NCBI GenBank assembly: GCA_022841745.1
Contig: JALHQW010000019.1
Location: 62,001 to 126,000, forward strand
Direction: 5' to 3'
DNA length: 64,000 bases
From: Saprospiraceae bacterium
Lineage (GTDB): Bacteria > Bacteroidota > Bacteroidia > Chitinophagales > Saprospiraceae
Below the pieces are notes generated by a model that was not told where the DNA came from, did not search any database, and saw nothing but the letters and a program-made list of their open reading frames with translations. Within the stretch, counting starts at the first letter, position 1, and each line of letters begins with the position of its first letter. This document shows positions 1-64,000 of this stretch, in pieces. Both the position numbers and the translations under genes were made by a program.

Positions 1-1
1 A

Positions 2-301
2 CTGGTGGACGAGGTTTTTGACATTGTAAACGACCGGAGCAAGGCTGTGCGGGTCATTGCGATGGCTAAATCCGCCATCCGTCATAACCTCCGGGAGCGC
101 CTGCATGCCATCACTGCTCCCACATTGCTTATCTGGGGCAAGGAAGATCAAGTTACTCCAGCATTTGTAGGCGAAGAATTCCACCAACGAATCAAGAATT
201 CATCGCTGGTGCTGCTTGACAAATGCGGCCATGCACCGATGATGGAGCATCCAAACTTGTTCAACGAGAATTTGGAAGGGTTCTTGGGAAAGGTGGCGTA
301 A
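2..301 (+). CDS. alpha/beta hydrolase, C-terminal part
   Basis: This is the last 99 residues of a gene that begins before the window; the frame is open to the left edge and ends in TAA. The segment LLIWGKEDQVTP followed by a spaced DKCGHAPMMEHP is the typical end of an alpha/beta hydrolase. The first motif carries the acid residue (Asp of EDQ) and the second the catalytic histidine (CGHAP). The nucleophile region lies outside the window, so substrate and subclass cannot be given. It ends just before a bidirectional hairpin terminator shared with the convergent thioredoxin-like gene. Confidence 0.85.
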   Translation: MVDEVFDIVNDRSKAVRVIAMAKSAIRHNLRERLHAITAPTLLIWGKEDQVTPAFVGEEFHQRIKNSSLVLLDKCGHAPMMEHPNLFNENLEGFLGKVA

Positions 302-417
302 TTGCCAATTTCACCCTTAGCGATAAGTGGATAGCTTATCACTTTGGATGGCGGGTATATTCATGAAATCAGTTTGCCAATCCTTGTCTGTCAGGCTGCT
401 AAAACAGTTTATAAACT

Positions 418-454
418 AAAAACGGCGACGGCACCAAATGCCGTCGCCGTTTTT
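418..454. terminator. bidirectional hairpin terminator
   Basis: A 15-nt perfect stem (aaaaacggcgacggc with its complement) and a 7-nt loop lie between two convergent genes. A-tract and T-tract flanks allow it to work on either strand. The core is nearly the same as in the hairpins at 5246 and 11261. Confidence 0.85.
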
Positions 455-474
455 AATTGCAGGACGCCTTTGCC

Positions 475-1638
475 TTACCCCTTTTGCTTGATTTTTTGCA
501 CCAGTTCTTCTGTGGCGGAGTAATCTTCACCAGCCGCCTTGGCGAGTTTGATGGCTTTATTGGCGTTTTTCAGTGCTTTGCGCTTTTTGCCGAGTTTATA
601 GTAGAGGCTGGCAACGGTATCCGTGTTGGCATAGTTGGCGTCCATTTTCACCGATTGCTTGGCCCAACCGAGGGCATATTTCAGTTCATCCTTACCGTCG
701 GAGGTTTCATAGATGATCCAGGCCATTTCATTGAGTTCCATCCAATCTTTTGCCGGATATTTCTTGAACTGTTCTTCCGTAATGCGGGCGAAGTTCTTCC
801 AGTCCTCCCGTTGGGCGTAATAGCCCATCTTTAATTGGCCAGACATCTGCCCGGCTCGTTCTGGGTAGGTCTTGGCATAGAGGTCTTCCACTTTTTTTAA
901 GTCGGCTTCTGTCTCGGCGCGGTTGATGGTGTTCTGCACGATTTCATCCACCTTTGCCACCACGGCCTCCTTACCGAATTTATCCTCGAACAGTTTTTTG
1001 CGGTCGAGCAAGTAGTCCGCCATTTTAGAGTCAAGGTCGTTCACCATGTTGAAAATGAACTCAAGGTTGGTCTCCGTGCCCCATTCTTTCTGCGTCGCAA
1101 GGTACTCCTCGGCTATTTGCACGTAAGTGCCGTCCATGGCATCGTAGCGGGTTTGTGCGAGGTTGCGCAGCAATTCGGGGGAGCGGTCGCCCTTCTCGTA
1201 ACGGGCAGTGATGGTTCCGGCATTGCGGCCGGGGTCGTTTGCTGCCTCGGCGAGGTTGATAAGCAGGTCGGAGGTATGGTAGCCGACTGCCCGGTGTACG
1301 ACCTTTCCTTCGGAATTGATAAAGAGCAGCGTGGGGTAGGCCTGAATTCCAAACTCACCTGACAGCCCAATGCCCTCGCCTTTTTCCATGTCCATTTTCA
1401 CGTTGATGAAACGGGCGTTGAAATGGTCGCCAACTTCTTTCAGGGTGAACACATCCTTTGCCATCTTCTTACAAGGGCCGCACCACTCGGCGTAGGCGTC
1501 CATAAAGATGAGCTTGTTCTCCTTAGCGGCCATTGCCTTCAGTTCCTTCCAGGTGCCTTTTGAGAACTGGATGCCCTGGGCAAAGCTGTTGCTGCCCAAA
1601 ATGAGCGAGAAGGCTAATAAAATTAGGTATTTTTTCAT
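475..1638 (-). CDS. exported thioredoxin-fold protein with C-terminal helical/TPR-like region
   Basis: The protein has 387 residues. The start chosen is MKKYLILLAF, which opens a clean signal peptide ending near SFAQ; an earlier in-frame start only adds unconvincing residues. A thioredoxin domain follows with the active site W52-C-G-P-C56 and a downstream cis-Pro segment (AYPTLLF), as in periplasmic thiol-disulfide or DUF255-like proteins. The C-terminal half is helical and ends in a TPR-like stretch. It probably acts in the periplasm as a disulfide reductase or folding factor; the substrate is unknown. The next gene upstream on the same strand is a paralogue with the same architecture, so the two look like a tandem duplication. 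Confidence 0.85.
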   Translation of the reverse strand: MKKYLILLAFSLILGSNSFAQGIQFSKGTWKELKAMAAKENKLIFMDAYAEWCGPCKKMAKDVFTLKEVGDHFNARFINVKMDMEKGEGIGLSGEFGIQAYPTLLFINSEGKVVHRAVGYHTSDLLINLAEAANDPGRNAGTITARYEKGDRSPELLRNLAQTRYDAMDGTYVQIAEEYLATQKEWGTETNLEFIFNMVNDLDSKMADYLLDRKKLFEDKFGKEAVVAKVDEIVQNTINRAETEADLKKVEDLYAKTYPERAGQMSGQLKMGYYAQREDWKNFARITEEQFKKYPAKDWMELNEMAWIIYETSDGKDELKYALGWAKQSVKMDANYANTDTVASLYYKLGKKRKALKNANKAIKLAKAAGEDYSATEELVQKIKQKG

Positions 1639-1654
1639 GGTTGCACGGTTACAT

Positions 1655-1751
1655 TGATTCATGGCTATATGGTTTCATTGTCGCATGGCTTCATGGTTAG
1701 TGCATTGGGCTACGCCATGAAACAGTGAAACCATGAAACAATGAAGCCATT
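1655..1751. repeat. private-word inverted repeat (ATGGTTTCATTG type)
   Basis: The gap between the two thioredoxin genes is almost filled with variants of one word (atggtttcattg, atggcttcatgg) followed by its reverse complement (ccatgaaacaatgaagccat). The arms atggcttcat (1685-1694) and atgaagccat (1741-1750) are exact complements. It may act as a transcript hairpin. Confidence 0.7.
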
Positions 1752-1753
1752 CT

Positions 1754-2929
1754 TTAGCTTTCAATCTGTTTGATGAGTTTTTCAATGGACTGCACGGCAC
1801 CACTGTCAATCGTTTCGCCGGTCTTCACCATTTCTAGCGACTTGTTGGCGGCTGCTAAAGCTTGCTTCTTCTTGCCGTTGGTTTGTAGGATTTGGGCATA
1901 GGTCACGTAGAACTGGTAGTCGTTGCCTTTTTCGGCAGCTTCCTTGGCGTACTTCTCGGCCAGCTTCATGCATTTTTCATCCTTGGAAAAACTGTTGGCA
2001 ATGTCAGTGGCCAATTTGGCGAGGCCCTTTGGATCACCCTTTGCTATCTTCTTGGCATAGGCATCGCAGGCCTTGCCAAATTTGGCGGCATCCTTGGCTG
2101 CCTTGTGGTAGTCGTAGTCGGCCTTGGCGATAAAAGCATCGGCCTTATCTGGCAGGTTGGCCTTCATCTTGGACTTCGCCTCTTCGAGCAGTTCTGGCGT
2201 TTGGAACTGGATGGCCTTGTTGACAGTGTTGGTGCAAGCCAGTTCGATGCGGTTGCGCACGGCTTCCAGCCCCTCCAGCATCCCGATTTCGGTTTGGTGC
2301 TTGATGAGCAGATCGAAGATACGTGAATCGGCTTCTACGGCCCCTTCGAGGATGAAGCGCTTGTTGAACTCAGTCGTGAGGTCGGGCTGTGTGCGCAGGT
2401 ACTCGTTGGAAACACTGAGGCTGGGCTTGCCGGATTTGTTGAGCGCCTTCACGTAGTTGTACATCAGCTCCGGGCTGCGGTCGCCGCCTTCGTATTGCTT
2501 GGCGTAGTCGCGGCTGTAGTCCACTTTACCAAGGGCTATTTCACCTTGTTTCAGCAGGCCGTTGGCGTCCAGGCCGCCCACTACTTTGTGGATGACCTCG
2601 CCTTTGTTGTCAATAAATAGCAGGGTCGGGTAGGCGCTGACAGGGTATTTGCTGCGCAGCGACACGCCTTCGCTTTCTTCCCAGTCTATTTTCAGGCTGA
2701 TGAAATTTTTGTTGAAAAAAGCACCCACTGCGTCGTCCTTGAAGGTGGTGGCGGCCATGCGCTTGCACGGGCCACACCATTTGGCGAAGGCATCCAGGAA
2801 AATGGGCTTGCCCGTTTTTTGGGACTCTTCCAGCGCCTCCTTAAAACTCCCGTGGTAGAACTCAATGCCCTGCGCACTGAGGTGGAGCGACATTGAAAAG
2901 CTTAGAATCAAAGCAAATATTGGCTTCAT
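1754..2929 (-). CDS. exported thioredoxin-fold protein, paralogue of the neighbouring gene
   Basis: The protein has about 391 residues. The start MKPIFALILSF is preferred because it begins a signal peptide ending near LSAQ; an ATG two codons upstream (2935) is equally possible. The thioredoxin active site FAKWCGPCKRM is near residue 50 and is followed by SAYPTLLFID, closely matching the downstream paralogue. The C-terminal part is Ala/Lys-rich and helical. The likely role is periplasmic thiol-disulfide exchange. Its leader contains copy A of the dispersed palindromic element, with a promoter-like TTACTTTG (minus strand, 3061-3068) just beyond it. Confidence 0.85.
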   Translation of the reverse strand: MKPIFALILSFSMSLHLSAQGIEFYHGSFKEALEESQKTGKPIFLDAFAKWCGPCKRMAATTFKDDAVGAFFNKNFISLKIDWEESEGVSLRSKYPVSAYPTLLFIDNKGEVIHKVVGGLDANGLLKQGEIALGKVDYSRDYAKQYEGGDRSPELMYNYVKALNKSGKPSLSVSNEYLRTQPDLTTEFNKRFILEGAVEADSRIFDLLIKHQTEIGMLEGLEAVRNRIELACTNTVNKAIQFQTPELLEEAKSKMKANLPDKADAFIAKADYDYHKAAKDAAKFGKACDAYAKKIAKGDPKGLAKLATDIANSFSKDEKCMKLAEKYAKEAAEKGNDYQFYVTYAQILQTNGKKKQALAAANKSLEMVKTGETIDSGAVQSIEKLIKQIES

Positions 2930-2955
2930 GTACATGGATTTGATTTTGAAATGCC

Positions 2956-3055
2956 AGCTACTTAGCAGAGGTGTTTTTTTTTGGAAAAAATACCTCAAAG
3001 CTGTGAGGAGAAAAAAATGATTTTTTCTCCTCACACACCCTCCTAAATAATTACG
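2956..3055. repeat. dispersed palindromic element, copy A
   Basis: A roughly 100-bp element with ends GCTACTTAGCAGAGGTGT and ACACCCTCCTAAATAATTACG, which are imperfect inverted repeats. Inside are a T/A-rich hairpin (gaggtgtttt to aatacctc) and a hairpin with gtgaggagaaaaaa arms at 3002-3033. It lies about 20-27 nt before the start of the second thioredoxin gene. One arm set (caaagctgtgagg) is partly decayed. Confidence 0.8.
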
Positions 3056-3200
3056 AAATGCAAAGTAAAGGGTTTAGCAAGTCAGATGCCCAATTCGCTG
3101 CTTATTCATAGGAAAGACAACAATTTTTTAACGAGATCAAGCGGCTTTTAGCCAAAGGTAGGGCTTCGTAGCTTGTGGGCTACCCATTTTTTGTCCCATC

Positions 3201-3280
3201 AAAATAATAAGAAAGCCCACACAGAACCGCCGTGCTGCCTGAACAGAATTGTGGCAATAAAGGGAGTTCGGTGTGGGCAA
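3201..3280 (-). terminator. probable terminator of the START-like gene
   Basis: On the minus strand the arms gcccacaccgaac and gttctgtgtgggc pair with one mismatch across a loop of about 40 nt, followed by TTTCTTATTATTTT. A second copy of the arm (gtgggct at 3175-3181) could pair with the same strand, so two mutually exclusive structures are possible. Confidence 0.5.
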
Positions 3281-3329
3281 TGGGTTCTTTTGCTAAACCA
3301 ATATTCCGCACATAAGCGAGGAATTGGAT

Positions 3330-3719
3330 TCAGTTGCCACCCCCTGTTTCTTTCTTGAGTACCTTAATTTGAGCTTCCCAAAGCGCCTTTTGCTCGTCAA
3401 CTTCGTCTTCGTCGCAGAAGTCAGTGATTTCGAGAATAGTTTCGCTGGTGACAGGTGCTTGGTAAATTTTAAATTCCAAGTATTCCCCGATCCTGTCCTC
3501 GTCGACCCATTCGAAATGGACAAGTTCTTCCTCAACGTCCTCGGTGAGGCGTGCTGGCTCTGGATAACCACTCCAACTGAAGATGTATAGGGTCTCGCCC
3601 GTCACCTCAATATCGTCGCAGAACCAGCGAACCAATTCCGAAGGCGAAGTGAAGAATTGGTACAGTAAGGTGGGCGAAGCCTTAAGGATGAATTCCAGTG
3701 TAATCTTTTTACGCTTCAT
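3330..3719 (-). CDS. START-like (SRPBCC) domain protein
   Basis: The protein has 129 residues and no signal peptide, so it is cytoplasmic. The opening KKITLEFILKASPTLLYQF, then SPSELVRWF and the acidic middle (EDVEEELVHFEW) match the small START-like/AHSA1-type proteins common in Bacteroidota. These fold as a helix-grip around a hydrophobic cavity. No catalytic residues or ligand are known for this subgroup. It ends in a glycine-rich tail (TGGGN). It stands alone between the thioredoxin pair and rpoD. Confidence 0.8.
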   Translation of the reverse strand: MKRKKITLEFILKASPTLLYQFFTSPSELVRWFCDDIEVTGETLYIFSWSGYPEPARLTEDVEEELVHFEWVDEDRIGEYLEFKIYQAPVTSETILEITDFCDEDEVDEQKALWEAQIKVLKKETGGGN

Positions 3720-4351
3720 ACAGCTGGACTATGGTTTGGAGCACTTGGGTCAAGAAATCGGCACAAGTCGTTGTTTTTCAACGCATTGTAGTCGTAATTT
3801 GACCAGCATGCCTGAGTTATTTGGTAAAAGGCAGCGGTTAGGATTAGGTGAAAACCAACCGTTTCCAATGATGGAAAACTGTTTTCCGGCCGGGCTTTGC
3901 AAAGCGCACTTCCGAGAAACGCCGCAAGTAAAAAGGAAAATGTTGATTTTTCCAAAAAATAAACTCAAATTCCTACAACAAGCGCATCCAAATGGACAAA
4001 ATAGTGGTTTTGAAGATTTTTTCTGTAAAAAAAACTTTTTTAATTAGGACAAGCACCTTTAAAATCAAGCGATTTTACATAAAAAAACAGGGGATATAAA
4101 AATACTTCCATGTATTTTGGTTGATAACCTCACCCAATTCCGTTATTTTTGCACCGTTTTTTCCTATCCTTTGACCGAACAGCGATTTTTTGATAAAACA
4201 ACTTGAAAATCAGGACGTTTGATATGTGATTTTTCTATAAATTGAAAAATAGTTGAGTATGAACGCCCGTTGACGCCCCATCCCCATAGCCAGCTATCAA
4301 AATATTTCTGAACAAGGCAACACTAAACCATTTCAAATTCAAGGTGGATTA
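3720..4351. other. 632-bp gap holding the rpoD promoter and leader
   Basis: AT-rich gap between the divergent START-like gene and rpoD. Short frames on the minus strand here (for example about 79 residues from 3955) have no recognisable domain and unusual composition, and I do not accept them. A promoter-like site lies at 4121-4151, leaving an rpoD leader of roughly 190 nt. Confidence 0.5.
4121..4151 (+). promoter_or_regulatory. candidate rpoD promoter
   Basis: TTG at 4121-4123 and TATTTTTG at 4144-4151 match the Bacteroidota -33/-7 pattern (TTTG, then TAnnTTTG about 20 nt on). Confidence 0.6.
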
Positions 4352-5221
4352 ATGAGACAGCTAAAAATTACAAAATCTATTACCAATCGGGAGAGTCAAT
4401 CCCTCGAAAAATACTTACAGGAAATCGGGAAAGTGGACCTGTTGACGCCTGAAGAGGAAGTAGATTTGGCAAAACGTATCAAGCAAGGCGACCAGACGGC
4501 ACTCGAAAAACTAACAAAGGCCAATCTTCGCTTCGTCGTTTCGGTGGCCAAACAATACCAAAATCAGGGCCTTTCCCTTAGCGACCTCATCAACGAGGGC
4601 AACCTCGGCCTCATCAAAGCCGCACAGCGCTTTGACGAGACACGGGGCTTCAAGTTCATCTCTTATGCCGTTTGGTGGATTCGCCAGAGCATCCTCCAGG
4701 CCTTGGCCGAACAGAGCCGCATCGTGCGCCTTCCCTTGAACAAGGTCGGCTCCCTGAACAAAATCAACAAGGCCTTCTCCGAATTGGAGCAGAACTTCGA
4801 ACGGGAACCATCGGCAGAAGAGCTTGCCAACCTGCTGGAAATACCCACCGAAGAAGTGGAAACAACGCTTGGCGTGGCCGCCCGCCACGTGAGCATGGAT
4901 GCCCCCTTCGTGGATGGCGAGGACAACTCCCTCCTCGATGTGTTGGAAAACATTCACTCCCCCAAGACTGACCAAGACCTTGAATATACGGAGTCGCTTC
5001 GCACGGAAATCGAACGCTCGTTGAGTACGCTCACCGACCGCCAGATGGATGTAATCAAGCTCTACTTTGGCATCGGCGTGCAGCACCCGATGTCGTTGGA
5101 GGACATCGGCGACAAGTTCGGCCTTACCCGTGAGCGGGTTCGCCAAATCAAGGACAAGGCCATCAACAAATTGCGCAGCGCCAATCGCAGCAAGTTGTTG
5201 AAGCATTACTTGGGCGCATAA
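4352..5221 (+). CDS. rpoD: RNA polymerase primary sigma factor RpoD/SigA
   Basis: The protein has 289 residues, the usual length of the housekeeping sigma factor in Bacteroidota, which lacks the long region 1.1 found in E. coli. Region 1.2 is at about residues 15-40. Region 2 includes [25 protein letters not shown] and the -10-binding [14 protein letters not shown]. Region 3 follows, and region 4.2 ends the protein with the helix-turn-helix [19 protein letters not shown]. It directs core polymerase to TAnnTTTG-type promoters, many of which occur in this window. It is monocistronic and followed by a hairpin terminator. Confidence 0.98.
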
Positions 5222-5245
5222 AAAATTGACGGGTTTCAATAAAGC

Positions 5246-5282
5246 AAAACGGCGGCGGTATCTAAGATGCCGTCGCCGTTTT
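5246..5282. terminator. bidirectional hairpin terminator after rpoD
   Basis: The stem aaaacggcggcggta pairs with tgccgtcgccgtttt around a short loop, with A and T flanks, between convergent rpoD and the lipoprotein gene. It resembles the hairpins at 418 and 11261. Confidence 0.85.
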
Positions 5283-5304
5283 GTTTTGTCCGGTCGGTGG
5301 TTTT

Positions 5305-5847
5305 TCAACCGCCCACCTTCCTGCCCTTGGCCACCCTTGAATTCACGTCCACCTTGTTGATTTTTCGCAAATCAACGAGCAGTGCCGCATAGGCATTATC
5401 GGAAGAAACTCGCCAAGTCTTGCTGTCATAGGTGACTTCTCCGCTCCTTCTGTCCCAGTCTGAAGCCATCAGCACGAAGCGGTCACTGTACTTAGGGCTT
5501 GGCCCGAAAATCAGGTAGCGGTCGTTGCTCTCCTCAAAGCCAATGGCAAAACGGTCTTCCTTCGGGCTGAACAAGTAAGCACCGGGCGTACCTTTCTTAA
5601 TGACCACCTCTTCGATTTTTCGCCCATCCTCAATTTTAATCTTTCCGGATACTACTTCACGGTCGCCGCCTGTGACTTCCCGCTTCAGAACGATGTCTTG
5701 GGAGACATAAAACTGGATTTTCTTCAGCTCGGTCTCTGTCCAACGATAACGGTCGTTGAGTTCATCGGTGAAGTAAGAAAGCCGGTTGCAGGCGCTAAAA
5801 AGCACCAAACTGAACACGGCCATGATTGCCAAAACTTGTGTTTTCAT
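5305..5847 (-). CDS. putative lipoprotein of unknown function
   Basis: The protein has 180 residues. The N-terminus MKTQVLAIMAVFSLVLFSAC is a lipoprotein signal peptide with a lipobox ending in Cys20. The rest is soluble and beta-rich, with a conserved-looking centre (FYVSQDIVLKREVTGGDREV, later RFAIGFEESNDRYLIFG) and a basic tail (RVAKGRKVGG). I do not recognise a named family. It should be anchored to the outer or inner membrane on the periplasmic side. It stands alone, convergent with rpoD. Confidence 0.8.
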   Translation of the reverse strand: MKTQVLAIMAVFSLVLFSACNRLSYFTDELNDRYRWTETELKKIQFYVSQDIVLKREVTGGDREVVSGKIKIEDGRKIEEVVIKKGTPGAYLFSPKEDRFAIGFEESNDRYLIFGPSPKYSDRFVLMASDWDRRSGEVTYDSKTWRVSSDNAYAALLVDLRKINKVDVNSRVAKGRKVGG

Positions 5848-6060
5848 AAATTGACTTTAGCTATTTTTGAAGAAGATGCACAAAATTTCAATTTTCCCCT
5901 ATCTAAGTAAGACGAAAAAATACACAATTTTCACGCAAGGATGCATGTAGGTTAAGCGTTTTTAACCACAGGTTAACTGTTTTTAACGTCACAGTTTTTG
6001 AAAATCCCCGATTTTTCCGCCAGTGCCGCACCTGATATTTGTCCTGTGTTTGTTATTAAT

Positions 6061-6140
6061 GGTCTCAATAAGAATTTGGTCTCACAATGAAATTTTGGTC
6101 TCAAAGGCGTTGTTTTAGTCTCATTAATTGATTGGTCTCA
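6061..6140. repeat. five regularly spaced GGTCTCA-type words
   Basis: GGTCTCA occurs at 6061, 6078, 6097 and 6134, and AGTCTCA at 6117, all in one orientation with spacings of 17-20 nt. They are mostly preceded by TTT or AT. Such phasing at about two helical turns suggests a protein-binding array. The region lies upstream of the lipoprotein gene and downstream of the lamin-tail gene. Confidence 0.55.
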
Positions 6141-6209
6141 CTTCAGAAAATTAAGGCTTCCCAAACGAGGGAGTTTTTCAGTTAAAAACAAAAAACAACC
6201 AGATTTGGG

Positions 6210-6247
6210 AAAAGCGGTGGCTGTGCAAACAGCGCCGCTTTTTATTT
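6210..6247. terminator. hairpin terminator
   Basis: An aaaagcgg arm pairs with ccgctttt around an inner ctgt/acag pair. T-rich on one side and A-rich on the other. It lies 3' of the lamin-tail gene, though its best U-tract is on the plus strand. Confidence 0.55.
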
Positions 6248-6287
6248 TTAGGCTAAGCCCAAATTGTTGGTGTGAATCTTCAATTTC

Positions 6288-8903
6288 CTAATTTCCTAGC
6301 CTCCCCGCCACCACACAAGTCTTCTTCATTTCCTTCACCGTGCCATCCGGGGTGTAAAGCTCCATCGCCAGCACATAAATGCCAATCTTGGCTTTCGTAC
6401 CGTCGTCCGTGTCGCCGTCCCATCGCAGGAATCCCTGCGTGGCCAGGATTTCGTTGTTGGCAATGGACTTGACAAAACGACCTTCTGCATCGAAAATGCG
6501 CACCTTGGCGGCATAGCCCGGCTTGTCTGTTTTATAATTGATGACTAAAAAATCTTGGTAGCCGTCACCGTCAGGGGATAAGGTGGTTTCGGGTAATTCA
6601 AAAAAATCGTTAACAACCGATTGGTTTTCAAAGAATTGCGAATTGGGGTAAGTGGGCGTTGCCCAGCCGGCGCTCTTGGCAGCGGAATGCCAGTTGGCTG
6701 GGTCTTGCGTCGTGCCATCGGGGTGAAGGCGCTCCAAGGAAACGCCGTCCACTTCATCGAGCAGTGGGTGGTGAAGGTCTTCCGAGTAATCGAATTCGTC
6801 AATGATGACTGCACCGATGGAGCCAGCTTGGTAGAGCGTCACATTTCCCTCGTCGTCGTTGAAGGAGGGCAGGTCGTTGGCGATGAGGGCGTTTGGCACC
6901 TGCACGGTATAGCGGCTTTGGATGTCGCTGGGGCTTTCAGTGAACACAACGTATTCGCTGGGGAAAATAAGGCGGTCAATGCCCACACTGGCCGTACTGG
7001 TGTCCTGTAGGTTGGCAATGACGATGCTTCGTAGGTTCAATACCTTACTGGAACGGTTATAGACCTCCACGAAGTCCACGCCGCCTGTTTGTGGGTTGAA
7101 CAATATTTCATTGATTATCAAGTCGTTGGGTTCTATTTGTGCAGGCAATGCGAAACTAAGCGTACCTGTGCCAGCAAGGGCATTGCCTGAGCAGTCGGCC
7201 ACGTTCTGTATGGTCACTGCGTAAAAAACGCTCTGCTGTAGCGGCCCGCTCAGTTGCAGCGCCACGGCGAAGGAGTAAGGTTGTAGAAAGCTGACCGATA
7301 CCACGCTCAGGCCACCACTGATGGCATAATTGGCAGGGTCGGTAGCCGATGCGGGGTCGAGCCTTTCATCGAAAAACACCTGCACCTCGTAGGGAGCGAG
7401 TCCACTGGCGAAGACGCTGCTTGGAACAGGAGCCGTAAGGTCGGGCTGTGGGTTGAGCACCGAATTGGGTTGGCCTGGCGTGCCACCGAGCAGGCTGACG
7501 CTGGCCCGCCAGTTGGCCGAACCACGGCAGGGTGCCAGTGGGCTGATGAGTTCGATCGACCAGCCTCCTTCTTCTTTTTGGGCGTCGCCATACCAGCTAA
7601 GGCTATAGTTCACTTCGTGAATGGCGTTGCCATTGGCGTCGCTCAGGCTTAGGTCGTCGCCGTCATTGGTGAGCAAAGGGAAGGAACCAAGGCCCACCAC
7701 ATTGCCGAAGGCAGTCAATGAATCCAGTTTTGAGTCGTCACAAACGATGAGGTAGCTGCCGGGCAGCATTTGGTAGCTGGGGAAAATTTGCGGAGTACCG
7801 CCACTTGAAAACCTAAACCCAGCAAGGTCGAGCACCTTGTCGCTGCGGTTGTATAGTTCGATATACTCAACAGAAGGCAGTGCCACAGGCGGTGTAGGGT
7901 CGGCCATTATTTCATTGATTAAAATATCGTACTCCACAGCCTCGGCCACTTCCACGTAGCTGAAACTGGCGTTTTGCGGAGCAGCCAAATTCCCTTCCAA
8001 ATCTGCAATGGAATTGACGGTCAGCACGTAATCCGTCAGGTTTTGGAGGGTGCTGCCCAGCGATAGGTGTACCAGCGTTTTGTCTGTCCCATCTAAAAAA
8101 GCGGCGGCTGGCTGCCCGATGCCTTGGTCAAGGCTGTAGTTGTCGGGGTCGGTAGCGGTGGCTTCGTCGAGATTTTCGTTGAAACGGACATCCACCTCAG
8201 TGGCTGAGACGGGCGTTGCAGAGAGCAGCACGGGCGGCGTGGTATCTGGCAGGAGCGGCTGCACATTGATGTCGTCGAAAAAGAACTTGTCCTTACGGGT
8301 GGCGGTGTAGAGGCAATAAAAGCCAAAATACGAGTCGCCTGCGCCATAGGTAGCGTCGGTGGTTTCAAATTGTGGGCTGAGGTTCTGGCCACCAGCATAG
8401 TCAGCGGACAGGTTCCAAAGCCCCCCGGCATTACGGATCATGCGCAGCCGAACGGAGGGCGAACTGGCCACCGTGCCCGCAGCAGTGGATGCCAACACGG
8501 TCGCTGTGCCCGCATCCTGTCGGATGAATTGAATGGCATCGCCAGCGCCATCCACGCCAATGAGCAAGTAATAGCCATTGCCAGTGAGCAGGTTCGGCGA
8601 ATCGGACTGGAGGAATATGCGCAGGCGGTTGCCGCTTGAGGGGTCGAACTCCAAGCGGAAGTACAGTTCCCAAACAGCACTATCGGCAATGGCCGTTGGC
8701 AGGTAAAGCAGGGAGGTGCCGGCGTCTGGGCCATTGAGTTGCAGCTCTTGGGCTGCGTTCACTTGGAACTCCGTTACATCGCCCTGCCAAGCGGGGTTTG
8801 CGGTGAAATCGCCATCTGAGAAATTGTCTGAAAATTGAGCCTTGGCGGTCAGTACCATAAAAAAGGCCAAGAACGCCCCAGCCAAGCATTTTAAAAACTG
8901 CAT
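6288..8903 (-). CDS. large exported lamin-tail-domain surface protein with FlgD-like C-terminus
   Basis: The protein has 871 residues starting MQFLKCLAGAFLAFF, a signal peptide ending near TAKAQ. The N-terminal region of about 200 residues is a jelly-roll/laminin-G-like module. Two SbsA-type Ig-like stretches (PVLLSATPVSATEVDVRF and the similar PVPSSVFASGLAPYEVQVFF) each precede a lamin-tail domain, marked by ILINEIMADP...EYIELYNRS and LIINEILFNP...DFVEVYNRS. The end (LSPDGDGYQDF through RIFDAEGRFVKSI) is a FlgD/CHU_C-like Ig module used for surface attachment or type IX secretion in Bacteroidota. It is probably a cell-surface protein; its role is unknown. Confidence 0.88.
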   Translation of the reverse strand: MQFLKCLAGAFLAFFMVLTAKAQFSDNFSDGDFTANPAWQGDVTEFQVNAAQELQLNGPDAGTSLLYLPTAIADSAVWELYFRLEFDPSSGNRLRIFLQSDSPNLLTGNGYYLLIGVDGAGDAIQFIRQDAGTATVLASTAAGTVASSPSVRLRMIRNAGGLWNLSADYAGGQNLSPQFETTDATYGAGDSYFGFYCLYTATRKDKFFFDDINVQPLLPDTTPPVLLSATPVSATEVDVRFNENLDEATATDPDNYSLDQGIGQPAAAFLDGTDKTLVHLSLGSTLQNLTDYVLTVNSIADLEGNLAAPQNASFSYVEVAEAVEYDILINEIMADPTPPVALPSVEYIELYNRSDKVLDLAGFRFSSGGTPQIFPSYQMLPGSYLIVCDDSKLDSLTAFGNVVGLGSFPLLTNDGDDLSLSDANGNAIHEVNYSLSWYGDAQKEEGGWSIELISPLAPCRGSANWRASVSLLGGTPGQPNSVLNPQPDLTAPVPSSVFASGLAPYEVQVFFDERLDPASATDPANYAISGGLSVVSVSFLQPYSFAVALQLSGPLQQSVFYAVTIQNVADCSGNALAGTGTLSFALPAQIEPNDLIINEILFNPQTGGVDFVEVYNRSSKVLNLRSIVIANLQDTSTASVGIDRLIFPSEYVVFTESPSDIQSRYTVQVPNALIANDLPSFNDDEGNVTLYQAGSIGAVIIDEFDYSEDLHHPLLDEVDGVSLERLHPDGTTQDPANWHSAAKSAGWATPTYPNSQFFENQSVVNDFFELPETTLSPDGDGYQDFLVINYKTDKPGYAAKVRIFDAEGRFVKSIANNEILATQGFLRWDGDTDDGTKAKIGIYVLAMELYTPDGTVKEMKKTCVVAGRLGN

Positions 8904-8936
8904 GAACAATCTGTTTTGCGGAGCAAGGTAAGAAAT

Positions 8937-9007
8937 AGGGATGAGGTACGAGGAATGAGGGATGAAATGCCCGAAGCTTCACCCCTCATTCCTCGTACCT
9001 CATCCCT
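8937..9007. repeat. perfect 24-bp inverted repeat
   Basis: The arms at 8937-8960 (agggatgaggtacgaggaat plus gagg) and 8984-9007 are exact complements around a 23-nt loop. They are built from repeats of the word gaggtacgagg/gatgagg. It lies in the divergent gap between the lamin-tail gene and dnaN. Confidence 0.8.
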
Positions 9008-9016
9008 TTCGCAGCG

Positions 9017-9025
9017 TTATCCACA
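9017..9025 (+). promoter_or_regulatory. DnaA-box match upstream of dnaN
   Basis: TTATCCACA is an exact match to the strong DnaA box. It is about 190 nt before dnaN, where a box could mark autoregulation or an origin-proximal region. Only one copy was seen. Confidence 0.5.
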
Positions 9026-9040
9026 ATCTGTTGATTATTT

Positions 9041-9074
9041 TTGTCACCATATTCTATATCAAAGATTACTTTTG
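9041..9074 (+). promoter_or_regulatory. candidate dnaN promoter
   Basis: TACTTTTG at 9067-9074 is an exact TAnnTTTG -7 box, with TTG at 9041-9043 about 23 nt upstream. A second exact box, TATTTTTG, is at 9036-9043. The leader would be about 135 nt. Confidence 0.55.
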
Positions 9075-9213
9075 CGCAAAAACCAGAAAATCAGCCAGTT
9101 GATTGCAAGTCAAAACTTAAGGGTGGAAAGTGGCTACCTGCGAATTTTGACCTAACGAATGGCGATTTCCCCAGTCTTTGCCTTTTCACTTTGTACATTT
9201 CACTTAAGAGACT

Positions 9214-10329
9214 ATGAAATTCAGCGTATCCTCTTCGGAACTACTCAAGCAACTGCAAATCGCCAGTGGGGCCATTGCATCCAGCCCAGTGCTGCCTATC
9301 CTCGATGATTTCCTTTTCACGATAAAGAAAAACGAGCTGACCATTGCAGCGACTGACCTCGAAACTTCGATTACGAACAAGTTGGAGGTCATGTCCGATG
9401 GTGATGGTGCAGTGGCGATACCTGCCAAGATCCTGCTTGATACGCTAAAGGCGCTGCCCGACCAACCCATCACCATTGCAGTGGACGACGAGACGTTCGG
9501 CATTACCATCACCTCGGCCTACGGCAAGTACCGCCTTGCAGGGGAAAACGGGCAGGACTTCCCCCGTATCCCCGAATCGGATAAGGTGGACACCGTCAAC
9601 GTGCCTGGTTCAACGCTCATCAAGGCCATCAACAAAACATTGTTTGCCACCAGCAACGACGAACTCCGCCCTGCAATGACGGGTGTTTATGTGACGCTGG
9701 ACTTCAGCCGCCTGACCTTTGTGGCCACTGATGCTCACAAATTGGTGAAATATACCTTCCAAGGCATTGCCGGGGAAGTTGCAACTTCGTTCATCATCCC
9801 TAAGAAAGCCTTGAACCTGCTCAAGAATGCATTGCCCGCCGATGCTGACGTTAAAATGGCCTTTGACAAGGCCAATGCCTTCTTTACCTTCGGCACCACG
9901 CACCTCGTTTGCCGCTTGATTGATGCCCGTTACCCCGACTACAACGCCGTCATTCCAGTGGACAACCCCAATACCCTTACCATTCGCCGCAGCGACCTGC
10001 AAAGCTCACTCAAGCGGATCGCCATCTACGCCAATAAGACGACCAACCAGGTCATCCTTGATATTTCGCCCGACAGCCTGACCGTCTCTGCCCAAGACCT
10101 CGACTTTTCGAACGAGGCCAACGAGCAACTCACCTGCACTTACGAGGGTACCCCCATCACCATCGGCTTCAACGCCAAGTTCTTGGTGGAAATGCTCGGC
10201 GTGATGGAATCCGACGAGGTGAAACTGGAACTGTCCACGCCCAGCCGTGCGGGCATCCTGCTCCCCGGCGAACCGAACGAGGGCGAGGAGATCCTGATGC
10301 TCGTGATGCCAGTTATGTTGAGCAATTGA
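9214..10329 (+). CDS. dnaN: DNA polymerase III sliding clamp (beta subunit)
   Basis: The protein has 371 residues, normal for the beta clamp. The start MKFSVSSSELLKQLQ, then PILDDFLFTI, AATDLETSI, GENGQDFPRIP, ATDAHKL and the ending LMVMPVML with a short hydrophilic tail are hallmarks of the three repeated clamp domains. As a dimeric ring it tethers polymerase III and repair proteins to DNA. It is not next to dnaA or recF here, as often in Bacteroidota. It is followed 13 nt later by a GtrA-family gene that may be co-transcribed. Confidence 0.97.
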   Translation: MKFSVSSSELLKQLQIASGAIASSPVLPILDDFLFTIKKNELTIAATDLETSITNKLEVMSDGDGAVAIPAKILLDTLKALPDQPITIAVDDETFGITITSAYGKYRLAGENGQDFPRIPESDKVDTVNVPGSTLIKAINKTLFATSNDELRPAMTGVYVTLDFSRLTFVATDAHKLVKYTFQGIAGEVATSFIIPKKALNLLKNALPADADVKMAFDKANAFFTFGTTHLVCRLIDARYPDYNAVIPVDNPNTLTIRRSDLQSSLKRIAIYANKTTNQVILDISPDSLTVSAQDLDFSNEANEQLTCTYEGTPITIGFNAKFLVEMLGVMESDEVKLELSTPSRAGILLPGEPNEGEEILMLVMPVMLSN

Positions 10330-10342
10330 GGCTTTCTGGGGC

Positions 10343-10735
10343 ATGAAAGACCTTGTTTCCAAAATATTGCCCCAGACAAAGTTCCTCACCTCGTCCGTCA
10401 TCGCTACAGGGGTGGACTATGTGCTATATCTCCTGCTCGACTGGCTTTGGCTCGACCCCGTCACCGCTCACACCATCTCGTATCCCATTGCCGTGGTGGT
10501 CAATTTTTACCTGCAAAAGCGCTTCATCTTTGACCTAAAGCGCAAGGCCCATCATGCCTTCGCCATCTCCATGCTCTTTTCCGTCATTGGCTGGGGGCTG
10601 GGCGTTGCCATGATGTGGGGCTTGATCAAGCTGCCTATCCTCTGCGACTGGCCCATCCTCGCCAAAATCATTGTGACCGGCGTGTTGTTCTTCTTCAATT
10701 TTTACACAAAAAGGTATGCGTTTGAGGGGAGGTGA
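10343..10735 (+). CDS. GtrA-family membrane protein
   Basis: The protein has 130 residues with four hydrophobic segments: about 15-35, 43-57, 75-93 and 108-125. The opening FLTSSVIATGVDYVLYLLL and the middle YPIAVVVNFYLQKRFIF closely match the GtrA/DPMS-TM pattern, and the end NFYTKRYAF is also typical. Members help move or present polyprenyl-linked sugars across the inner membrane. It starts 13 nt after dnaN, so co-transcription is likely, though the functions are unrelated. Confidence 0.85.
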   Translation: MKDLVSKILPQTKFLTSSVIATGVDYVLYLLLDWLWLDPVTAHTISYPIAVVVNFYLQKRFIFDLKRKAHHAFAISMLFSVIGWGLGVAMMWGLIKLPILCDWPILAKIIVTGVLFFFNFYTKRYAFEGR

Positions 10736-10738
10736 GGG

Positions 10739-10846
10739 TTGTTACTATTGTTAAATTGTTGAAATTGCTGAGATGTTATTATTGTTGCTCCGCAACTACG
10801 GCAATCATAACAATTTCAACAATCGAACAATTCAACAATCAAACAA
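10739..10846. repeat. private-word inverted repeat (TTGTTGAAATTG type)
   Basis: The whole gap between the GtrA and cupin genes is made of words like attgttgaaattg, then caatttcaacaat (exact 13-bp arms at 10755-10767 and 10811-10823), then tandem caacaatc/aaacaat words that run into the ATG of the cupin gene. Confidence 0.7.
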
Positions 10847-11190
10847 TGAAGATCACCATCTCCGACCTGCCGCCATTCGTAATTTCAAAAGGTTTCGCTG
10901 CCCAAATGTTTCACACCGAAAGCATGACACTCGCCTATGTGGACGTGGAGGCAGGGGCTGAATTGCCTGAGCATTCTCACTTCCACGAGCAGGTGTCCAA
11001 TATGCTCGAAGGGGAGTTTGAGTTCATCCTTGGTGGTGAAAGAATGTTACTGCGGGCGGGTGATAGCCTCGTCATTCCTTCCAATGTGCCGCACAGTGGC
11101 CGGGCGCTCACCCGCTGCCGCATCCTCGATGTGTTCCAACCTGTACGGGAGGATTTTCGGAGAGGCGAAGTGGCGTATGCTGTTCGTTGA
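10846..11190 (+). CDS. small cupin-domain protein
   Basis: The protein has 114 residues. I place the start at MKITISDLPPF; the longer open frame upstream only translates the repeat-filled gap. It is a single cupin barrel: motif 1 is ELPEHSHFHEQVSNMLEGEF, with His, His and Glu metal ligands, and motif 2 is AGDSLVIPSNVPHSG with the final His. Such stand-alone cupins bind a metal ion and serve as small dioxygenases, isomerases or sensors; no substrate can be assigned. It is followed by a hairpin terminator. Confidence 0.85.
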   Translation: MKITISDLPPFVISKGFAAQMFHTESMTLAYVDVEAGAELPEHSHFHEQVSNMLEGEFEFILGGERMLLRAGDSLVIPSNVPHSGRALTRCRILDVFQPVREDFRRGEVAYAVR

Positions 11191-11260
11191 TGCGCCTTTT
11201 TTTGACGCCTGCCACTACCTATGGTATTGCGGAGCAAAAGCAATGGACAATCCTTTAAAT

Positions 11261-11299
11261 AAAGACGGCGATGGCATCTTCTGTGCCATCGCCGTCTTT
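11261..11299. terminator. bidirectional hairpin terminator
   Basis: A 16-nt perfect stem (aaagacggcgatggca) with a 7-nt loop lies between the cupin gene and the convergent GH16 gene. Its core resembles the hairpins at 418 and 5246. Confidence 0.85.
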
Positions 11300-11323
11300 G
11301 CTTACAGGGTACGACCTTTTTGC

Positions 11324-12493
11324 TCAATTTTCTTGGAATACCCGCACGTAGTCCACCTTCATCTGTTGTGGGAATACGGTGGTATTGTCTGGGCTGCCAG
11401 GCCAGTTGCCGCCCACGACGATATTGAATAAAAAGAAAAACTCATGGTGGAATTCGCTCATGCCCACGGGCGTGATGTCTATGATATTAAACTGCACATC
11501 ATCAAGCAGCCATTCGGTTTTTGTTCGTCCCAGATGATCGTGAAGACGTGGTACTCGTCGGCGAAAGTCCCATTGGCCGGCATGGTTGACTTTCCATAGT
11601 TGGCATAGTTGCCATTGTTGTCCCAGTGTACCGTGCCGTGTAGGGTGGCAGGCTCGCTTCCAATGATTTCCATGATGTCAATCTCGCCGCAGCGGGGCCA
11701 GCTGACCCTAGCAATGTCGTCGCCGAGCATCCAAAGTGCAGGCCAGATGCCCTTCCCCGTTGGCAGCTTGGCCCGGATGTCAATGCGGCCATATTGAAAC
11801 TCACGCTTACCCTCTGTCTTCATACGGGCGGAGGTGTAGGCCGCTCCGTTAAGGCTTTCTTTCTTTGCCTCAATGATCAATTTACCATCACTTATATAGG
11901 AGTTGGACGACTTGTCGGTGTAGGCCTGCAGTTCGTTGTTGCCCCCAGCCGGAAGCACCCTCTTCATGTATCCAACTCGTTTCGTCAATGGAGGTCCCAT
12001 TGAATTCATCCTGCCAGACTAGGTTGTAGCCAGCGTAGTTGTCGGGGGTAGTGTAACCTTCGTCACTCTCCTGGTCGTCGTCGTTGACGATGGTAGCTAA
12101 GACAGTGCTGTTGGCCAAAATGCCATTAACGGGGTTTGACAGCGCCAACTCGAATGTTTCATCGGTTTCTTTCCATATATCTGGCAAGATGGTCACGGCA
12201 ATGGTCTTTTCGGTTTCGCCTGCGGCGAAGCTGATGCTACCCGATGTGGCAAGGAAGTCTGTTCCGGCCTTAGCGGTCTTGTTGCGGGTCGCATAGTCGA
12301 GTGTCACGGTCTTCTTGGAGGCACTGGCAAGGGTTATTTTAAAATCGAAAAACGTTGCGTCATTGCCTTCAGCTTGACTTACAGGTAGTGCGGTTATGCT
12401 TGGTCCGCTAGGCTGCCCATCATCGTCCTTGCTGCCGCAAGCGGCAATAGCGATGGCGGACATAAAAGAAAGTATTGCCAAAGTCTTTTTCAT
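11324..12493 (-). pseudogene. GH16 beta-glucanase-like lipoprotein, broken by two single-base frameshifts
   Basis: Reading frame 1 (from 12493) gives a lipoprotein signal (MKKTLAILSF to AACGS), a Calx-beta domain (about residues 30-150) and the GH16 start YNLVWQDEFNG. At 11942-11946 a run of five C, where four would keep frame, shifts to the frame carrying NNELQAYTD, the catalytic GEIDIMEIIG and HVFTIIWDE. At 11518-11522 a run of five T, where six would keep frame, shifts again into EWLLDDVQF, the conserved GGNWPGSPDN and the ending VDYVRVFQEN with its stop at 11324. GH16 enzymes cut beta-1,3/1,4-glucans such as laminarin. All catalytic motifs survive. Both shifts lie in homopolymers, so sequencing error is as likely as gene decay. 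Confidence 0.85.
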
Positions 12494-12510
12494 AGATGGT
12501 ATTTTTTTGC

Positions 12511-12518
12511 CAAAAATA
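12511..12518 (-). promoter_or_regulatory. candidate -7 box for the GH16 gene
   Basis: TATTTTTG on the minus strand is an exact TAnnTTTG match 17 nt before the start codon. Confidence 0.55.
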
Positions 12519-12669
12519 AGTGGTATGACGGATGTGTAGGCATAGTAGCTAACGCATTTGTCTCAAATCATCATTTGACACGCCCCAAATCCTGATATGA
12601 AGCATCGAGCGGGTCGGGGCGCTGGATTTTTGCGTCATTCTTTTCACAATCAAAAAAAATCGTTCAACA

Positions 12670-13872
12670 ATGAAAAACGCAATCAAATCCATTATCAACG
12701 GCTCCGCTGCTTCCGGCACTTTGACACACGAGGTCGCTTATCTCCTTTTTCGATTCTACTGCGGCTTCACTATTGCCAAAGGGGCCGGGCTTTCAAAGGT
12801 CTTCCATAAAATAGATGAAAACGGCACCGACAGTTGGGACAACCTCGCCTTTGGTGTACCACAATGGTTTGTTGACCAAGTGGGCGAAATCGGCTTCACG
12901 TTCGTTTCACCATCGTTCTGGGCACACGTAGCGGTTTATGGCGAGTTCATCGGTGGGCTGTTGGTAGCCTTGGGGCTTTTTACCCGCATCTCGGCCATCC
13001 AGTTGGCATTCCAGTTCTTCGTGGTGTCGTTCATCTGGTACGACGAGCCGATGCCCTTTGCCATGTACTATCAGCAGTTGATTTTCTGGGGGTTTGTGCT
13101 CATCGCTGCGGTGGGCGGTGGGCGTTTTTCACTAGATAATTGGTTGGAAAACAGGCAGTTGCGCAGCAATTTTTCCACTAAGAATCTCGTCGTGGCGAGC
13201 TGCCTCGTGTTGATGCCGCTGGTGGGTTTTTCGCAAAACAATGTCGAAGTAAAACGGGTCAGCTTTACCCTAAGCAACCCATCCCTCAAGGCCAAAGACT
13301 TGGATGTGCGCTATTTTGAACCATCTACGAAACAGACAGCTGGCTATGGCTTCCACCTCGGCCCACTGCAAAACCATGCTGACAATAAGCCCGTGGGTAC
13401 CCGTGTTTACCTAAAAAAATGGGATGGTTACGAACTTGCCTTCGTGCTCACTGCCGACGATGACGGGAGAAAATTCGACATCGGAAAACACTATGAAATC
13501 AGTCAGGAACAGTGGCTGCAAGCCGCTCGTGACGAGGAAGGTGAGCGCATAGCCGCCCTCGAAGATGCCAATGCCACCGACGATTTGGAGGTGTTTGCAA
13601 AGCAAAAAGGGCTGCCGATGGTTACATTCGTCGTTGCGGGCAAATCGCCCTTGAAGCGGCAAGTGCATGTGAGGGCGCAATTGCCTTCGGTGGATGAAAA
13701 AACAAATTACGGGTTCAGCCGGAAACTCAGCACGTTCAGCCGATTTGAGGTTAGTTATCCGGTTGGAACGAAAATTTACCTTTGCGACGGTCCCTACTGG
13801 AACGGCGAGGTAAAAGAGACACTGCTGCTGACCGTGGACGCCGAAAAACAGAATTATTTGGTCAGGATTTGA
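12670..13872 (+). CDS. DoxX-like membrane protein fused to a periplasmic domain
   Basis: The protein has 400 residues. The first half has four hydrophobic helices in a DoxX/TQO-small-subunit arrangement (YLLFRFYCGFTIAKGAG, then YGEFIGGLLVALGLFTRISA, then QLIFWGFVLIAAVGGGRFSLD). Around residue 175 a fifth, signal-like segment (LVVASCLVLMPLVGFSQ) leads into a soluble domain of about 200 residues that I do not recognise (includes GYGFHLGPL and LYF-poor beta-rich repeats of DGYELAFVL type). DoxX proteins act in quinone or thiol redox at the membrane. The second half looks like an exported protein whose signal peptide became an internal helix. It heads a cluster with AraC, Crp, pirin and YceI genes. 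Confidence 0.75.
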   Translation: MKNAIKSIINGSAASGTLTHEVAYLLFRFYCGFTIAKGAGLSKVFHKIDENGTDSWDNLAFGVPQWFVDQVGEIGFTFVSPSFWAHVAVYGEFIGGLLVALGLFTRISAIQLAFQFFVVSFIWYDEPMPFAMYYQQLIFWGFVLIAAVGGGRFSLDNWLENRQLRSNFSTKNLVVASCLVLMPLVGFSQNNVEVKRVSFTLSNPSLKAKDLDVRYFEPSTKQTAGYGFHLGPLQNHADNKPVGTRVYLKKWDGYELAFVLTADDDGRKFDIGKHYEISQEQWLQAARDEEGERIAALEDANATDDLEVFAKQKGLPMVTFVVAGKSPLKRQVHVRAQLPSVDEKTNYGFSRKLSTFSRFEVSYPVGTKIYLCDGPYWNGEVKETLLLTVDAEKQNYLVRI

Positions 13873-13879
13873 TTGGCTT

Positions 13880-13960
13880 GGTTGATAGGGGTTGATGAGG
13901 TTGATATGGGTTGATGGGGCCCATATCAACCTCATCAGCCCTTATCAACCCTTATCAACC
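13880..13960. repeat. private-word inverted repeat (GGTTGATA type)
   Basis: Repeats of ggttgatagg/ggttgatgagg are followed by the complementary cctcatcagcccttatcaacc words. The arms gaggttgatatggg (13897-13910) and cccatatcaacctc (13919-13932) are exact. It ends 6 nt before the next start codon. A related GTTGATA patch is at 23379. Confidence 0.75.
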
Positions 13961-13966
13961 AAAGAA

Positions 13967-15136
13967 ATGGAATTCAACTTCAACCTCTACTCCACGCCCC
14001 TGCTCTTCGGTTTCGTGCATGCTTGGATTTACGCCGTGCTGCTCTGGGTGCGGGGCTGGCGCAGCGAGCGGTTGTCGGACTGGCTGCTGGGCTGCTTGCT
14101 GGTAGTGATGGCCTTCGAGATTTGGGAGTACATGCTCGGCTTTGCTGGGATAGACTTGCTTTGGAACCAACTTGAGTTTTTCCCGCGCACTTTCAGCTTG
14201 TTGCTGCCGCAACTAGCTTGGTTTTACCTGCGCAGCCAGTTCAACGCCGATTTCAGGTTCCGGCGCAGTGACCTCGTTCATGCCCTGCCTTTCCTGCTCT
14301 ACTTTGTTTACCATGTCATAGTGTTTTCGATGGGCCATGATTTCGTGGAGAACTGGAAACAGAACGTACACAATAAGTTTGGCTTCGATAATATCCGGGC
14401 CTTGCTGACCTTGGGCATCCAAATCCTTTATTTCTATTGGTCATACCGGCTCTACCGGCAATATCGCTCATGGTCGCCTACCGAGTTTTCCGATGTGGAA
14501 GCAGTCAGTTTCAAGTGGTTCCACAATTTCCTAGTGGCCTTCATCGCATCGAGCCTCATCGGCTGGAGCATGACGCTATTGGATCTTTGGCTCAAACTCG
14601 ACTTCTGGCACGACTGGTGGGATGAGCTTTTCAACGCTGGCCTTATCTATTACCTCTGCATAGCGGGCTATGCCCAAACCCAGCCCCGACGCCTACACTT
14701 TGAGCCGACAGGTACAGTCCTGGGGCCAATTGCTGAGGAGAAGGCGTCCGATTCGGCACTCGCCCCTTCGGGCAAGACGGAAAAGCTGGCGGACGAAGAA
14801 TTGCAAAGCTGGAAGGCCCAAATCGAGCGGCTGATGGCCAATGAGCGCCTCTACCTCGAACCCGAACTGACCCTAAGCGACCTTGCCCGCCGCCTGCAGA
14901 CCAATGCCTCGCTGCTGTCGGCAGCGGTAAACCGGGCCTTCGGCAAAAACTTCAACGACTTCGTGAACGAATACCGGGTGGAGGAGGTAAAGCGGCTGCT
15001 CGAAGACCCTAAGGCAAAACATCTATCTTTGCTAGGCATCGGGCTGGAATGCGGGTTTAACTCAAAGTCCACCTTCAACCGGGCCTTCCGCAAGGTGACG
15101 GGCGTTGCCCCAAGCGAATGGGGAAAGGACAATTAA
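13967..15136 (+). CDS. membrane-anchored AraC-family transcription regulator
   Basis: The protein has 389 residues starting MEFNFNLYS; the frame upstream only reads the repeat. The first 230 residues contain about seven hydrophobic helices, for example LLFGFVHAWIYAVLLW and HALPFLLYFVYHVIVF. After a hydrophilic linker comes an AraC DNA-binding domain (about 290-385) with both helix-turn-helices: LTLSDLARRLQTNASLLSAAV and SLLGIGLECGFNSKSTFNRAF, ending VTGVAPSEW. This design senses something at the membrane and controls nearby genes. It ends 3 nt before the Crp-like gene, indicating one operon. Confidence 0.9.
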   Translation: MEFNFNLYSTPLLFGFVHAWIYAVLLWVRGWRSERLSDWLLGCLLVVMAFEIWEYMLGFAGIDLLWNQLEFFPRTFSLLLPQLAWFYLRSQFNADFRFRRSDLVHALPFLLYFVYHVIVFSMGHDFVENWKQNVHNKFGFDNIRALLTLGIQILYFYWSYRLYRQYRSWSPTEFSDVEAVSFKWFHNFLVAFIASSLIGWSMTLLDLWLKLDFWHDWWDELFNAGLIYYLCIAGYAQTQPRRLHFEPTGTVLGPIAEEKASDSALAPSGKTEKLADEELQSWKAQIERLMANERLYLEPELTLSDLARRLQTNASLLSAAVNRAFGKNFNDFVNEYRVEEVKRLLEDPKAKHLSLLGIGLECGFNSKSTFNRAFRKVTGVAPSEWGKDN

Positions 15137-15139
15137 GCG

Positions 15140-15712
15140 ATGAATACCGACCTCGTACTCAAGAATATTGCGAAGCACATACAGCTTACGCCAACAGAAC
15201 AGGCGCATTTTGTTTATTTGATGAAACCAAGGAGCTTGAAACGAAAGGAGATGCTGCTGCAAGAGGGCGAGGTTAGCCGCCATTCGGCCTTCGTGACCAA
15301 GGGCTGTCTGCGCAGCTATACCCTCGACAAGAACGGCTACGAGCATGTGCTTGCCTTTGCCCCGCCCGATTGGTGGATTGCCGATATGTACAGCTTCATT
15401 TCCCAAAAGCCGGGCACGCTCTACATCGAGGCAATGGAACCCACCGAAGTGCTCATGCTCTCGAAGGCTGACCAGCAGCAGCTTTATGCAGACATACCCA
15501 AGTTCGAGCGGTTCTTCCGCATCATCGTCGAAAATGCCTTTGTCAGCAGCCAGCAGCGGCTATTGGACAACCTCAGCCTGACGGCCCAGGAGCGGTTTCG
15601 CATTTTTTGTCAGAAATACCCTTCCCTTGTCACTACCCTTCCACGCAAACAGATTGCTTCCTACATCGGCGTCACCCCTGAGTTTTTCAGCAAGATGATG
15701 AAGACGGTTTAA
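15140..15712 (+). CDS. Crp/Fnr-family transcription regulator
   Basis: The protein has 190 residues. It has an N-terminal cyclic-nucleotide-binding-type barrel (LLQEGEVSRHSAFVTKGCLRSY, then EPTEVLMLSK) and a C-terminal winged helix with PRKQIASYIGVTPEFFSKM. Bacteroidota members usually lack the residues that bind cAMP; the effector is unknown. No cysteine cluster typical of Fnr iron-sulfur sensors is visible. It starts 3 nt after the AraC-type gene and precedes pirin, suggesting local control of the pirin/YceI genes. Confidence 0.9.
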   Translation: MNTDLVLKNIAKHIQLTPTEQAHFVYLMKPRSLKRKEMLLQEGEVSRHSAFVTKGCLRSYTLDKNGYEHVLAFAPPDWWIADMYSFISQKPGTLYIEAMEPTEVLMLSKADQQQLYADIPKFERFFRIIVENAFVSSQQRLLDNLSLTAQERFRIFCQKYPSLVTTLPRKQIASYIGVTPEFFSKMMKTV

Positions 15713-15826
15713 CAATGCCGACAATCAAACAATCCCAGCAATCAAACAATCTCCTTTTTCTTAACCTAGGTTATTTTTTCCCGCCTCCTGGTGCCCACAT
15801 CTTTGTGCCATCAAAATCATTGAAAC

Positions 15827-16699
15827 ATGGATCGCAAAGATTTTCTCAAAAAAGGACTCATGGGCACGGGCATTTTCGCTGCCAGTGCTGCCCTCGGCAA
15901 TGTGGTTAAAAACGACATTGACGAACTGAAACCCCTTGAAATCATAGGTTTCAACCATATTCCTAATACAAAATCCAATATCATGTCAAACAGCGTATTG
16001 CACAGGGCTGATACCCGTGGCAACGCCAATCACGGCTGGCTGCAGAGTTACCATACTTTCAGCTTCGCAAATTATTTCAACCCAGAGCGTATGCACTTCG
16101 GTGTGCTGCGGGTACTCAACGACGACACCGTGCAGGGCGGCATGGGCTTCGGTACCCACCCGCACGACAATATGGAAATCATCTCCATCCCGCTCGAAGG
16201 CGACTTGGAGCACAAGGACAGCATGGGCAACGTGGCCGTCATCCGCAATGGCGACATACAAGTGATGAGTGCTGGCACAGGCATCCAGCACAGCGAAAAG
16301 AACAAAAATGGTCAGCAGCAAGTGAAGTTCCTGCAAATCTGGGTGTTCCCCAACAAGCGGAACGTCGAGCCACGTTACGACCAAATCACCCTCGACCCCG
16401 CCGACCGCAAGAACAGGCTCCAGCAAATCCTCTCCCCCAATCCCAACGATGCGGGCGTTTGGATTCATCAGGATGCTTGGTTCCACCTGGCGGAACTGGA
16501 CAAAGGAAAGGGTGTTGAGTACAATATCAAAAAAACTGGCAATGGTGTTTATGCCTTCGTCCTCAGCGGCGACGTGACCATCAACGGCCAAGCCCTCCAC
16601 CGCCGTGACGGCCTCGGCATCTGGGACGTGAGCAGTCTTCAAATTGAGGCTGACTCCCATGCCGAACTGCTGCTGATGGAGGTGCCAATGAACGTTTAA
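15827..16699 (+). CDS. pirin-family protein with an N-terminal signal-like extension
   Basis: The protein has 290 residues. The pirin core begins near residue 50 (RADTRGNANHGWLQSYHTFSF). Its metal-binding cupin motif has THPHDNMEI and later AGTGIQHSEKN, giving three His and one Glu. The first 25 residues (MDRKDFLKKGLMGTGIF) resemble a Tat-type signal but with KK-less twin-arginine pattern (DRKDFLKKG), so export is uncertain. Pirins bind iron and can oxidise flavonoids or modulate enzymes. The neighbours, Crp upstream and YceI downstream, point to redox or stress response. Confidence 0.88.
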   Translation: MDRKDFLKKGLMGTGIFAASAALGNVVKNDIDELKPLEIIGFNHIPNTKSNIMSNSVLHRADTRGNANHGWLQSYHTFSFANYFNPERMHFGVLRVLNDDTVQGGMGFGTHPHDNMEIISIPLEGDLEHKDSMGNVAVIRNGDIQVMSAGTGIQHSEKNKNGQQQVKFLQIWVFPNKRNVEPRYDQITLDPADRKNRLQQILSPNPNDAGVWIHQDAWFHLAELDKGKGVEYNIKKTGNGVYAFVLSGDVTINGQALHRRDGLGIWDVSSLQIEADSHAELLLMEVPMNV

Positions 16700-16718
16700 A
16701 TGGTCATTGGTCAATAAA

Positions 16719-16760
16719 GTCATTGGTCATTGAGTACGATGGGTTCCAATGACCAATGAC
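16719..16760. repeat. perfect 14-bp inverted repeat (TCATTGG words)
   Basis: gtcattggtcattg at 16719-16732 pairs with caatgaccaatgac at 16747-16760. Further copies of the same words flank it, and caacaat words follow up to the YceI start codon. Confidence 0.7.
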
Positions 16761-16814
16761 TTCAATGACGTGCCAACAACAATTCAACAATCACAACAAT
16801 AAAACAATAGAAAA

Positions 16815-17339
16815 ATGTCAAAGTCAACTTGGGCGCTCGACCCAGCACATTCCGAAATCCAATTCAAGGTCAAACACATGATGATCAGCACCGTCACCGG
16901 CAAGTTCGACCGCTTCAACGTGGAAGTGGCTGCCGACGGTGATGATTTCTCCAATGCCGACATCAGCTTTTCCGCTGAAACTGCCTCCGTGAACACGGGC
17001 AGCGAGCAGCGTGACGGTCACCTGCGTAGCGGCGACTTTTTCGACTCCGAAGCGCACCCGACCCTCAGCTTCAAGGCTACTTCCTACGATGCAGCCAGCA
17101 GCGCTCTCAAGGGCGACCTGACCATCAAAGGCATCACCAAACCTGTGACCTTGGAAGCCGAATTTGGTGGCATCGGCAAAGACCCTTGGGGCAATACCAA
17201 GGCTGGGTTCACCCTTTCTGGCAAAATCAACCGCAAAGAATGGGAGCTTAACTGGAACGCAGCCTTGGAAGCTGGCGGCGTACTGGTAAGTGAAGAAGTA
17301 AAACTCTTGGGCGAGATTCAGTTGATGAAGGCTGCCTAA
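16815..17339 (+). CDS. YceI-family protein
   Basis: The protein has 174 residues and no signal peptide, unlike the periplasmic E. coli YceI. The pattern TWALDPAHSEIQFKVKHMMIS, then VTGKFDRF, then HLRSGDFFDSEAHPTLSFK and LTIKGITKPVTLEAEF is the full YceI lipocalin-like fold. These beta-barrels bind polyisoprenoids or other lipids, and often accompany quinone, DoxX or pirin genes under stress regulation. It ends close to a hairpin terminator and is the last gene of the pirin cluster. Confidence 0.93.
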   Translation: MSKSTWALDPAHSEIQFKVKHMMISTVTGKFDRFNVEVAADGDDFSNADISFSAETASVNTGSEQRDGHLRSGDFFDSEAHPTLSFKATSYDAASSALKGDLTIKGITKPVTLEAEFGGIGKDPWGNTKAGFTLSGKINRKEWELNWNAALEAGGVLVSEEVKLLGEIQLMKAA

Positions 17340-17364
17340 TACATTTATCCCTTTGAAATACAAT

Positions 17365-17397
17365 GACGGCACGGCGCATCGCTGTGCCGTCTTTTTT
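17365..17397 (+). terminator. hairpin terminator after the YceI gene
   Basis: gacggcacggc pairs with gctgtgccgtc (one mismatch) around gcatc and is followed by TTTTTT. Confidence 0.8.
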
Positions 17398-17532
17398 ATG
17401 CGAATATGTCAAGCATGGTGGATTTTCAAAAATCGCAGCTTAGCCACTATATCAAAAACTGGTTGTCCTTCTTCCCAATCGCTTGCGGCGAGCACAGTTG
17501 CAGCGGCCATCTTCACTAAAATTCAAGTTCGC

Positions 17533-18651
17533 ATGAAAAAACTTCTCCTCCTTCCACTTATCACCTTTGTTTTTTCCCAGTTGGGCTTCGCCCAACAACT
17601 AGTCCTGCCCAACAATGGCACGAACCCCCGTATGACGGTGGGCGTGCGCATCGGCGTTACCGATGTCACTATCAATTGGGGCGCACCGGGCGTCAAGGGG
17701 CGTGAGGGCAAAATCTGGGGCACGGATGTGGCCCATTACGGCTTCACGAACCTCGGCTTTGGCACCGCCAAGGAATCGCCGTGGCGGGCGGGTGCCGACG
17801 AATGCACGACCATCTCCTTTTCAACCGATGTAATGATAGAGGGCAAGCCGCTCCCTGCTGGTCAGTACGCACTCTTCATGATACTTGCTGCCGACGAGAC
17901 CACCCTCATCTTCTCGAAAAACCCCGCTGCATGGGGCAGCTATTTCTACGACCCCAAAGAAGACGTGCTACGGGTGACGGTGCGCCAGCAAAAAGACCTA
18001 CCGCAAAGCCGGGAGCGCCTTGCCTACCTCCTCGACAATCCGACCGACCGCTCCGTGACCGTGGCATTGGAATGGGAGCGTTGGCGCATTCCCTTCAAGG
18101 TCGAGGTTGACCCTGTGACTACGGGAATCGCTTCCATTCGCTCGCAAATGACAAGTGGTCTTGGTTTCGACCCGCCCAGCTTGCAGGCTGCTGCGCAATG
18201 GTGCCTGACCAATAATGTGAACTTGGAAGAGGCACTTTTCTGGATTGAATCTGCCACATCGCCCAACCTTGGCGGGGTGCAGACTTTTTCAGCATTGAAC
18301 ATACAAGCGGGTTTGCTGCGCAAACTGGGTCGCAATGCAGTAGCCGATGAGACCCTGAAAAACGCCATGGCAAAGGCCACCGTGATGGAACTGCACAGCT
18401 ATGGCAGGCAGCTCATTTCAGAGAAAAAACCGAAAGAGGCCCTCGCCGTTTTCGAGCAAAACCACAAGCAGAACAACGGTGCTTGGCCGACCAACGTAGG
18501 CTTGGCAAGGGGCTATTCCGCCAATGGTGACCTGAAAAAGGCGCTCGAACATGCCAAGCTCGCCCTTGCGCAAGCACCCGATGCGACCAATAAAACCAGT
18601 TTGGAGACGATGATAAAAACACTGGGCGAGGGGAAGCCCATTTCGCAGTGA
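17533..18651 (+). CDS. exported DUF2911 protein with C-terminal TPR-like region
   Basis: The protein has 372 residues. The start MKKLLLLPLITFVFSQ is chosen because it opens a signal peptide ending near GFAQ. DUF2911 spans about residues 25-180: VTINWGAPGVKGREGKIWG, then WRAGADECTTISFS, LPAGQYALFMI and the FSKNPAAWGSYFYD stretch. The C-terminal 150 residues are helical with TPR-like pairs (EKKPKEALAVFEQNHK, GDLKKALEHAKLAL). The family is common in Bacteroidota; its function is unknown. A terminator follows. Confidence 0.9.
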   Translation: MKKLLLLPLITFVFSQLGFAQQLVLPNNGTNPRMTVGVRIGVTDVTINWGAPGVKGREGKIWGTDVAHYGFTNLGFGTAKESPWRAGADECTTISFSTDVMIEGKPLPAGQYALFMILAADETTLIFSKNPAAWGSYFYDPKEDVLRVTVRQQKDLPQSRERLAYLLDNPTDRSVTVALEWERWRIPFKVEVDPVTTGIASIRSQMTSGLGFDPPSLQAAAQWCLTNNVNLEEALFWIESATSPNLGGVQTFSALNIQAGLLRKLGRNAVADETLKNAMAKATVMELHSYGRQLISEKKPKEALAVFEQNHKQNNGAWPTNVGLARGYSANGDLKKALEHAKLALAQAPDATNKTSLETMIKTLGEGKPISQ

Positions 18652-18674
18652 TGCTATAACCAGCTGTAAAAATA

Positions 18675-18707
18675 AAAGCCGCTTTTGGGTTTCCCAAAAG
18701 CGGCTTT
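18675..18707. terminator. bidirectional hairpin terminator
   Basis: A perfect 15-nt stem (aaagccgcttttggg) with a ttt loop lies between two convergent genes. Confidence 0.9.
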
Positions 18708-18728
18708 GCTTTTATAAGCATTTGAATA

Positions 18729-19763
18729 TCAAATACTTGGAATGAACGCTGGCAATGGCAGCGGCTCTTCCATTTCTTCGTAAACATCGGTGAGGAATCC
18801 CTTTGACTCCATCCATTGGTCGTTAAAGACCTTGCCGAGGTATTTGCTACCGTGGTCGGGCAGGATGATAACCACCACGTCGTCCTTAGTGAACTCGTCT
18901 TTGATTTGCAACAGCGCCTGAATACTGCCGCCACTGGAGTATCCTGCGAAGATACCCTCCATCAGGGCCAGTTCACGGGTGCGCAGGGCGCTTTCCCGGT
19001 CGGTCACTTTCACAAACTTATCAATCAGCTCGAAATTGCAGTTGGCGGGGATGATGTTCTTGCCCGTGCCCTCTATTTCGTAGCTGTAAATCTCCCGCTC
19101 GTCGTACTCGCCCGTTTCGTGGTACTTCTGCAAGGCAGAGCCGTAGGCATCCACGCCGATGACGCGGACGTTCGGATTCTGCTCTTTGATGTACTGCGCC
19201 GTGCCGCTCAGGGTTCCACCCGTGCCAGTACTGGCGATGAGCGCCGTGATTTTTCCCTCGGTTTGCTCCCAGATTTCGGGGCCGGTGCTCAGGTAGTGCG
19301 CCCGTGCGTTCTCGGTGTTGAAGTTCTGGTTGATGTACAACGAGTTGGGAATCTCCCTTGCTTTTCGCTCGGCCACTTTGTAGTAGGAGCGGGGGTCTTC
19401 GGGCTTTGCCTCCTTCGGGCAAATGATGACCTCGGCGCCCATGGCCTCCAGGCAGTCAATCTTTTCTTTGGAAACTTTGCTGGTGAGCGTCAGTACGCAC
19501 TTGTAGCCTTTCACGGCGGCGACCATGGCGAGGCTGAAGCCCGTGTTGCCACTGGTGGCCTCGATGAGGGTGCCGCCCGGCTTGAGCCTGCCCAGGCGCT
19601 CCGCTTCCTCTATCATGTGCAGGGCAATGCGGTCCTTGGCCGACTGGCCAGGATTGAAGCCTTCACATTTCACATAGACAGTCGGGGCAATGGTCTGGGT
19701 GATGCGGTTGAGGCGGATGAGCGGGGTGCGCCCAATGGCCTCAAGGATGCTGTTATAAGTCAT
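18729..19763 (-). CDS. PLP-dependent cystathionine beta-synthase / cysteine synthase family enzyme
   Basis: The protein has 344 residues. The PLP lysine is in NPGQSAKDRIA (about residue 43), the phosphate-binding motifs are EATSGNTGFS and STGTGGTLSGT, and the C-terminal SSGGS is present. The sequence CEGFNPGQSAKDR and the insert around EYDEREIYSYEIEGTGKNIIP are closer to cystathionine beta-synthase than to CysK. The regulatory CBS-domain pair is absent. It would condense serine or O-acetylserine with a thiol compound in the cytoplasm. It is monocistronic with its own -7 box. Confidence 0.88.
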   Translation of the reverse strand: MTYNSILEAIGRTPLIRLNRITQTIAPTVYVKCEGFNPGQSAKDRIALHMIEEAERLGRLKPGGTLIEATSGNTGFSLAMVAAVKGYKCVLTLTSKVSKEKIDCLEAMGAEVIICPKEAKPEDPRSYYKVAERKAREIPNSLYINQNFNTENARAHYLSTGPEIWEQTEGKITALIASTGTGGTLSGTAQYIKEQNPNVRVIGVDAYGSALQKYHETGEYDEREIYSYEIEGTGKNIIPANCNFELIDKFVKVTDRESALRTRELALMEGIFAGYSSGGSIQALLQIKDEFTKDDVVVIILPDHGSKYLGKVFNDQWMESKGFLTDVYEEMEEPLPLPAFIPSI

Positions 19764-19828
19764 AGACCAGCGAACTTTTGTGTGCAGTACTTCTTAGCGA
19801 ACGAATGTATAGCGAATAAAAACTGCTG

Positions 19829-19836
19829 CAAAGATA
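19829..19836 (-). promoter_or_regulatory. candidate -7 box for the PLP-enzyme gene
   Basis: TATCTTTG on the minus strand is an exact TAnnTTTG match about 65 nt before the start codon. Confidence 0.5.
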
Positions 19837-19922
19837 CAACAGCGATAACGAAGGTAGCTATTCTTTGATGAGAATCACTGTTAGTAACGGTTTTTTTTGA
19901 AAAATATTGAAAAACCAATCAC

Positions 19923-22022
19923 TTAACCTAAGAGATTAAAAACCACCCAACTTCCCAAATACGCCAGCACTCCCATAAAACTGAACTGCACAATCGGCCA
20001 CTTCCAGCCGCCAGTCTCCCGGCGCACGACGGCGATGGTGCTCATGCATTGCAGCGCAAATACATAGAAAATGAGGAGGGAAGCCGCCGTGGCGGCGGTA
20101 TAGACCTTGGCCCCAGTCTGCGGGTTTCGGGCTTCGGCAAGACGGTCGTGGATGGTGGCCTCGTCGTTGGTGCTGCCGATGCTGTAGATGGTGGCCATGG
20201 TGGCCACAAAGACTTCCCGTGCGGCAAAGGAGGTAATGAGCGCAATGCCGATTTTCCAGTCGAAGCCGAGTGGGCGGATAACTGGTTCGATGAATTTGCC
20301 AAGGTGCCCTGCATAGCTCGCCTCGATGCGGTAAGCGGCCACGAGGTCGGCGGTGGCCGTTTCATCGAGGTTTTGTTGCTGCGCAATGCTGGTGGCCTCG
20401 GCCTCAGCCGCCGCCATTTTGGCCGAAGGCCCATAGCTGGCCAAGCCCCAAAGCACGATGCTGGCCACCAAAATCACCTTGCCCGCTTCCAGCACGAAGG
20501 CGGAGGTTTTCTCCCAAATTGTATGCCAGACGTTGCGCCAAACGGGCAAGCGGTACGGTGGCAACTGCATCACCAACCACGAGGGGTCGCTGGATTTCAC
20601 GAACTGCTTGAACACCCAGGCCGAACCCAGCGCTGCCACGATGCCCAGCAAGTACAGCCCCATGAAGGCCATACCCTGTGCATTGAAGATGCCGAGCACT
20701 CTGCCCGGCGGCACAACAAAACCGATGAGCACCGTGTAAACCGGAATCCTTGCGGAGCAGCTGATGAGCGGCGTGGCGAGGATGGTGAGCAGCCGCTCCC
20801 GCCAGTTACCGATGGTGCGGGTGCTCATGATGGCAGGTATTGCGCAAGCCCCCCCGGCCACCAAAGCCACCACGCTGCGCCCGTTCAGGCCAAACTGCTG
20901 CATCAGTTTATCGAAAATGAACACGGCACGGGCCATGTAGCCCACTTCTTCGAGGATGGTGATAAGCATGAAAAGGATGGCAATTTGCGGCACAAAGACC
21001 AGTATGCCACCCAGCCCGGTCAGCACCCCCTCGGTCAGCAGGTCGGTGAACCAGCCAGCGGGCAGGTTTGCCCTTAACGACTCGGCAGCCCAGCCAAAGC
21101 CTGTTTCAATCCAGTCCATTGGGTAGGCTGCCCAGGCATAGATGGCCTGGAACACGAGGAACATGACAACGAAGAAAATGATGGGGGCAAGAATAGGTTG
21201 TGTCAGGATGGCATCCAACCCATCGGTGCGGGTGGGTTTTTCGGCTTTTCGGCTGATGGCCTTTTGCAGCACGGGCGTGAACCGCTCGTAGCGCCGCATC
21301 GTCTCTGCAATCTGGTTTGGTAAGCTCCTGAAGTTTTCCGCTTCGCAAATTCGGCGTACGGCTGCTTTTTGCGCCTCGGTCAAATGCGCCAAACGCTCGG
21401 CGTGGTGGGCCACCAGCAGCGCCCGGTAGGGATTTTCGATTCCGAGTTCCTGCTGTACTTGTCTTGCTACCTTTTGCTCCACAGTCGTTGGGACGTAGAG
21501 CGGCGAGGTGCTGCTTTTGCTGTGCATCAGGTCGGCCATTGCCTGCTTGAGCGCCTCCACGTTCATGCCAGTACGGCCGCTCACAAGTACCACGGGTATT
21601 TCGAGGAAATCGGAAAGCTGGCCCACATCAATGGTCATGCCCGACCGCTCGGCCACATCGGCCATGTTCAGCGCAAGCAGGCAGGGGAGGCCGAGGTCTT
21701 TCAGTTGCGTCAGCAGCAACAGGTGCTTTTCGAGATTGGTGAGGTCGGAAACATAAACGATGGCATCGGGGAAGTTCTTGTCGGCAGGGTTGACAAGGGC
21801 GTTTAGCACCACCCGTTCGTCTTCGGAGTTGGGGTAGAGGCTATAGGCACCGGGCAGGTCAATGAGCATGACCTCCTCTCCGCCAGGGAGCTGTAATTTT
21901 CCAAACTTCTTTTCTACGGTAACGCCTGGGAAATTGGCCACTTTTTGCCGGAGGCCAGTAAGCTGGTTGAAAAGAGAAGATTTGCCGCTATTCGGGTTTC
22001 CTGCTAACGCAATAGTGTTCAT
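19923..22022 (-). CDS. feoB: ferrous iron transport protein B
   Basis: The protein has 699 residues. The N-terminal G domain has G1 GNPNSGKSS (8-16), the G2 Thr in FPGVTVE, G3 DLPGAYS, G4 NMAD and G5 VSGRTG. It is followed by a helical insert and a membrane part with the two gate repeats (LTGLGGILVFVPQIAILF, GGACAIPAIMSTR and the later FAAREVFVATMATIY). It imports Fe(II) across the inner membrane using GTP. It overlaps feoA by 4 nt (ATGA), so the two are translationally coupled. Confidence 0.97.
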   Translation of the reverse strand: MNTIALAGNPNSGKSSLFNQLTGLRQKVANFPGVTVEKKFGKLQLPGGEEVMLIDLPGAYSLYPNSEDERVVLNALVNPADKNFPDAIVYVSDLTNLEKHLLLLTQLKDLGLPCLLALNMADVAERSGMTIDVGQLSDFLEIPVVLVSGRTGMNVEALKQAMADLMHSKSSTSPLYVPTTVEQKVARQVQQELGIENPYRALLVAHHAERLAHLTEAQKAAVRRICEAENFRSLPNQIAETMRRYERFTPVLQKAISRKAEKPTRTDGLDAILTQPILAPIIFFVVMFLVFQAIYAWAAYPMDWIETGFGWAAESLRANLPAGWFTDLLTEGVLTGLGGILVFVPQIAILFMLITILEEVGYMARAVFIFDKLMQQFGLNGRSVVALVAGGACAIPAIMSTRTIGNWRERLLTILATPLISCSARIPVYTVLIGFVVPPGRVLGIFNAQGMAFMGLYLLGIVAALGSAWVFKQFVKSSDPSWLVMQLPPYRLPVWRNVWHTIWEKTSAFVLEAGKVILVASIVLWGLASYGPSAKMAAAEAEATSIAQQQNLDETATADLVAAYRIEASYAGHLGKFIEPVIRPLGFDWKIGIALITSFAAREVFVATMATIYSIGSTNDEATIHDRLAEARNPQTGAKVYTAATAASLLIFYVFALQCMSTIAVVRRETGGWKWPIVQFSFMGVLAYLGSWVVFNLLG

Positions 22023-22252
22023 TCAATGTCCAATGTCGTCATGATGCTGCTCGCCTCGTTGTGCCGCACGACTACGTTGATGCCGTCCACCTTGAGGTAG
22101 TAGCCGCCATTGAAAGGGGCGATTCGTACGACCTTCAGTTGGCTGCCGGGCAGTACGCCCATCGTCATCAACTTGCCTGCGATGCGCTCATCGGCAAAGT
22201 GGCTAATGCGCCCGCCGAAGCCTTCTTTTAGCTGTGTGACTGCACTTGTCAT
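22019..22252 (-). CDS. feoA: ferrous iron transport protein A
   Basis: The protein has 77 residues forming one SH3-like FeoA domain: ERIAGKLMTMGVLPGSQLKVV, then YYLKVDGINVVVRHNEAS. FeoA supports FeoB activity at the membrane. It is the first gene of the feoAB operon; its promoter is visible 47-75 nt upstream. No Fur box could be identified by eye. Confidence 0.95.
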   Translation of the reverse strand: MTSAVTQLKEGFGGRISHFADERIAGKLMTMGVLPGSQLKVVRIAPFNGGYYLKVDGINVVVRHNEASSIMTTLDIE

Positions 22253-22298
22253 GCGGTTTTAAATCTGCTGTTGTTATTTAGATTAATTTTAGACAAGC

Positions 22299-22327
22299 CA
22301 AAAGTAAGGCAGCATGTTTTAAAACAA
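22299..22327 (-). promoter_or_regulatory. candidate feoAB promoter
   Basis: On the minus strand TTG is followed 18 nt later by TACTTTTG (22299-22306), an exact -33/-7 arrangement, 47 nt before the feoA start. Confidence 0.65.
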
Positions 22328-22440
22328 GCTGACTTTTGTCAAAATATGGAAAAAATTGCGGAGCCAGTACCTAATATTAGGTATTAGGTTGTTCCTCATT
22401 TGCCAAATGGCAATCTTGCTGGCATCTGATAAAGTCCGCT

Positions 22441-22448
22441 TAGCTTTG
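22441..22448 (+). promoter_or_regulatory. candidate -7 box for the small charged protein
   Basis: TAGCTTTG is an exact TAnnTTTG match 19 nt before the ATG at 22468, with TTG at 22416-22418. Confidence 0.6.
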
Positions 22449-22467
22449 CCAACAAAAACATTCAATC

Positions 22468-22668
22468 ATGGCTAAAAAATCAAAACCCACCGAAAAAAAG
22501 CAGCCCAAAGTACATGAAGACCTAAAGGGCTTCGACATCAAAATCAACGCCTTCGGCGAATTGTCGTCCAACCTTAATATTGAACGGCTCAACCAGTTCC
22601 TCAACGAAAAAGTGGACGACATCAAGCTCCGTGACCGCAACAAAGTAAAGGACGATGAAGAGGAATAA
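22468..22668 (+). CDS. small charged protein of unknown function
   Basis: The protein has 66 residues, rich in Lys, Glu and Asp, without a signal peptide or membrane segment. The middle GFDIKINAFGELSSNLNIERL looks like a conserved core, flanked by a basic start (KKSKPTEKK) and an acidic end (DDEEE). An exact -7 box sits 19 nt upstream, which supports it as real. No family is recognised. It lies between feoAB and the ECF sigma operon, transcribed away from feoAB. Confidence 0.75.
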   Translation: MAKKSKPTEKKQPKVHEDLKGFDIKINAFGELSSNLNIERLNQFLNEKVDDIKLRDRNKVKDDEEE

Positions 22669-22830
22669 ATGTAGGTACGTTTATTTTTAGTCCCGAAATA
22701 ATTGATTGATTTTCAATTATTTGCAACTTCTTCACACCTTACCAAGGCAGCTCCCTATTGTCAATTCTTCGCACTTCGTGCAACCCTTTGCCAATCTTGC
22801 TGTCATTTTGGCTGAAACTAACTTAGGACT

Positions 22831-23385
22831 TTGGACTACGGAAGCACCCACAGGGACATCGTTGAGAACTGCATGAGGGGTGACCGAAAAGCGCAGTTCG
22901 AACTTTACAGGCTGTATTCACAAGCCATGTACAACGTATGCCTCCGTATGGTAAACAGTGCCCTCGACGCCGAGGACCTGCTTCAACAGTCGTTCATTGA
23001 TGTTTATTCCAAAATGGATAGCTTCCGCTACGAGTCCACCATCGGGGCTTGGATTAAGCGGATTGTGGTCAACAACTGCATCAATTTTCTGAAAAAACGC
23101 AAGCTGAAGATTGAGACATTGGACGACCGCTTCCACCATGTGCCCGACCACGAACCTGTGGGCGAAAAGCACCTGAACGTAAAGGCCATTAACGACGCCA
23201 TGACCAAGCTGCCGGATGGTTACCGGGTGGTGTTCAGCCTGTACCAATTCGAGGGCTACGACCACAAGGAAATAGGAGAGATACTCGACATCACCGAGGC
23301 CACCTCCAAGTCGCAGTTCAGCAGGGCCAGGAAAAAACTCAGGGAACTGCTGGAGGGGCAGCAACTATTGATTGATAAAAGTTGA
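22831..23385 (+). CDS. ECF-type RNA polymerase sigma factor
   Basis: The protein has 184 residues. The likely start is TTG at 22831, because the conserved RDIVENCMRGDRKAQFELY lies upstream of the first ATG (22873). Region 2 contains DAEDLLQQSFIDVYSKM and WIKRIVVNNCINFLKK. Region 4 contains LPDGYRVVFSLYQFEGYDHKEIGEIL and SQFSRARKKLREL. It is a SigW/RpoE-like alternative sigma factor. The next two genes are a single-pass membrane protein and an exported DUF4097 protein, a common Bacteroidota set in which the second gene is the presumed anti-sigma factor. Confidence 0.92.
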   Translation: MDYGSTHRDIVENCMRGDRKAQFELYRLYSQAMYNVCLRMVNSALDAEDLLQQSFIDVYSKMDSFRYESTIGAWIKRIVVNNCINFLKKRKLKIETLDDRFHHVPDHEPVGEKHLNVKAINDAMTKLPDGYRVVFSLYQFEGYDHKEIGEILDITEATSKSQFSRARKKLRELLEGQQLLIDKS

Positions 23386-23460
23386 TAGCGGTTGATAAGG
23401 GTTTATAAGGTTGATACACGCTGAATCAACCTTGTAAACCTTCATCAACCCTTATAAACC
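23379..23460. repeat. private-word inverted repeat (GTTGATAAGG type)
   Basis: Words ggttgataagggtttataagg are followed by complementary aatcaaccttgtaaacctt and catcaacccttataaacc. It begins over the stop codon of the sigma gene and ends 8 nt before the next start. It is related in wording to the patch at 13880. Confidence 0.7.
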
Positions 23461-23468
23461 ATAAAAAA

Positions 23469-24008
23469 ATGAGCAACTTAGAAAAATTCATTCTGGAAAA
23501 CAGGGCCGACTTCGATACCGGGGTGCCGAGCCTGAATGTCTGGGCGAATATTGACCGACAGCTTGACCGACAGCGGCCAGCGGTTCGGATGGTTTGGATG
23601 AAACGGTTAAGAGCCGCAGCAGCCGTATTGGTGTTGCTGCTGGCAGGAGGTGCCGCCGGGGCTTACCTTGCCAATCGCGGTGGTGCCGTTGATTCACTGG
23701 CCGATGTGTCGCCCGAACATGCTGAGATGGAGCGCTACTTCAGCTCCCAAGTAGAAGAAAAAATGGCCAAACTCGCCAGCTATAAGCAAGATGGCGTCGT
23801 GAAGGCCGACCTAAAAGAACTGGACGAGACCTATGAGCAGCTTCGAGAAGAGCTAAAGGATGCACCAGTTGGGGCGGAGGAAAAAATCATTCAGGCGATG
23901 ATTGAGACCTACCAGACCAAAATCAGCATTTTGGAGCAAGTGCTCGAAAAAGTGGAAAGCGTTAATCCTTCAACTATAAATGCAGCAGAAAATGAAGTCA
24001 GTCTTTAA
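23469..24008 (+). CDS. putative anti-sigma factor (single-pass membrane protein)
   Basis: The protein has 179 residues. The cytoplasmic N-terminus (about 55 residues, LEKFILENRADFDTGVPSLNVW) is followed by one membrane helix (AAAAVLVLLLAGGAAGAYLA) and a helical, acidic periplasmic part likely to form a coiled coil (KELDETYEQLREELKDA). The placement straight after an ECF sigma gene and the topology fit an anti-sigma factor. No zinc-binding HxxxCxxC motif is present. It overlaps the start of the next gene by about 17 nt. Confidence 0.75.
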   Translation: MSNLEKFILENRADFDTGVPSLNVWANIDRQLDRQRPAVRMVWMKRLRAAAAVLVLLLAGGAAGAYLANRGGAVDSLADVSPEHAEMERYFSSQVEEKMAKLASYKQDGVVKADLKELDETYEQLREELKDAPVGAEEKIIQAMIETYQTKISILEQVLEKVESVNPSTINAAENEVSL

Positions 24009-25182
24009 ATATCAAATCTTACTGGCGGCCTTTACTTGGTGCATGGTTGTGTTGCCTTCCGGCAATGCCTCGCCAGACCCTGAATGGTATTCCGCCACTA
24101 CGTTGGAACCTACCATTGGGCAACACGACCCCAATGCACAGGATTTCACAAAGACCATTAAAAAAGAGTTTCCCCTAAACAGCAATGGCACAGTGAACAT
24201 CGTGAACAAATACGGAAAAGTGGACGTGAAAACTTGGGACAAGAACCGGGCAAAAGTGGACGTTACCATCGTCGTGAAAGCCTCCAGCGAATCGCAGGCG
24301 CAACCAGTTTTCGACCGCATCCGCATCGAGTTTGCCAATGACGATAGCTACGTTAAGGCCGAGACCGTTATTGAGTCCACCAAGGGCAATTGGTTTGACT
24401 GGGGAGGGTGGAACGAAAAGACAGAGTTCCAAATCAACTACCAAGTATATATGCCAGCCTCCGCATCCATTGACCTGACCAATAAATATGGCGATGCATC
24501 GGTGGCGTCCCTCAATGGCAAGGCCAAGGCCGATATCAAGTACGGCAATATCCACTTGGAAGGAGCCAATTCGGGTCTTTCCCTCGTACTCGACTATGGC
24601 AATGGAACAGTGGTGAAATCGGGCGATGCCAATCTGAACGTGTCCTACAGCAAACTGACCGTGAACGACATTCGCAACGTCAACCTGACCTCCAAGTACT
24701 CCAAGCTGAACATGGGCAACTGCGGAGACCTGAATGCTGAGTCAAGGTACGATGACTTCAAATTGGACAAAGTGGGCCATTTGCAATGTACCGCCAAGTA
24801 TGGTAGCATGGCCGTTGGCACTGCCAACAGTATCAAGGCAACTGGCCAGTACACTGATCTTACCGTGGAGCGGCTCAAAGGCAACGGCGATTTTGACCTT
24901 TACTACGGCGGCCTTCGGATTAATAATGTTTCCAAAGGTTTTGAAAAAATAAACCTGCTCGGCAAGTACTCCGATTTCAAGATTGGTATCGAAAACGGAG
25001 CAAGCTATACCTTCGATGCCAACGCCAGCTTTGCAGGCATTGCCTACCCCGATGGGTTGGTGGTCACCTATGAACAAGAAAAGGGCAGTTCCCACCAAGT
25101 GAAAGGCCATGTGGGCGGCCAGAACGCCAGGGGTGTCATCAAGGCAAGCTTGAACTATGGTGGCTTGAAGGTGAAGCAGTGA
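23992..25182 (+). CDS. exported DUF4097-like (head GIN / adhesin-type) beta-repeat protein
   Basis: The protein has about 396 residues. The start MKSVFKYQILLAAF begins a signal peptide; an ATG 12 nt earlier is possible. After residue 50 a beta-helix-like pattern repeats: VNIVNKYGKVDVKTWDKN, SIDLTNKYGDASVASLNG, KADIKYGNIHLEGA, LTSKYSKLNMGN, LQCTAKYGSMAVG. The repeated K-Y-G/S steps are typical of DUF4097. It probably sits in the periplasm or on the surface and is the output or sensor partner of the ECF sigma factor. It overlaps the previous gene and ends before a terminator. Confidence 0.85.
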   Translation: MKSVFKYQILLAAFTWCMVVLPSGNASPDPEWYSATTLEPTIGQHDPNAQDFTKTIKKEFPLNSNGTVNIVNKYGKVDVKTWDKNRAKVDVTIVVKASSESQAQPVFDRIRIEFANDDSYVKAETVIESTKGNWFDWGGWNEKTEFQINYQVYMPASASIDLTNKYGDASVASLNGKAKADIKYGNIHLEGANSGLSLVLDYGNGTVVKSGDANLNVSYSKLTVNDIRNVNLTSKYSKLNMGNCGDLNAESRYDDFKLDKVGHLQCTAKYGSMAVGTANSIKATGQYTDLTVERLKGNGDFDLYYGGLRINNVSKGFEKINLLGKYSDFKIGIENGASYTFDANASFAGIAYPDGLVVTYEQEKGSSHQVKGHVGGQNARGVIKASLNYGGLKVKQ

Positions 25183-25243
25183 AAATACTGGCAGCTTACG
25201 CTGTTACGAAAGCTGAAATTTCATACTAATTCAATTTTTGTTG

Positions 25244-25272
25244 GCCGCTTCCGGTTTGGAGCGGCTTTTTTT
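25244..25272 (+). terminator. hairpin terminator of the sigma operon
   Basis: gccgct pairs with agcggc around ccggtttgg-type loop and is followed by TTTTTTT. Confidence 0.75.
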
Positions 25273-25275
25273 ATG

Positions 25276-25392
25276 CGTAACTTCTAAGGAGGGTTGGGAG
25301 GAGAGAAAAAAAATCATTTTTTCTCTCCTCCCATGTTTTGGGTTATTTTTATGCTATATAAAATGAGGGCAAAAGGTTAGCAGAAAGACGTA
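25276..25392. repeat. dispersed palindromic element, copy B (right end decayed)
   Basis: The left end cgtaacttctaaggagggt is followed by the main hairpin gggaggagagaaaaaa and its complement (25296-25332). The second hairpin (gttttgggttattttt) and right end (ggttagcag) are degraded. It directly follows the terminator of the sigma operon. Confidence 0.75.
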
Positions 25393-25847
25393 AAAAAAGA
25401 GGTCAAGGCGAAGCCTTGACCCCCTGAATAAACACCTAAAACCCTATTAGATTTCCAAATTTTGTGGGGAGTGTCTGTTTAAGACGCAATGACTTATTCT
25501 AAATGTTGGTCATTGTGGATTTGTTCGGCGAACTTGATTAAAAATTTCTTTATGACTAAATATTCAGCCGTTCAGCATCGCTGAACGGGTGTTTTTCTCG
25601 GCTCATTGAGCATTTAACATTAAATTGCACCATATTTGCATTATGACATGTGCATCTTAGGGCAAATGGTACTATTCGTTTTAAAACCCGGCCCTTCGTT
25701 TTGGTTTTCAGCAAGTTATGATGGCGGCTAAATAAAAATTGGAGCAGGGCAGTTTTTCGGCCCTGCCCCACAACAAAATGCTACTTTCAATGCGTTTTGT
25801 CGTCATAATGCCGGAATGTTTCCAGGCTAATACCAAAGCAAAATCAC
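25393..25847. other. gene-free region with three small hairpins
   Basis: No convincing gene is present. Perfect or near-perfect hairpins are at 25401-25421 (ggtcaaggc/gccttgacc), 25567-25588 (ccgttcagc/gctgaacgg) and 25744-25766 (gcagggc/gccctgc). These could be leader structures of the SPOR-type gene or an unrecognised small RNA. Confidence 0.4.
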
Positions 25848-27701
25848 ATGATGTCTCAAATCCGTGTTTTCACTTTAGTTTTCCTTTTCCTCACGGCCTT
25901 TGTGGCCAATGCCCAAGAGGAGGTTCCCGAATACACCGTTCAAGTCGGTAACTATGCCAACCCAACGCCCGGCGACTTTGCGCAATTGCAATCGCATGGA
26001 TTCCTCTATGCCACCAAGCGGCCCAACCACACCGATGTATTCATGGGCGGCTATATGACGGAGAAAGAGGCCAATGAGGCCTTGGCCACCTTACAGCTTT
26101 TCGGCTACAGCAATGCCGCCGTCACCAAGCTCAACGTGGAAGGTGGTCAGTCCGTGGCGGTCATCCAATTGGCGACCAAAAGGCTGGGCGATAAAATCAA
26201 CTGGGAAGAATACCTTGCTGCCGGGCAGCTGCACGTTTTGCTGAGCGGCAAACAAATAAAAATCTTTACAGGTACTTTCCCTGATTTGCCTTCGGCAAAA
26301 GCGCACTTGGCCAAAATCCAGAAAGTGGGCTTCAAGGACGCCTTCGTCAGGAACGTGAACAACGTGCTACTGCACGAGGCCGGCGACTTCGAGATGGGCG
26401 GCGCTCCCAAGCGGCCATTGATTCCGTTGGTTTTTGAAGAACCAAAAAAGGAGGAAAAAGCACCAGAACCGACCAAGCCCGTCGTCGAGCCTAAAAAAGA
26501 AGAACTGCCCAAGGACTACGATGCAGTGGCAATCGTGCCCACTACCAAGGCTGAGGAAGAACCCAAGGCAAAACCTACCGAGGTAACTCCCAAGGGTGGC
26601 GAAATAAAAGCAGAACCCGAAAAGAAATCCCCAGAAAAGGCCGAGCCTATCCAAAAAGAACCCGTGAAAGCAGCGGTGGAAGCTATCCCCTTTACCGTCA
26701 GCTTTGAAGCCGACCTGCCCGACATTCGGCCAAACGTAAAGCGTACTTCTGCCTACGAATTGCAAAAGGCGCTAAAAACCGAAGGCTCCTACAAAGGTTC
26801 GCTCGATGGTTTCTATGGCAAGGGTACCCGCAGTGCTTACGAACTGGCCTTGGCCAACAACCGTCAATTGCAGAAGTACCGCATACTCGCAAAATACATG
26901 GCTGCCCCAGCAGAGGATGCCCCTAAAGGCTCTGTCCAGTTTTATATAAATAACCTTTGGGATGACCCCAAGGCCGCCGTGGATGGCCTTGCCGCCTCCA
27001 AAGCACCCATTGCACGGGCCTACCGGGCCTACTTCCGCTACGCCAACGAAGGCCAAAGCAAGGAGGTGAACTGGATGATGAACGAGGCCATCAAAGAAGC
27101 ATACGCTGGCAAAAAGCCAACCTCGTCGAAATTCGACCCGACCGTGCGCTATGCCTACGAGGACATTGACCAACTGCTCACGCACCTGCGCTATATTCAT
27201 GAGGCATCGCCCGATGGCCCATCGGCCCCGTGCTGGCTCTTCCGCAAGCACCCCGGCCCAGCGCTCAAGGCGTTCGGCCCAGCCGAGGGCAGCAACCTTA
27301 AACTGCAGGCCTGCGGCGGCTTCTGGGAATGGGAGGAAGTGAAGGTGCTCGATGCCATCGCCCGTGACCTGAACGGCTCTTCTCAAACCAGCGAGGCTGC
27401 TATCGCAAAGAGCCAGTCGCAACTCGCACAGCTTTACCTCACGCCAAAAGCATTGACCGACGACGAGCGCAAAGCCCTCGAAGCCTGGAACGCCAAGCTA
27501 TGGCAAGGCATCGAAGGTTGGTCGAGCCGTGACCCGATGTTGGCGGAAATCGCCACCGCTATGAAAATCAGTTATTTGCAAGCGGAAGTGCTGTTCGAGG
27601 ACTTCTTCATGGACGAGGGCTTCAACGAGCGGGAAGCCAAGGCGCTCGGCCTGCAAGCCATGAAGGTGCTGGTAGAACATCACTTGGAGCGGTTTATTTG
27701 A
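25848..27701 (+). CDS. exported SPOR-like / peptidoglycan-binding-like protein
   Basis: The protein has 617 residues with a signal peptide (MSQIRVFTLVFLFLTAF to ANAQE). Two SPOR-like modules follow: about 27-95 (PEYTVQVGNYANPT to FGYSNAAV) and 102-172 (VAVIQLATKRL to VGFKDAFV). A Lys/Glu/Pro-rich linker runs from about 195 to 275. Then comes a putative peptidoglycan-binding motif (ELQKALKTEGSYKGSLDGFYG, GTRSAYELAL) and a large helical C-terminal domain that I do not recognise, with DGPSAPCWLFRKHPGP. It is likely a periplasmic, cell-wall-associated protein. Confidence 0.8.
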   Translation: MMSQIRVFTLVFLFLTAFVANAQEEVPEYTVQVGNYANPTPGDFAQLQSHGFLYATKRPNHTDVFMGGYMTEKEANEALATLQLFGYSNAAVTKLNVEGGQSVAVIQLATKRLGDKINWEEYLAAGQLHVLLSGKQIKIFTGTFPDLPSAKAHLAKIQKVGFKDAFVRNVNNVLLHEAGDFEMGGAPKRPLIPLVFEEPKKEEKAPEPTKPVVEPKKEELPKDYDAVAIVPTTKAEEEPKAKPTEVTPKGGEIKAEPEKKSPEKAEPIQKEPVKAAVEAIPFTVSFEADLPDIRPNVKRTSAYELQKALKTEGSYKGSLDGFYGKGTRSAYELALANNRQLQKYRILAKYMAAPAEDAPKGSVQFYINNLWDDPKAAVDGLAASKAPIARAYRAYFRYANEGQSKEVNWMMNEAIKEAYAGKKPTSSKFDPTVRYAYEDIDQLLTHLRYIHEASPDGPSAPCWLFRKHPGPALKAFGPAEGSNLKLQACGGFWEWEEVKVLDAIARDLNGSSQTSEAAIAKSQSQLAQLYLTPKALTDDERKALEAWNAKLWQGIEGWSSRDPMLAEIATAMKISYLQAEVLFEDFFMDEGFNEREAKALGLQAMKVLVEHHLERFI

Positions 27702-27720
27702 TGACCAATACTGCAAAAAA

Positions 27721-27757
27721 ATAAAGTCCCCATCGCTGTGTGCGGTGGGGACTTTAT
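27721..27757. terminator. bidirectional hairpin terminator
   Basis: ataaagtcccca pairs perfectly with tggggactttat around a 13-nt loop, between convergent genes. Confidence 0.85.
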
Positions 27758-27769
27758 TTTTTGAAAAAA

Positions 27770-28777
27770 TCAAACGAACTCCTCTGCCTTCAGCCCCAGC
27801 CAGTCCAGCGTGTTTTTATAAAAAATCTTCTCAATGGTCGCCTGCGGCAAATCGGAGTCCTCAATGAACTTTCCGATTTCGAGGTCGCCGAGCGGGAAGG
27901 GGTAGTCAGAGCCGAGGGTCACTTTGTCCTCACCGACCATGTCCAGCACGTATTTCAGCATGGTGAGGTCGTGCGTGATGCCGTCCACCCAGAACTGGCC
28001 GAGGTAGTTTCGGGGGTTCACGGGGTTGTCCATGGCCACGAGGTCGGGGCGGCAGTTGAAGCCATGTTCGATGCGCCCAATGGTAGGCAGGAAGGAGCCA
28101 CCCGCATGGGCAAAGCAGCAGCGCAGCTCCGGCAGTTTTTCAAAGATACCACTGAAAATCATGGAGCAAATAGCCCGGCTCGTCTCGGCGGGCATGCCTA
28201 CCAGCCAAGGCAACCAATAGCGCTGCATGTGCATTTCCCCCATCATGTTCCAAGGATGCACGAACAACGCCATGCCCAGCTCCTGGCATGCCTCGAAAAT
28301 GGGGAAGAACTGAGGCTCGCCCAAGTTTAGGTCGTTGATGTTGGATCCGATTTGGACGCCCACCAGCCCTATTTCCTTGCAGCGCTCTAATTCCTTGATA
28401 CTCAGTGTTGTATCCTGCATGGGCAGGGTGCCGAGGCCGATGTAGTGACGTGGCTTTTCCTTCACCAATTCGGCAATATGGTCGTTGAGGAAACGGGAAA
28501 TGTCCAGCGTGTCGGCGGGCTTGGCCCAATAGCTGAACAATACAGGGATGGTGCAAACGACCTGCACCTGTGTGCCGTGCGTGGCATACTCCCCGATGCG
28601 CAGGTCGGCATCCCAGCAGTTCTGCTCCACCCGCCGGAAAAAAGTCGTACCCTTCATCATATCGGCATAGCCCGGCGTGTTGTGCTCCAGGTGGATAAAG
28701 CCTTCGTAGCCGAACTTGTCCGCCCAACGGGGCAGGTGGGCCGGCATCAGGTGGGTGTGCATGTCAATTTTTAACAT
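27770..28777 (-). CDS. ACMSD-like amidohydrolase (aminocarboxymuconate-semialdehyde decarboxylase family)
   Basis: The protein has 335 residues. The zinc-site residues line up with those known for ACMSD: H7 and H9 (DMHTHLMP), H174 (LFVHPWNMMG), H224 (CFAHAGGSF) and D291 (GSDYPFPLG). The length matches the family. The enzyme decarboxylates 2-amino-3-carboxymuconate semialdehyde in tryptophan/kynurenine or 2-nitrobenzoate breakdown. No other kynurenine-pathway genes are in the window, so a related decarboxylase or hydrolase role is possible. It has its own -7 box 17 nt upstream. Confidence 0.88.
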   Translation of the reverse strand: MLKIDMHTHLMPAHLPRWADKFGYEGFIHLEHNTPGYADMMKGTTFFRRVEQNCWDADLRIGEYATHGTQVQVVCTIPVLFSYWAKPADTLDISRFLNDHIAELVKEKPRHYIGLGTLPMQDTTLSIKELERCKEIGLVGVQIGSNINDLNLGEPQFFPIFEACQELGMALFVHPWNMMGEMHMQRYWLPWLVGMPAETSRAICSMIFSGIFEKLPELRCCFAHAGGSFLPTIGRIEHGFNCRPDLVAMDNPVNPRNYLGQFWVDGITHDLTMLKYVLDMVGEDKVTLGSDYPFPLGDLEIGKFIEDSDLPQATIEKIFYKNTLDWLGLKAEEFV

Positions 28778-28793
28778 AAGCTGGGTTTTGGGG

Positions 28794-28801
28794 CAAAACT
28801 A
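28794..28801 (-). promoter_or_regulatory. candidate -7 box for the ACMSD-like gene
   Basis: TAGTTTTG on the minus strand is an exact TAnnTTTG match 16 nt before the start codon. Confidence 0.6.
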
Positions 28802-28949
28802 TCCATTTTATGGGCTTTGGTCAAAGGGTTATGGTAGGATGCCTTCCAAAAACAAAGCGGCAACACCCTTCAAGATGTTACCGCTTTGTCGTTTTAGCAG
28901 GGACTGACTAATGGACTGCTAACCGACTGCCAACTGGCGAACTGGCGAA

Positions 28950-30629
28950 CTATACAAGTTCCAGCTTCTTCGCCCCCACCTTGTACATTTTCTTATAATA
29001 CTCGTCAGCCATGCGATCGGAGTCAAAGAAAGTGACGACTTCCTTCATGCTGTTCTTCACGATGGCGAGCCATTTCTTGCGCTTTTTATAGTAAAGCGGC
29101 ATGATCTCTTTTTCTAAGCAATGAATAAGGTTCGTGCGGTCGAATTCGTCCTGGGTATCTTCCGACCAGGCGAAGTCGGCTCGCTCGGTCACGAAGGCAT
29201 TGTGGCCGTGGCTGGCGAATTCCGGTATCCAACCATCCCAAGTGGAAAGGTTAACGCTGGCGTTCATGGCGGCGGTCATGCCGCTGGTGCCAGATGCCTC
29301 CCGTGGGATGCGTGGGTTGTTCAGCCATATATCGCTGCCCTGTTTCATGATCTTGGACAGGGAAAGCTCGTAGCCCGTGATGACGGCCACGTTCGGGTAT
29401 TTTTTCGATAGGTGAACGAGCTTGTTGAAGGTGCCGATAGCCTCGTAGTCCATTGGATAAGGCTTTCCCGCCCAGATGATTTGAATCGGGAAGTCGGCAT
29501 TGCTCAGCAGCCGCTCGAAGTCTTCGATGTCACGGGTGATGAGGTCGGCCCGTTTGTAGCCAGCGTAGCGCCTTGCCCAAACAAGCGTGAGCACATCGGG
29601 CTGGAATATCTTGCCCGTTTGGTCTGCCACTATTTCAAACAAACGGAGTTTCAATTCCGTCTTGCGGGCGTCGAGCGCATCGTCGTCGCCGTTTTCAAGG
29701 GCGGCATCCAATTCGGGGTCGTGCCAATAGGCGTGGTTCTGCGCATTGGTGACGTGGCTGATAGGGCTGATATTGTCGTAGCCGCCCCACATCAAACGGG
29801 ACACTTCGCCATGGATTTTGGAGACGCCGTTCGACATGCGGGCCAAGCGCAATGCTGCCAGCGAGTGGTTGAACACCTCGTCGGCGATACCCGTGATGCG
29901 GCGCACTTCGCTCAGCGTCACGTTGCCGAAGAAGCTCATACGCTCCAGCAGGTGGATGTCGTGCTTCTCATTGCCAGCCTCCACAGGCGTGTGCGTGGTA
30001 AAGACCATGCGCTTCCGCACTTCGTCCAATACACCAAATTTATCATAAAGGTGAAATGCGGCAGGCAAGGCATGTGCCTCATTCATGTGGTAAACATCGG
30101 CGTCGTAGCCCAATATATCGAGCAGCTTGGCCCCGCCCATGCCGAGCAGGATGGATTGTGCCACTTTTGCCTCCATATTATTGGAGTAAAGGCGGTGGCA
30201 GACGGTCTGCGCCAAGTAGTCGTTCTTTGGATGGATGGTGGACAGCAGGAACAGCGGCGCCGAACCAAACACGTGCGGTGGCAGGTACCAAACCTTCACC
30301 ATGATGTCGTGCTTGTTGACCTGGATGCTAAAGTCAATGCCCGTGTCAATGAGGAAATTGTATTGACGCTCCATGAACAGTACGTCCATTTCTCCATTGG
30401 CATTGCGCACTTGGTCGTAGTACCCAAACTTCCAGAGTATGCCTACGCCAATCAGGTTCTGCTTGAGGTCGTAGGCGCTGCGCATGTGCGAGCCTGCGAG
30501 GTAGCCGAGGCCGCCAGAGTAGATTTTCAACGCTTGGTCAATGGCAAACTCCATACTGAAGTAGGCCACTTTTTGCGCATATTTTTTATCGGTGGGGTAT
30601 GGGTGTTTAAAAGGCGTAAACTGACTCAT
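28950..30629 (-). CDS. alpha-glucan phosphorylase-family protein without the PLP lysine
   Basis: The protein has 559 residues, shorter than classical GlgP (about 800). It shows phosphorylase (GT35) features: AYFSMEFAID, YSGGLGYLAGSH, NEAHALPAAFHLYDK, FTTHTPVEAGNEKHD, ARRYAGYKRADL and NNPRIPREASGTSGM. In PLP-dependent phosphorylases the motif EASGT..MK supplies the lysine for the cofactor; here residue 452 is Thr (EASGTSGMTAAMN). The protein therefore either uses another mechanism or is not a phosphorylase. It is likely cytoplasmic and concerned with glycogen-type glucans. Confidence 0.85.
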   Translation of the reverse strand: MSQFTPFKHPYPTDKKYAQKVAYFSMEFAIDQALKIYSGGLGYLAGSHMRSAYDLKQNLIGVGILWKFGYYDQVRNANGEMDVLFMERQYNFLIDTGIDFSIQVNKHDIMVKVWYLPPHVFGSAPLFLLSTIHPKNDYLAQTVCHRLYSNNMEAKVAQSILLGMGGAKLLDILGYDADVYHMNEAHALPAAFHLYDKFGVLDEVRKRMVFTTHTPVEAGNEKHDIHLLERMSFFGNVTLSEVRRITGIADEVFNHSLAALRLARMSNGVSKIHGEVSRLMWGGYDNISPISHVTNAQNHAYWHDPELDAALENGDDDALDARKTELKLRLFEIVADQTGKIFQPDVLTLVWARRYAGYKRADLITRDIEDFERLLSNADFPIQIIWAGKPYPMDYEAIGTFNKLVHLSKKYPNVAVITGYELSLSKIMKQGSDIWLNNPRIPREASGTSGMTAAMNASVNLSTWDGWIPEFASHGHNAFVTERADFAWSEDTQDEFDRTNLIHCLEKEIMPLYYKKRKKWLAIVKNSMKEVVTFFDSDRMADEYYKKMYKVGAKKLELV

Positions 30630-30758
30630 GCAATGTTTTTTTCTTTAAAAAACGATGGGCAAGCGGCAAGGCCAACTCATTGTGTAGTAGGATTCCCACT
30701 TTCCCTTTTTTGTCAAGTTTCGTGAATTACCAAGTCGTAGTGAAGCAAAAAACGGGGG

Positions 30759-30766
30759 CAAAGATA
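30759..30766 (-). promoter_or_regulatory. candidate -7 box for the phosphorylase-family gene
   Basis: TATCTTTG on the minus strand is an exact TAnnTTTG match, about 130 nt before the start codon. Confidence 0.45.
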
Positions 30767-30825
30767 TTCAAAATCTTTGAAAAACTGCCTTTGGCAAAGC
30801 AGGCTGAATAACCGGGGCTTCCATT

Positions 30826-30833
30826 TACCTTTG
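30826..30833 (+). promoter_or_regulatory. candidate -7 box for the DUF486 gene
   Basis: TACCTTTG is an exact TAnnTTTG match, 22 nt before the ATG at 30856. Confidence 0.6.
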
Positions 30834-30855
30834 CTTCTTTGCAAAACTGATTCCA

Positions 30856-31224
30856 ATGAAGGCTTTTCAGACCATTTTATTACTAATACTGTCCAACACC
30901 TTCATGACCTTTGCTTGGTATGGCCACCTGAAGTTCAAGGAAATGAAGATGACGGAGCACCTCGGATTGCTTTCCATTATCATCATCAGTTGGGGCATCG
31001 CCTTCTTCGAATACTGCCTCATGGTGCCTGCCAACCGCATCGGCTACAGACTGAATGGCGGACCTTTCTCACTCATGGAACTGAAGGTCATTCAAGAAGT
31101 CGTCACCTTGACGGTATTCACCATTTTTTCCCTTGCCTTGTTCAAGACCGAAACTTTCAAATGGAACCACTTGGCCGGCTTCGCCTGCTTGGTGCTGGCG
31201 GTTTTTTTCATGTTTAAAAAATAG
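30856..31224 (+). CDS. DUF486 / DMT-family small membrane protein
   Basis: The protein has 122 residues with four hydrophobic helices. The pattern LLILSNTFMTFAWYGHLKF, then ISWGIAFFEYCLMVPANRIGY, then LKVIQEVVTLTVFTIF is characteristic of DUF486, a short member of the drug/metabolite transporter superfamily. The transported compound is unknown. A clear promoter box lies just upstream, and it is monocistronic. Confidence 0.92.
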   Translation: MKAFQTILLLILSNTFMTFAWYGHLKFKEMKMTEHLGLLSIIIISWGIAFFEYCLMVPANRIGYRLNGGPFSLMELKVIQEVVTLTVFTIFSLALFKTETFKWNHLAGFACLVLAVFFMFKK

Positions 31225-31555
31225 CGGGAATAACAATGGTTCTGAGGTTTCTGGTTTCAAGTTTCATGGAGCGTCTGCTGAAATCATTTTAGTCGGTTGT
31301 AATAAGGCCAATCAACCGTTTTGAAATGCGATTCATTTGCAATTGAGATAGAAACCCCATGAACCCTTAAACTTGAACCCCTCACGAACCACTATATTAA
31401 GGCGCTTGCGCAAAAATAGGCCATCATTTTTCCAAAAACGGCTACTTTAACGGCCTCAATTACCAGTTGGAAGCAGGTGGACTTGTGTCATCATAAAACA
31501 TTCCCACCCTGCCCAATCGTAAGTCGTAAATCCAAAATCGTAAATCATCTAAATC
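31225..31555. other. gene-free region with private-word repeats
   Basis: Contains ggtttcaagtttcatgg near 31254 and the complementary ccatgaacccttaaacttgaacc near 31358, plus direct words of the aatcgtaaatc type (31517-31553) running up to the next ATG. No gene was seen. Confidence 0.5.
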
Positions 31556-32995
31556 ATGTCAACTACACCAACAGAGAAGAAGAAAACCCTCAAGCGAAGG
31601 GACTTTGTGAAGACAGCCGGGCTGGGTGCCGCAGGCTTCTTCATCGTGCCAAGGCACGTACTGGGCAAGGGCTTCCGTGCCCCCAGCGACAAGCTCAATA
31701 TCGCCCTCATCGGCGCTGGCGGCAGGGCCAACTCCCACCGTGATGCCCTCAAGGACACCGAGAACCTCGTGGCCTTCTGCGATGTGGACGATGCTCGTGC
31801 CAAGGAAACCTACGAGATGTTCCCGAAAGTGCCTCACTACCGGGACTTCCGCAAGATGCTCGACGCACAGGACAAGCAGATTGACGCCGTCGTCGTCACC
31901 ACGCCCGACCACACCCACGCAGTGACGGCCATGGCCGCCATCAAGCGCAACAAGCATGTCTATGTGGAAAAGCCGTTGGTTCACAGCATTTTTGAAGGCC
32001 GTGAATTGCTGAAAGCAGCCCAAAAGCACAAGGTCGTGACCCAAATGGGCAACCAAGGCGCCTCCATGGATTGCAACCGGGAACTCGTGGAGTGGGTACA
32101 GAGCGGTGCCATCGGCGACGTGACCCGTGCCCATATCTGGACCAACCGCCCCGTGTGGCCGCAGGGCATTCCCACGCCGAAAAATGGCGCTAAAGTACCT
32201 TCCACCCTCGAGTGGGACCTCTGGCTCGGCCCCGCCCAAATGCGGGATTACGACCCCGCCTACCTGCCCTTCGCATGGCGTGGCTGGTGGGATTACGGCA
32301 CCGGCTCCTTTGGCGACATGGGCTGCCACCTCGTTGACCCTGTTTACCGGGCCTTGAAGCTCAGCTTACCGACCAGCGTGGAGGCCAGCACGAGCACCGT
32401 CTGGTTGAACGGCGTGGAGCAAAATTACACGGACTCCTGCCCGCCTTCGAGCTTTGTGAAAATGGACTTTGCCGCCCGTGGCACCATGCCCGCCTTCGAG
32501 CTTTTCTGGTACGATGGTGGCCTACGGCCAATGCGCCCCGCCGAACTCGGTTCCGACGAGCCATTCGGTTCATGGGACGGCGGCGTGCTCATCGAAGGTA
32601 GCAAGGGCAAGATGATGTGCGGCATCTTCGGCGAAAACCCGACACTGCTGCCGACCAAGCGCATGAAGGATGTGAAGCCACCTACACCTTGGCTGCCCCG
32701 CCGCAAGGGGTCGCACCAGCAGATTTGGGCCGACGCCTGCAAGGGCATTGGCGAAGCTACCTCGCCTTTCGAATACGCTGTGCCGCTCACCGAGACGCTG
32801 AACATCGGCAACCTCGCCGTGCGCTGCTACGACATCAAGCAATTGCAAAAAGGCAAACAGCCAGATTGGTGGGCACCTTACGACTATCCAGGTCGTGTAC
32901 GCCTCGATTGGGATGCCGAGAAAGGCGTCTGTAAGAACTTTAAGCCTGCCAACGAATGGGTGAAGCGGGAGTACCGGAAGGGATGGGAGCTTTGA
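31556..32995 (+). CDS. Tat-exported Gfo/Idh/MocA-family oxidoreductase
   Basis: The protein has 479 residues. The start has a twin-arginine signal (KRRDFVKTAG, then GAAGFFIVP). The NAD(P)-binding Rossmann fold follows (LNIALIGAGGRANSHRDAL, with acid FCDVDD), then VVVTTPDHTHAV and the catalytic-type EKPLVHS. The C-terminal domain has WDYGTGSFGDMGCHLVDPVYRAL. Such exported dehydrogenases act on sugars or glycoside-linked groups in the periplasm with tightly bound cofactor. The substrate is unknown. It is monocistronic, convergent with the GT39 gene. Confidence 0.92.
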   Translation: MSTTPTEKKKTLKRRDFVKTAGLGAAGFFIVPRHVLGKGFRAPSDKLNIALIGAGGRANSHRDALKDTENLVAFCDVDDARAKETYEMFPKVPHYRDFRKMLDAQDKQIDAVVVTTPDHTHAVTAMAAIKRNKHVYVEKPLVHSIFEGRELLKAAQKHKVVTQMGNQGASMDCNRELVEWVQSGAIGDVTRAHIWTNRPVWPQGIPTPKNGAKVPSTLEWDLWLGPAQMRDYDPAYLPFAWRGWWDYGTGSFGDMGCHLVDPVYRALKLSLPTSVEASTSTVWLNGVEQNYTDSCPPSSFVKMDFAARGTMPAFELFWYDGGLRPMRPAELGSDEPFGSWDGGVLIEGSKGKMMCGIFGENPTLLPTKRMKDVKPPTPWLPRRKGSHQQIWADACKGIGEATSPFEYAVPLTETLNIGNLAVRCYDIKQLQKGKQPDWWAPYDYPGRVRLDWDAEKGVCKNFKPANEWVKREYRKGWEL

Positions 32996-33020
32996 CGGTG
33001 GACGATAGACGGCCTACGGT

Positions 33021-33064
33021 TGACGGCTTATGGTGGACAACACTGTAAGCCGTCACTTTATTTT
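33021..33064. terminator. hairpin terminator
   Basis: tgacggctta pairs with taagccgtca around a 15-nt loop, with CTTTATTTT after it on the plus strand. It overlaps the last codon of the convergent GT39 gene. Confidence 0.65.
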
Positions 33065-34675
33065 CACAACTGCCAGTTCCCCATCCCGCCACATAATGCG
33101 CACCTTGGCAACGGTCTCGTGCGGACGGGTGTATTGCGTCGTGTCCATAAGGTAGAACAGGGATTTGTCGAAATCGCCATCGTTTTGCTTGCGCATGATT
33201 TGCCCGGTTTCACGGGTGAAATAATATCCAGTGACAGGCTGGAAACCAAGGCTGTTTTTATAAATGACAATGGGTGAATTGCCCATTTTATCGGTAGCGG
33301 CCAGAGTGGTTTTTCGTACCTCATTGTTGAAGTCAACGCCGACACGGTTGGGGATGACGAACCAGTTGAATCCAATCCTGCCAATTAGCAGCACCACGGC
33401 GAAAACCAACATTCGATGTGCCGCCCATTTGCGGTAGCACCAAATGAGCAGGGCCGTAGCAATGGACATGAAGGCGACCTTTGGATAAAGGTTTTGTTGC
33501 TGCGCAAATTCATTGACAAATAGCGGCACAAAGGAAGCCGCCAGCATCCCCCAGCAAATCACCTGAAATGCCCCCTCCACCCAGCACACCATCGCCGTGC
33601 CTGCTTCTTTGTTTTTTTGATGCAAAAAAAGAAGTACCGTGAACAACAGCGGCATGTGCATGAGCAAGTAGCGGGGATAGACCTCCACGGAGGCCCAATA
33701 GGGGAGGATGGTCGTCATCAGCACCAGCGCATTCCAAGTGATGAATCTGTTTGCCTTGATTTTCGCCAGCACATCTCTACGAAACAAGTAAACCGCCAAC
33801 AGCGTCCAAGGCAGGAAGTGGTACAGCGTCTCAAAAGGGAAAGTGAACAGGTGCAGCACCGTTTTTCCCAGCCCATGTTCCACGAAGGTGCGCTTCGCCG
33901 ACTCGTCGAACATGATGCCGAGCAAGGTGGAGAGGCCGTTTTGTTGCGCATACAAAGCATAATAACTGCCAACCACCACCCCAAAAACCGCCATGCCGCC
34001 GAGGTGTGCCCACGAGAACAGCTTGCGCCATTTTTTGACCCAAATAAAATAGGTCAGAAGGGCAATGCCAAGGAAGACCAAAGCGGGCAATGCCTTCAGC
34101 AAAAAGCCAATGGCCGCCAGCAGGTATGCTCCTGTGAACAATCGCCCATACCTGTCCTTTTCACCTTCAGAATAAATGACCATGAACATCCCGTAAATGA
34201 CCCATGAAAAACTGGTGTCAATCAGCCCCAGCATGGAATCGTAGTAGAGGATGCGGCCGCAGGTGAGGAAGGCGAGGGCAGTTAGCAGTTCGGCAGTTGG
34301 CAGTGGGCAGTCAGTGGCGTGGATTGTTTTAAGGTGTTTTCTTACAGCTAAGTAAATGGTGGATACGTATGCCAGTAGGAATAGTACCGTGGGCAAGCGC
34401 ACGATGAACTCGTCGGTGCGGCCAGTGAGTTGGAAGAGGGTGAGCAAGAGCCAATTGTAGAGCGGCGGCTTGTTGTAGTACGGCTCGCCGAACAGCCTGG
34501 GCGTGATGAGGTCGCCTGAAATGTCCATTTCCATGGCTACCTGTGCCCGGATGCCCTCGTCGGCATAGAGGGCCAAGAGGCCGAGGTTGGTGAGGAGTGC
34601 GGGCAATAGCAGTAAGCCCCCTGCCAGTATCAGGAGGGTTTGAGGGTTGGCCAACAGACTGCGCAAGCGTTTCAA
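33053..34675 (-). CDS. GT39 (ArnT/PMT-like) membrane glycosyltransferase
   Basis: The protein has about 540 residues and roughly 11-12 hydrophobic helices. The first periplasmic loop has the GT39 acid pair in LYADEGIRAQVAMEM and the later YYNKPPLYNW. Such enzymes transfer sugars from polyprenyl-phosphate donors at the outer face of the inner membrane. There is no ATG start; TTG at 34675 is chosen because a TACCTTTG -7 box lies just upstream, but TTG 34723 or GTG 34696 are possible. Residues about 120-133 (CPLPTAELLTALA) are encoded by cagttggcagt words that elsewhere are intergenic. Confidence 0.88.
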   Translation of the reverse strand: MKRLRSLLANPQTLLILAGGLLLLPALLTNLGLLALYADEGIRAQVAMEMDISGDLITPRLFGEPYYNKPPLYNWLLLTLFQLTGRTDEFIVRLPTVLFLLAYVSTIYLAVRKHLKTIHATDCPLPTAELLTALAFLTCGRILYYDSMLGLIDTSFSWVIYGMFMVIYSEGEKDRYGRLFTGAYLLAAIGFLLKALPALVFLGIALLTYFIWVKKWRKLFSWAHLGGMAVFGVVVGSYYALYAQQNGLSTLLGIMFDESAKRTFVEHGLGKTVLHLFTFPFETLYHFLPWTLLAVYLFRRDVLAKIKANRFITWNALVLMTTILPYWASVEVYPRYLLMHMPLLFTVLLFLHQKNKEAGTAMVCWVEGAFQVICWGMLAASFVPLFVNEFAQQQNLYPKVAFMSIATALLIWCYRKWAAHRMLVFAVVLLIGRIGFNWFVIPNRVGVDFNNEVRKTTLAATDKMGNSPIVIYKNSLGFQPVTGYYFTRETGQIMRKQNDGDFDKSLFYLMDTTQYTRPHETVAKVRIMWRDGELAVVKIK

Positions 34676-34750
34676 TATGCGAACATTTTGAGCCACAAAG
34701 GTATTACAGATAGACGCAATCAAATTTGATACTTGGGTTTAACAAGCTTG

Positions 34751-34834
34751 CAGTCGCCTTCGAGAGGAGGGGTTATCAAACCCCGTAGTTCCGGAACTGC
34801 GGGGTTTGATAACCCCTCCTCTCGAAGGCGACTG
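34751..34834. repeat. 84-bp near-perfect palindrome without loop
   Basis: Two 42-nt arms meet with no spacer and differ at one position (ccccgtagttcc versus ggaactgcgggg). It lies in the divergent gap between the GT39 gene and the PBP1A gene. It would form a cruciform in DNA or a strong hairpin in RNA. Confidence 0.9.
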
Positions 34835-34916
34835 CCCTTGAATTTAAATGGGTGCCTAAATAAAATGGGGTTGTGGGCAATAGCCAACTCGTTGCTCAAA
34901 ACTCGCAACTCCTAAC

Positions 34917-34924
34917 TACATTTG
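34917..34924 (+). promoter_or_regulatory. candidate -7 box for the PBP1A gene
   Basis: TACATTTG is an exact TAnnTTTG match, 21 nt before ATG 34946. It overlaps the earlier TTG (34922), which argues against that TTG as start. Confidence 0.6.
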
Positions 34925-34945
34925 CCGGGCACACCATTCAACTAC

Positions 34946-37615
34946 ATGAAAAACAAAAGAACTGAGTCTCGATTAGGCTTTTTAAAGGACAAATGGCAAG
35001 GTTTCAAAGCCTTCCTCTACCCCTTCGTGCGCCCCATTGTGCAGCGTTACCGCAAATTGGAGGAGCGCTCGCCCCGGCTCGCAAAATTCATCTTTTGGGT
35101 GGGTTCCATCTTCGCCGTGGGATTTGGCAGCGTGCTGCTGTTCATCTTTGCCATCCTCATCGGGGTCTTTGGCCATGTGGCCTCGAAGTCCGACCTCCGC
35201 AACCTGAACCAGAGCGTGGCCAGTGAGGTCTATTCCGCCGACAGCGTTTTGCTTGGAAAATATTTCATCGAGAACCGTCTGCCGACCTCGCTTGACAGCA
35301 TTTCACCACATGTCGTGGAGGCGCTCATTGCAACGGAAGACGCCCGCTTCTTCGAGCATGGCGGTGTTGACCTTCGGGCCACCTTTCGGGTATTGTTTCG
35401 CAGCATTTTGGCGGGCGACGAATCAAGTGGGGGCGGCAGCACCATCAGCCAGCAATTGGCGAAGAACTTGTACCCAAGGAAACGCCTTGGCAAGCTGACC
35501 ACGCCCGTGGCCAAGTTCAAGGAAATGATAGTGGCCCGTAGGCTGGAGAAGGTCTATGACAAAAACCAAATCCTCGCCCTCTACCTCAACACCGTGCCCT
35601 ACGGCGAGAATGTATTTGGGATAAAAATCGCAGCCGAGCGTTTTTTCTCCACCACGCCTTTTGACATAAAAATAGAGGAGGCCGCCACGCTCGTCGGCAT
35701 GTTGAAAGCCAACACCGCCTACAACCCTGTGCGCAACCCGGAGCGAGCCAAGGAGCGCCGCAACGTCGTCTTCGGCCAGATGGTCAAGTACGGCAAGCTG
35801 GAACAAGCCGCCGCCGATTCGCTTTCCAAGCTGCCCGTCGTCACGAAATATTTCATCGAAACCCACAACGACGGCAAGGCAACCTACTTCCGGGAAACGC
35901 TGCGCCTGCAATTGGACGAGGAACTGAAAAAATACAATCACCCCGACGGAAGGCCCTACAACCTCTATACCGACGGCCTCAAGATTTACACCACCATCAA
36001 CTCCAAACTGCAGGACCACGCCGAGGAAGCCGTGCAGTTCCAGATGAAAGACTTGCAGAAGAAGTTCATCGAGCACTTCAAGGGCTACGGCAAGGACGCC
36101 GTGCCCTACGGCAGCGAGGAATTGCTCCAGGAGCAAAAAAAACTGACCGAACGGTACAAGCTATTGAAGGAGCGGGGCCTGACCGAGGAGCAAATTGACT
36201 CTAATTTCCTCACGCCTACCAAGATGACCGTCTTCAGTTGGAAGACCAAGACGCAAGACCAGGACACCCTGATGTCCCCGCTCGACTCGCTGAAATACTA
36301 CCTTTCCATCCTGAACACGGGCCTGCTGGCCGCCGACCCGCACACGGGAAAAATATTAGCCTGGGTGGGCGGCATCAATTTCAAGCATTTCAAGTTCGAC
36401 CACGTGAACGCCCTACGGCAGGTAGGTTCCACCTTCAAGCCCGTGGTCTATGCCAAGGCCATTGAGCAGGGAGTGTCGCCCTGCGAGCGGCTGAGCAACG
36501 AATACAAGACCTATCCCGAATGGGACAACTGGGCGCCCCGCAACGCCGACGGCAAGTACGGCGGCAGCTACTCCATGATGGGCGGTATGCGCATGTCCGT
36601 GAACACCACCGCCGTGCAGCTCATCCTGCACGACAGCGTGGGCATTGACTCCGTGATGGCCCTTGCCAAGCGCATGGGCATCACTGCCGACATCCCCCGT
36701 GAGCCGGGCATTGCGCTCGGTGCCGTGGACGCTACCCTGTTCGAGATGGTGCGGCTGTTTTCTGCCTTCGCCAACAGGGGCGTGCAGCCCAAGCTGACCA
36801 TGCTCTCCCGCATCGAGACGAAGGACGGCAAGCCCATCGCCGAGTTCGAGTCGCCCGACCCCCGCAGCTTCACGAGGGTGCTGAAAGACCAGCACGCCGA
36901 CATGGTGCGCCACCTGCTGCAAGGCGTGGTGGACGGCGGCACGGGCGGCAGGCTGCGCTGGCTGCAGAACTCCGACTTCCGCTTCCTGCATGCCGCTGGC
37001 AAAACGGGCACTACCGACAACAATTCCGACGGCTGGTTCCTCTGCTTCACGCCGAGCATCGTCGTAGGCTCCTGGGTAGGCGCCGAGCAGCCATTAGTGC
37101 GCTGGCGCTCCACGAGGTTGGGGCAGGGCGGCGCCACCGCATTGCCCATCGTGGGCCGCTTCCTGAAACATGCCTACAATGACCCCGCCTTCAAGGCTTG
37201 GACAAAAGTGAGCTTCCCGCCCCTCACCGGCGAGGCCGCCATGGCCTTCGGCTGCCCCGACCGCTTCGCCCCTCGTGACTGGCTGCTCGACTCCATCGCC
37301 TACTGGGAAAACCTCCCGCTCGACTCCATCGCCCCCGAAATCAGGGATCTCAACCTCGCCCGCCTCCGTTCCATGAAGGCCACCAGGGACTCCATACGCA
37401 ACATAGACACCACCACCCTCGAAATAGACCTGCCCTTGGATGAACCACCCACTGGGGAAGCCGAAGGCCAGCGTGACCGCCGGATGTCCGGCACGGGCGC
37501 TCGCAGCGAGGAATCGGAGCGCATCGACCGGAAAAACGAGAAACTGGAGCGAAAACGGGAACGGAAGGAGAAACGGAAGGAGTTTTTTGAGGGGGTTTTG
37601 GGGAAGGGGAATTGA
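34946..37615 (+). CDS. penicillin-binding protein 1A (class A, bifunctional)
   Basis: The protein has 889 residues with one N-terminal membrane helix (about 50-75). The GT51 transglycosylase domain has catalytic E131 in EDARFFEHGGVD and GGGSTISQQLAKNLYP. The transpeptidase domain has S495-T-F-K (VGSTFKPVVYAK), SVN in MSVNTTAV, and K686-T-G in AGKTGTTDNN. The C-terminal tail is strongly charged (RKNEKLERKRERKEKRKEF). It polymerises and cross-links peptidoglycan at the periplasmic face of the inner membrane. The ATG start is supported by the promoter box. A terminator follows. Confidence 0.96.
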   Translation: MKNKRTESRLGFLKDKWQGFKAFLYPFVRPIVQRYRKLEERSPRLAKFIFWVGSIFAVGFGSVLLFIFAILIGVFGHVASKSDLRNLNQSVASEVYSADSVLLGKYFIENRLPTSLDSISPHVVEALIATEDARFFEHGGVDLRATFRVLFRSILAGDESSGGGSTISQQLAKNLYPRKRLGKLTTPVAKFKEMIVARRLEKVYDKNQILALYLNTVPYGENVFGIKIAAERFFSTTPFDIKIEEAATLVGMLKANTAYNPVRNPERAKERRNVVFGQMVKYGKLEQAAADSLSKLPVVTKYFIETHNDGKATYFRETLRLQLDEELKKYNHPDGRPYNLYTDGLKIYTTINSKLQDHAEEAVQFQMKDLQKKFIEHFKGYGKDAVPYGSEELLQEQKKLTERYKLLKERGLTEEQIDSNFLTPTKMTVFSWKTKTQDQDTLMSPLDSLKYYLSILNTGLLAADPHTGKILAWVGGINFKHFKFDHVNALRQVGSTFKPVVYAKAIEQGVSPCERLSNEYKTYPEWDNWAPRNADGKYGGSYSMMGGMRMSVNTTAVQLILHDSVGIDSVMALAKRMGITADIPREPGIALGAVDATLFEMVRLFSAFANRGVQPKLTMLSRIETKDGKPIAEFESPDPRSFTRVLKDQHADMVRHLLQGVVDGGTGGRLRWLQNSDFRFLHAAGKTGTTDNNSDGWFLCFTPSIVVGSWVGAEQPLVRWRSTRLGQGGATALPIVGRFLKHAYNDPAFKAWTKVSFPPLTGEAAMAFGCPDRFAPRDWLLDSIAYWENLPLDSIAPEIRDLNLARLRSMKATRDSIRNIDTTTLEIDLPLDEPPTGEAEGQRDRRMSGTGARSEESERIDRKNEKLERKRERKEKRKEFFEGVLGKGN

Positions 37616-37624
37616 GCAAAAAAG

Positions 37625-37660
37625 AAAAGCCTCATGCGCAGCGCACATGAGGCTTTTTTT
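37625..37660 (+). terminator. hairpin terminator after the PBP1A gene
   Basis: aaaagcctcatg pairs perfectly with catgaggctttt around a 9-nt loop and is followed by a T-run. Confidence 0.9.
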
Positions 37661-37689
37661 TTATTGAAAAAGTTGGGAGGTTATTTGGC

Positions 37690-37824
37690 TTAGACCCCGT
37701 TCGAGGAAGGGATAGGGTTCGCTGCCACTTCCTCCGTATTCTCCATCGGCCTTATATCCCGCACCATATTTTCCAGCAATTCCGAGGTGGACAGCTGTTC
37801 CACCCGTTCTTTCAAGTATCCCAC
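37690..37824 (-). pseudogene. possible short coding remnant (44 codons)
   Basis: From GTG at 37824 the minus strand reads GYLKERVEQLSTSELLENM... and ends IPSSNGV before TAA at 37690. The composition looks protein-like, but a stop lies directly upstream and no family is recognised. It may be the end of a lost gene at the edge of the toxin-antitoxin patch, or chance. A perfect 10-bp hairpin (cttgtcagtt/aactgacaag) is at 37834-37856. Confidence 0.25.
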
Positions 37825-37917
37825 CCCTTAGTTCTTGTCAGTTTGCAACTGACAAGGCTCGGTCAGAACGCAAAGCCAAGAATCTAAGCTTCCACTTACA
37901 CACGGTCTCTCTCGTTT

Positions 37918-38340
37918 CTAAAATTCCTCCAACAGCATCACCCGTATTTCATCAACTTGCCTTAACCGACGGTCATTAGTTACAAAGACCTCACAGTTGC
38001 ATTTGATAGCTGTTGCCAATTGTAGTGCATCAATAGATTTCAAGCCTGGGTATTTAGCCCTCAACCTTGCAGCACTGTCACTAATGTTCACTTCAATGAT
38101 GCTGCAAGTGATGTTCGTTTCTTCTAAAAATCGGAGGAATGTTGTAGCTAATTCAAACCTACCTTCTTGATAAGGCTTGACACAAAATTCAAGGTAGGAA
38201 AGCACCGTCATGAAAAGGCTGGCTTGGTTGGTTTCGGCAGACTGAAAGACTTTTTCCGATTTCCCACCGAACTCAGGATTGTCTTCAAGGTAGTATATGA
38301 AGACGGCAGTGTCAATAAAGGCAGACTTAAAACCGCTCAT
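37918..38340 (-). CDS. vapC: PIN-domain toxin (VapC type)
   Basis: The protein has 140 residues with the four PIN acids: D10 (AFIDTAVFIYYLE), E51 (VLSYLEFCV), D104 (KSIDALQLATA) and D123 (VTNDRRL). VapC toxins are Mg-dependent ribonucleases that cut tRNA or rRNA. It overlaps the upstream small gene by 14 nt, the normal antitoxin-toxin order. All catalytic residues are intact. Confidence 0.92.
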   Translation of the reverse strand: MSGFKSAFIDTAVFIYYLEDNPEFGGKSEKVFQSAETNQASLFMTVLSYLEFCVKPYQEGRFELATTFLRFLEETNITCSIIEVNISDSAARLRAKYPGLKSIDALQLATAIKCNCEVFVTNDRRLRQVDEIRVMLLEEF

Positions 38341-38554
38341 CGTTGCGAAGTTGGTTGATATAGGATTGTGCGTCTTCTCCCCAAACTCCTTTGGCTATGC
38401 CACGATATTTTTGGTAAGCTGGTTTTATTCCGTTAGGTGGCAAGCTGGCTTTTTCCGCTGCCAATACCTTGTCAATTAACAAATGCAGCAGCACCCGCAA
38501 ATCAGCCGTCGGTAGTTTTTCTATTTCTGAAAGTATGATTGGCAAGGCATTCAT
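38327..38554 (-). CDS. antitoxin partner of the PIN toxin
   Basis: The protein has 75 residues. The N-terminal helical part (IILSEIEKLPTADLRVLLHLL) and C-terminal tail with GVWGEDAQSYINQLRNDERF fit VapB-type or DUF2281-like antitoxins, whose C-terminus neutralises the toxin. It is immediately upstream of vapC and overlaps it by 14 nt. No named DNA-binding motif is certain. Confidence 0.8.
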   Translation of the reverse strand: MNALPIILSEIEKLPTADLRVLLHLLIDKVLAAEKASLPPNGIKPAYQKYRGIAKGVWGEDAQSYINQLRNDERF

Positions 38555-38671
38555 GGTCGGTAATTTTTTCCAAAGTTACGAATTTCGAGGATTTGTGCCA
38601 CTTGTACGATGGTAATAGCTTGATTGGTGCTAAATATTGAGGTTTGCTCGACCTCGTTCTTTTCACCCGCT

Positions 38672-38722
38672 GGCCTAGGGTCTTCCCCCTAGGCCGCTGG
38701 TTACGGTCTCCGACCGGAGACC
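38672..38722. repeat. cluster of short perfect hairpins
   Basis: ggcctaggg/ccctaggcc (38672-38695) and ggtctccg/cggagacc (38705-38722) are separated by 9 nt, and a weaker cacg/cgtg hairpin follows. They lie in the 212-bp gap between the two toxin-antitoxin modules. They may mark an integration boundary or a regulatory RNA. Confidence 0.55.
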
Positions 38723-38766
38723 ACTATCGGCACGTCTCCAGGCGTGTGCAAACATAAAAATTACAA

Positions 38767-39072
38767 TCAGCCAAACGGTGGATTGTTGTCGCTCAAGGGC
38801 CTGGAAGTGTGCCGGATGGTCACGACTTCTATCTCATCTTGAAAGCTCAGGTAATACACGACTCGGTAATTTTTCACGATGATTTCCCGCAAGTTGGCAA
38901 GACCCATCTCTGGGACTATTCGCCCCATTTCCGGGAACTTGCCCAATAGGTCAACTTTGGCTAAAATTTCGTCAATTACCAGTTCGGCGTGCTTGGGCAA
39001 CGATGCGCCAAGATAGTCTTCGATGCCGGCGAGGTCATCTATTGCTCAGACTGACCACGTTGTTTGCGCCAT
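38767..39072 (-). pseudogene. ParE/RelE-family toxin with an in-frame TGA at codon 9
   Basis: Reading from ATG 39072 gives MAQTTWSV, then TGA (39046-39048), then AIDDLAGIEDYLGASLPKH... through VKNYRVVYYL to the end. WSxxAIDDLxxIxxYL is the standard ParE start, so the stop interrupts an otherwise complete toxin of about 101 residues. A CGA-to-TGA change would explain it. The remaining frame could restart only at TTG 39000, giving 77 residues that lack the first helix. It overlaps the antitoxin gene by 34 nt. ParE toxins act on DNA gyrase, and RelE toxins on ribosomes. Confidence 0.8.
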
Positions 39073-39242
39073 TTTGCCACCATTTGTTTGACTTCTTCTT
39101 GGGTTTTCACCTTGCCTTGCCCAATTTGTTCCATGCCGGTTTTTATTTTATGCATGAAAATCAAACGTTCAACGAGGTCGTGCAGCTCGAACTCTTCCGG
39201 GAGGTCTTGAAGGCTGGTATAGACTAAGTCCTTGGTAAGCAT
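39039..39242 (-). CDS. antitoxin partner of the ParE-like toxin
   Basis: The protein has 67 residues. YTSLQDLPEEFELHDLVERLIF, then EEVKQMVAKWRK form two helical parts, with a basic end, as in small antitoxins paired with ParE/RelE toxins. It is intact while its toxin carries a stop codon. The toxin reading frame begins inside its 3' end. No DNA-binding motif is recognised. Confidence 0.75.
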   Translation of the reverse strand: MLTKDLVYTSLQDLPEEFELHDLVERLIFMHKIKTGMEQIGQGKVKTQEEVKQMVAKWRKQRGQSEQ

Positions 39243-39562
39243 TGGTGTTGATTTTTGTCAAAAATAATCGTTTCCCACTACTTGGGCTAATAATGCTCAC
39301 TGTTGGTTACATTTTTTGGTGCATGAGGAGTAGGACAAGACAAACCATAAGAATAATATTACATCCATAATTTTTTGATTTCCAACTCCCTCTCCCATCT
39401 TTTGGCAACATAATTGCTATTTTTTAATAATACGTAACTATGAACAACAAGAGCCTGGAACATTCCACCATACACCCAGCGCCGGGAGTTGTTTAGAGAG
39501 ACGAAGCAGGCCACCTGCCCACCTTGCCAAGCACTTTCTGCGCTATCAAAGCCGAGTGCGCT
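39243..39562. other. gene-free region upstream of the TPR gene
   Basis: AT-rich, about 320 bp. It holds no convincing gene, hairpin or exact promoter box, and probably contains the promoters of both divergent genes. Confidence 0.4.
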
Positions 39563-40648
39563 ATGAGAAGTTCACCGTTCATCACCTTAGTATTAGTAGT
39601 TACCGCCACGCTGCTGTTCGGCCAGGGCGACAGCTTTCAGGAGAAGGCTGGTTTTGCCTTGGAGCCGCAGCACTATGTCGAGCAAGCCGATGGCTTCTTC
39701 GAGGCCGAGGACTGGGAGCCTGCTGCCGAGTATTATGCCGCTGCCCTGGAGGACAATCCGCAGGATGCCAAGGCTTTGTACAATTATGCCCTCGCCAATT
39801 TCAAGTTGGAGAACTTCGGCAAGACGACCCTCACGCTGGAAAAGCTCTTTGCCCTGAATCCCACGGACACGGCGGCCTACGAGCTCTACGGCCATGCGCT
39901 GCTGCAACGTGGGCAAGTGGAGCGGGGCATCGAATACCTGAGCGTGGTGCTGCTGGCCATGCCCAGCGAAGACCGCTTCGTGCATCGTGCCTTGGCGAAT
40001 ATCAGCATCCGCCGCACAGCCGATGCACTGCGTGACTTCGATGCGGCCCTGCGCATGAATCCCGACAATTTCGACGCTTGCCTCGGCAAGGGTATCACCC
40101 TGCTGGAAATGGAACAGCCTAAACTGGCAGCTGCGTGGCTGGAGAAGGCCCTCGAAGTACAGCCGGAAGACGCCGTGGCATTGAACAACCTTGCCATCAT
40201 CGAATACCAAATGGGCGAGAAGGAGTCGGCGATGTCCCATTTCAGGACGGCCTTGCAATCGGCTCGGCTCGGCGAAATCTTTCTCGCAAGGGCCAAGTGC
40301 TACCTCCTCGACCATAATTACAGCGACGCCATCGCCGATGCGAGGGAGGCCATGCTGTTGGACGGCGAGAACCCAGAGGTCTATGCCTTCATCAGCAATG
40401 TGGAGACGGAAAAGGGCGACCTGGAAGGGGCCATCGAGAGCTACGGCATTGCGATTGACATCAAACCCGACCATGCCGGCTACTACATGGGCCGTGCCAG
40501 CGCCTGCATCCGCAACAAGCAGTATGACGAGGCCGTGAGCGACCTCTACCGTGCCCTTGATCTGGAGCCTTATAGCACGGAGGCAAGGAAGCTGCTCCAA
40601 ACGGCGTACAGCCATATTGATGCGGATATGCTTTCCGATGCCAAGTAG
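39563..40648 (+). CDS. exported tetratricopeptide-repeat protein
   Basis: The protein has 361 residues. The start MRSSPFITLVLVV opens a signal peptide ending near LFGQG. About eight TPR units follow, for example VEQADGFFEAEDWEPAAEYYAA, AKALYNYALANFKLENFGKT, AAYELYGHALLQRGQVERGI and VALNNLAIIEYQMGEKESAM. It is a periplasmic or outer-membrane-associated scaffold protein; partners are unknown. It ends directly next to a 190-bp nested palindrome. Confidence 0.9.
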   Translation: MRSSPFITLVLVVTATLLFGQGDSFQEKAGFALEPQHYVEQADGFFEAEDWEPAAEYYAAALEDNPQDAKALYNYALANFKLENFGKTTLTLEKLFALNPTDTAAYELYGHALLQRGQVERGIEYLSVVLLAMPSEDRFVHRALANISIRRTADALRDFDAALRMNPDNFDACLGKGITLLEMEQPKLAAAWLEKALEVQPEDAVALNNLAIIEYQMGEKESAMSHFRTALQSARLGEIFLARAKCYLLDHNYSDAIADAREAMLLDGENPEVYAFISNVETEKGDLEGAIESYGIAIDIKPDHAGYYMGRASACIRNKQYDEAVSDLYRALDLEPYSTEARKLLQTAYSHIDADMLSDAK

Positions 40649-40649
40649 A

Positions 40650-40839
40650 AGGGGTATGAAGGGCTTTCTTATAAAAACTGCGCCTGGTTAATTTGTCGCT
40701 TTTGTCATCGCCGAAGGTGAACTGCGGCATCACGAGGGCAGTCCCGCATGACGTCGCAGGTCGCCTTCGGCGATGACAAAAGCGACTTAACAGGACAAAG
40801 TATGGATTTACAATTTTTATAAGAAATGCCTTTACCCCT
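40650..40839. repeat. 190-bp nested palindromic element (MITE-like)
   Basis: The outer arms aggggta...tttcttataaaaa (40650-40677) and tttttataagaaa...tacccct (40814-40839) are inverted. The inner arms gtcgcttttgtcatcgccga plus agg (40695-40717) and its exact complement (ending 40786) form a second 23-bp stem. The whole element begins at the TPR stop codon. No reading frame is present inside. Confidence 0.75.
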
Positions 40840-41150
40840 CCTATCAGTGTTTTGGACTTCTGCAAGAATGATATAAGAACGAAACCAACAGCGAGAATCA
40901 AAGCTGGGCGGTGGGCAACCACGGCCCTTTTTTTATTGGCAAAACAACGCCTTTGTTTACTCGAAAATCTTCAAAATGAACTGAAAATAAAACTTTTCAA
41001 CATTGCTGTTTTTTTTGATATTTCTGCTTTGCGGATTGCGGCGTACTACGTTACATTTGCCTCACAAGCCAATAGAGACAAGACTTTAGATGAATTTTCC
41101 TTTTTTCGACCGATAAACGAATCTGTTTTTTTACACAACTTACTGATACT

Positions 41151-41534
41151 ATGCTTATTGCTACACAAAACCGCACCCGGTATTCCGATGCTGAGTTGGA
41201 GGAGTTCCGGGTCGTAATTGTTGAGAAATTGGAGGCTGCCCATCTTCAACTCAGGTTTTACATTCGCCAATTGACCGAATTGGCCGACAACGAGGACGCC
41301 AAAATCAAGAACCTGGACGATGCTGCCGTCGGCTCGACGGAGCGGGAGTACCTAAGCACCCTCGCCGTTCGCCAACGCAGCCTCATTCAGCACCTTGAAA
41401 ACGCCTTGATCCGCATCCAAAACAAGGTCTATGGCATTTGCAGGGCCACGGGCAAACTCATCGCCAGGGAGCGACTGATGGCCGTGCCACATGCCACCCT
41501 CAGCGTGGATGCCAAGCGCACGGGAGCGTCCTAA
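41151..41534 (+). CDS. DksA/TraR-like protein without a complete zinc finger
   Basis: The protein has 127 residues. A long coiled-coil (about 15-85, ELEEFRVVIVEKLEAAHLQL and LSTLAVRQRSLIQHLENAL) is followed by the DksA signature VYGICRATGKLIARERLMAVPHAT. DksA binds the RNA polymerase secondary channel and works with ppGpp. Only one of the four zinc cysteines remains; CxxC is C-R-A-T and the second pair is replaced by SVDAK. This loss is known for some Bacteroidota members. A terminator follows. Confidence 0.85.
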   Translation: MLIATQNRTRYSDAELEEFRVVIVEKLEAAHLQLRFYIRQLTELADNEDAKIKNLDDAAVGSTEREYLSTLAVRQRSLIQHLENALIRIQNKVYGICRATGKLIARERLMAVPHATLSVDAKRTGAS

Positions 41535-41563
41535 CCCCCATTTTTAGTAAAAACCAAACAGGG

Positions 41564-41599
41564 TAGTGGTTGTGCCATTGGCGCAACCACTATTTTTAT
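41564..41599 (+). terminator. hairpin terminator
   Basis: tagtggttg pairs with caaccacta around an inner gcc/gcg-type loop and is followed by TTTTTATT. Confidence 0.75.
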
Positions 41600-41694
41600 T
41601 TCCGCAATGCGCAAACAATTCTGAACTTTGCCTTTTGGTAAAATAGCTTTCGGCCAATACCCGGCATAAGGACCAATCACAAAAAGATACTGTT

Positions 41695-42399
41695 TTGAAT
41701 AAATCACTGAAAGTAGCCCTCATCATCATCGGCGTGTTGGTCATTGACCAGTGCCTGAAAATCTGGATAAAGACCAACCTTGCTTATGGGGAGGAGATAC
41801 CGATGTTTGGGCAGTCGTGGGCGCTCATCCATTTCGTGGAGAACGAGGGCATGGCCTTTGGCCTGACGCTTGGCGGCGAGTACGGCAAGCTGGCGCTCAG
41901 CCTTTTCCGCATCGTGGCGGTCTGCTTCTTGTTTTATTATTTGCGGCTGTTGCTGCGCTCCAAGGAGATTTCCTTCGGAACGATTGCCAGTTTTTCGCTC
42001 ATTCTTGCCGGTGCCATCGGCAATATTATAGACAGCGCCTTCTACGGCCTCATTTTCTCCGAAACACCCTACCACGGTGGCGTGGCCACCATGTTCCCCG
42101 AAGGGGGCGGTTACGCAAGTTTCCTGCATGGCAAAGTGGTGGACATGTTCTACTTCCCTATGTTCGAGGGTTTCTTCCCAGCGTGGGTGCCAGTTTGGGG
42201 CGGCGAGCATTTCCAGTTTTTCCGCCCTGTGTTCAACGTGGCGGACACGGCCATCACGGTCGGGGTGCTCAGCCTGCTCATTTTCTTCCGCAGTTTTTTC
42301 AGCACCCAAGCCGACGAGGTGCTGGGGGGCAATAATGAAGAGGAGCAACCAATTGCTGACACAGCAACAGATGTGAAACCTGAACAAGCAGAAGGGTGA
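41695..42399 (+). CDS. lspA: lipoprotein signal peptidase (signal peptidase II)
   Basis: The protein has 234 residues with four membrane helices. No ATG is available; TTG at 41695 is the likely start (MNKSLKVALIIIGVLVIDQ). The family motifs are VIDQCLKIW, HFVENEGMAFG, ILAGAIGNIIDSAFYG (first catalytic Asp) and FNVADTAITVG (second catalytic Asp). It contains the longer periplasmic insert usual in Bacteroidota and a hydrophilic C-terminal tail. It removes signal peptides from prolipoproteins, several of which occur in this window. Confidence 0.95.
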   Translation: MNKSLKVALIIIGVLVIDQCLKIWIKTNLAYGEEIPMFGQSWALIHFVENEGMAFGLTLGGEYGKLALSLFRIVAVCFLFYYLRLLLRSKEISFGTIASFSLILAGAIGNIIDSAFYGLIFSETPYHGGVATMFPEGGGYASFLHGKVVDMFYFPMFEGFFPAWVPVWGGEHFQFFRPVFNVADTAITVGVLSLLIFFRSFFSTQADEVLGGNNEEEQPIADTATDVKPEQAEG

Positions 42400-42404
42400 G
42401 AGTT

Positions 42405-42497
42405 GAGTTACGAGTAGGCAGTTGCGAGCAGCCAGTTACGAATTCTTCCTACACGTAGCCAGGTAGATAGGATTATACTCCAACCTACTCGTAACTC
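42405..42497. repeat. private-word inverted repeat (GAGTTACGAG type)
   Basis: gagttacgagtagg (42405-42418) and cctactcgtaactc (42484-42497) are exact 14-bp complements. Further variants (gttgcgagcagcc, aactcgcagc) fill the gap between convergent lspA and the ATPase gene. Confidence 0.7.
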
Positions 42498-42515
42498 GCA
42501 GCTCAAAACTCGCAG

Positions 42516-43274
42516 CTACTTTAAGGCTGCCGCCCTCAATCTTTGCAAAAATGGTGAGGCAAAAATGAACCCCTGCAACAGTTCGTTGTCGCTCGACAGC
42601 ACTTGGTCTTTGCTGCCTTGCCATACCAAGCGGCCCTCGTGCAGGTAGGCGATATTGTCGCCGATTTCCATCACCGAGTTCATGTCGTGGGTGTTGATGA
42701 TGGTGGTCATCTTGTAGTCGTAGGTGATGTCCTGAATGAGTTCGTCAATGAGCAGTGCCGTGCGGGGATCGAGGCCGGAGTTGGGTTCGTCGCAGAAAAG
42801 GTACTTGGGCTCCATGACGATGGCCCTGGCGATGCCCACCCTTTTTTGCATGCCGCCGGAGAGTTCGGAAGGGTATTTTTCGTGTGCCCCGTTGAGGCCC
42901 ACCCGCTCCAGGCACCAGTCCACCCGTTGGTTTTTTTCGGCAAGGGTCATGTTTGCGAACATATCAAGCGGAAACCGGACGTTCTCTATTACCTTCATGG
43001 AATCGAAAAGCGCCGAGCCTTGGAAGAGCATGCCCACTTTGAGCCTTATTTCCCGAACCTGTTTTTTGTTTAGCGAGAAAAAATCAACATTGTCGTACCA
43101 GACCTTGCCATCAGTGGGTTCCATCAAGCCAACGAGTATCTTCAGGAAAACGGTCTTCCCTGCCCCGCTCCGCCCGATGATGAGGTTGGTCTTTCCGGGA
43201 AGGAATTCCATGGAAACGCCCTTGAGCACCTCTTGCTCTCCGAAAAGTTTGATGATATTTTCTGCTCTAATCAT
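42516..43274 (-). CDS. mlaF: MlaF-like ABC transporter ATP-binding protein
   Basis: The protein has 252 residues; the start MIRAENIIKLFG is chosen over a longer frame. Walker A is GRSGAGKTV, the Q-loop is MLFQGSALF, the signature is LSGGMQKRVGIARA, Walker B is YLFCDEPNSGLDP and the H-loop is NTHD. The signature GGMQKR and the neighbouring permease indicate the Mla lipid-transport family. It powers phospholipid movement between membranes. It lies 19 nt after the permease gene; no MlaD-type gene is in the window. Confidence 0.92.
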   Translation of the reverse strand: MIRAENIIKLFGEQEVLKGVSMEFLPGKTNLIIGRSGAGKTVFLKILVGLMEPTDGKVWYDNVDFFSLNKKQVREIRLKVGMLFQGSALFDSMKVIENVRFPLDMFANMTLAEKNQRVDWCLERVGLNGAHEKYPSELSGGMQKRVGIARAIVMEPKYLFCDEPNSGLDPRTALLIDELIQDITYDYKMTTIINTHDMNSVMEIGDNIAYLHEGRLVWQGSKDQVLSSDNELLQGFIFASPFLQRLRAAALK

Positions 43275-43293
43275 TCGTAAATCGCAAATCAGC

Positions 43294-44040
43294 TTAGCCT
43301 GTAAGCAACACCGCAATCAAATAGTCTGACAATAAAATGAGGATATTGCTGAACACCACAGCATTGGTGCTGGCCTTGCCCAATTCGATATTGCCACCCT
43401 TCACGTAGTAGCCTTGGAAAATGGGCACGGTCGTCAGGATAAACGAAAAGACCACGGCCTTCACGTACATCATCGTTACGTTGCGGGGTTGGAAAAAGGC
43501 CCGAAGCCCCCGCTCGTAGTCATCGCTGGAAAGGGCGCCAGTTGGCACCGTAGCCAAGTAACCACCGATGATGGCCACATAAGCCGAAATTGTCACCAAC
43601 AGTGGAATCATCACAACGGCCGCAATCAGCTTGGGCAGTATCAAATAAGCAGCCGTGTTCACGCCCATCAGTTCCATGGCGTCAATATGCTCCTTCTGGC
43701 GCATGGTGCCCAGCTCTGCGGCGAGGTTGGAGCCGACCTTGCCTGCCAGTACAAGGCAAGTGATGGTCGGTGCCGATTCGATGATGGCCAAGTCCCGAAC
43801 GATATAACCTATATAATACTGTGGCACCAGCGTCCCATCCAACTGGTAGGAGAACTGCACGGCTGCCACCGCCCCCATGAAAATCGAAATCAGGGCCACG
43901 ATAATCAGGGAGCCAATGCCGATGTCCTCCATCTGGCGCATGGTCTCCTTCCAGTACATGCTCCAATTTTCAGGCTTTGCAAAAGCATGTCGGAGCAGCA
44001 GGATGTAGCGACCTATATGGTATAAAAGGTTGAAATTCAT
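43294..44040 (-). CDS. mlaE: MlaE-family ABC permease
   Basis: The protein has 248 residues with about five hydrophobic segments. The MlaE hallmarks are present: IGIGSLIIVALISIFMGAV, AGKVGSNLAAELGTMRQKEHIDA and GVNTAAYLILPKLIAAV. It is the membrane subunit of a lipid transporter that maintains outer-membrane asymmetry. It is the first gene of a two-gene operon with the ATPase. The usual third gene (MlaD/MCE protein) is absent here and may be elsewhere. Confidence 0.93.
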   Translation of the reverse strand: MNFNLLYHIGRYILLLRHAFAKPENWSMYWKETMRQMEDIGIGSLIIVALISIFMGAVAAVQFSYQLDGTLVPQYYIGYIVRDLAIIESAPTITCLVLAGKVGSNLAAELGTMRQKEHIDAMELMGVNTAAYLILPKLIAAVVMIPLLVTISAYVAIIGGYLATVPTGALSSDDYERGLRAFFQPRNVTMMYVKAVVFSFILTTVPIFQGYYVKGGNIELGKASTNAVVFSNILILLSDYLIAVLLTG

Positions 44041-44167
44041 TGATTTGCAGTAAAGTCTGCCGATCGGGCTTGGTGCAAAGGCTGTTTTATCGAAAAAACA
44101 TGGGCAAACCTACGCAAGAAATTCTATAGTCGTGGATTAGTGACGGGTGATTAGTGGCTTGTACTTC

Positions 44168-44209
44168 GTAATTAGTGGTACGAAAAGCACTACCCCAATC
44201 ACTAATTAC
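44168..44209. repeat. private-word inverted repeat (ATTAGTG type)
   Basis: gtaattagtg (44168-44177) pairs with cactaattac (44200-44209). Further gattagtg words precede it from 44133 and caaatcactaa words follow it. Confidence 0.6.
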
Positions 44210-44222
44210 CAGTTACAAATCA

Positions 44223-45251
44223 CTAAAACGCCAAGACCTCCGGCTCCAAACCATTCTTTGTACTCCGCAAAAACTGCGCCCCGGTTTCACGGATGGTCTG
44301 CGAGATGGGGGTGTACTGGAACGGGAAGGCTGCCAACGATTTTTGATTGTCGTAAATAAAGGTTCGGCTGCTGGAGCGGGCTGTCTGTTTGGTAATGAAG
44401 GCGGGCTTGCCCGTGAGTTTTGATGCCAGCCAAGCTACCCGCCAAGCCGTCTCCCGGATAAATGGCGTAACGGGAACAGAAGGTGGTTTCACGCCAACCA
44501 CCGCAGCTATTTCATCGAAAACTTTTTTGAAAGGAAGGTTTTCAGCGCTCAGGATGTAGCGTTGGCCGCTGATGCCGCTCTCCATGAGCAGCACCATGAA
44601 GCGCACCACGTCACGCACGTCCACGAAGCCCGTAGTGCCGAGCGGTTGGAAACGAAGCCCTTTCCAGATTTGGTGGAAAACCTGCCCTGTGCTGGTGCGC
44701 CCTTGCCAGAAGCCGCTGCCAAGCACGTTGGCCGGGTTCACGATGGCGGCGTTCAACCCCTCGGCGACTCCCCGCCATACCTCCATCTCGGCCTTGTGCT
44801 TGCTGATGCCGTAGGGGCTGTTCCATTCGTCGTTCTTCCAAGGGGTGTGTTCGTCTATGTTGGGGTCGTTGGGCTTGCGCCCAATGGCAGCGATGGAACT
44901 GACGTGCACCAGTTTTTCGATGCCAAAATCAAGGGAGAGATTGACAATGTTGGCCGTGCCCTCCGCATTGATGGAAAGCATCTGGCGGTTGTCCTTTTCA
45001 TGGAAGGATACGACTGCTGCGCAATGATAGACCTGCTGTACGCCTTGCATGGCGTCTTCCAGCTCCATGAGGTTGAGCAGGTCGGCGTTTACCCATTCCA
45101 CTTTGTCGGCAACGCCTTTCAGCAGGGAAAGAGAACTGTTAGGCTGGCGGGTGCAGCGTATATCGGTGTAGCCCTGTTGGAGCAAATACCGGACGAGGTA
45201 GGAGCCAATAAAGCCCGTGGCACCCGTTACCAGTATTTTTTTTGAAACCAT
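44223..45251 (-). CDS. NAD-dependent epimerase/dehydratase (extended SDR)
   Basis: The protein has 342 residues. The start MVSKKILVTGATGFIGSY is chosen because it leads directly into the Rossmann motif GATGFIGS; a longer frame upstream lacks support. Further SDR features are DLLN, YHCAAVVSF, HVSSIAAIG and the catalytic SPYGISKHKAE (Tyr-x-x-x-Lys). The type resembles dihydroflavonol-reductase-like or steroid-dehydrogenase-like SDRs. The substrate is unknown. It is located downstream of the Mla genes on the same strand but separated by the repeat patch. Confidence 0.9.
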   Translation of the reverse strand: MVSKKILVTGATGFIGSYLVRYLLQQGYTDIRCTRQPNSSLSLLKGVADKVEWVNADLLNLMELEDAMQGVQQVYHCAAVVSFHEKDNRQMLSINAEGTANIVNLSLDFGIEKLVHVSSIAAIGRKPNDPNIDEHTPWKNDEWNSPYGISKHKAEMEVWRGVAEGLNAAIVNPANVLGSGFWQGRTSTGQVFHQIWKGLRFQPLGTTGFVDVRDVVRFMVLLMESGISGQRYILSAENLPFKKVFDEIAAVVGVKPPSVPVTPFIRETAWRVAWLASKLTGKPAFITKQTARSSSRTFIYDNQKSLAAFPFQYTPISQTIRETGAQFLRSTKNGLEPEVLAF

Positions 45252-45449
45252 GGCTGGTGTTTGGCCCGAAAGGGCAACGATGAGGGAGGGTTCGATTTGA
45301 GTTGCTGAAAAAACGTGCAGCACGGCAGTTGGTTCATCACCAATGGCCCGCTTGGAAGGAAGTAGCCCAGTCCCCTGCAAAGGGACTAAAGCTTTTTAAT
45401 TTGCCGACAATTAACCCGCTGCTTCTTTTGGCAGCGCAGCCAAGCATCT

Positions 45450-45554
45450 TCAATACCATTTCCGACTGCTGCTCCTTTGCGCGCTAACGCTGGAAGCAAG
45501 AAAAATGACACCACCGAGGATAAAAGCGCCAAGGGCAATATAGACAATCAACAT
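45450..45554 (-). CDS. possible small single-pass membrane protein
   Basis: The minus strand encodes 34 residues from ATG 45554: MLIVYIALGAFILGGVIFLA, then SSVSAQRSSSRKWY and a stop. It is one hydrophobic helix with a basic tail, a common design for small membrane proteins. It lies in a 700-bp gap that otherwise shows no genes. No exact promoter box or similarity can be claimed. Confidence 0.4.
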   Translation of the reverse strand: MLIVYIALGAFILGGVIFLASSVSAQRSSSRKWY

Positions 45555-45804
45555 AGTCTGTTCGTTTTACAGTGTTTTGATTTTCTCCGTTTTAGATACC
45601 TTTCGCATGGTCGTTCCATAATTTTTGCAAAAAAATATCAGAAATAATTGCAAAAAATTTGGTCAAACCACGATAGACTGTCCAGATTCCCGATTTTCGA
45701 AGAGCCAAGTTCAGTAAAATGTTTTTTCTAGGGGAACTTATCGGGTGTTTTTTTTCAAAAAAATGTTTGCGGCCACCCTTGGGCACAGCTTATCTTGTGC
45801 TTTC

Positions 45805-45936
45805 GTAGCAACTTAGGAGGGGATGGGAGGGGAGAGTAAAAATTTCATTTTTTCTCTCCCCTCCCATATTTATATGTGCGTTTGGGTGAAAAATTGAAAA
45901 ATTTTAAACCAAAAACATACCCTGCTAATCAGTTAC
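45805..45936. repeat. dispersed palindromic element, copy C
   Basis: The left end is gtagcaacttaggaggggat and the right end is cataccctgctaatcagttac. The first hairpin gggaggggagagtaaaaa/ttttctctcccctccc spans about 45824-45865. The second inner hairpin has gtttgggtgaaaaatt and aattttaaaccaaaaac arms. It ends 40 nt before the glycosylase ATG; a weak TATCTTGT lies just upstream. Confidence 0.8.
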
Positions 45937-45976
45937 CTGCTTCCGTAGCAATATTTTGGCAAAAACGGTTCAACCT

Positions 45977-46582
45977 ATGTCCGACACCATCACCCGGCAC
46001 CTTTCAAAAGACCCTGTGCTAAAGACATTGATTGACAGCATTCCGTTTCGGGAGCTGTCCGTCAACTCGCAGGGCGTTTACCTCGACCTGCTTGGCTCCA
46101 TCATCAGCCAGCAGCTTTCCACGAAGGTGGCCGCTGTCATAGAAGGCCGATTTCTTGCACTGTTCCCTGAACAACAGCCATATCCGAACCTCCTGCTGGA
46201 AAAAGACTTGGATACCCTACGCTCCGCAGGGCTTTCAAAACAGAAAGCCAACTACCTTCAAAACGTCGCCGATTTTTTTCAAAAAGAAAACCTCGTAGGA
46301 AAGGACTGGAGCGACATGGGCAACGATGAAATCATCCAGTACCTGACGCAGATAAAGGGCGTTGGCAAATGGACAGTTGAAATGATACTGATGTTCTCCC
46401 TCAACCGCCCCGATGTACTCCCGCTGGACGACCTAGGCATCCGGCAGGCAATCACCCACCTATATAATGTCACTGAAACAGGCAAGGCCACTTACCAGCG
46501 CATGACCGAGATTGCGGCAGCATGGCAGCCCTACCGCTCCTACGCCTGCCTCTACCTTTGGCGGCACAAGGATGGGAAATGA
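45977..46582 (+). CDS. DNA-3-methyladenine glycosylase II-like (AlkA/HhH-GPD) enzyme
   Basis: The protein has 201 residues starting MSDTITRHLSKDPVL. The helix-hairpin-helix TQIKGVGKWTVEMILMF is followed by a Pro-rich stretch and the catalytic Asp in VLPLDDLGIRQA, the HhH-GPD pattern. LGSIISQQLSTKVA is typical for AlkA-type enzymes without the N-terminal domain. It removes alkylated bases from DNA. It sits just after palindromic element copy C. Confidence 0.92.
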   Translation: MSDTITRHLSKDPVLKTLIDSIPFRELSVNSQGVYLDLLGSIISQQLSTKVAAVIEGRFLALFPEQQPYPNLLLEKDLDTLRSAGLSKQKANYLQNVADFFQKENLVGKDWSDMGNDEIIQYLTQIKGVGKWTVEMILMFSLNRPDVLPLDDLGIRQAITHLYNVTETGKATYQRMTEIAAAWQPYRSYACLYLWRHKDGK

Positions 46583-46875
46583 GGTATGAAGGTATGTGGG
46601 GCGGAATGTCATAGGGCGGGTAAGCGGGGTATTTCATCTGGCTTAATTTTTTATACAAAAACAAATTATTTGCAAATCTTCGAAGCCCTTTTTACCTTCG
46701 TTCCGCTGCCTTGGAATAGCCAAAGCAAGCATTCAACCTAACTTATAACACAAGTTTGCGGAGGTTTGAGCAAAATCCCCCACGCTCCGAACCCATTCAG
46801 ACCTTCTCAACTACGCTCCACCATTCAAAAGCTACTTTTTGCACGACCCTTTGCGGCTCGAAAACCATCCCTGAG

Positions 46876-48987
46876 ATGCTTAATTGGCGTGAAATCCCCT
46901 TCGTGCGTCTGCTGTTGCCGTTTTCGGTAGGCATACTGCTTGCCGTTTATTTTGAACGAAAAATACCGGGCCTGCTTTTCGCCTTCCTAGGGCTGATTGG
47001 GCTGATGGTACTTTCAAAAAAGCTACGTGGACTCTACCGCTACCGCTGGATGCCGGGGGTGCTGCTCAACTTGGCCTTGCTCATTCTGGGCTATGGCATC
47101 ACCTGGCAGCACAACGAGCTGAACGATGACGGCCATTTCAGCAAAAAATCTCCCCCTGAGCAGGGCATAACCTTGGTTGGCAAAATCACGGAGGCGCCCG
47201 TCCAAAAGGAGAATTGGATGAAATTGGAGCTTGGCATCCAAGGGGCTGGCTACACAGCAGATGACCTTCGCCCAGCTTCGGGCAACCTCTTGCTTTACCT
47301 GCAACGTGACAGCCTGGCGGAGGCTTTGGCCTACGGCGATAGGCTGGTATTGCAATGCAAGGCGAAGCAATTGGAGGCACCAGCCAACCCGCACGCCTTT
47401 GACTATGGCCGTTACCTTCATTTTCAAAATATTCATTATCAGGCATTTGTGAAGAAAGGGCATTGGGGTGTGCTGGAAAAATACAAGGGGTTCTCTCCGT
47501 ATGGGGAGGCGATTTCCATGCAAAACAGCTTCACCGCCGTATTGCGGAAGCACTTGAAGACCGAGAACGAATTCGCTGTGGGCGCTGCCCTCGTGTTTGG
47601 CTACCGCAGCGAAGTACCAGATGAAGTGCTGACGGCTTATTCGGAAACAGGGGCCATGCACATCCTTGCCGTATCGGGCATGCACGTCGGCATACTTTTC
47701 CTCATCCTCAATTTTTTCCTGAAAAGGGTGCAGCTGCATAACCGCTGGTGGCGGGTCACCAAGGCGGTGATTTTGTTGGGGCTGATATGGACTTTCGCAT
47801 TGGTGACGGGCGCCTCGCCGAGCGTCATGCGCTCCACCGTCATGTTCAGCTTCGTGGTGGTGGCCGATGCACTGGGGCGCAACAAAAACTTCTATAACAC
47901 CTTGACGGCCAGTGCCTTCTGCCTATTGCTCTACGACCCGTACTGGCTGCTGAGCGTCAGTTTCCAGTTGTCGTACATGGCCATATTGGGCATCGTCTAT
48001 TTTCAGCCCAAGATTGCGGCGCTATGGATCATTGAGAACAAGGTTGGCAATTACCTGTGGGAACTCAACTCTGTTTCCCTTGCTGCGCAACTGATGACGC
48101 TGCCTTTCACCTTGCTCTATTTCCACCAGTTCCCTACTTATTTCTGGCTGTCGAGCCTGATACTCGTGCCGCTGTCTGGGCTGGAGTTGGGGGCGGGCCT
48201 ACTGTTGCTGATTTTGGAACCGATTTGGGGCTGGGGGGCTTTTATCGTTGGCAAGGCGCTTTGGGGCATGCTTTGGCTTGGCAACCAGTCGGTCATGCTA
48301 ATCCAGCAACTGCCCGCTGCACTCTTGAACGGCATCTGGATTGGCGGCATCTCGGCGCTGCTGCTCTACCTGAGCATTGGTAGCAGCATGGTGGCCATCA
48401 GTTTTCGGAAGTTCCGTTGGGTGTTGGCTTCGCTGGTGCTGCTGCTGGTAGTGCTTGGCAGTTATGCTTTTGCAGCGTTTGGGCACTTGGGTACCCGTCA
48501 AATCACCGTTTACAGCATCTATAAGCACACGGCCATTGATTTTTTTGATGGCGGAAAAGCATGGTCGCTCATTGATCCAGCACTGGAGGAAAAGCCACTC
48601 AAATATGCCGCAGAAGGCAACCGCTACGCCAATGGCATTGACGAAGTGAAGACCGTCCGCTTGGGCGATACCTCCAGCATCGTCGCTGACCATTTTTTCT
48701 ATCAAAACAGGTTGGTGCAATTCTATGACAAACGCCTGTTTGTGGTGGAGGGGCCTTTGAACTACACTGGCGAGGAAAAAGTAAAATTAGACTTGTTGTT
48801 GCTCCGCAATACCCCCAAAATAAACATGGAGGATTTGGTGCAAATATTTGATGCCCAGCTAATTGTGTTCGATGGCAGCAACAAGCGTTGGAAAGTGACG
48901 GAATGGAAGGCTACATGTGATCAACTTGGCTTGGACTGGTACGATGTGGACGAGGAAGGTGCCTTGGTAATAGACTTTTCAGAATAG
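46876..48987 (+). CDS. comEC: ComEC/Rec2-family DNA uptake channel protein
   Basis: The protein has 703 residues. The start MLNWREIPFVRLLLPF is preferred over a longer frame. The N-terminal part has two to three helices and a DUF4131-type soluble domain (about 100-215). The competence domain follows with ILAVSGMHVGILFLIL, GASPSVMRSTVMFSFV and ten or so helices. The C-terminal 150 residues are a diverged soluble domain in place of a clear metallo-beta-lactamase; no HxHxDH motif is visible. ComEC forms the inner-membrane channel for transforming DNA. Confidence 0.92.
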   Translation: MLNWREIPFVRLLLPFSVGILLAVYFERKIPGLLFAFLGLIGLMVLSKKLRGLYRYRWMPGVLLNLALLILGYGITWQHNELNDDGHFSKKSPPEQGITLVGKITEAPVQKENWMKLELGIQGAGYTADDLRPASGNLLLYLQRDSLAEALAYGDRLVLQCKAKQLEAPANPHAFDYGRYLHFQNIHYQAFVKKGHWGVLEKYKGFSPYGEAISMQNSFTAVLRKHLKTENEFAVGAALVFGYRSEVPDEVLTAYSETGAMHILAVSGMHVGILFLILNFFLKRVQLHNRWWRVTKAVILLGLIWTFALVTGASPSVMRSTVMFSFVVVADALGRNKNFYNTLTASAFCLLLYDPYWLLSVSFQLSYMAILGIVYFQPKIAALWIIENKVGNYLWELNSVSLAAQLMTLPFTLLYFHQFPTYFWLSSLILVPLSGLELGAGLLLLILEPIWGWGAFIVGKALWGMLWLGNQSVMLIQQLPAALLNGIWIGGISALLLYLSIGSSMVAISFRKFRWVLASLVLLLVVLGSYAFAAFGHLGTRQITVYSIYKHTAIDFFDGGKAWSLIDPALEEKPLKYAAEGNRYANGIDEVKTVRLGDTSSIVADHFFYQNRLVQFYDKRLFVVEGPLNYTGEEKVKLDLLLLRNTPKINMEDLVQIFDAQLIVFDGSNKRWKVTEWKATCDQLGLDWYDVDEEGALVIDFSE

Positions 48988-49021
48988 GAAGGGAAATCAG
49001 AAAGCCACAGCTTCTCAATTC

Positions 49022-49101
49022 AAAACTCCCTAAAAACTTGGGAGGAGAGAGAAAAAATTTCATTTTTTCTCTCTCCTCCCACACCCTTCTTAGCAGTTAC
49101 T
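49022..49101. repeat. dispersed palindromic element, copy D (shortened)
   Basis: The main hairpin gggaggagagagaaaaaa with its complement spans 49040-49080. It is followed by the right end acacccttcttagcagttac (49081-49100), directly against the stop codon of the next gene. The second inner hairpin and left end are missing. Lying between convergent genes, it can also act as terminator. Confidence 0.8.
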
Positions 49102-50907
49102 TCAATTCACATTATCCCCCCGCAGCCTCCGATACCGTTTCCTTGCTTCAATGGAAAACGTGCTGTTGGAATAATCAAGGAAGATTTTCTCGTAGAGTTC
49201 CATGGCCTTAGCGGTGTCGCTAAGCTGCTGTTCATAGAGTTCCGCCATTTCAAAAAGGGCATTGTCGGCCCTGATTTCTTCAGCGTATTTCTCTACGATG
49301 AGCATGTAATGGGCAATGGCCTGCTCGTAGTTGCGCTGCTTGCTGTAAACCTTTGCACGGGCATAGAGTACGTCGTCCTCTAAGGAGTGCTTTGGGAACA
49401 GCATTAGCACAGAGTCCAATTTGCCGAAGGCATCACCGAAGCGGTTCTGGAAAGTGAGCAGGTCGGCGTTGGCGTAGAGGCGCAATGCCGTATCGGTGGT
49501 GTCTAGCCCAAGGTTGTCCATGATGAACACGGATAGATCGAGCGCATCGTTGGCGATGAGCTTGGAGGTGGAGGACTTCAATACGTCGAACTGTGACTGT
49601 GCCCATTGGAAGTCACCGTTGTAGTAAGAGAGCTTTGCATTGCGAAAGCGGGCCTCATGGCCGAGTTGGTCTTCTGCAAAGTCCTTGTCCACTTGCGAGT
49701 AGAGCAGGGTGCTTTCCCAAATTTCATCCTTCATCAGGTAAAAATCGCCAAGGCTCAGCTTGCCCTGGGCCTGCGTTTTTCCATCAATGCCGGGCAGGGC
49801 AATCATTTCGTTGAGCAATGCGATGGCCTTGTCGAGGTCGTTGAGGTAGAAGGCTTCGAGTTCGGCCAGCTCGGCGATGATACCTGCCGTTGCCCGGTTG
49901 CGGCCAGTCTCGTTCAGGAAATCTTCATAGGCTTTTTCGACCACCCTCAATTCTGGTTCCGTATAGCTGTAGCCTTCAACCAATTTCAGGCGGCGTGCCC
50001 GCAGCGACTCCCGCTTGGAATCCATGTAAAAAGGCGAAGTATAGCCAATGTCCGTCACGATGAAGTCGTAGGAAGCGATGGCGGCATCATAGTCCTTGTC
50101 GTTGAAGGCTGTGACGGCAAGCTGGTAAATCCTTGCGCCGTTCTCGTTCAGGCGGCGGTCGAGCGCCTTGGCTTGGCGCAGGGCATTTTTATAATCCTTG
50201 GTTTGGATGAAAACCCATTGCAGCAGCTCCGTGAAGTGGTAGGCATCGGTGTTCTTCTGGATTCGGTCGTAAAGCTGAGCTTGCAGTTCTGTATAGTCGT
50301 CTTGGTTGGTCAGGTTTCGCTGGAACTGGCTTTTAACGGTGTTCAACCGCTCCGGGTAGTTGGTCAGGCTGTTCAGGTAGTTTTCTACCATTTTGGGGAT
50401 GTCGCCCTTGCGGCGATAGAGTTCGGCGAGGTTGAAAGAGAAAATCTCTTTGTCCTTCAATAAGTCGCCGCCCGTTTCGTAGGTCTGGATGGCGAGGTCG
50501 TATTTGGTCAGGTTGGAGAAGGCCCCAGCCAGCCGGGTAATCTGATATTGGTCGGCTGGCATTTTCTTGATGGCTTTTTCGTACTGTTCCTTTGCTTTTT
50601 CCTCATCGAATTGCCGCTCGTAGAGGTTGCCGTAGGTGACGTAGAGCCTGATATTGTTCGGGTCGTCCTTCAGTTCTTTTTTCAGGGCAGCTTCCACTTC
50701 GCCAAATTTCTCGGAAGCCAGCATGCACTCGATATAGCGGTCAAAGTAGAAGTCGTTTTTGTTGTTCTGGACGTACAGCTTCTCGTACAGCACGGCTGCC
50801 TTTTCGAACTCGCCATCCTGATAGTACTGCTGCGCCAGCTTGGAGTCTTGGGCAGACAATAGCAATGGCGTGAGGGCGAGCATTGCGAAAATTAGGAAAA
50901 CCCGCAT
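49102..50907 (-). CDS. exported tetratricopeptide-repeat protein
   Basis: The protein has 601 residues. The start MRVFLIFAMLALTPLLL opens a signal peptide ending near LSAQD. Many TPR-like helix pairs follow (AQQYYQDGEFEKAAVLYEKLY, YGNLYERQFDEEKAKEQYEKA, ALYARAKVYSKQRNYEQA-type and AELYEQQLSDTAKAMELYEKI near the end). It is likely a periplasmic or outer-membrane scaffold, similar to many Bacteroidota gliding/secretion-associated TPR proteins. No catalytic motif is seen. It follows a terminator on the same strand as the choice-anchor gene upstream. Confidence 0.9.
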   Translation of the reverse strand: MRVFLIFAMLALTPLLLSAQDSKLAQQYYQDGEFEKAAVLYEKLYVQNNKNDFYFDRYIECMLASEKFGEVEAALKKELKDDPNNIRLYVTYGNLYERQFDEEKAKEQYEKAIKKMPADQYQITRLAGAFSNLTKYDLAIQTYETGGDLLKDKEIFSFNLAELYRRKGDIPKMVENYLNSLTNYPERLNTVKSQFQRNLTNQDDYTELQAQLYDRIQKNTDAYHFTELLQWVFIQTKDYKNALRQAKALDRRLNENGARIYQLAVTAFNDKDYDAAIASYDFIVTDIGYTSPFYMDSKRESLRARRLKLVEGYSYTEPELRVVEKAYEDFLNETGRNRATAGIIAELAELEAFYLNDLDKAIALLNEMIALPGIDGKTQAQGKLSLGDFYLMKDEIWESTLLYSQVDKDFAEDQLGHEARFRNAKLSYYNGDFQWAQSQFDVLKSSTSKLIANDALDLSVFIMDNLGLDTTDTALRLYANADLLTFQNRFGDAFGKLDSVLMLFPKHSLEDDVLYARAKVYSKQRNYEQAIAHYMLIVEKYAEEIRADNALFEMAELYEQQLSDTAKAMELYEKIFLDYSNSTFSIEARKRYRRLRGDNVN

Positions 50908-51019
50908 GGTGTTTGATATTTGAAACATGATAGAATAGGCTTATGCCTTCGCAAAAAACGCAATTTTCATGCAAAAGTTGTTTTTGGGGATTGCAGTGAG
51001 ACAGCCTTCTCCCGAAAAA

Positions 51020-51052
51020 AAAATCCCGTTGCAACTGCTGCAACGGGATTTT
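51020..51052 (-). terminator. hairpin terminator
   Basis: aaaatcccgttgca pairs perfectly with tgcaacgggatttt around a 5-nt loop, with A-rich plus strand (T-run on minus). It lies 3' of the choice-anchor gene. Confidence 0.8.
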
Positions 51053-51076
51053 GCCTTTGCGGTGCAACGCCGGTGA

Positions 51077-51913
51077 TTACAGTTTGACCATTTGGACAGC
51101 TGCCATGTGGCCATCGCCACATAGCTGAACGAGGTAAAGGCCAGGCGCCAGTTCGCCCACTGGCACATTGGCCGTGTTGCGGCCAACCTGTAGGTCGGCT
51201 GGTGCTGTTTTTACGATATTGCCAGCGGCATCGAAAATGCGGAGCTTGTGGTAGCCAGCGGAACGGCTGGTGATTTGCAGGTTCAGCACATCGGACACGG
51301 GGTTTGGCAGCACTTCTACTTTGGCGATTTCCTTGCCAAGTTCGCTCGTGCTACTGGTGGTGTTTTCCTCTACCTCAAGGGAGCCAGAGGCACTGCCATC
51401 GCCAGAAGTCTGTGAATTGTTGTTGGCGGCAAGGCTCGAAGCGTAAAACGTTACTTTTCCCGTTGCAGCGATTGGCGCAACCCAAGGCATTTCAAAAACG
51501 CCAGTGGTTTGTGGGGCACTGTGCTCGATGTACTTTTTGTTGGCAATTGTCTTGGTGATGATGCTAAAGGGAGTAGTGCCCCAGTCCCCTGCCTGTGCGT
51601 TGCTGGCCGTTAGGCTAACGGCTTGGAAGCCGAACCCAGCGGGGCTGCTTGTACCAGGTGTGTTGGTGATTCTAAGCGTGTAGGTTTTGCCTGGTTCGTA
51701 CTTGGCGACAAGGTCGTCGCCTTCCAGCAGTTCAATGGTGACTGAAGGGTCGAAAGCGCCAGCCGTATGGCAGGTGTTGTTGCCACAGGTTCCTTCATTT
51801 GGGGCACCCGTTACACGAAGGTTGGCTTGCGTGGCCGGGCCACCTGAGCGGCTTTGCAGTAATACGAAAAGGCCAATGACGGCTGCAACTGTGTAGATGT
51901 TTTTGAATTTCAT
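51077..51913 (-). CDS. secreted choice-anchor-type protein with C-terminal secretion signal domain
   Basis: The protein has 278 residues. The start MKFKNIYTVAAVIGLFV begins a signal peptide. A reeler/choice-anchor-V-like domain follows, including the Cys pair and His in GTCGNNTCHTAGAFDP, and PGKTYTLRITNT. The last 75 residues (EVLPNPVSDVLNLQI to GLYLVQL and MVKL) are a type A T9SS sorting domain. It is thus exported across the outer membrane by the type IX system and probably anchored or released at the surface. Palindromic element copy E lies upstream. Confidence 0.9.
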   Translation of the reverse strand: MKFKNIYTVAAVIGLFVLLQSRSGGPATQANLRVTGAPNEGTCGNNTCHTAGAFDPSVTIELLEGDDLVAKYEPGKTYTLRITNTPGTSSPAGFGFQAVSLTASNAQAGDWGTTPFSIITKTIANKKYIEHSAPQTTGVFEMPWVAPIAATGKVTFYASSLAANNNSQTSGDGSASGSLEVEENTTSSTSELGKEIAKVEVLPNPVSDVLNLQITSRSAGYHKLRIFDAAGNIVKTAPADLQVGRNTANVPVGELAPGLYLVQLCGDGHMAAVQMVKL

Positions 51914-52034
51914 AAGCAGGAATTTAATGGTGAATGTTTGTTGATTATAGATTTCAGTGAAGCTCCAGATAGCGGCAGTTATCTGCCAAGGTTGAAGGCC
52001 CTGTGTAATTAAAAGCTGTTTGAAAATCGAAGGT

Positions 52035-52153
52035 GACAGCTTAGTGGGGAGGGATAAAGAAGATATTTCATTTTTCTTTTCCCCTTCCGCAATTGGGAAG
52101 TTATTGGGGAAGGGTTTCAATTTCACCAAAAACACACCCTACTAAGCAGGTAC
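52035..52153. repeat. dispersed palindromic element, copy E
   Basis: The left end is gacagcttagtggggaggga and the right end is aacacaccctactaagcaggt. The inner hairpins are weaker than in other copies (agaagatatttcatttttctt and ttggggaagggttt). It is in the 327-bp gene-free gap upstream of the choice-anchor gene, about 120 nt from its start. Confidence 0.75.
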
Positions 52154-52240
52154 ATCGAAAATGGTTAGGAAGATAATGTGGCGAAGATGCTCAAAGTTTT
52201 GTCGCCAGAGATTCGTGAAAATGTTAATTCTTTGTGTTGG

Positions 52241-52795
52241 TCAGCCTTCATACAAATAGCCTTGCTCGGGGTTGCGCCCTTTGACCCCCTTGAAATAGGC
52301 ATCAATCACTTTCATGTCGGCTGCCATGTCGCCCGTCGGGAAGAATGGCTCCCTGAATTCGACCACTTTTCGACCCCAGTCGAACCGGCACATCACGATG
52401 GCGGCTCCTCCTCCCATCGCTATATGGTAAAAACCAGTTTTCAGCTTGTCCACCCTGCCCCGGGTGCCCTCCGGTGAAATGACAGTGTGGAAGCGGGGCT
52501 CCTTTTTGTAGATTTCCACCAGCGTTTGCACGAAATTGGTACTACGGTTTCGCTCCACGGGGTAGCCTCCAAGTTTGTAGAACAGCCAACCGAAGGGAGG
52601 TTTGAATAAACTGCTTTTTGCGATGAAACGGATGTCAGTCCTTAGTACAGCCCGCACAAGGATACCCAGGGGGAAATCCCAGTTGGAGGTATGTGGTATC
52701 ACGATGATAATGACCTTGGGCAGTTCGGAAGCATATCGGCCTTCGATGCGCCAGCCGAACAGTTTCAAAATGAATTCGCTGATACGAGCAAGCAT
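52241..52795 (-). CDS. PlsC-like 1-acylglycerol-3-phosphate acyltransferase
   Basis: The protein has 184 residues. The HX4D motif H35-TSNW-D40 (IPHTSNWDFPLG) and the substrate motif E109-GTR (ISPEGTRGR) define a PlsC-type acyltransferase. It is shorter than classical PlsC and lacks a long N-terminal membrane helix; one hydrophobic stretch (KVIIIVI) is present. It would add a fatty acyl chain to a lipid intermediate at the inner membrane. Its leader holds palindromic element copy F between a -7 box and the ATG. Confidence 0.9.
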   Translation of the reverse strand: MLARISEFILKLFGWRIEGRYASELPKVIIIVIPHTSNWDFPLGILVRAVLRTDIRFIAKSSLFKPPFGWLFYKLGGYPVERNRSTNFVQTLVEIYKKEPRFHTVISPEGTRGRVDKLKTGFYHIAMGGGAAIVMCRFDWGRKVVEFREPFFPTGDMAADMKVIDAYFKGVKGRNPEQGYLYEG

Positions 52796-52805
52796 AATGA
52801 TTGGG

Positions 52806-52935
52806 CGTAACTGATTAGGAGGGTGTGGGAGGAAAGAAAAAATGAAATTTTTTCTCTCCTCCCACGTTTTGGAGTGTTTTTGGGGTAAAAATTTTCAATT
52901 TTTACCCCAAAAACATCCCTTATTAAGTAGTTACG
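52806..52935. repeat. dispersed palindromic element, copy F (best preserved)
   Basis: The ends cgtaactgattaggagggtgt and atcccttattaagtagttacg are inverted repeats. Hairpin 1 gggaggaaagaaaaaa and its complement span about 52828-52863. Hairpin 2 gtttttggggtaaaaatt with its near-perfect complement spans about 52875-52916. It ends 11 nt before the acyltransferase start, and the -7 box for that gene is 18 nt beyond the other end. Confidence 0.9.
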
Positions 52936-52952
52936 ATTGGGCTTATCTTGTC

Positions 52953-52960
52953 CAAAGATA
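52953..52960 (-). promoter_or_regulatory. candidate -7 box for the acyltransferase gene
   Basis: TATCTTTG on the minus strand is an exact TAnnTTTG match just outside element copy F. A transcript from here would carry the whole element in its leader. Confidence 0.55.
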
Positions 52961-53013
52961 CGTGCAACAGAGCGTTATTTATATGCGCATTGTTTGAATT
53001 TGCCATCATCAAT

Positions 53014-54087
53014 CTACCCCTCCTCCTGCATAGCCCTCATTTTTTCTGTATTTTCTGCAATCTGGAGCCCCTCTATGATTTTTCCAATTTCGCCCTCCAT
53101 CACCTGATCGAGGTTGTAAAGGGTAAGGTCAATGCGGTGGTCGGTGATACGGTTCTGCGGAAAGTTGTAGGTGCGAATCTTCTCGGAGCGGTCGCCCGAC
53201 CCGACGAGCGACTTGCGATGGGCGGCAATGGATGACTCCATCTTCTCCTTTTGCATCTCATATATTTTCTGGTAGAGCCTTTGCTCTGCAATTTCTTTGT
53301 TAGAGTGCTGCGAGCGTCCCTCTGTACATTCTACCACCACTCCAGTGGGTAGGTGAGTGAGGCGTACGCCTGACTCCGTTTTGTTCACATGCTGGCCGCC
53401 CGCACCACTTGAACGGAATGTATCAATCTTGAGGTCGGAGCGGTTGATGTTCACGTCTTCCATCTCCATCTTTGGCATGACGGCCACGGTGGCGGCGCTC
53501 GTATGCACACGGCCCTTGGTCTCAGTGTCGGGCACTCGCTGCACCCTATGTACGCCAGACTCGAACTTCATCTTCCCATAGACATCGGTGCCCCGGACTT
53601 CTACGGAAACCTCTTTGTAGCCTCCTACGGTGCCTTCATTTTCATAAAGTGGCTCGGTCTTCCAGCCCTGCGTCTCGAAATATTTGGTGTACATGCGGAA
53701 CAGGTCACCCGCAAACAGGCTGGCTTCGTCGCCGCCAGTGCCCGCCCGAACCTCGAATATGATGTCCTTACTGTCCTCGGGGTCACGGGGTATTAGCAGC
53801 GTTTTTAGCGCCTCCTCCAACTGCTCCCTGCGTGGCTCAAGTTCCTGTAGTTCGAGCTTGGCCATTTCCCGCAGTTCGTCGTCCTTTTCCCGGAGCAGTT
53901 CTTTGGCCCCTTCCAGGTTTTCCAACACTTTTTTGTAGTCCACGTAAACGTCAACCACCTCTTTCAGCTTGAAGTATTCCTTGCTGATTTTGGTGTAACG
54001 GGTCTGGTCGTTGACGATTTCAGGGTCGGACATTTGCTCCTCCAAGTTGATGAAGTTGTTGCGAATGGATTCGAGTTTATCTAACAT
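53014..54087 (-). CDS. prfA: peptide chain release factor 1
   Basis: The protein has 357 residues, the usual RF1 length. The catalytic GGQ is at 230-232 (SSGAGGQHVNKTESGVRLTH). The stop-codon-recognition tripeptide is P186-D-T188 in HRVQRVPDTETKGRVH, matching the PxT of RF1 rather than the SPF of RF2. It ends translation at UAA and UAG by triggering peptide release on the ribosome. It is transcribed divergently from tsaB, with 177 bp between them. Confidence 0.97.
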   Translation of the reverse strand: MLDKLESIRNNFINLEEQMSDPEIVNDQTRYTKISKEYFKLKEVVDVYVDYKKVLENLEGAKELLREKDDELREMAKLELQELEPRREQLEEALKTLLIPRDPEDSKDIIFEVRAGTGGDEASLFAGDLFRMYTKYFETQGWKTEPLYENEGTVGGYKEVSVEVRGTDVYGKMKFESGVHRVQRVPDTETKGRVHTSAATVAVMPKMEMEDVNINRSDLKIDTFRSSGAGGQHVNKTESGVRLTHLPTGVVVECTEGRSQHSNKEIAEQRLYQKIYEMQKEKMESSIAAHRKSLVGSGDRSEKIRTYNFPQNRITDHRIDLTLYNLDQVMEGEIGKIIEGLQIAENTEKMRAMQEEG

Positions 54088-54264
54088 GAGCTTTTTTTAG
54101 AATTTTGCGCCAGCAAACGGACGATGTGTTTTGTAAAATAGGACAGAAGCATTTGCCCGTGCCGGGCAACGAATAGGGTAGCGTAGCTACAAACAACGGT
54201 ACGGCAGGAGGGTTTTCATGTATGGCGCTTCGCAAAATGAGGTGCAAAACTAACAAAAACGGCA

Positions 54265-54969
54265 TTGAATACAACGGAACCATTGATTTTGAACATCGAG
54301 GCAGCAACAAGCGTCTGCTCGGTATGCTTGAGCCAGGGAGGCGAGGTGCTTTCGCTGCACGAGTCCACAGGGCAAAACGAGCACAGCAGGGTGATAACCT
54401 TGCTCATTGAGCGATGCATGGCCGATGCTGGGCTAAAGCTCACCGACTTGGATGCGGTAGCCGTAAGCGAGGGGCCGGGCTCCTACACTTCGCTCCGTGT
54501 TGGCTTTTCAACGGCCAAGGGGCTTTGCTTTGCATTGAATATTCCCCTGATTGCCGTCAGCACTTTGGCCTCATTGGCCCATGCAGCTTTTGAAGCGGTG
54601 AAGGACTCGTCTGCGCTTTACTGTGCGATGATTGATGCGAGACGCATGGAGGTTTATGCTGCCTTATTTGATGCAGATGGCAATGAGCTTTCGCCTCCCA
54701 CCCCGATGATTATTGACGACAGTTCTTTTGAAAGATACTTTTCTGAGGGTAAGAAAATCGTTTTCTGTGGAAATGGGACAGAGAAGTGCAAAACGGTTTT
54801 GACATCGGACTTGGCAACGTTCAGTGGTATTATTAACAATAATTCTTCGTACTTAGTCAAGGGTTCACTGATAGCTTTTTCACATAAGATTTTTGCAGAT
54901 ACTGCCTACGCAGTTCCGCACTATCTAAAGCCTCCAAATATCACCTCCGCAAGGCAAGTTTCTTTATAA
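54265..54969 (+). CDS. tsaB: tRNA threonylcarbamoyladenosine biosynthesis protein TsaB
   Basis: The protein has 234 residues. No ATG lies before the conserved LILNIEAATSVCSV, so the start is TTG at 54265 or possibly TTG at 54286. The TsaB signature is DAVAVSEGPGSYTSLRVGFSTAKGL, followed by ARRMEVYAA. TsaB pairs with TsaD and TsaE to make t6A37 in tRNAs that read ANN codons. It ends with the common short tail (PHYLKPPNIT). Confidence 0.94.
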   Translation: MNTTEPLILNIEAATSVCSVCLSQGGEVLSLHESTGQNEHSRVITLLIERCMADAGLKLTDLDAVAVSEGPGSYTSLRVGFSTAKGLCFALNIPLIAVSTLASLAHAAFEAVKDSSALYCAMIDARRMEVYAALFDADGNELSPPTPMIIDDSSFERYFSEGKKIVFCGNGTEKCKTVLTSDLATFSGIINNNSSYLVKGSLIAFSHKIFADTAYAVPHYLKPPNITSARQVSL

Positions 54970-55208
54970 ATCGCTGATAATCAGAAGCTAAAATTTCATA
55001 TAATAAAAAATTATACTTTTAATTTTCTTTGAATTTTAAAAATGTGCTTTTATTTTTGCCTTGATTTCACGCATTTTAAGCATTACAAAGGACTTACATC
55101 ACTTCGATTGGTATAGTTCTTGGATTGCAGGTATGAGGATTTTATTAATTTGAGAAAACTTGATGTTGGTTCAACAATTTTTTAACCAATTTTTAAAATA
55201 AAACATAT

Positions 55209-55547
55209 ATGAGAAAGCAAAAGAGCGAGACCATCGTGCTCAAGAAGGGAAAGGAGGAAATTCAACTCGACTACGCAGAGCTGCGCAAAGCCGTGTTGGT
55301 GCTCCGGGCCATCAATCACAAGCTCCGCCAACGTGTCATTGACTTGTTGGAAGAGAATGAGAAGATGACCGTCACCGACATCTACATCAAATTAAGGCTT
55401 GAACAGTCTGTGGCTTCCCAGCATTTGGCCATCCTTCGTAGGGCTGGCGTCGTCGCCACTGAACGCCAGGGCAAATTCATTTTTTACGGATTGGATAAGG
55501 ATCGCTTAGGGCAAATCTCCAAATTGGTGGAAGATTTGGCAGCCTAA
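55209..55547 (+). CDS. ArsR-like winged-helix regulator (first of a pair)
   Basis: The protein has 112 residues. The winged-helix part has AINHKLRQRVIDLLEENEK, TVTDIYIKLRLEQSVASQHLA and ILRRAGVVATERQGKFIFYGL, the ArsR pattern of helix-turn-helix plus beta-wing. No metal-binding cysteine motif (ELCVCDL) is present, so the signal is unknown. It is very similar to the next gene, which follows after a terminator-like hairpin. Confidence 0.9.
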   Translation: MRKQKSETIVLKKGKEEIQLDYAELRKAVLVLRAINHKLRQRVIDLLEENEKMTVTDIYIKLRLEQSVASQHLAILRRAGVVATERQGKFIFYGLDKDRLGQISKLVEDLAA

Positions 55548-55719
55548 TACCATTTACGGTGTTCTATTGAGCCTTATGCTGTAACGGCATGAGCTTGCTT
55601 GCTATAAATGGTAATCTAAAAATCCCCGGAATGAAAAAAATTTGACTAAACAGTGGACGGCCAACGTACACCTCTGCTTGGCCGATCCCCCAATTTTTAG
55701 ACTTGTAAGGCTTTTCAAA

Positions 55720-55758
55720 AAATGCTGTAAACCTCCCATAGGATTACAGCATTTTTTT
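55720..55758 (+). terminator. hairpin terminator between the ArsR-like genes
   Basis: aaatgctgtaa pairs perfectly with ttacagcattt around a 13-nt loop and is followed by a T-run. Confidence 0.8.
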
Positions 55759-55833
55759 ATAATTTTTTTGAAAAGATAAATATTAACCGCATATTTGCCC
55801 CACAACTTCGTTTTTGCCAAAAATTTGACTTCT

Positions 55834-56175
55834 ATGAGAAAGGCTAAGGTAAGCATCAACGATGACAAGCTTCAGTTGTCATCAGAGATACTAAGGGCGT
55901 TGGCGCATCCGCTGCGCATGCAAATACTTGAGTTCATTGACGAACACGAAAGTATCAACGTCAACAAAATCTACAATACCCTCAAGTTGGAACAGTCCAT
56001 CACCTCCCAGCACTTGCGCATCTTGCGTTCTGCTGGTATCGTTGAGACGGTACGTGACGGCAAGTTCATCCATTACAAGGTGGACTACGACAGGGTAAGC
56101 AATGCCATGAAGGCCATTGGTTATTTCCTGAGCACCTTCACCGGTGAGATCGAGGATGATGGAGAGGACCTGTAG
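55834..56175 (+). CDS. ArsR-like winged-helix regulator (second of a pair)
   Basis: The protein has 113 residues starting MRKAKVSINDDKLQL; a longer frame upstream reads non-conserved sequence. ILRALAHPLRMQILEFID, then VNKIYNTLKLEQSITSQHLRI and LRSAGIVETVRDGKFIHYKV closely parallel the neighbouring protein. The end is acidic (GEIEDDGEDL). No metal-binding cysteines are visible. The two regulators are probably a duplication with separate transcription. Confidence 0.9.
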   Translation: MRKAKVSINDDKLQLSSEILRALAHPLRMQILEFIDEHESINVNKIYNTLKLEQSITSQHLRILRSAGIVETVRDGKFIHYKVDYDRVSNAMKAIGYFLSTFTGEIEDDGEDL

Positions 56176-56259
56176 CGTAGTTTGTTGACACGACTAACTT
56201 GGGCGTACCTGTGGCGAGCCTTTTAGCCCAAGCAAAAAGCAGCATATTTTAAGTCGTTC

Positions 56260-57210
56260 TTACCCTTCAATAAACAAGGCTGATATCGAGCGGTGCTCGT
56301 GGGTGTTCCGTATTGCCCTCGCAAATAGCTTCGCTGTAGAGAGTACCTTTATCTTGTCCGGGCGCTTTGTCTGTGCGATGGGTATGGTATCGCATACGAG
56401 CAGCTCTTGCAGCGCGGATTTTTCGATGTTTTCGAAAGCCTTGCCTGACAGTACCGGATGCGTACAGATGGCCCTAACACTTTTTGCTCCTTCCTTCATG
56501 ATGATGTCAGCCGCTCTGCAAAGTGTGCCCGCCGTGTCAACTAAGTCATCCACCAAAATAACATCGGCACCCTTTACGTCGCCAATCACCGTCATTTCGG
56601 CAATCTCATTGGCCTTCTTTCGGTATTTGTCACAGATGACAAGGTTCTTCCCAAAATGCTTGGCATAAGTTCTTGCCCTTTTCACGCCGCCAACATCGGG
56701 CGAGGCAAATAGCGCATTGCTTAGATCCATTTTCTCTAGGTGCGGCATATAGATGGCTTCGCTCTTCAAGTGGTCAACGGGGATGTCAAAAAAGCCCTGT
56801 ATCTGGTCTGCGTGAAAATCCATGGTCATCACCCGGTTGGCTCCCGCAGCTTGCAGTAGCTCGGCAATCAGTTTGGCCGAAATCGGAACACGGGGTTTGT
56901 CCTTTCGGTCTTGGCGGGCATAGCCGAAGTAGGGTATAACCGCAGTGATGTACCCAGCCGAGGCACGTTTCACGGCATCAATCGTAAGCAGTAGCTCCAT
57001 TAAGTTTTCGGAGGGAGCAAAAGTGGACTGCACCAAAAACACATAGGCACCACGCACCGATTCGTTGACGACGGGTTGCATTTCACCGTCGCTGAAACGG
57101 TTCACCGAAATGTCGCCGAGGGGCTGCCCGTAATAGTCCGCTATTTTCTCTGCAAGATAGGTGGAGTTTGTTCCTGAGAATATTTTTACTTCAACCATAG
57201 CATTTGACAT
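56260..57210 (-). CDS. prs: ribose-phosphate pyrophosphokinase
   Basis: The protein has 316 residues. KIFSGTNSTYLAEKIADYYG, RFSDGEMQP, YFGYARQDRKDKPRVPISAKL, VMTMDFHADQIQGFFDIPVDHL and the PRPP loop VILVDDLVDTAGTL are all conserved. A second ATG at 57198 (MVEVKIFSG) is an equally good start. It converts ribose 5-phosphate and ATP to PRPP for nucleotide, histidine, tryptophan and NAD synthesis. A -7 box lies about 127 nt upstream. Confidence 0.97.
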   Translation of the reverse strand: MSNAMVEVKIFSGTNSTYLAEKIADYYGQPLGDISVNRFSDGEMQPVVNESVRGAYVFLVQSTFAPSENLMELLLTIDAVKRASAGYITAVIPYFGYARQDRKDKPRVPISAKLIAELLQAAGANRVMTMDFHADQIQGFFDIPVDHLKSEAIYMPHLEKMDLSNALFASPDVGGVKRARTYAKHFGKNLVICDKYRKKANEIAEMTVIGDVKGADVILVDDLVDTAGTLCRAADIIMKEGAKSVRAICTHPVLSGKAFENIEKSALQELLVCDTIPIAQTKRPDKIKVLSTAKLFARAIRNTHEHRSISALFIEG

Positions 57211-57336
57211 AGTTTCAGATTGGCAGGGGGTGGGTTTGCTTGAATAAAATGCCTTGGAAATCCATTGAATGAAATATTGCCAGAATTGCCATTGGCGGTT
57301 TTCTCACCTGCAAAGCCCATAATTGTGTTGATGCTG

Positions 57337-57344
57337 CAAAAGTA
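57337..57344 (-). promoter_or_regulatory. candidate -7 box for prs
   Basis: TACTTTTG on the minus strand is an exact TAnnTTTG match in the 190-bp gap between the VWA gene and prs. Confidence 0.5.
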
Positions 57345-57401
57345 GAAATTCTTTGCTCATCACCGGGAGGTGAATTCAAGGCAAAACTTGTTTCAATCCC
57401 T

Positions 57402-58517
57402 TTACTGGGTTGCCCAGTGGCTCAAATCTTTTTTGGCGATGGCTGCCTCCATCAATTCTGGAAACCTGTCAGGCGTGCAGGCAAAGCTTGGAACGTCGAG
57501 GGAAGCGAGGTTGGCCGCCATGGATTTATCAAAAGATGGCGCACCCTTATCGTCCAGCGCTAAGAGTACTATTAGGTTCACGCCCGAGGCTTTCACGGCT
57601 GCGGCTTTCTTGACCAACTCTTCTTGGTTCCCTCCTTCATAAAGGTCGCTGATTAAAACCAAGATGGTATCGCTTGGAACTTGAATCAATCCTTGTGCGT
57701 AGCCCATCGCCTTGTTGATGTCCGTGCCACCGCCAAGTTGGGTGCCGAACAACAAGTCAACAGGGTCTTTCAGGTCATTGGTCAAGTCAACTACTGCCGT
57801 ATCGAAAGCGATGAAATATGTTCGAATAGATTTCAGGGAGGCCATGATGGCCCCCATCACCCCGGCATAAACCACTGAAGCCGCCATGGAGCCGCTTTGG
57901 TCAACGAGCAATATCACATGCTTCAATGATTGGCCTTTTCGGCCGTGCCCGATGATGGTCTCAGGTATGATCGTCTGGTAATCGGGTTGGTAGTGCTTGA
58001 GGTTCAAGCGGATGGTACGATTCCAGTCCACCTCGTTGAGTTTTGGCCTTCTGTTGCGCACCGAGCGGTTCAATGCGCCTTCTATTGCTTGCCGCAATGG
58101 GTTCCGCATTTTTCGCTCCAACTCCTCCACTACCTTCTTAATGACCATCCGTGCGGTTTCCTTCGTCTTCTGCGGCATGATCTTGTTCAAGGACAGCATG
58201 GTGGCAACAAGGCTGACATCCGGCTCAACCATTTGCAAGAGTTCTGGTTCCAAGAGCAGCCGTTGAAGCTGAAGTCGTTCCACAGCGTCTTTCTGCATAA
58301 CTTGTACGACTGTTGTTGGAAAATACTGCCTTATGTCACCCAACCACCGGTTGACATTGGGAGATGATGCACCGAGTCCCCCCTTTCGCTCTGTGTTGTA
58401 CAATGCCTCCAGCACATTGTCCATACCGGCAGCACCTGCCTCTAAGCCTACCTCCCCTTCTGGGTCAGCTTGCTTGCCGAGTATCAATCGCCATTTTTGT
58501 AAACGGGTATCTTCCAT
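57402..58517 (-). CDS. VWA-domain (CoxE-like) protein
   Basis: The protein has 371 residues without signal peptide. The N-terminal half is helical. The von Willebrand A domain (about 200-360) has the MIDAS motif LLVDQSGSMAASV and the later LGGGTDINKAM (Thr) and VLISDLYEGG (Asp). It ends DLSHWATQ. Such cytoplasmic VWA proteins usually work with a MoxR-type AAA ATPase as a metal-insertion or folding machine, but no ATPase gene is adjacent here. The promoter was not found. Confidence 0.9.
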   Translation of the reverse strand: MEDTRLQKWRLILGKQADPEGEVGLEAGAAGMDNVLEALYNTERKGGLGASSPNVNRWLGDIRQYFPTTVVQVMQKDAVERLQLQRLLLEPELLQMVEPDVSLVATMLSLNKIMPQKTKETARMVIKKVVEELERKMRNPLRQAIEGALNRSVRNRRPKLNEVDWNRTIRLNLKHYQPDYQTIIPETIIGHGRKGQSLKHVILLVDQSGSMAASVVYAGVMGAIMASLKSIRTYFIAFDTAVVDLTNDLKDPVDLLFGTQLGGGTDINKAMGYAQGLIQVPSDTILVLISDLYEGGNQEELVKKAAAVKASGVNLIVLLALDDKGAPSFDKSMAANLASLDVPSFACTPDRFPELMEAAIAKKDLSHWATQ

Positions 58518-58642
58518 GAGGGTAAAATTAGCAATGTTGCGGTATTCTTAATTTTATTAAACTATAATTAAATACGTTAAAATTTTATATATTTTATACC
58601 CTTTCCATTCGCTACTCATCGGCTTTTTAGCATAAGTCTTGC

Positions 58643-58650
58643 TACTTTTG
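58643..58650 (+). promoter_or_regulatory. candidate -7 box for thrB
   Basis: TACTTTTG is an exact TAnnTTTG match, 25 nt before palindromic element copy G and 162 nt before the thrB ATG. Confidence 0.55.
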
Positions 58651-58675
58651 GGCTTGCTTTGAAACAACAAATAAA

Positions 58676-58802
58676 GCAACTGGTCAGCAGGGGATGTTTT
58701 TGGGTAAAATTGAAAATTTTTACCCAAAAACACACCCATATCTGGGAGGGGGGAAAAAATGAATTCCCCCCCCCCCTTCCAGAGACCCTCCTAAGTAGTT
58801 AC
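58676..58802. repeat. dispersed palindromic element, copy G
   Basis: The left end is gcaactggtcagcaggggatg and the right end is agaccctcctaagtagttac. Hairpin 2 (gtttttgggtaaaattg and its complement) comes first, at about 58695-58732. Hairpin 1 (gggaggggggaaaaaat and a stretch with 11 C in a row) follows at about 58744-58779. It ends 9 nt before the thrB start. Confidence 0.85.
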
Positions 58803-58811
58803 CCAATAAAT

Positions 58812-59744
58812 ATGCAATCAGGAATTAAAGTATTTGCTCCAGCGTCGGTAGGCAATGCGGCAGTCGGGTTTGATATAATGGGATTCGCCTTGGAGCAACC
58901 GGGTGACGAAATCATTGTTCGCTTTAGCGATACACCTGGCCTGCGCATTACGCTCATCTCAGGAGCGCAGGGCAAGCTCCCTTACGACCCACAAAAAAAC
59001 ACTGCTGGTTTTGCTGCGCTGAAACTGCTCGAACACTTGGGCGAAACAGGCCGTGGTATCGAAATGGAACTGCACAAGAAAATGCCCATTGGTAGCGGCT
59101 TGGGCAGCAGTGCGGCCAGTGCAGTGGCTGGCGTAATGGCCATCAACGAGCTACTAAAAAGGCCGCTTGAAAAAAGGGAGCTATTACCCTTTGCCCTGCA
59201 GGGTGAGTATCTTGCATCGGGCGGCTGGCATGCCGACAATGTGGCGCCTTCATTGATGGGTGGGCTGGTGCTCATCCGTGACAACGAGACAATGGACTTC
59301 CACCGACTGCCGATGCCAAGGGGCATTTACGCCACCGTTGTTTATCCGCATGTTGAGGTCTTGACCAAGGATGCCCGAAGCATCTTGAGCGATGCCGTGC
59401 CATTGAAAAAGTTCATCCAACAAAGCGCCAATCTTGGAGCTTTCATCATCGGGCTTTACAACTCGGATATTTCACTTATCGGCAGGGCTTTGCAGGACGT
59501 TGTCATTGAGCCACAGCGGGCGAAACTGATACCTCATTTTTACGAGGTGAAAGAAGCGGTGATGAACGCTGGGGCATTGGGTTGCAGCATCTCTGGTGCT
59601 GGGCCTTCCATATTTGCTTTGAGCGCAAATAGCCTTATTGCCGAGGAAGTAGGCGAGGCCATGAAACGGGTTTATTCCCAATCCAAAATAGGGCATGATC
59701 TTTACGTTTCACCCATCAACCAAGAAGGCGCCATCAAGTGCTGA
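58812..59744 (+). CDS. thrB: homoserine kinase
   Basis: The protein has 310 residues. The start MQSGIKVFAPASVGNAAVGFD is conserved in ThrB; the longer open frame upstream only translates the palindromic element. The GHMP kinase ATP motif is MPIGSGLGSSAASAVAG, and the C-terminal motif is GCSISGAGPSIFAL. It phosphorylates homoserine for threonine synthesis. thrC follows after 45 nt, so they are likely one operon. The usual fused aspartokinase (thrA) is not in the window. Confidence 0.97.
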   Translation: MQSGIKVFAPASVGNAAVGFDIMGFALEQPGDEIIVRFSDTPGLRITLISGAQGKLPYDPQKNTAGFAALKLLEHLGETGRGIEMELHKKMPIGSGLGSSAASAVAGVMAINELLKRPLEKRELLPFALQGEYLASGGWHADNVAPSLMGGLVLIRDNETMDFHRLPMPRGIYATVVYPHVEVLTKDARSILSDAVPLKKFIQQSANLGAFIIGLYNSDISLIGRALQDVVIEPQRAKLIPHFYEVKEAVMNAGALGCSISGAGPSIFALSANSLIAEEVGEAMKRVYSQSKIGHDLYVSPINQEGAIKC

Positions 59745-59789
59745 TTATCCATTTTAGCTGAATCATAACCCCGCACCAATATTTTCACC

Positions 59790-61094
59790 ATGCGCTTATA
59801 CAGTACCAAAAGCAAGGAAAGCTTTGTCTCTTTGGAGGAAGCCGTCTTCAAGGGACTGCCCGACGACAATGGGCTTTACATGCCAGAAGCGATCCCAAAG
59901 TTGCCTGATGCTTTCCTAAAGAACCTAATAAGCCATTCCTTTCAGGACATTGGATTTGAGGTTTGTAAACATCTGTTCCAAGGTGTTATTCCAGACGATG
60001 ATCTCCGTTCCATCATTGAAAACGCCATCAACTTCCCCGCACCCGTGGTCAGGCTTGACGACGAGACATACGTCTTGGAGTTGTTCCACGGCCCATCCTT
60101 GGCCTTCAAGGATTTCGGAGCGAGGTTTATGGCACAGATGATGAGCTATTTTAACTTGGGCAATAACCGTGAATTGGTCATACTCGTAGCTACTTCTGGC
60201 GATACTGGCGGGGCAGTTGCGGCAGGGTTTTACAAGACGCCCGGTATAAAAGTGGTTGTCCTCTACCCTTCCGGCAAGGTCAGCCATTTGCAGGAAAAGC
60301 AATTGACAACCCTCGGCGAGAACATCACGGCCATTGAGGTTGACGGCACTTTCGACGACTGCCAAGCGCTAGTCAAGCAGGCGTTTTTGGACAAGGACTT
60401 GACAAAGAATATCAGACTAAGTTCTGCCAATTCCATCAATATAGCACGCCTCATTCCTCAGTCCTTTTACTATTTCGAGGCGTATAAGCAACTGCCTGAA
60501 GATAGACGCCCGGTCGTTTTCTGTGTACCAAGCGGCAACTTTGGCAACCTAACCGCGGGCCTTTTTGCAAAAAAAATGGGACTGCCTGTGCATCAGTTCA
60601 TCGCTGCGACCAATGCCAATGATATTGTTCCCGCTTATTTGAACACTGGCGAGTACCAGCCAAAGCCATCCGTTCCTACCCTCTCTAATGCTATGGATGT
60701 AGGCAATCCATCCAATTTTGCAAGAATGTTCGATCTGTTTGGTTCCACGTGGAACAATTTCAAGCAAGATTTAAAAGGCTACGCCTACTCCGATTCACAG
60801 ACAGAAGCGGCAATGCGGCAGGTGTTTTCTGAGTATCAGTACGTCATAGACCCGCACGGGGCTGTCGGCATTTTGGCGCTTCGAGAATATCAGGCTGCTG
60901 CCAAAGCTTCCATAAAAGGGGTGGTTTTGGAGACGGCGCACCCTGCCAAGTTCTTGCCGGATGTGGAACGGATACTTGGCAGGAAGGTAGATGTGCCTGA
61001 TAGGTTGGCTGAGTTGGCGGAAAGGGAAAAACTTGCTGTTCGGCTTGGGGCTGACTTCGGGTCTTTCAAGGAATGGCTGGCTGCCAATTACTGA
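59790..61094 (+). CDS. thrC: threonine synthase
   Basis: The protein has 434 residues. The PLP lysine is K107 in FHGPSLAFKDFGARFM. The other hallmarks are ATSGDTGGAVA, VVLYPSGKVSHLQEKQL, RLSSANSINIARLIPQS, CVPSGNFGNLTAGLFA and VLETAHPAKF. It converts O-phosphohomoserine to threonine. A parS-like palindrome lies in its coding region at 60742-60755 (GSTWNNF), with a second just after its stop. A hairpin terminator follows. Confidence 0.97.
   Translation: MRLYSTKSKESFVSLEEAVFKGLPDDNGLYMPEAIPKLPDAFLKNLISHSFQDIGFEVCKHLFQGVIPDDDLRSIIENAINFPAPVVRLDDETYVLELFHGPSLAFKDFGARFMAQMMSYFNLGNNRELVILVATSGDTGGAVAAGFYKTPGIKVVVLYPSGKVSHLQEKQLTTLGENITAIEVDGTFDDCQALVKQAFLDKDLTKNIRLSSANSINIARLIPQSFYYFEAYKQLPEDRRPVVFCVPSGNFGNLTAGLFAKKMGLPVHQFIAATNANDIVPAYLNTGEYQPKPSVPTLSNAMDVGNPSNFARMFDLFGSTWNNFKQDLKGYAYSDSQTEAAMRQVFSEYQYVIDPHGAVGILALREYQAAAKASIKGVVLETAHPAKFLPDVERILGRKVDVPDRLAELAEREKLAVRLGADFGSFKEWLAANY
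60742..60755. promoter_or_regulatory. parS-like palindrome inside thrC
   Basis: GTTCCACGTGGAAC is a perfect 14-bp palindrome close to the ParB-binding parS consensus (TGTTTCACGTGAAACA; B. subtilis sites include TGTTCCACGTGAAACA). It is flanked by G and A instead of T and A. Confidence 0.5.
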
Positions 61095-61106
61095 TATTGA
61101 TTGATA

Positions 61107-61124
61107 TTGTTCCACGTGGAACAA
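61107..61124. promoter_or_regulatory. parS-like palindrome after thrC
   Basis: TTGTTCCACGTGGAACAA is a perfect 18-bp palindrome 12 nt after the thrC stop codon and 352 bp after the copy inside thrC. It differs from the classical parS only at the symmetric T/C and A/G positions. It has no T-run of its own and lies before a separate terminator hairpin. Confidence 0.65.
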
Positions 61125-61126
61125 TT

Positions 61127-61165
61127 GAAAAGCCGGAGAGTGGTTGAACCACCTCCGGCTTTTTT
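61127..61165 (+). terminator. hairpin terminator of thrBC
   Basis: aaaagccggag pairs with ctccggctttt around an inner gtggttgaaccac hairpin, followed by a T-run. Confidence 0.9.
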
Positions 61166-61197
61166 ATTGCATAAACCACCTAGCGCAGAGCATTGCT

Positions 61198-61776
61198 TTA
61201 TTTCAGGAAAAGTACTTGAATCTTAAAGTCTTGGGAATCGGAAAATGAGACTTTTTGGTTGCTCTCAATCGTATAACCTAAAGCTGGTTCATAGGTCAAA
61301 ATTTGATTGGAAGAGGCAATGGCATTGATGGTGTTGTTGCGAATCTGAACCTTGGATACTACTCCCTGCCGAAAGTCAATTTCAAGGCTTTGTGTTTTGA
61401 GCGACTTGTCCAAGGAGGTGATTTTTAAATGCACAAGTTGCTTTTGTTTATCAAAAAGACTATCGACAACATACTTATCTGACCATGCAGGCCGATTGAT
61501 ATCGGATGCTGAAAACATGCCTAGCTCACGTTGGAAATCAACACTGTCCTGTGACCTGGTTTCGACTGTTCCTTTCGCAACGACCATTTTTTTTGCCCTA
61601 CCCTTTCTGCCAAGGCGTTGTACTTCCCCCTCAAAATACCCTTTTAAATCGAAATGCCGTTTGGTGCCAACTTCGCCCATGCCTTGGCTGGAAGGCATAT
61701 CGTTTGCACAAGCACCAAACATGCACAGGGTGAGCAGTGAATAGATACATCGAAATCTAGCTGTGAAATGTATCAT
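61198..61776 (-). CDS. putative lipoprotein of unknown function
   Basis: The protein has 192 residues. The N-terminus (MIHFTARFRCIYSLLTLCMF then GAC) is a lipoprotein signal with lipobox Cys at about residue 23. The mature part is soluble and beta-rich, including KGYFEGEVQRLG, VDFQRELGMFS and IDFRQGVVSKVQIRNNT. I do not recognise the family. It overlaps gpmI by 4 nt (ATGA), so it is translationally coupled to a glycolytic gene, an association without evident reason. Confidence 0.82.
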   Translation of the reverse strand: MIHFTARFRCIYSLLTLCMFGACANDMPSSQGMGEVGTKRHFDLKGYFEGEVQRLGRKGRAKKMVVAKGTVETRSQDSVDFQRELGMFSASDINRPAWSDKYVVDSLFDKQKQLVHLKITSLDKSLKTQSLEIDFRQGVVSKVQIRNNTINAIASSNQILTYEPALGYTIESNQKVSFSDSQDFKIQVLFLK

Positions 61777-63299
61777 TTTGAAATCAGGTTATTGCCATTC
61801 ATTTCAACGGGCAAATCAATGCCCATCAGGCCAAGTATGGTCGGAGCAATATCTGCAAGTTTACCATAGGCAATCTTTGCGCCCGGCTCACCAACATAGA
61901 TACAGGGAACAGGGTTCATGGTATGAGCAGTATTGGGAGTGCCATCTTCATTGATTAAATAATCGGAGTTGCCGTGGTCGGCAATCACAATAGCCTCATA
62001 CCCGTACTTCTTGCCGCATTCCAACACACGCCCGATGCAGGCATCCACCGTTTCAGCGGCTTTCATCGCTGCCAAAAAAACGCCTGTATGGCCGACCATG
62101 TCGGTATTTGCAAAATTTAGGCAGATAAAATTGGGTTGGTGGATTTCGATATCCGCAATGATGGTCTGTGTAATGCCTTCTGCACTCATTTCTGGCTGTA
62201 AGTCGTAAGTGGCTACTTTGGGAGATGGAATCATAAGTCGGCGCTCGCCTTCAAATGGCTCCTCTTGACCGCCAGAGAAAAAGAAAGTAACATGAGGATA
62301 TTTTTCTGTTTCGGCGATGCGTACTTGGGTAAGCCCAGCCTTGGACAATACCTCGCCAAGGGTGTTGTTCAGGTTGTCTTTTTCAAAGATGACGTGCAAA
62401 CCCTTGTACGACTCATCGTAACGGGTCATGCAGACATAATACAGATTGAGGGCCATCATTCCAAAATCGGGCATGTCTTTTTGTGTAAGAACAGTCGTTA
62501 TTTCCCTTGGCCTGTCGGTGCGGAAATTAAAACAAAGAACCACGTCGCCATTCTGAATGGTGGCAATGGGTTTTCCGCTGTCATCTACACAGATTATGGG
62601 TTTCAAAAATTCATCTGTTTGGCCAGCCTCGTAGCGACTCCACACTGTGGCCAATGGGTCGGTTGTAGCCTCTCCGTCACCATTAACCAATAAGTCGTAG
62701 GCCAACTTAACCCGCTCCCAACGCTTGTCACGGTCCATTGCATAGTAACGTCCAATGATGGATGCCAGCTTAACTGATTGGTTATCAGTTGTTTGTAAAA
62801 ATTCTTTCAAGAATCCTACTCCACTTTTTGGGTCAGTATCCCGTCCATCCATGAAGGCATGGACAAAAACCCGCTCTAAGCCGTGTTGCTGGGTTACTTC
62901 GCAAAGTGCCAACAAATGGTTTATATGAGAGTGCACGCCGCCATCGGACAACAAGCCGATGAAATGCACAGCCTTGTCATTTGCTTTGGCATATTGAAAT
63001 GCTTCGAGCAACACGGGATGCTGTTGCAGTTCACCATCCCGGATGGACTTGTTGATACGGGCCAATTCTTGATAGACAATCCGGCCAGCGCCAATGTTCA
63101 GGTGGCCTACTTCCGAGTTGCCCATTTGACCTTCGGGCAAACCTACGTCCTCACCGAAAGTGACGAGTTCCGAGTTTGGGCAAGTCCTCATTAGCTCGTC
63201 CATCACTGGCGTGTTGGCCTGGGCAATGGCATCTGCCGATGGGACTTGTCCCTTGCCCCACCCATCAAGGATGAGAAGCATTATATGTTTGTTTTTCAA
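61773..63299 (-). CDS. gpmI: 2,3-bisphosphoglycerate-independent phosphoglycerate mutase
   Basis: The protein has 508 residues. The start is TTG at 63299 (MKNKHIMLLILDGWG), since the alternative ATG at 63281 would trim the conserved beginning. The catalytic Ser is S62 in GNSEVGHLNIGAGRIVYQ. Mn-ligand motifs are LDGWG, FVHAFMDGRDTDPKSG, NFANTDMVGHTG and VIADHGNSD. It interconverts 3- and 2-phosphoglycerate in glycolysis and gluconeogenesis. The lipoprotein gene overlaps its end. Confidence 0.97.
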   Translation of the reverse strand: MKNKHIMLLILDGWGKGQVPSADAIAQANTPVMDELMRTCPNSELVTFGEDVGLPEGQMGNSEVGHLNIGAGRIVYQELARINKSIRDGELQQHPVLLEAFQYAKANDKAVHFIGLLSDGGVHSHINHLLALCEVTQQHGLERVFVHAFMDGRDTDPKSGVGFLKEFLQTTDNQSVKLASIIGRYYAMDRDKRWERVKLAYDLLVNGDGEATTDPLATVWSRYEAGQTDEFLKPIICVDDSGKPIATIQNGDVVLCFNFRTDRPREITTVLTQKDMPDFGMMALNLYYVCMTRYDESYKGLHVIFEKDNLNNTLGEVLSKAGLTQVRIAETEKYPHVTFFFSGGQEEPFEGERRLMIPSPKVATYDLQPEMSAEGITQTIIADIEIHQPNFICLNFANTDMVGHTGVFLAAMKAAETVDACIGRVLECGKKYGYEAIVIADHGNSDYLINEDGTPNTAHTMNPVPCIYVGEPGAKIAYGKLADIAPTILGLMGIDLPVEMNGNNLISK

Positions 63300-63793
63300 A
63301 ATAATTTATTTTTTAATGTTAAGTGGCTGTAAAAATTCAGCTCAGGTTTTTGACCTGCGACTGGGCTGGACGAAAACATAAGGTTATGCAAATTCTTTGG
63401 AAGAACTGGGCTGCCGAGAAAGTGGGAACTTATTTTTTTGTCGGTGCCAAAAATGGCACTGAAGGCAAAATTAAAAATAGCACGGTATGTCACTTTCGTA
63501 AAGGCGTTCGTTATAGGATTTGTTTTTATAAATGAACCTGAAAAGGCGATTTATTTGAACGATGGCATCTTAACAACAAGTTGTCACCTAATTTGCTATG
63601 AAGTCGCACCCTCCGATTTTAACATTTCGATACGTTACTCTCGTGAATTCCTTCGTCAAAAAACCATGTCAATCGAACATATGAAAATGATTGTTCGTTT
63701 GATATGAAAAAGAGAACTTCGCAAGCTCATATTTTGCAGAACCAAAAATTCAGATGCGACAGCTTGATGAGTTTTGTTCATAAAATTCAAACC
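63300..63793. other. gene-free region between gpmI and the DUF4783 gene
   Basis: About 490 bp, AT-rich in its second half. A frame of about 84 residues from 63455 has unremarkable composition and no domain; I do not accept it. No hairpin or exact promoter box was identified. It should hold divergent promoters for gpmI and the DUF4783 gene. Confidence 0.4.
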
Positions 63794-64000
63794 ATGAAAA
63801 ATTTCTTGTTTGTTCTTTTTCTTGCTCCTTTTCTTGCCTTCACCAGCATGGAAAAAGAGCTGAACCTCGACGCCATCACAAAGGCCATCAGCGGTGGCAA
63901 TGCTGATGCGCTTGGCCAGTATTTTGATGCCAATGTGGAAATAGCCGTGATGGACAAAGAGGAGACCTATTCCAAAGCGGATGCAGTGAAAGTTGTAAAG
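63794..64000 (+). CDS. DUF4783-like exported protein, N-terminal part
   Basis: The first 69 codons of a gene that runs off the window. MKNFLFVLFLAPFLAF is a signal peptide ending near FTSM. The next part (LDAITKAISGGNADALGQYF, then DANVEIAVMDKEETYSKADA) matches the opening of the small NTF2-like DUF4783 proteins found in Bacteroidota. It is probably periplasmic; its function is unknown. Confidence 0.8.
   Translation, partial: MKNFLFVLFLAPFLAFTSMEKELNLDAITKAISGGNADALGQYFDANVEIAVMDKEETYSKADAVKVVK

Follow-up and report, generated by a model that had tools for sequence, protein, structure and literature searches.

The palindromic repeats dispersed through the genome of this Saprospiraceae bacterium are, with a probability that we put at about 0.8, an IS66-type MITE, which carries the ends of single-ORF (ISBst12-type) insertion sequences, was moved by an IS66 transposase and has had the arms of its palindromes copied at the DNA level. 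The assignment to the IS66 type follows from the ends of the repeat, the 8-bp duplications that flank it and the presence of a frameshifted IS66 relative in the host. This Saprospiraceae repeat family now has defined ends, a target duplication and a likely mobiliser.

Copies of the repeat in the window and in the genome

Seven dispersed copies had been noticed from the sequence alone in the window, the whole 64-kb stretch of DNA that was analyzed. A covariance model of the family, built from 29 copies including four of the seven (C, E, F and G), recovers all of them with E-values from 1e-25 to 2e-9 (Table 1). The analysis confirms the common ends and both hairpins, and the copies hold no gene, the element being short and devoid of coding capacity. 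The order of the hairpins differs between copies (A, D and G have it reversed), which shows that both orientations occur. The seven places given in the earlier note are right; the end of A, the start of E and both boundaries of F were corrected. Copies B and D had been described as decayed or shortened: B is indeed decayed, and D, at 79 bp, nevertheless has flanks identical at seven of eight positions. Copy G sits at the beginning of a TTG-started ORF (58659-59744).

Table 1. Copies of the repeat in the window and hairpins of copy F (flanks are given with the number of identical positions; E-values are given for copies outside the model)
Feature	Position	Strand	Covariance model	State	8-bp flanks
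Copy A	2956..3054	-	63.1 bits (E 9e-11)	shortened hairpins	GAAATGCC / GAAATGCA, 7/8 by eye with end at 2956; 1/8 at model boundary 2954
Copy B	25277..25391	+	56.2 bits (E 2e-9)	hairpin 1 preserved; decay in hairpin 2 and at right end	clear target duplication not found, 2/8
Copy C	45805..45936	+	130.9 bits	full length	GTGCTTTC / CTGCTTCC, 6/8
Copy D	49022..49100	-	69.8 bits (E 4e-12)	79 bp; one end and hairpin 1 retained, hairpin 2 and second end gone	CTCAATTC / TTCAATTC, 7/8 by eye; 3/8 at longer model boundary
Copy E	52033..52153 (start approximate)	+	80.8 bits	full length, diverged	ATCGAAGG / ATCGAAAA, 6/8 after one-base shift of left boundary; 3/8 at model boundary
Copy F	52807..52934	+	134.8 bits	full length	GATTGGGC / GATTGGGC, 8/8
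Copy G	58676..58802	-	110.3 bits	full length	CAAATAAA / CCAATAAA, 7/8
Hairpin 1 of copy F	52825..52865	+		stem GTGGGAGGAAAGAAAAAAT, loop GAA	
Hairpin 2 of copy F	52875..52915	+		stem TGTTTTTGGGGTAAAAATT, loop TTC	

A search of the 8.43-Mb host genome with such a model, which the earlier note had proposed, revealed further copies, at least 90 non-overlapping places in all (about 11 per Mb), 79 of them 115-136 bp long. This count is a floor because the model scored just 150 of the 4970 candidates from the first look, and some of the weakest of the 90 places may be false. The places were obtained by reducing 148 match rows by hand, with the absence of overlap confirmed by computation, and at least two further end pairs (C43:54879 and C65:4854) were left out of them. 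Loci L197 to L200 were left aside. The density of the window had been taken to imply hundreds of copies genome-wide. The window is a dense spot: when 90 copies were placed uniformly 500 times, only two placements reached seven in 64 kb. This extrapolation is thus unsupported, and the count supports at least 90. A second palindromic repeat, looked for in 208 loci, was not found.

Ends and target duplication

The repeat has 17-bp inverted ends, GTAACTACTTAG(G/C)AGGG, with position 13 being G at the left and C at the right. The sequences that flank the 90 places are identical at a fraction of 0.703 of positions when a length of 8 is compared, against 0.405 at length 7, 0.356 at length 9 and about 30-40% at other lengths. 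Mean identity of the 8-bp flanks, compared in 90 of 90 places, is 5.62 of 8. At least five positions are identical in 68 of the 90 places, compared to 6.6% of permuted pairs; all eight are identical in 16 places and fewer than five in 22. The repeat is thus short and gene-less, has inverted terminal repeats and is flanked by an 8-bp target-site duplication, as a MITE should be. Its ends begin with GTAA, which together with duplications of this length is characteristic of the ISBst12 group of IS66.

Many copies and insertion polymorphism also mark a MITE. The site of copy E, the one site read in related genomes, is without the element in 6 of 6 of them, which answers the call in the earlier note for empty sites in relatives. 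The most similar pair among 80 copies is 93% identical. Since the only IS66 transposase locus found is frameshifted and even the closest copies are no more alike than this, the family has probably lost its mobility in the host genome. Within the genomes searched, it was seen in one Saprospiraceae genus only. A scan of named genomes with a two-ended pattern gave two records, SCUG01000138.1, which belongs to the family, and JAEUUQ010000126.1, which shares the end type only; the scan says little on range, as an exact pattern passes over most copies and the set of records may lack some close to the host.

Relationship to IS66 elements

Ends of the MITE type occur on single-ORF IS66-family (ISBst12-type) insertion sequences of Saprospiraceae. 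Twelve IS66 places (13 loci) were scanned for ends beginning with GTA. In five of the 12, both ends begin with GTAACT and 7 or 8 of 8 bases are duplicated (for example, GTAACTATTTAGGAGGCAC in L115). Places L114, L118 and L121 have paired ends with flank identities of 5, 4 and 2 of 8, and for four places (the host's own relic, L090, L091 and L120) the scan did not resolve the ends. The sole IS66 transposase locus found in the host genome (C78) is this relic, in which the DUF6444, zf-IS66 and DDE_Tnp_IS66 domains are spread across two frames. One of its ends lies within GTAACTGCTTAGGAGGTGC and the other, located by eye, is GTAACAGTTTAGCACC; position 13 therefore differs between left (G) and right (C) as in the MITE. 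No target duplication of the relic was recognisable by eye. The ends GTAACT..TTAG(G/C)A are common to the MITE, the Saprospiraceae IS66 elements and the relic.

A search of 14 genomes of the genus with the first frame of the relic revealed no intact IS66 element with the exact MITE ends. Three genomes gave matches. One is the relic, the second is an intact gene with 42% identity, for which no ends could be located, and the third is a fragment of 59 residues that is 80% identical and contains a stop. The likeness of the MITE to IS66 is confined to the ends; its interior palindromes have no visible similarity to the insertion sequence. No DDE_Tnp_IS66 transposase is encoded inside the repeat, and as the element is too short for one, it is not a member of IS66 but at most a derivative. 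The earlier suggestion of a DDE transposase as one possible mobiliser fits these data, and the family can be named as IS66 of the single-ORF type from the ends, the duplications and the relic with such ends. We infer that the MITE was mobilised in trans by an IS66 DDE transposase, which would have generated the 8-bp target duplications.

Alternative identities of the repeat have to be weighed against this one. The stems are of low complexity, as would be expected if unrelated A/T-rich hairpins were similar by chance only. The chance of this is negligible, given that matches to the ends (with at most two mismatches) number 67 compared to 3 for the reversed pattern and that 8-bp duplications run across the 90 places, and it was ruled out. 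The earlier note called the repeat REP/MITE-like. The MITE part stands: the ends are inverted, the duplications measure 8 bp, insertions in either orientation are spread over at least 90 places, and six relatives lack the element at one site. The REP part does not stand. Membership in a REP/REPIN family spread by a RAYT (Y1, IS200/IS605-type) transposase might be expected from palindromic, mostly intergenic repeats with many copies in a genome with nine Y1 transposase domain matches. Y1 transposase chemistry, however, does not produce 8-bp duplications. The ends are of the IS66 type and inverted, where a REP would carry GTAG as a one-ended tag, and no copy of the element lies within about 1.5 kb on each side of the Y1 gene at the 8 of 9 Y1 loci examined, where the idea of a RAYT/Y1 gene bordered by the element thus fails. 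A REP identity is accordingly very improbable, and we rejected it on the duplications and the Y1 loci. A non-IS66 family of DDE transposases that also makes 8-bp duplications is a less remote candidate for the mobiliser, albeit an improbable one. Duplications of this length are not unique to IS66, an intact IS66 partner with MITE ends was not found in the genus, and the interior of the MITE is unlike the insertion sequence; against this, the GTAACT..TTAG(G/C)A ends are present on Saprospiraceae IS66 elements and on the host relic.

Maintenance of the hairpins

Pairing of the hairpins was tested in the 80 of 90 places that are at least 115 bp long, ten shorter ones being left out. In the 64 copies with flank identity of at least 5/8, mismatch is 0.182 in the duplication, 0.319 in the ends, 0.092 in hairpin 1 and 0.131 in hairpin 2. 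Simulated independent decay with a duplication mismatch of 0.187 gives 0.168 and 0.188 for hairpins 1 and 2; placing hairpins by their best score makes mismatch look lower than it is, and the simulation followed the same procedure with one starting consensus. The covariance model includes the pairs of hairpin 1 and so favours copies that keep that stem. In the 43 copies recognisable from one end alone, mismatch in the duplication exceeds that in hairpin 1 by 0.035 to 0.120 (95% bootstrap), and for hairpin 2 the difference is not significant (-0.002 to 0.081). Both hairpins, then, stay better paired than the duplications and ends, with hairpin 2 borderline in one test.

Changes on both sides of a pair were found in 11 of 21 pairs in hairpin 1, 11 of 21 in hairpin 2 and 3 of 16 in the ends (22/42 in hairpins vs 3/16, Fisher p 0.04). 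In the test of covariation, two-sided change affects 25 of 58 pairs, compared to 10.4 in shuffles, and 22 of the 25 are in hairpins. The two-sided test is preferred to a tally of arm changes as shared or private (136 to 100 and 174 to 110), in which register effects at the loop and stem foot raise the numbers. In the 80 copies the loop occurs in both orientations, 26 to 22 for hairpin 1 (32 unassigned or both) and 25 to 24 for hairpin 2 (31 unassigned or both).

The pairing excess, the two-sided changes and the two loop orientations are consistent with the following scheme. After insertion, the duplications and ends would decay, while the arms of each palindrome would be copied onto each other at the DNA level, by template switching during replication or by exchange of cruciform arms; such copying would keep the stems paired and occasionally invert the short loop.

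The stems of the MITE might instead be maintained by selection at the RNA level, as a terminator, an mRNA stabiliser or a host small RNA. This is unlikely, though it has the strong covariation (25 of 58 pairs two-sided vs 10.4 shuffled) in its favour, as well as the intergenic position of 73 of 81 non-edge places (by crude gene calls) and more G·U than A·C mismatches (48 to 33) when the strand of the element itself is read. The hairpin 1 score also rises in the predicted direction, from 14.4 in divergent (n=18) to 17.1 in tandem (n=42) and 19.5 in convergent gaps (n=6), with p 0.16. On the transcribed strand of tandem copies, however, G·U (23), A·C (25) and other mismatches (24) are balanced, and the loop is inverted in about half of the assignable copies. 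Nor are placement and orientation terminator-like: 46 of the 90 copies are tandem, 18 divergent, 9 convergent, 9 at an edge and 8 inside genes (gene calling relied on a purpose-built codon score, for which 30 ORFs of the window served as training set, and over-extended starts may account for some of the inside calls), and tandem copies have the orientation of transcription in 27 cases and the opposite one in 19. A transcription terminator is thus unsupported by copy placement, and a search of the window for known structured RNAs gave no Rfam match at gathering score. The lack of G·U bias on the transcribed strand and the placement point to DNA-level copying of the arms, not RNA selection, as what keeps the stems. 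We lean towards regarding the element as a natural many-copy record of palindrome maintenance at the DNA level in a bacterium, in which arms overwrite each other, loops flip toward 50:50, the duplication serves as a clock and apparent RNA covariation is made by replication.

Comparison with known systems

ISDge4, an IS66 element of the ISBst12 group from Deinococcus geothermalis, has the ends GTGACTACTCAGCA / GTAACTGCTCAGCA and an 8-bp repeat (PMC12898284). It resembles our element in the ends GT(A/G)ACT.CT(C/T)AGCA, imperfectly matched between left and right, and in the 8-bp target duplication, but codes for a transposase of 449 aa, whereas ours is gene-less, measures about 130 bp and has only the ends in common with it. 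The Saprospiraceae IS66 elements likewise are about 1.5 kb long and carry a transposase. A MITE of Porphyromonas gingivalis (PMC4596501) and MITEPsy1 (PMC3189936) are also short and gene-less, with inverted ends, several copies and presumed mobilisation in trans; MITEPsy1 is entered as 'IS5?', unlike the IS66-type ends found here. REP sequences are defined by a GTAG tag on one of their ends (PMC3733652). These RAYT-associated palindromes are alike in their high copy number and differ from the inverted ends, 8-bp duplications and lack of copies near the Y1 genes examined here. Neither an IS66-type MITE nor inverting MITE loops were found in the open-licence literature searched, a small part of the field.

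Homogenisation of stem arms with inversion of the loop or spacer appears in reports on template-switch mutations in rRNA-gene hairpins (PMC8794818) and on template switching at yeast inverted repeats (PMC8604942). Those systems are rRNA genes and yeast coding DNA, whereas here there are many copies of a bacterial transposon, each with its own duplication clock. If arm copying is true, replication alone can give a selfish DNA element the covariation that is normally taken as the sign of a functional RNA. With a duplication next to each copy, the pace of arm correction can be gauged relative to that of ordinary substitution.

Structure, copy number and range of the family

The seven window repeats, which an earlier note had taken for copies of one dispersed element, proved to be genuine members of one family: all seven were recovered by a covariance model with E values of 1e-25 to 2e-9. 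The model was built from 29 copies, four of them from the window; copies A, B and D were outside it. Genome-wide search with the model revealed at least 90 non-overlapping places; 150 candidates out of 4970 from the first look were scored, which makes this count a lower bound. The end motif, searched with up to two mismatches in the whole genome (8.43 Mb, 178 contigs), gave 67 matches compared to 3 for the reversed motif. Copy density in the window is seven per 64 kb, compared to an average of about 0.7, and seven copies in any 64 kb were reached in 2 of 500 uniform placements. Clustering was also seen on the whole of contig C19, of which the window is positions 62001-126000 (127 kb; eight copies, about 1.4 expected at uniform density), and on contig C37 (77 kb; five copies, about 0.8 expected).

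Read in one direction, the element consists of GTAACTACTTAGGAGGGTG followed by hairpin 1, with a stem of about GTGGGAGGAGAGAGAAAAAAT. A short linker leads to hairpin 2, whose stem is about GGGGTGTTTTTGGGGTAAAAATT, and an inverted end that reads inward as GTAACTACTTAGCAGGGGG completes the element. Position 13 of the ends is G on the left and C on the right. The length is 115-136 bp in 79 of the 90 places, and the copies lie on both strands of the contigs (46 minus, 44 plus).

Among 60 relatives the model matched six, all of the same genus (the own genome and five from the 13 further species of that genus), and none of the 46 genomes outside the genus. Under stricter filters, with 11 candidates scored per genome, three of 298 genomes of the bacterial family matched, all of this genus. 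Genome G010, also of this genus, had no model match, yet it contains other small elements with similar ends (for example, GTAACTGCTTAGCAGGG) and different insides, one just 43 bp long. Such ends may thus serve more than one MITE.

Coordinates and properties of the repeats
Feature	Position	Properties
Copy A	window, from 2956	duplication 7/8, only with boundary placed by eye
Copy B	window, from 25277	no duplication
Copy C	window, from 45805	duplication 6/8, model boundary
Copy D	window, from 49022	duplication 7/8, only with boundary placed by eye
Copy E	window, from 52033	duplication 6/8, only with boundary placed by eye
Copy F	window, from 52807	duplication 8/8, model boundary
Copy G	window, from 58676	duplication 7/8, model boundary
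Small element, G010	L098 1475-1517	same end type, different inside
Small element, G010	L100 1501-1653	same end type, different inside
Small element, G010	L102 1359-1517	same end type, different inside
Small element	L112 5524-5646	same end type, different inside
Long inverted repeat	window 34750-34835	43-nt arms, 98% complementary
Long inverted repeat	window 40695-40786	44-nt arms, 86% complementary
Long inverted repeat	window 8937-9007	30-nt arms, 97% complementary
Inverted pair, 81 nt	window 13879-13959 and 23381-23461	74% complementary

Target duplication and relation to IS66

Flanks of all 90 places were compared at the model boundary. Identity peaked at a length of 8 bp (0.703, compared to 0.296, 0.405, 0.356 and 0.289 at 6, 7, 9 and 10), with a mean of 5.62 identical bases of 8. 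All eight bases were identical in 16 places, seven in 23, six in 13, five in 16 and fewer in 22; only 6.6% of permuted flanks had at least five. Movement of the family involves a cut that leaves 8 bp of the target in duplicate. An empty site, which the earlier note had suggested looking for, was found for copy E: both flanks align to six same-genus relatives, in which 0 to 92 bases separate them compared to 222 to 318 in the own genome. The model found no copy at this locus in the six, three of which (G006, G008 and G011) carry the family elsewhere.

The earlier note had also suggested looking for a transposase with the element at its ends. The only IS66-family transposase locus in the own genome is a relic (contig C78, split into two frames); no intact IS66 partner was found within the genus. 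The second frame of the relic stops within a copy of the element end with two mismatches (C78:11691-11707); the other end, placed by eye, is GTAACAGTTTAGCACC from 13187, giving a span of 1497 bp. The IS66 locus L115 from Saprospiraceae spans likewise 1497 bp, with ends such as GTAACTATTTAGGAGGCAC. A strong IS66 match was present in 10 of 199 genomes of the bacterial family, the own included. With ends required to begin GTA, ends were resolved in 8 of 12 IS66 places inspected: five, among them L115, had ends beginning GTAACT and a duplication matching at 7 or 8 of 8 bases, and three had paired ends without clear duplication. Published accounts assign ISDge4 to the single-ORF ISBst12 group of IS66, with ends GTGACTACTCAGCA / GTAACTGCTCAGCA and an 8-bp repeat (PMC12898284), and give 8 bp for two Paracoccus IS66 elements (PMC3281130). 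The GTAACT-type ends and 8-bp duplications of IS66 elements, together with the relic, make the family a well-supported IS66-type MITE; judging by the common ends, it would be mobilised by an IS66 transposase. As a kind the family is ordinary; its internal behaviour is instructive.

Pairing and loop orientation of the hairpins

The hairpins decay less than the duplications and ends. Among the 64 copies whose flanks agree at 5 or more of 8 positions, mismatch was 0.182 in duplications, 0.319 between the two ends, 0.092 in hairpin 1 and 0.131 in hairpin 2. The corresponding values for the 29 copies whose ends are most decayed were 0.353, 0.496, 0.100 and 0.193. Independent decay simulated by the same procedure (duplication mismatch 0.187) gave 0.168 and 0.188 for hairpins 1 and 2. 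In 43 copies recognisable by one end alone, the hairpins being unneeded for detection, mismatch was lower in hairpin 1 than in the duplication, by 0.035 to 0.120 (95% interval); for hairpin 2 the difference was borderline (-0.002 to 0.081). Two-sided changes affected 11 of 21 pairs in each hairpin of the 29-copy alignment, compared to 3 of 16 end pairs (Fisher p 0.04). None of 500 shuffles attained the observed value on any of five measures, though related sequences can show that without structure too.

The loops are inverted in some copies, the rest of the element being unidirectional. Loop 1 is TTTCA or its reverse complement TGAAA (26 and 22 of 80 copies, 32 unassigned) and loop 2 TTGAAAA or TTTTCAA (25 and 24 copies; the other 31 are unassigned or have both). 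The two loops occur in all four combinations (16, 4, 6 and 9), non-independently (Fisher p 0.03). Among copy pairs at least 85% identical, themselves non-independent, loop 1 differs in 19 of 71 and loop 2 in 17 of 79.

Selection on RNA would account for the pairing and, consistent with it, G·U exceeds A·C on the element's own strand (48 compared to 33). Such selection should, however, favour G·U in the transcribed strand, where tandem copies have 23 G·U, 25 A·C and 24 other mismatches, and it leaves the inverted loops unexplained. Hairpin 1 scores lower beside divergent genes, as selection on RNA predicts, but non-significantly (p 0.16). By crude gene calls, 46 copies lie between tandem genes, 18 between divergent and 9 between convergent ones; another 9 are at edges, and 8 fall inside a gene. 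We consider maintenance by RNA selection unlikely. Template switching is described in PMC8794818 and PMC8604942 as leading to arm homogenisation and to inversion of the loop or spacer. Given the inverted loops, the lack of G·U excess in the transcribed strand and the placement, we favour arm copying at the DNA level for the inside of the element (probability about 0.6).

Other repeats in the window

The three long inverted repeats are perhaps further palindromic elements, and the 81-nt inverted pair may be another dispersed hairpin repeat. The palindrome GTTCCACGTGGAAC, which resembles a parS partition site, occurs in two exact copies 367 bp apart (60742-60755 and 61109-61122), with 0 expected in shuffles. 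The first copy lies within an ORF (59790-61094) whose product, by eye, looks like threonine synthase.
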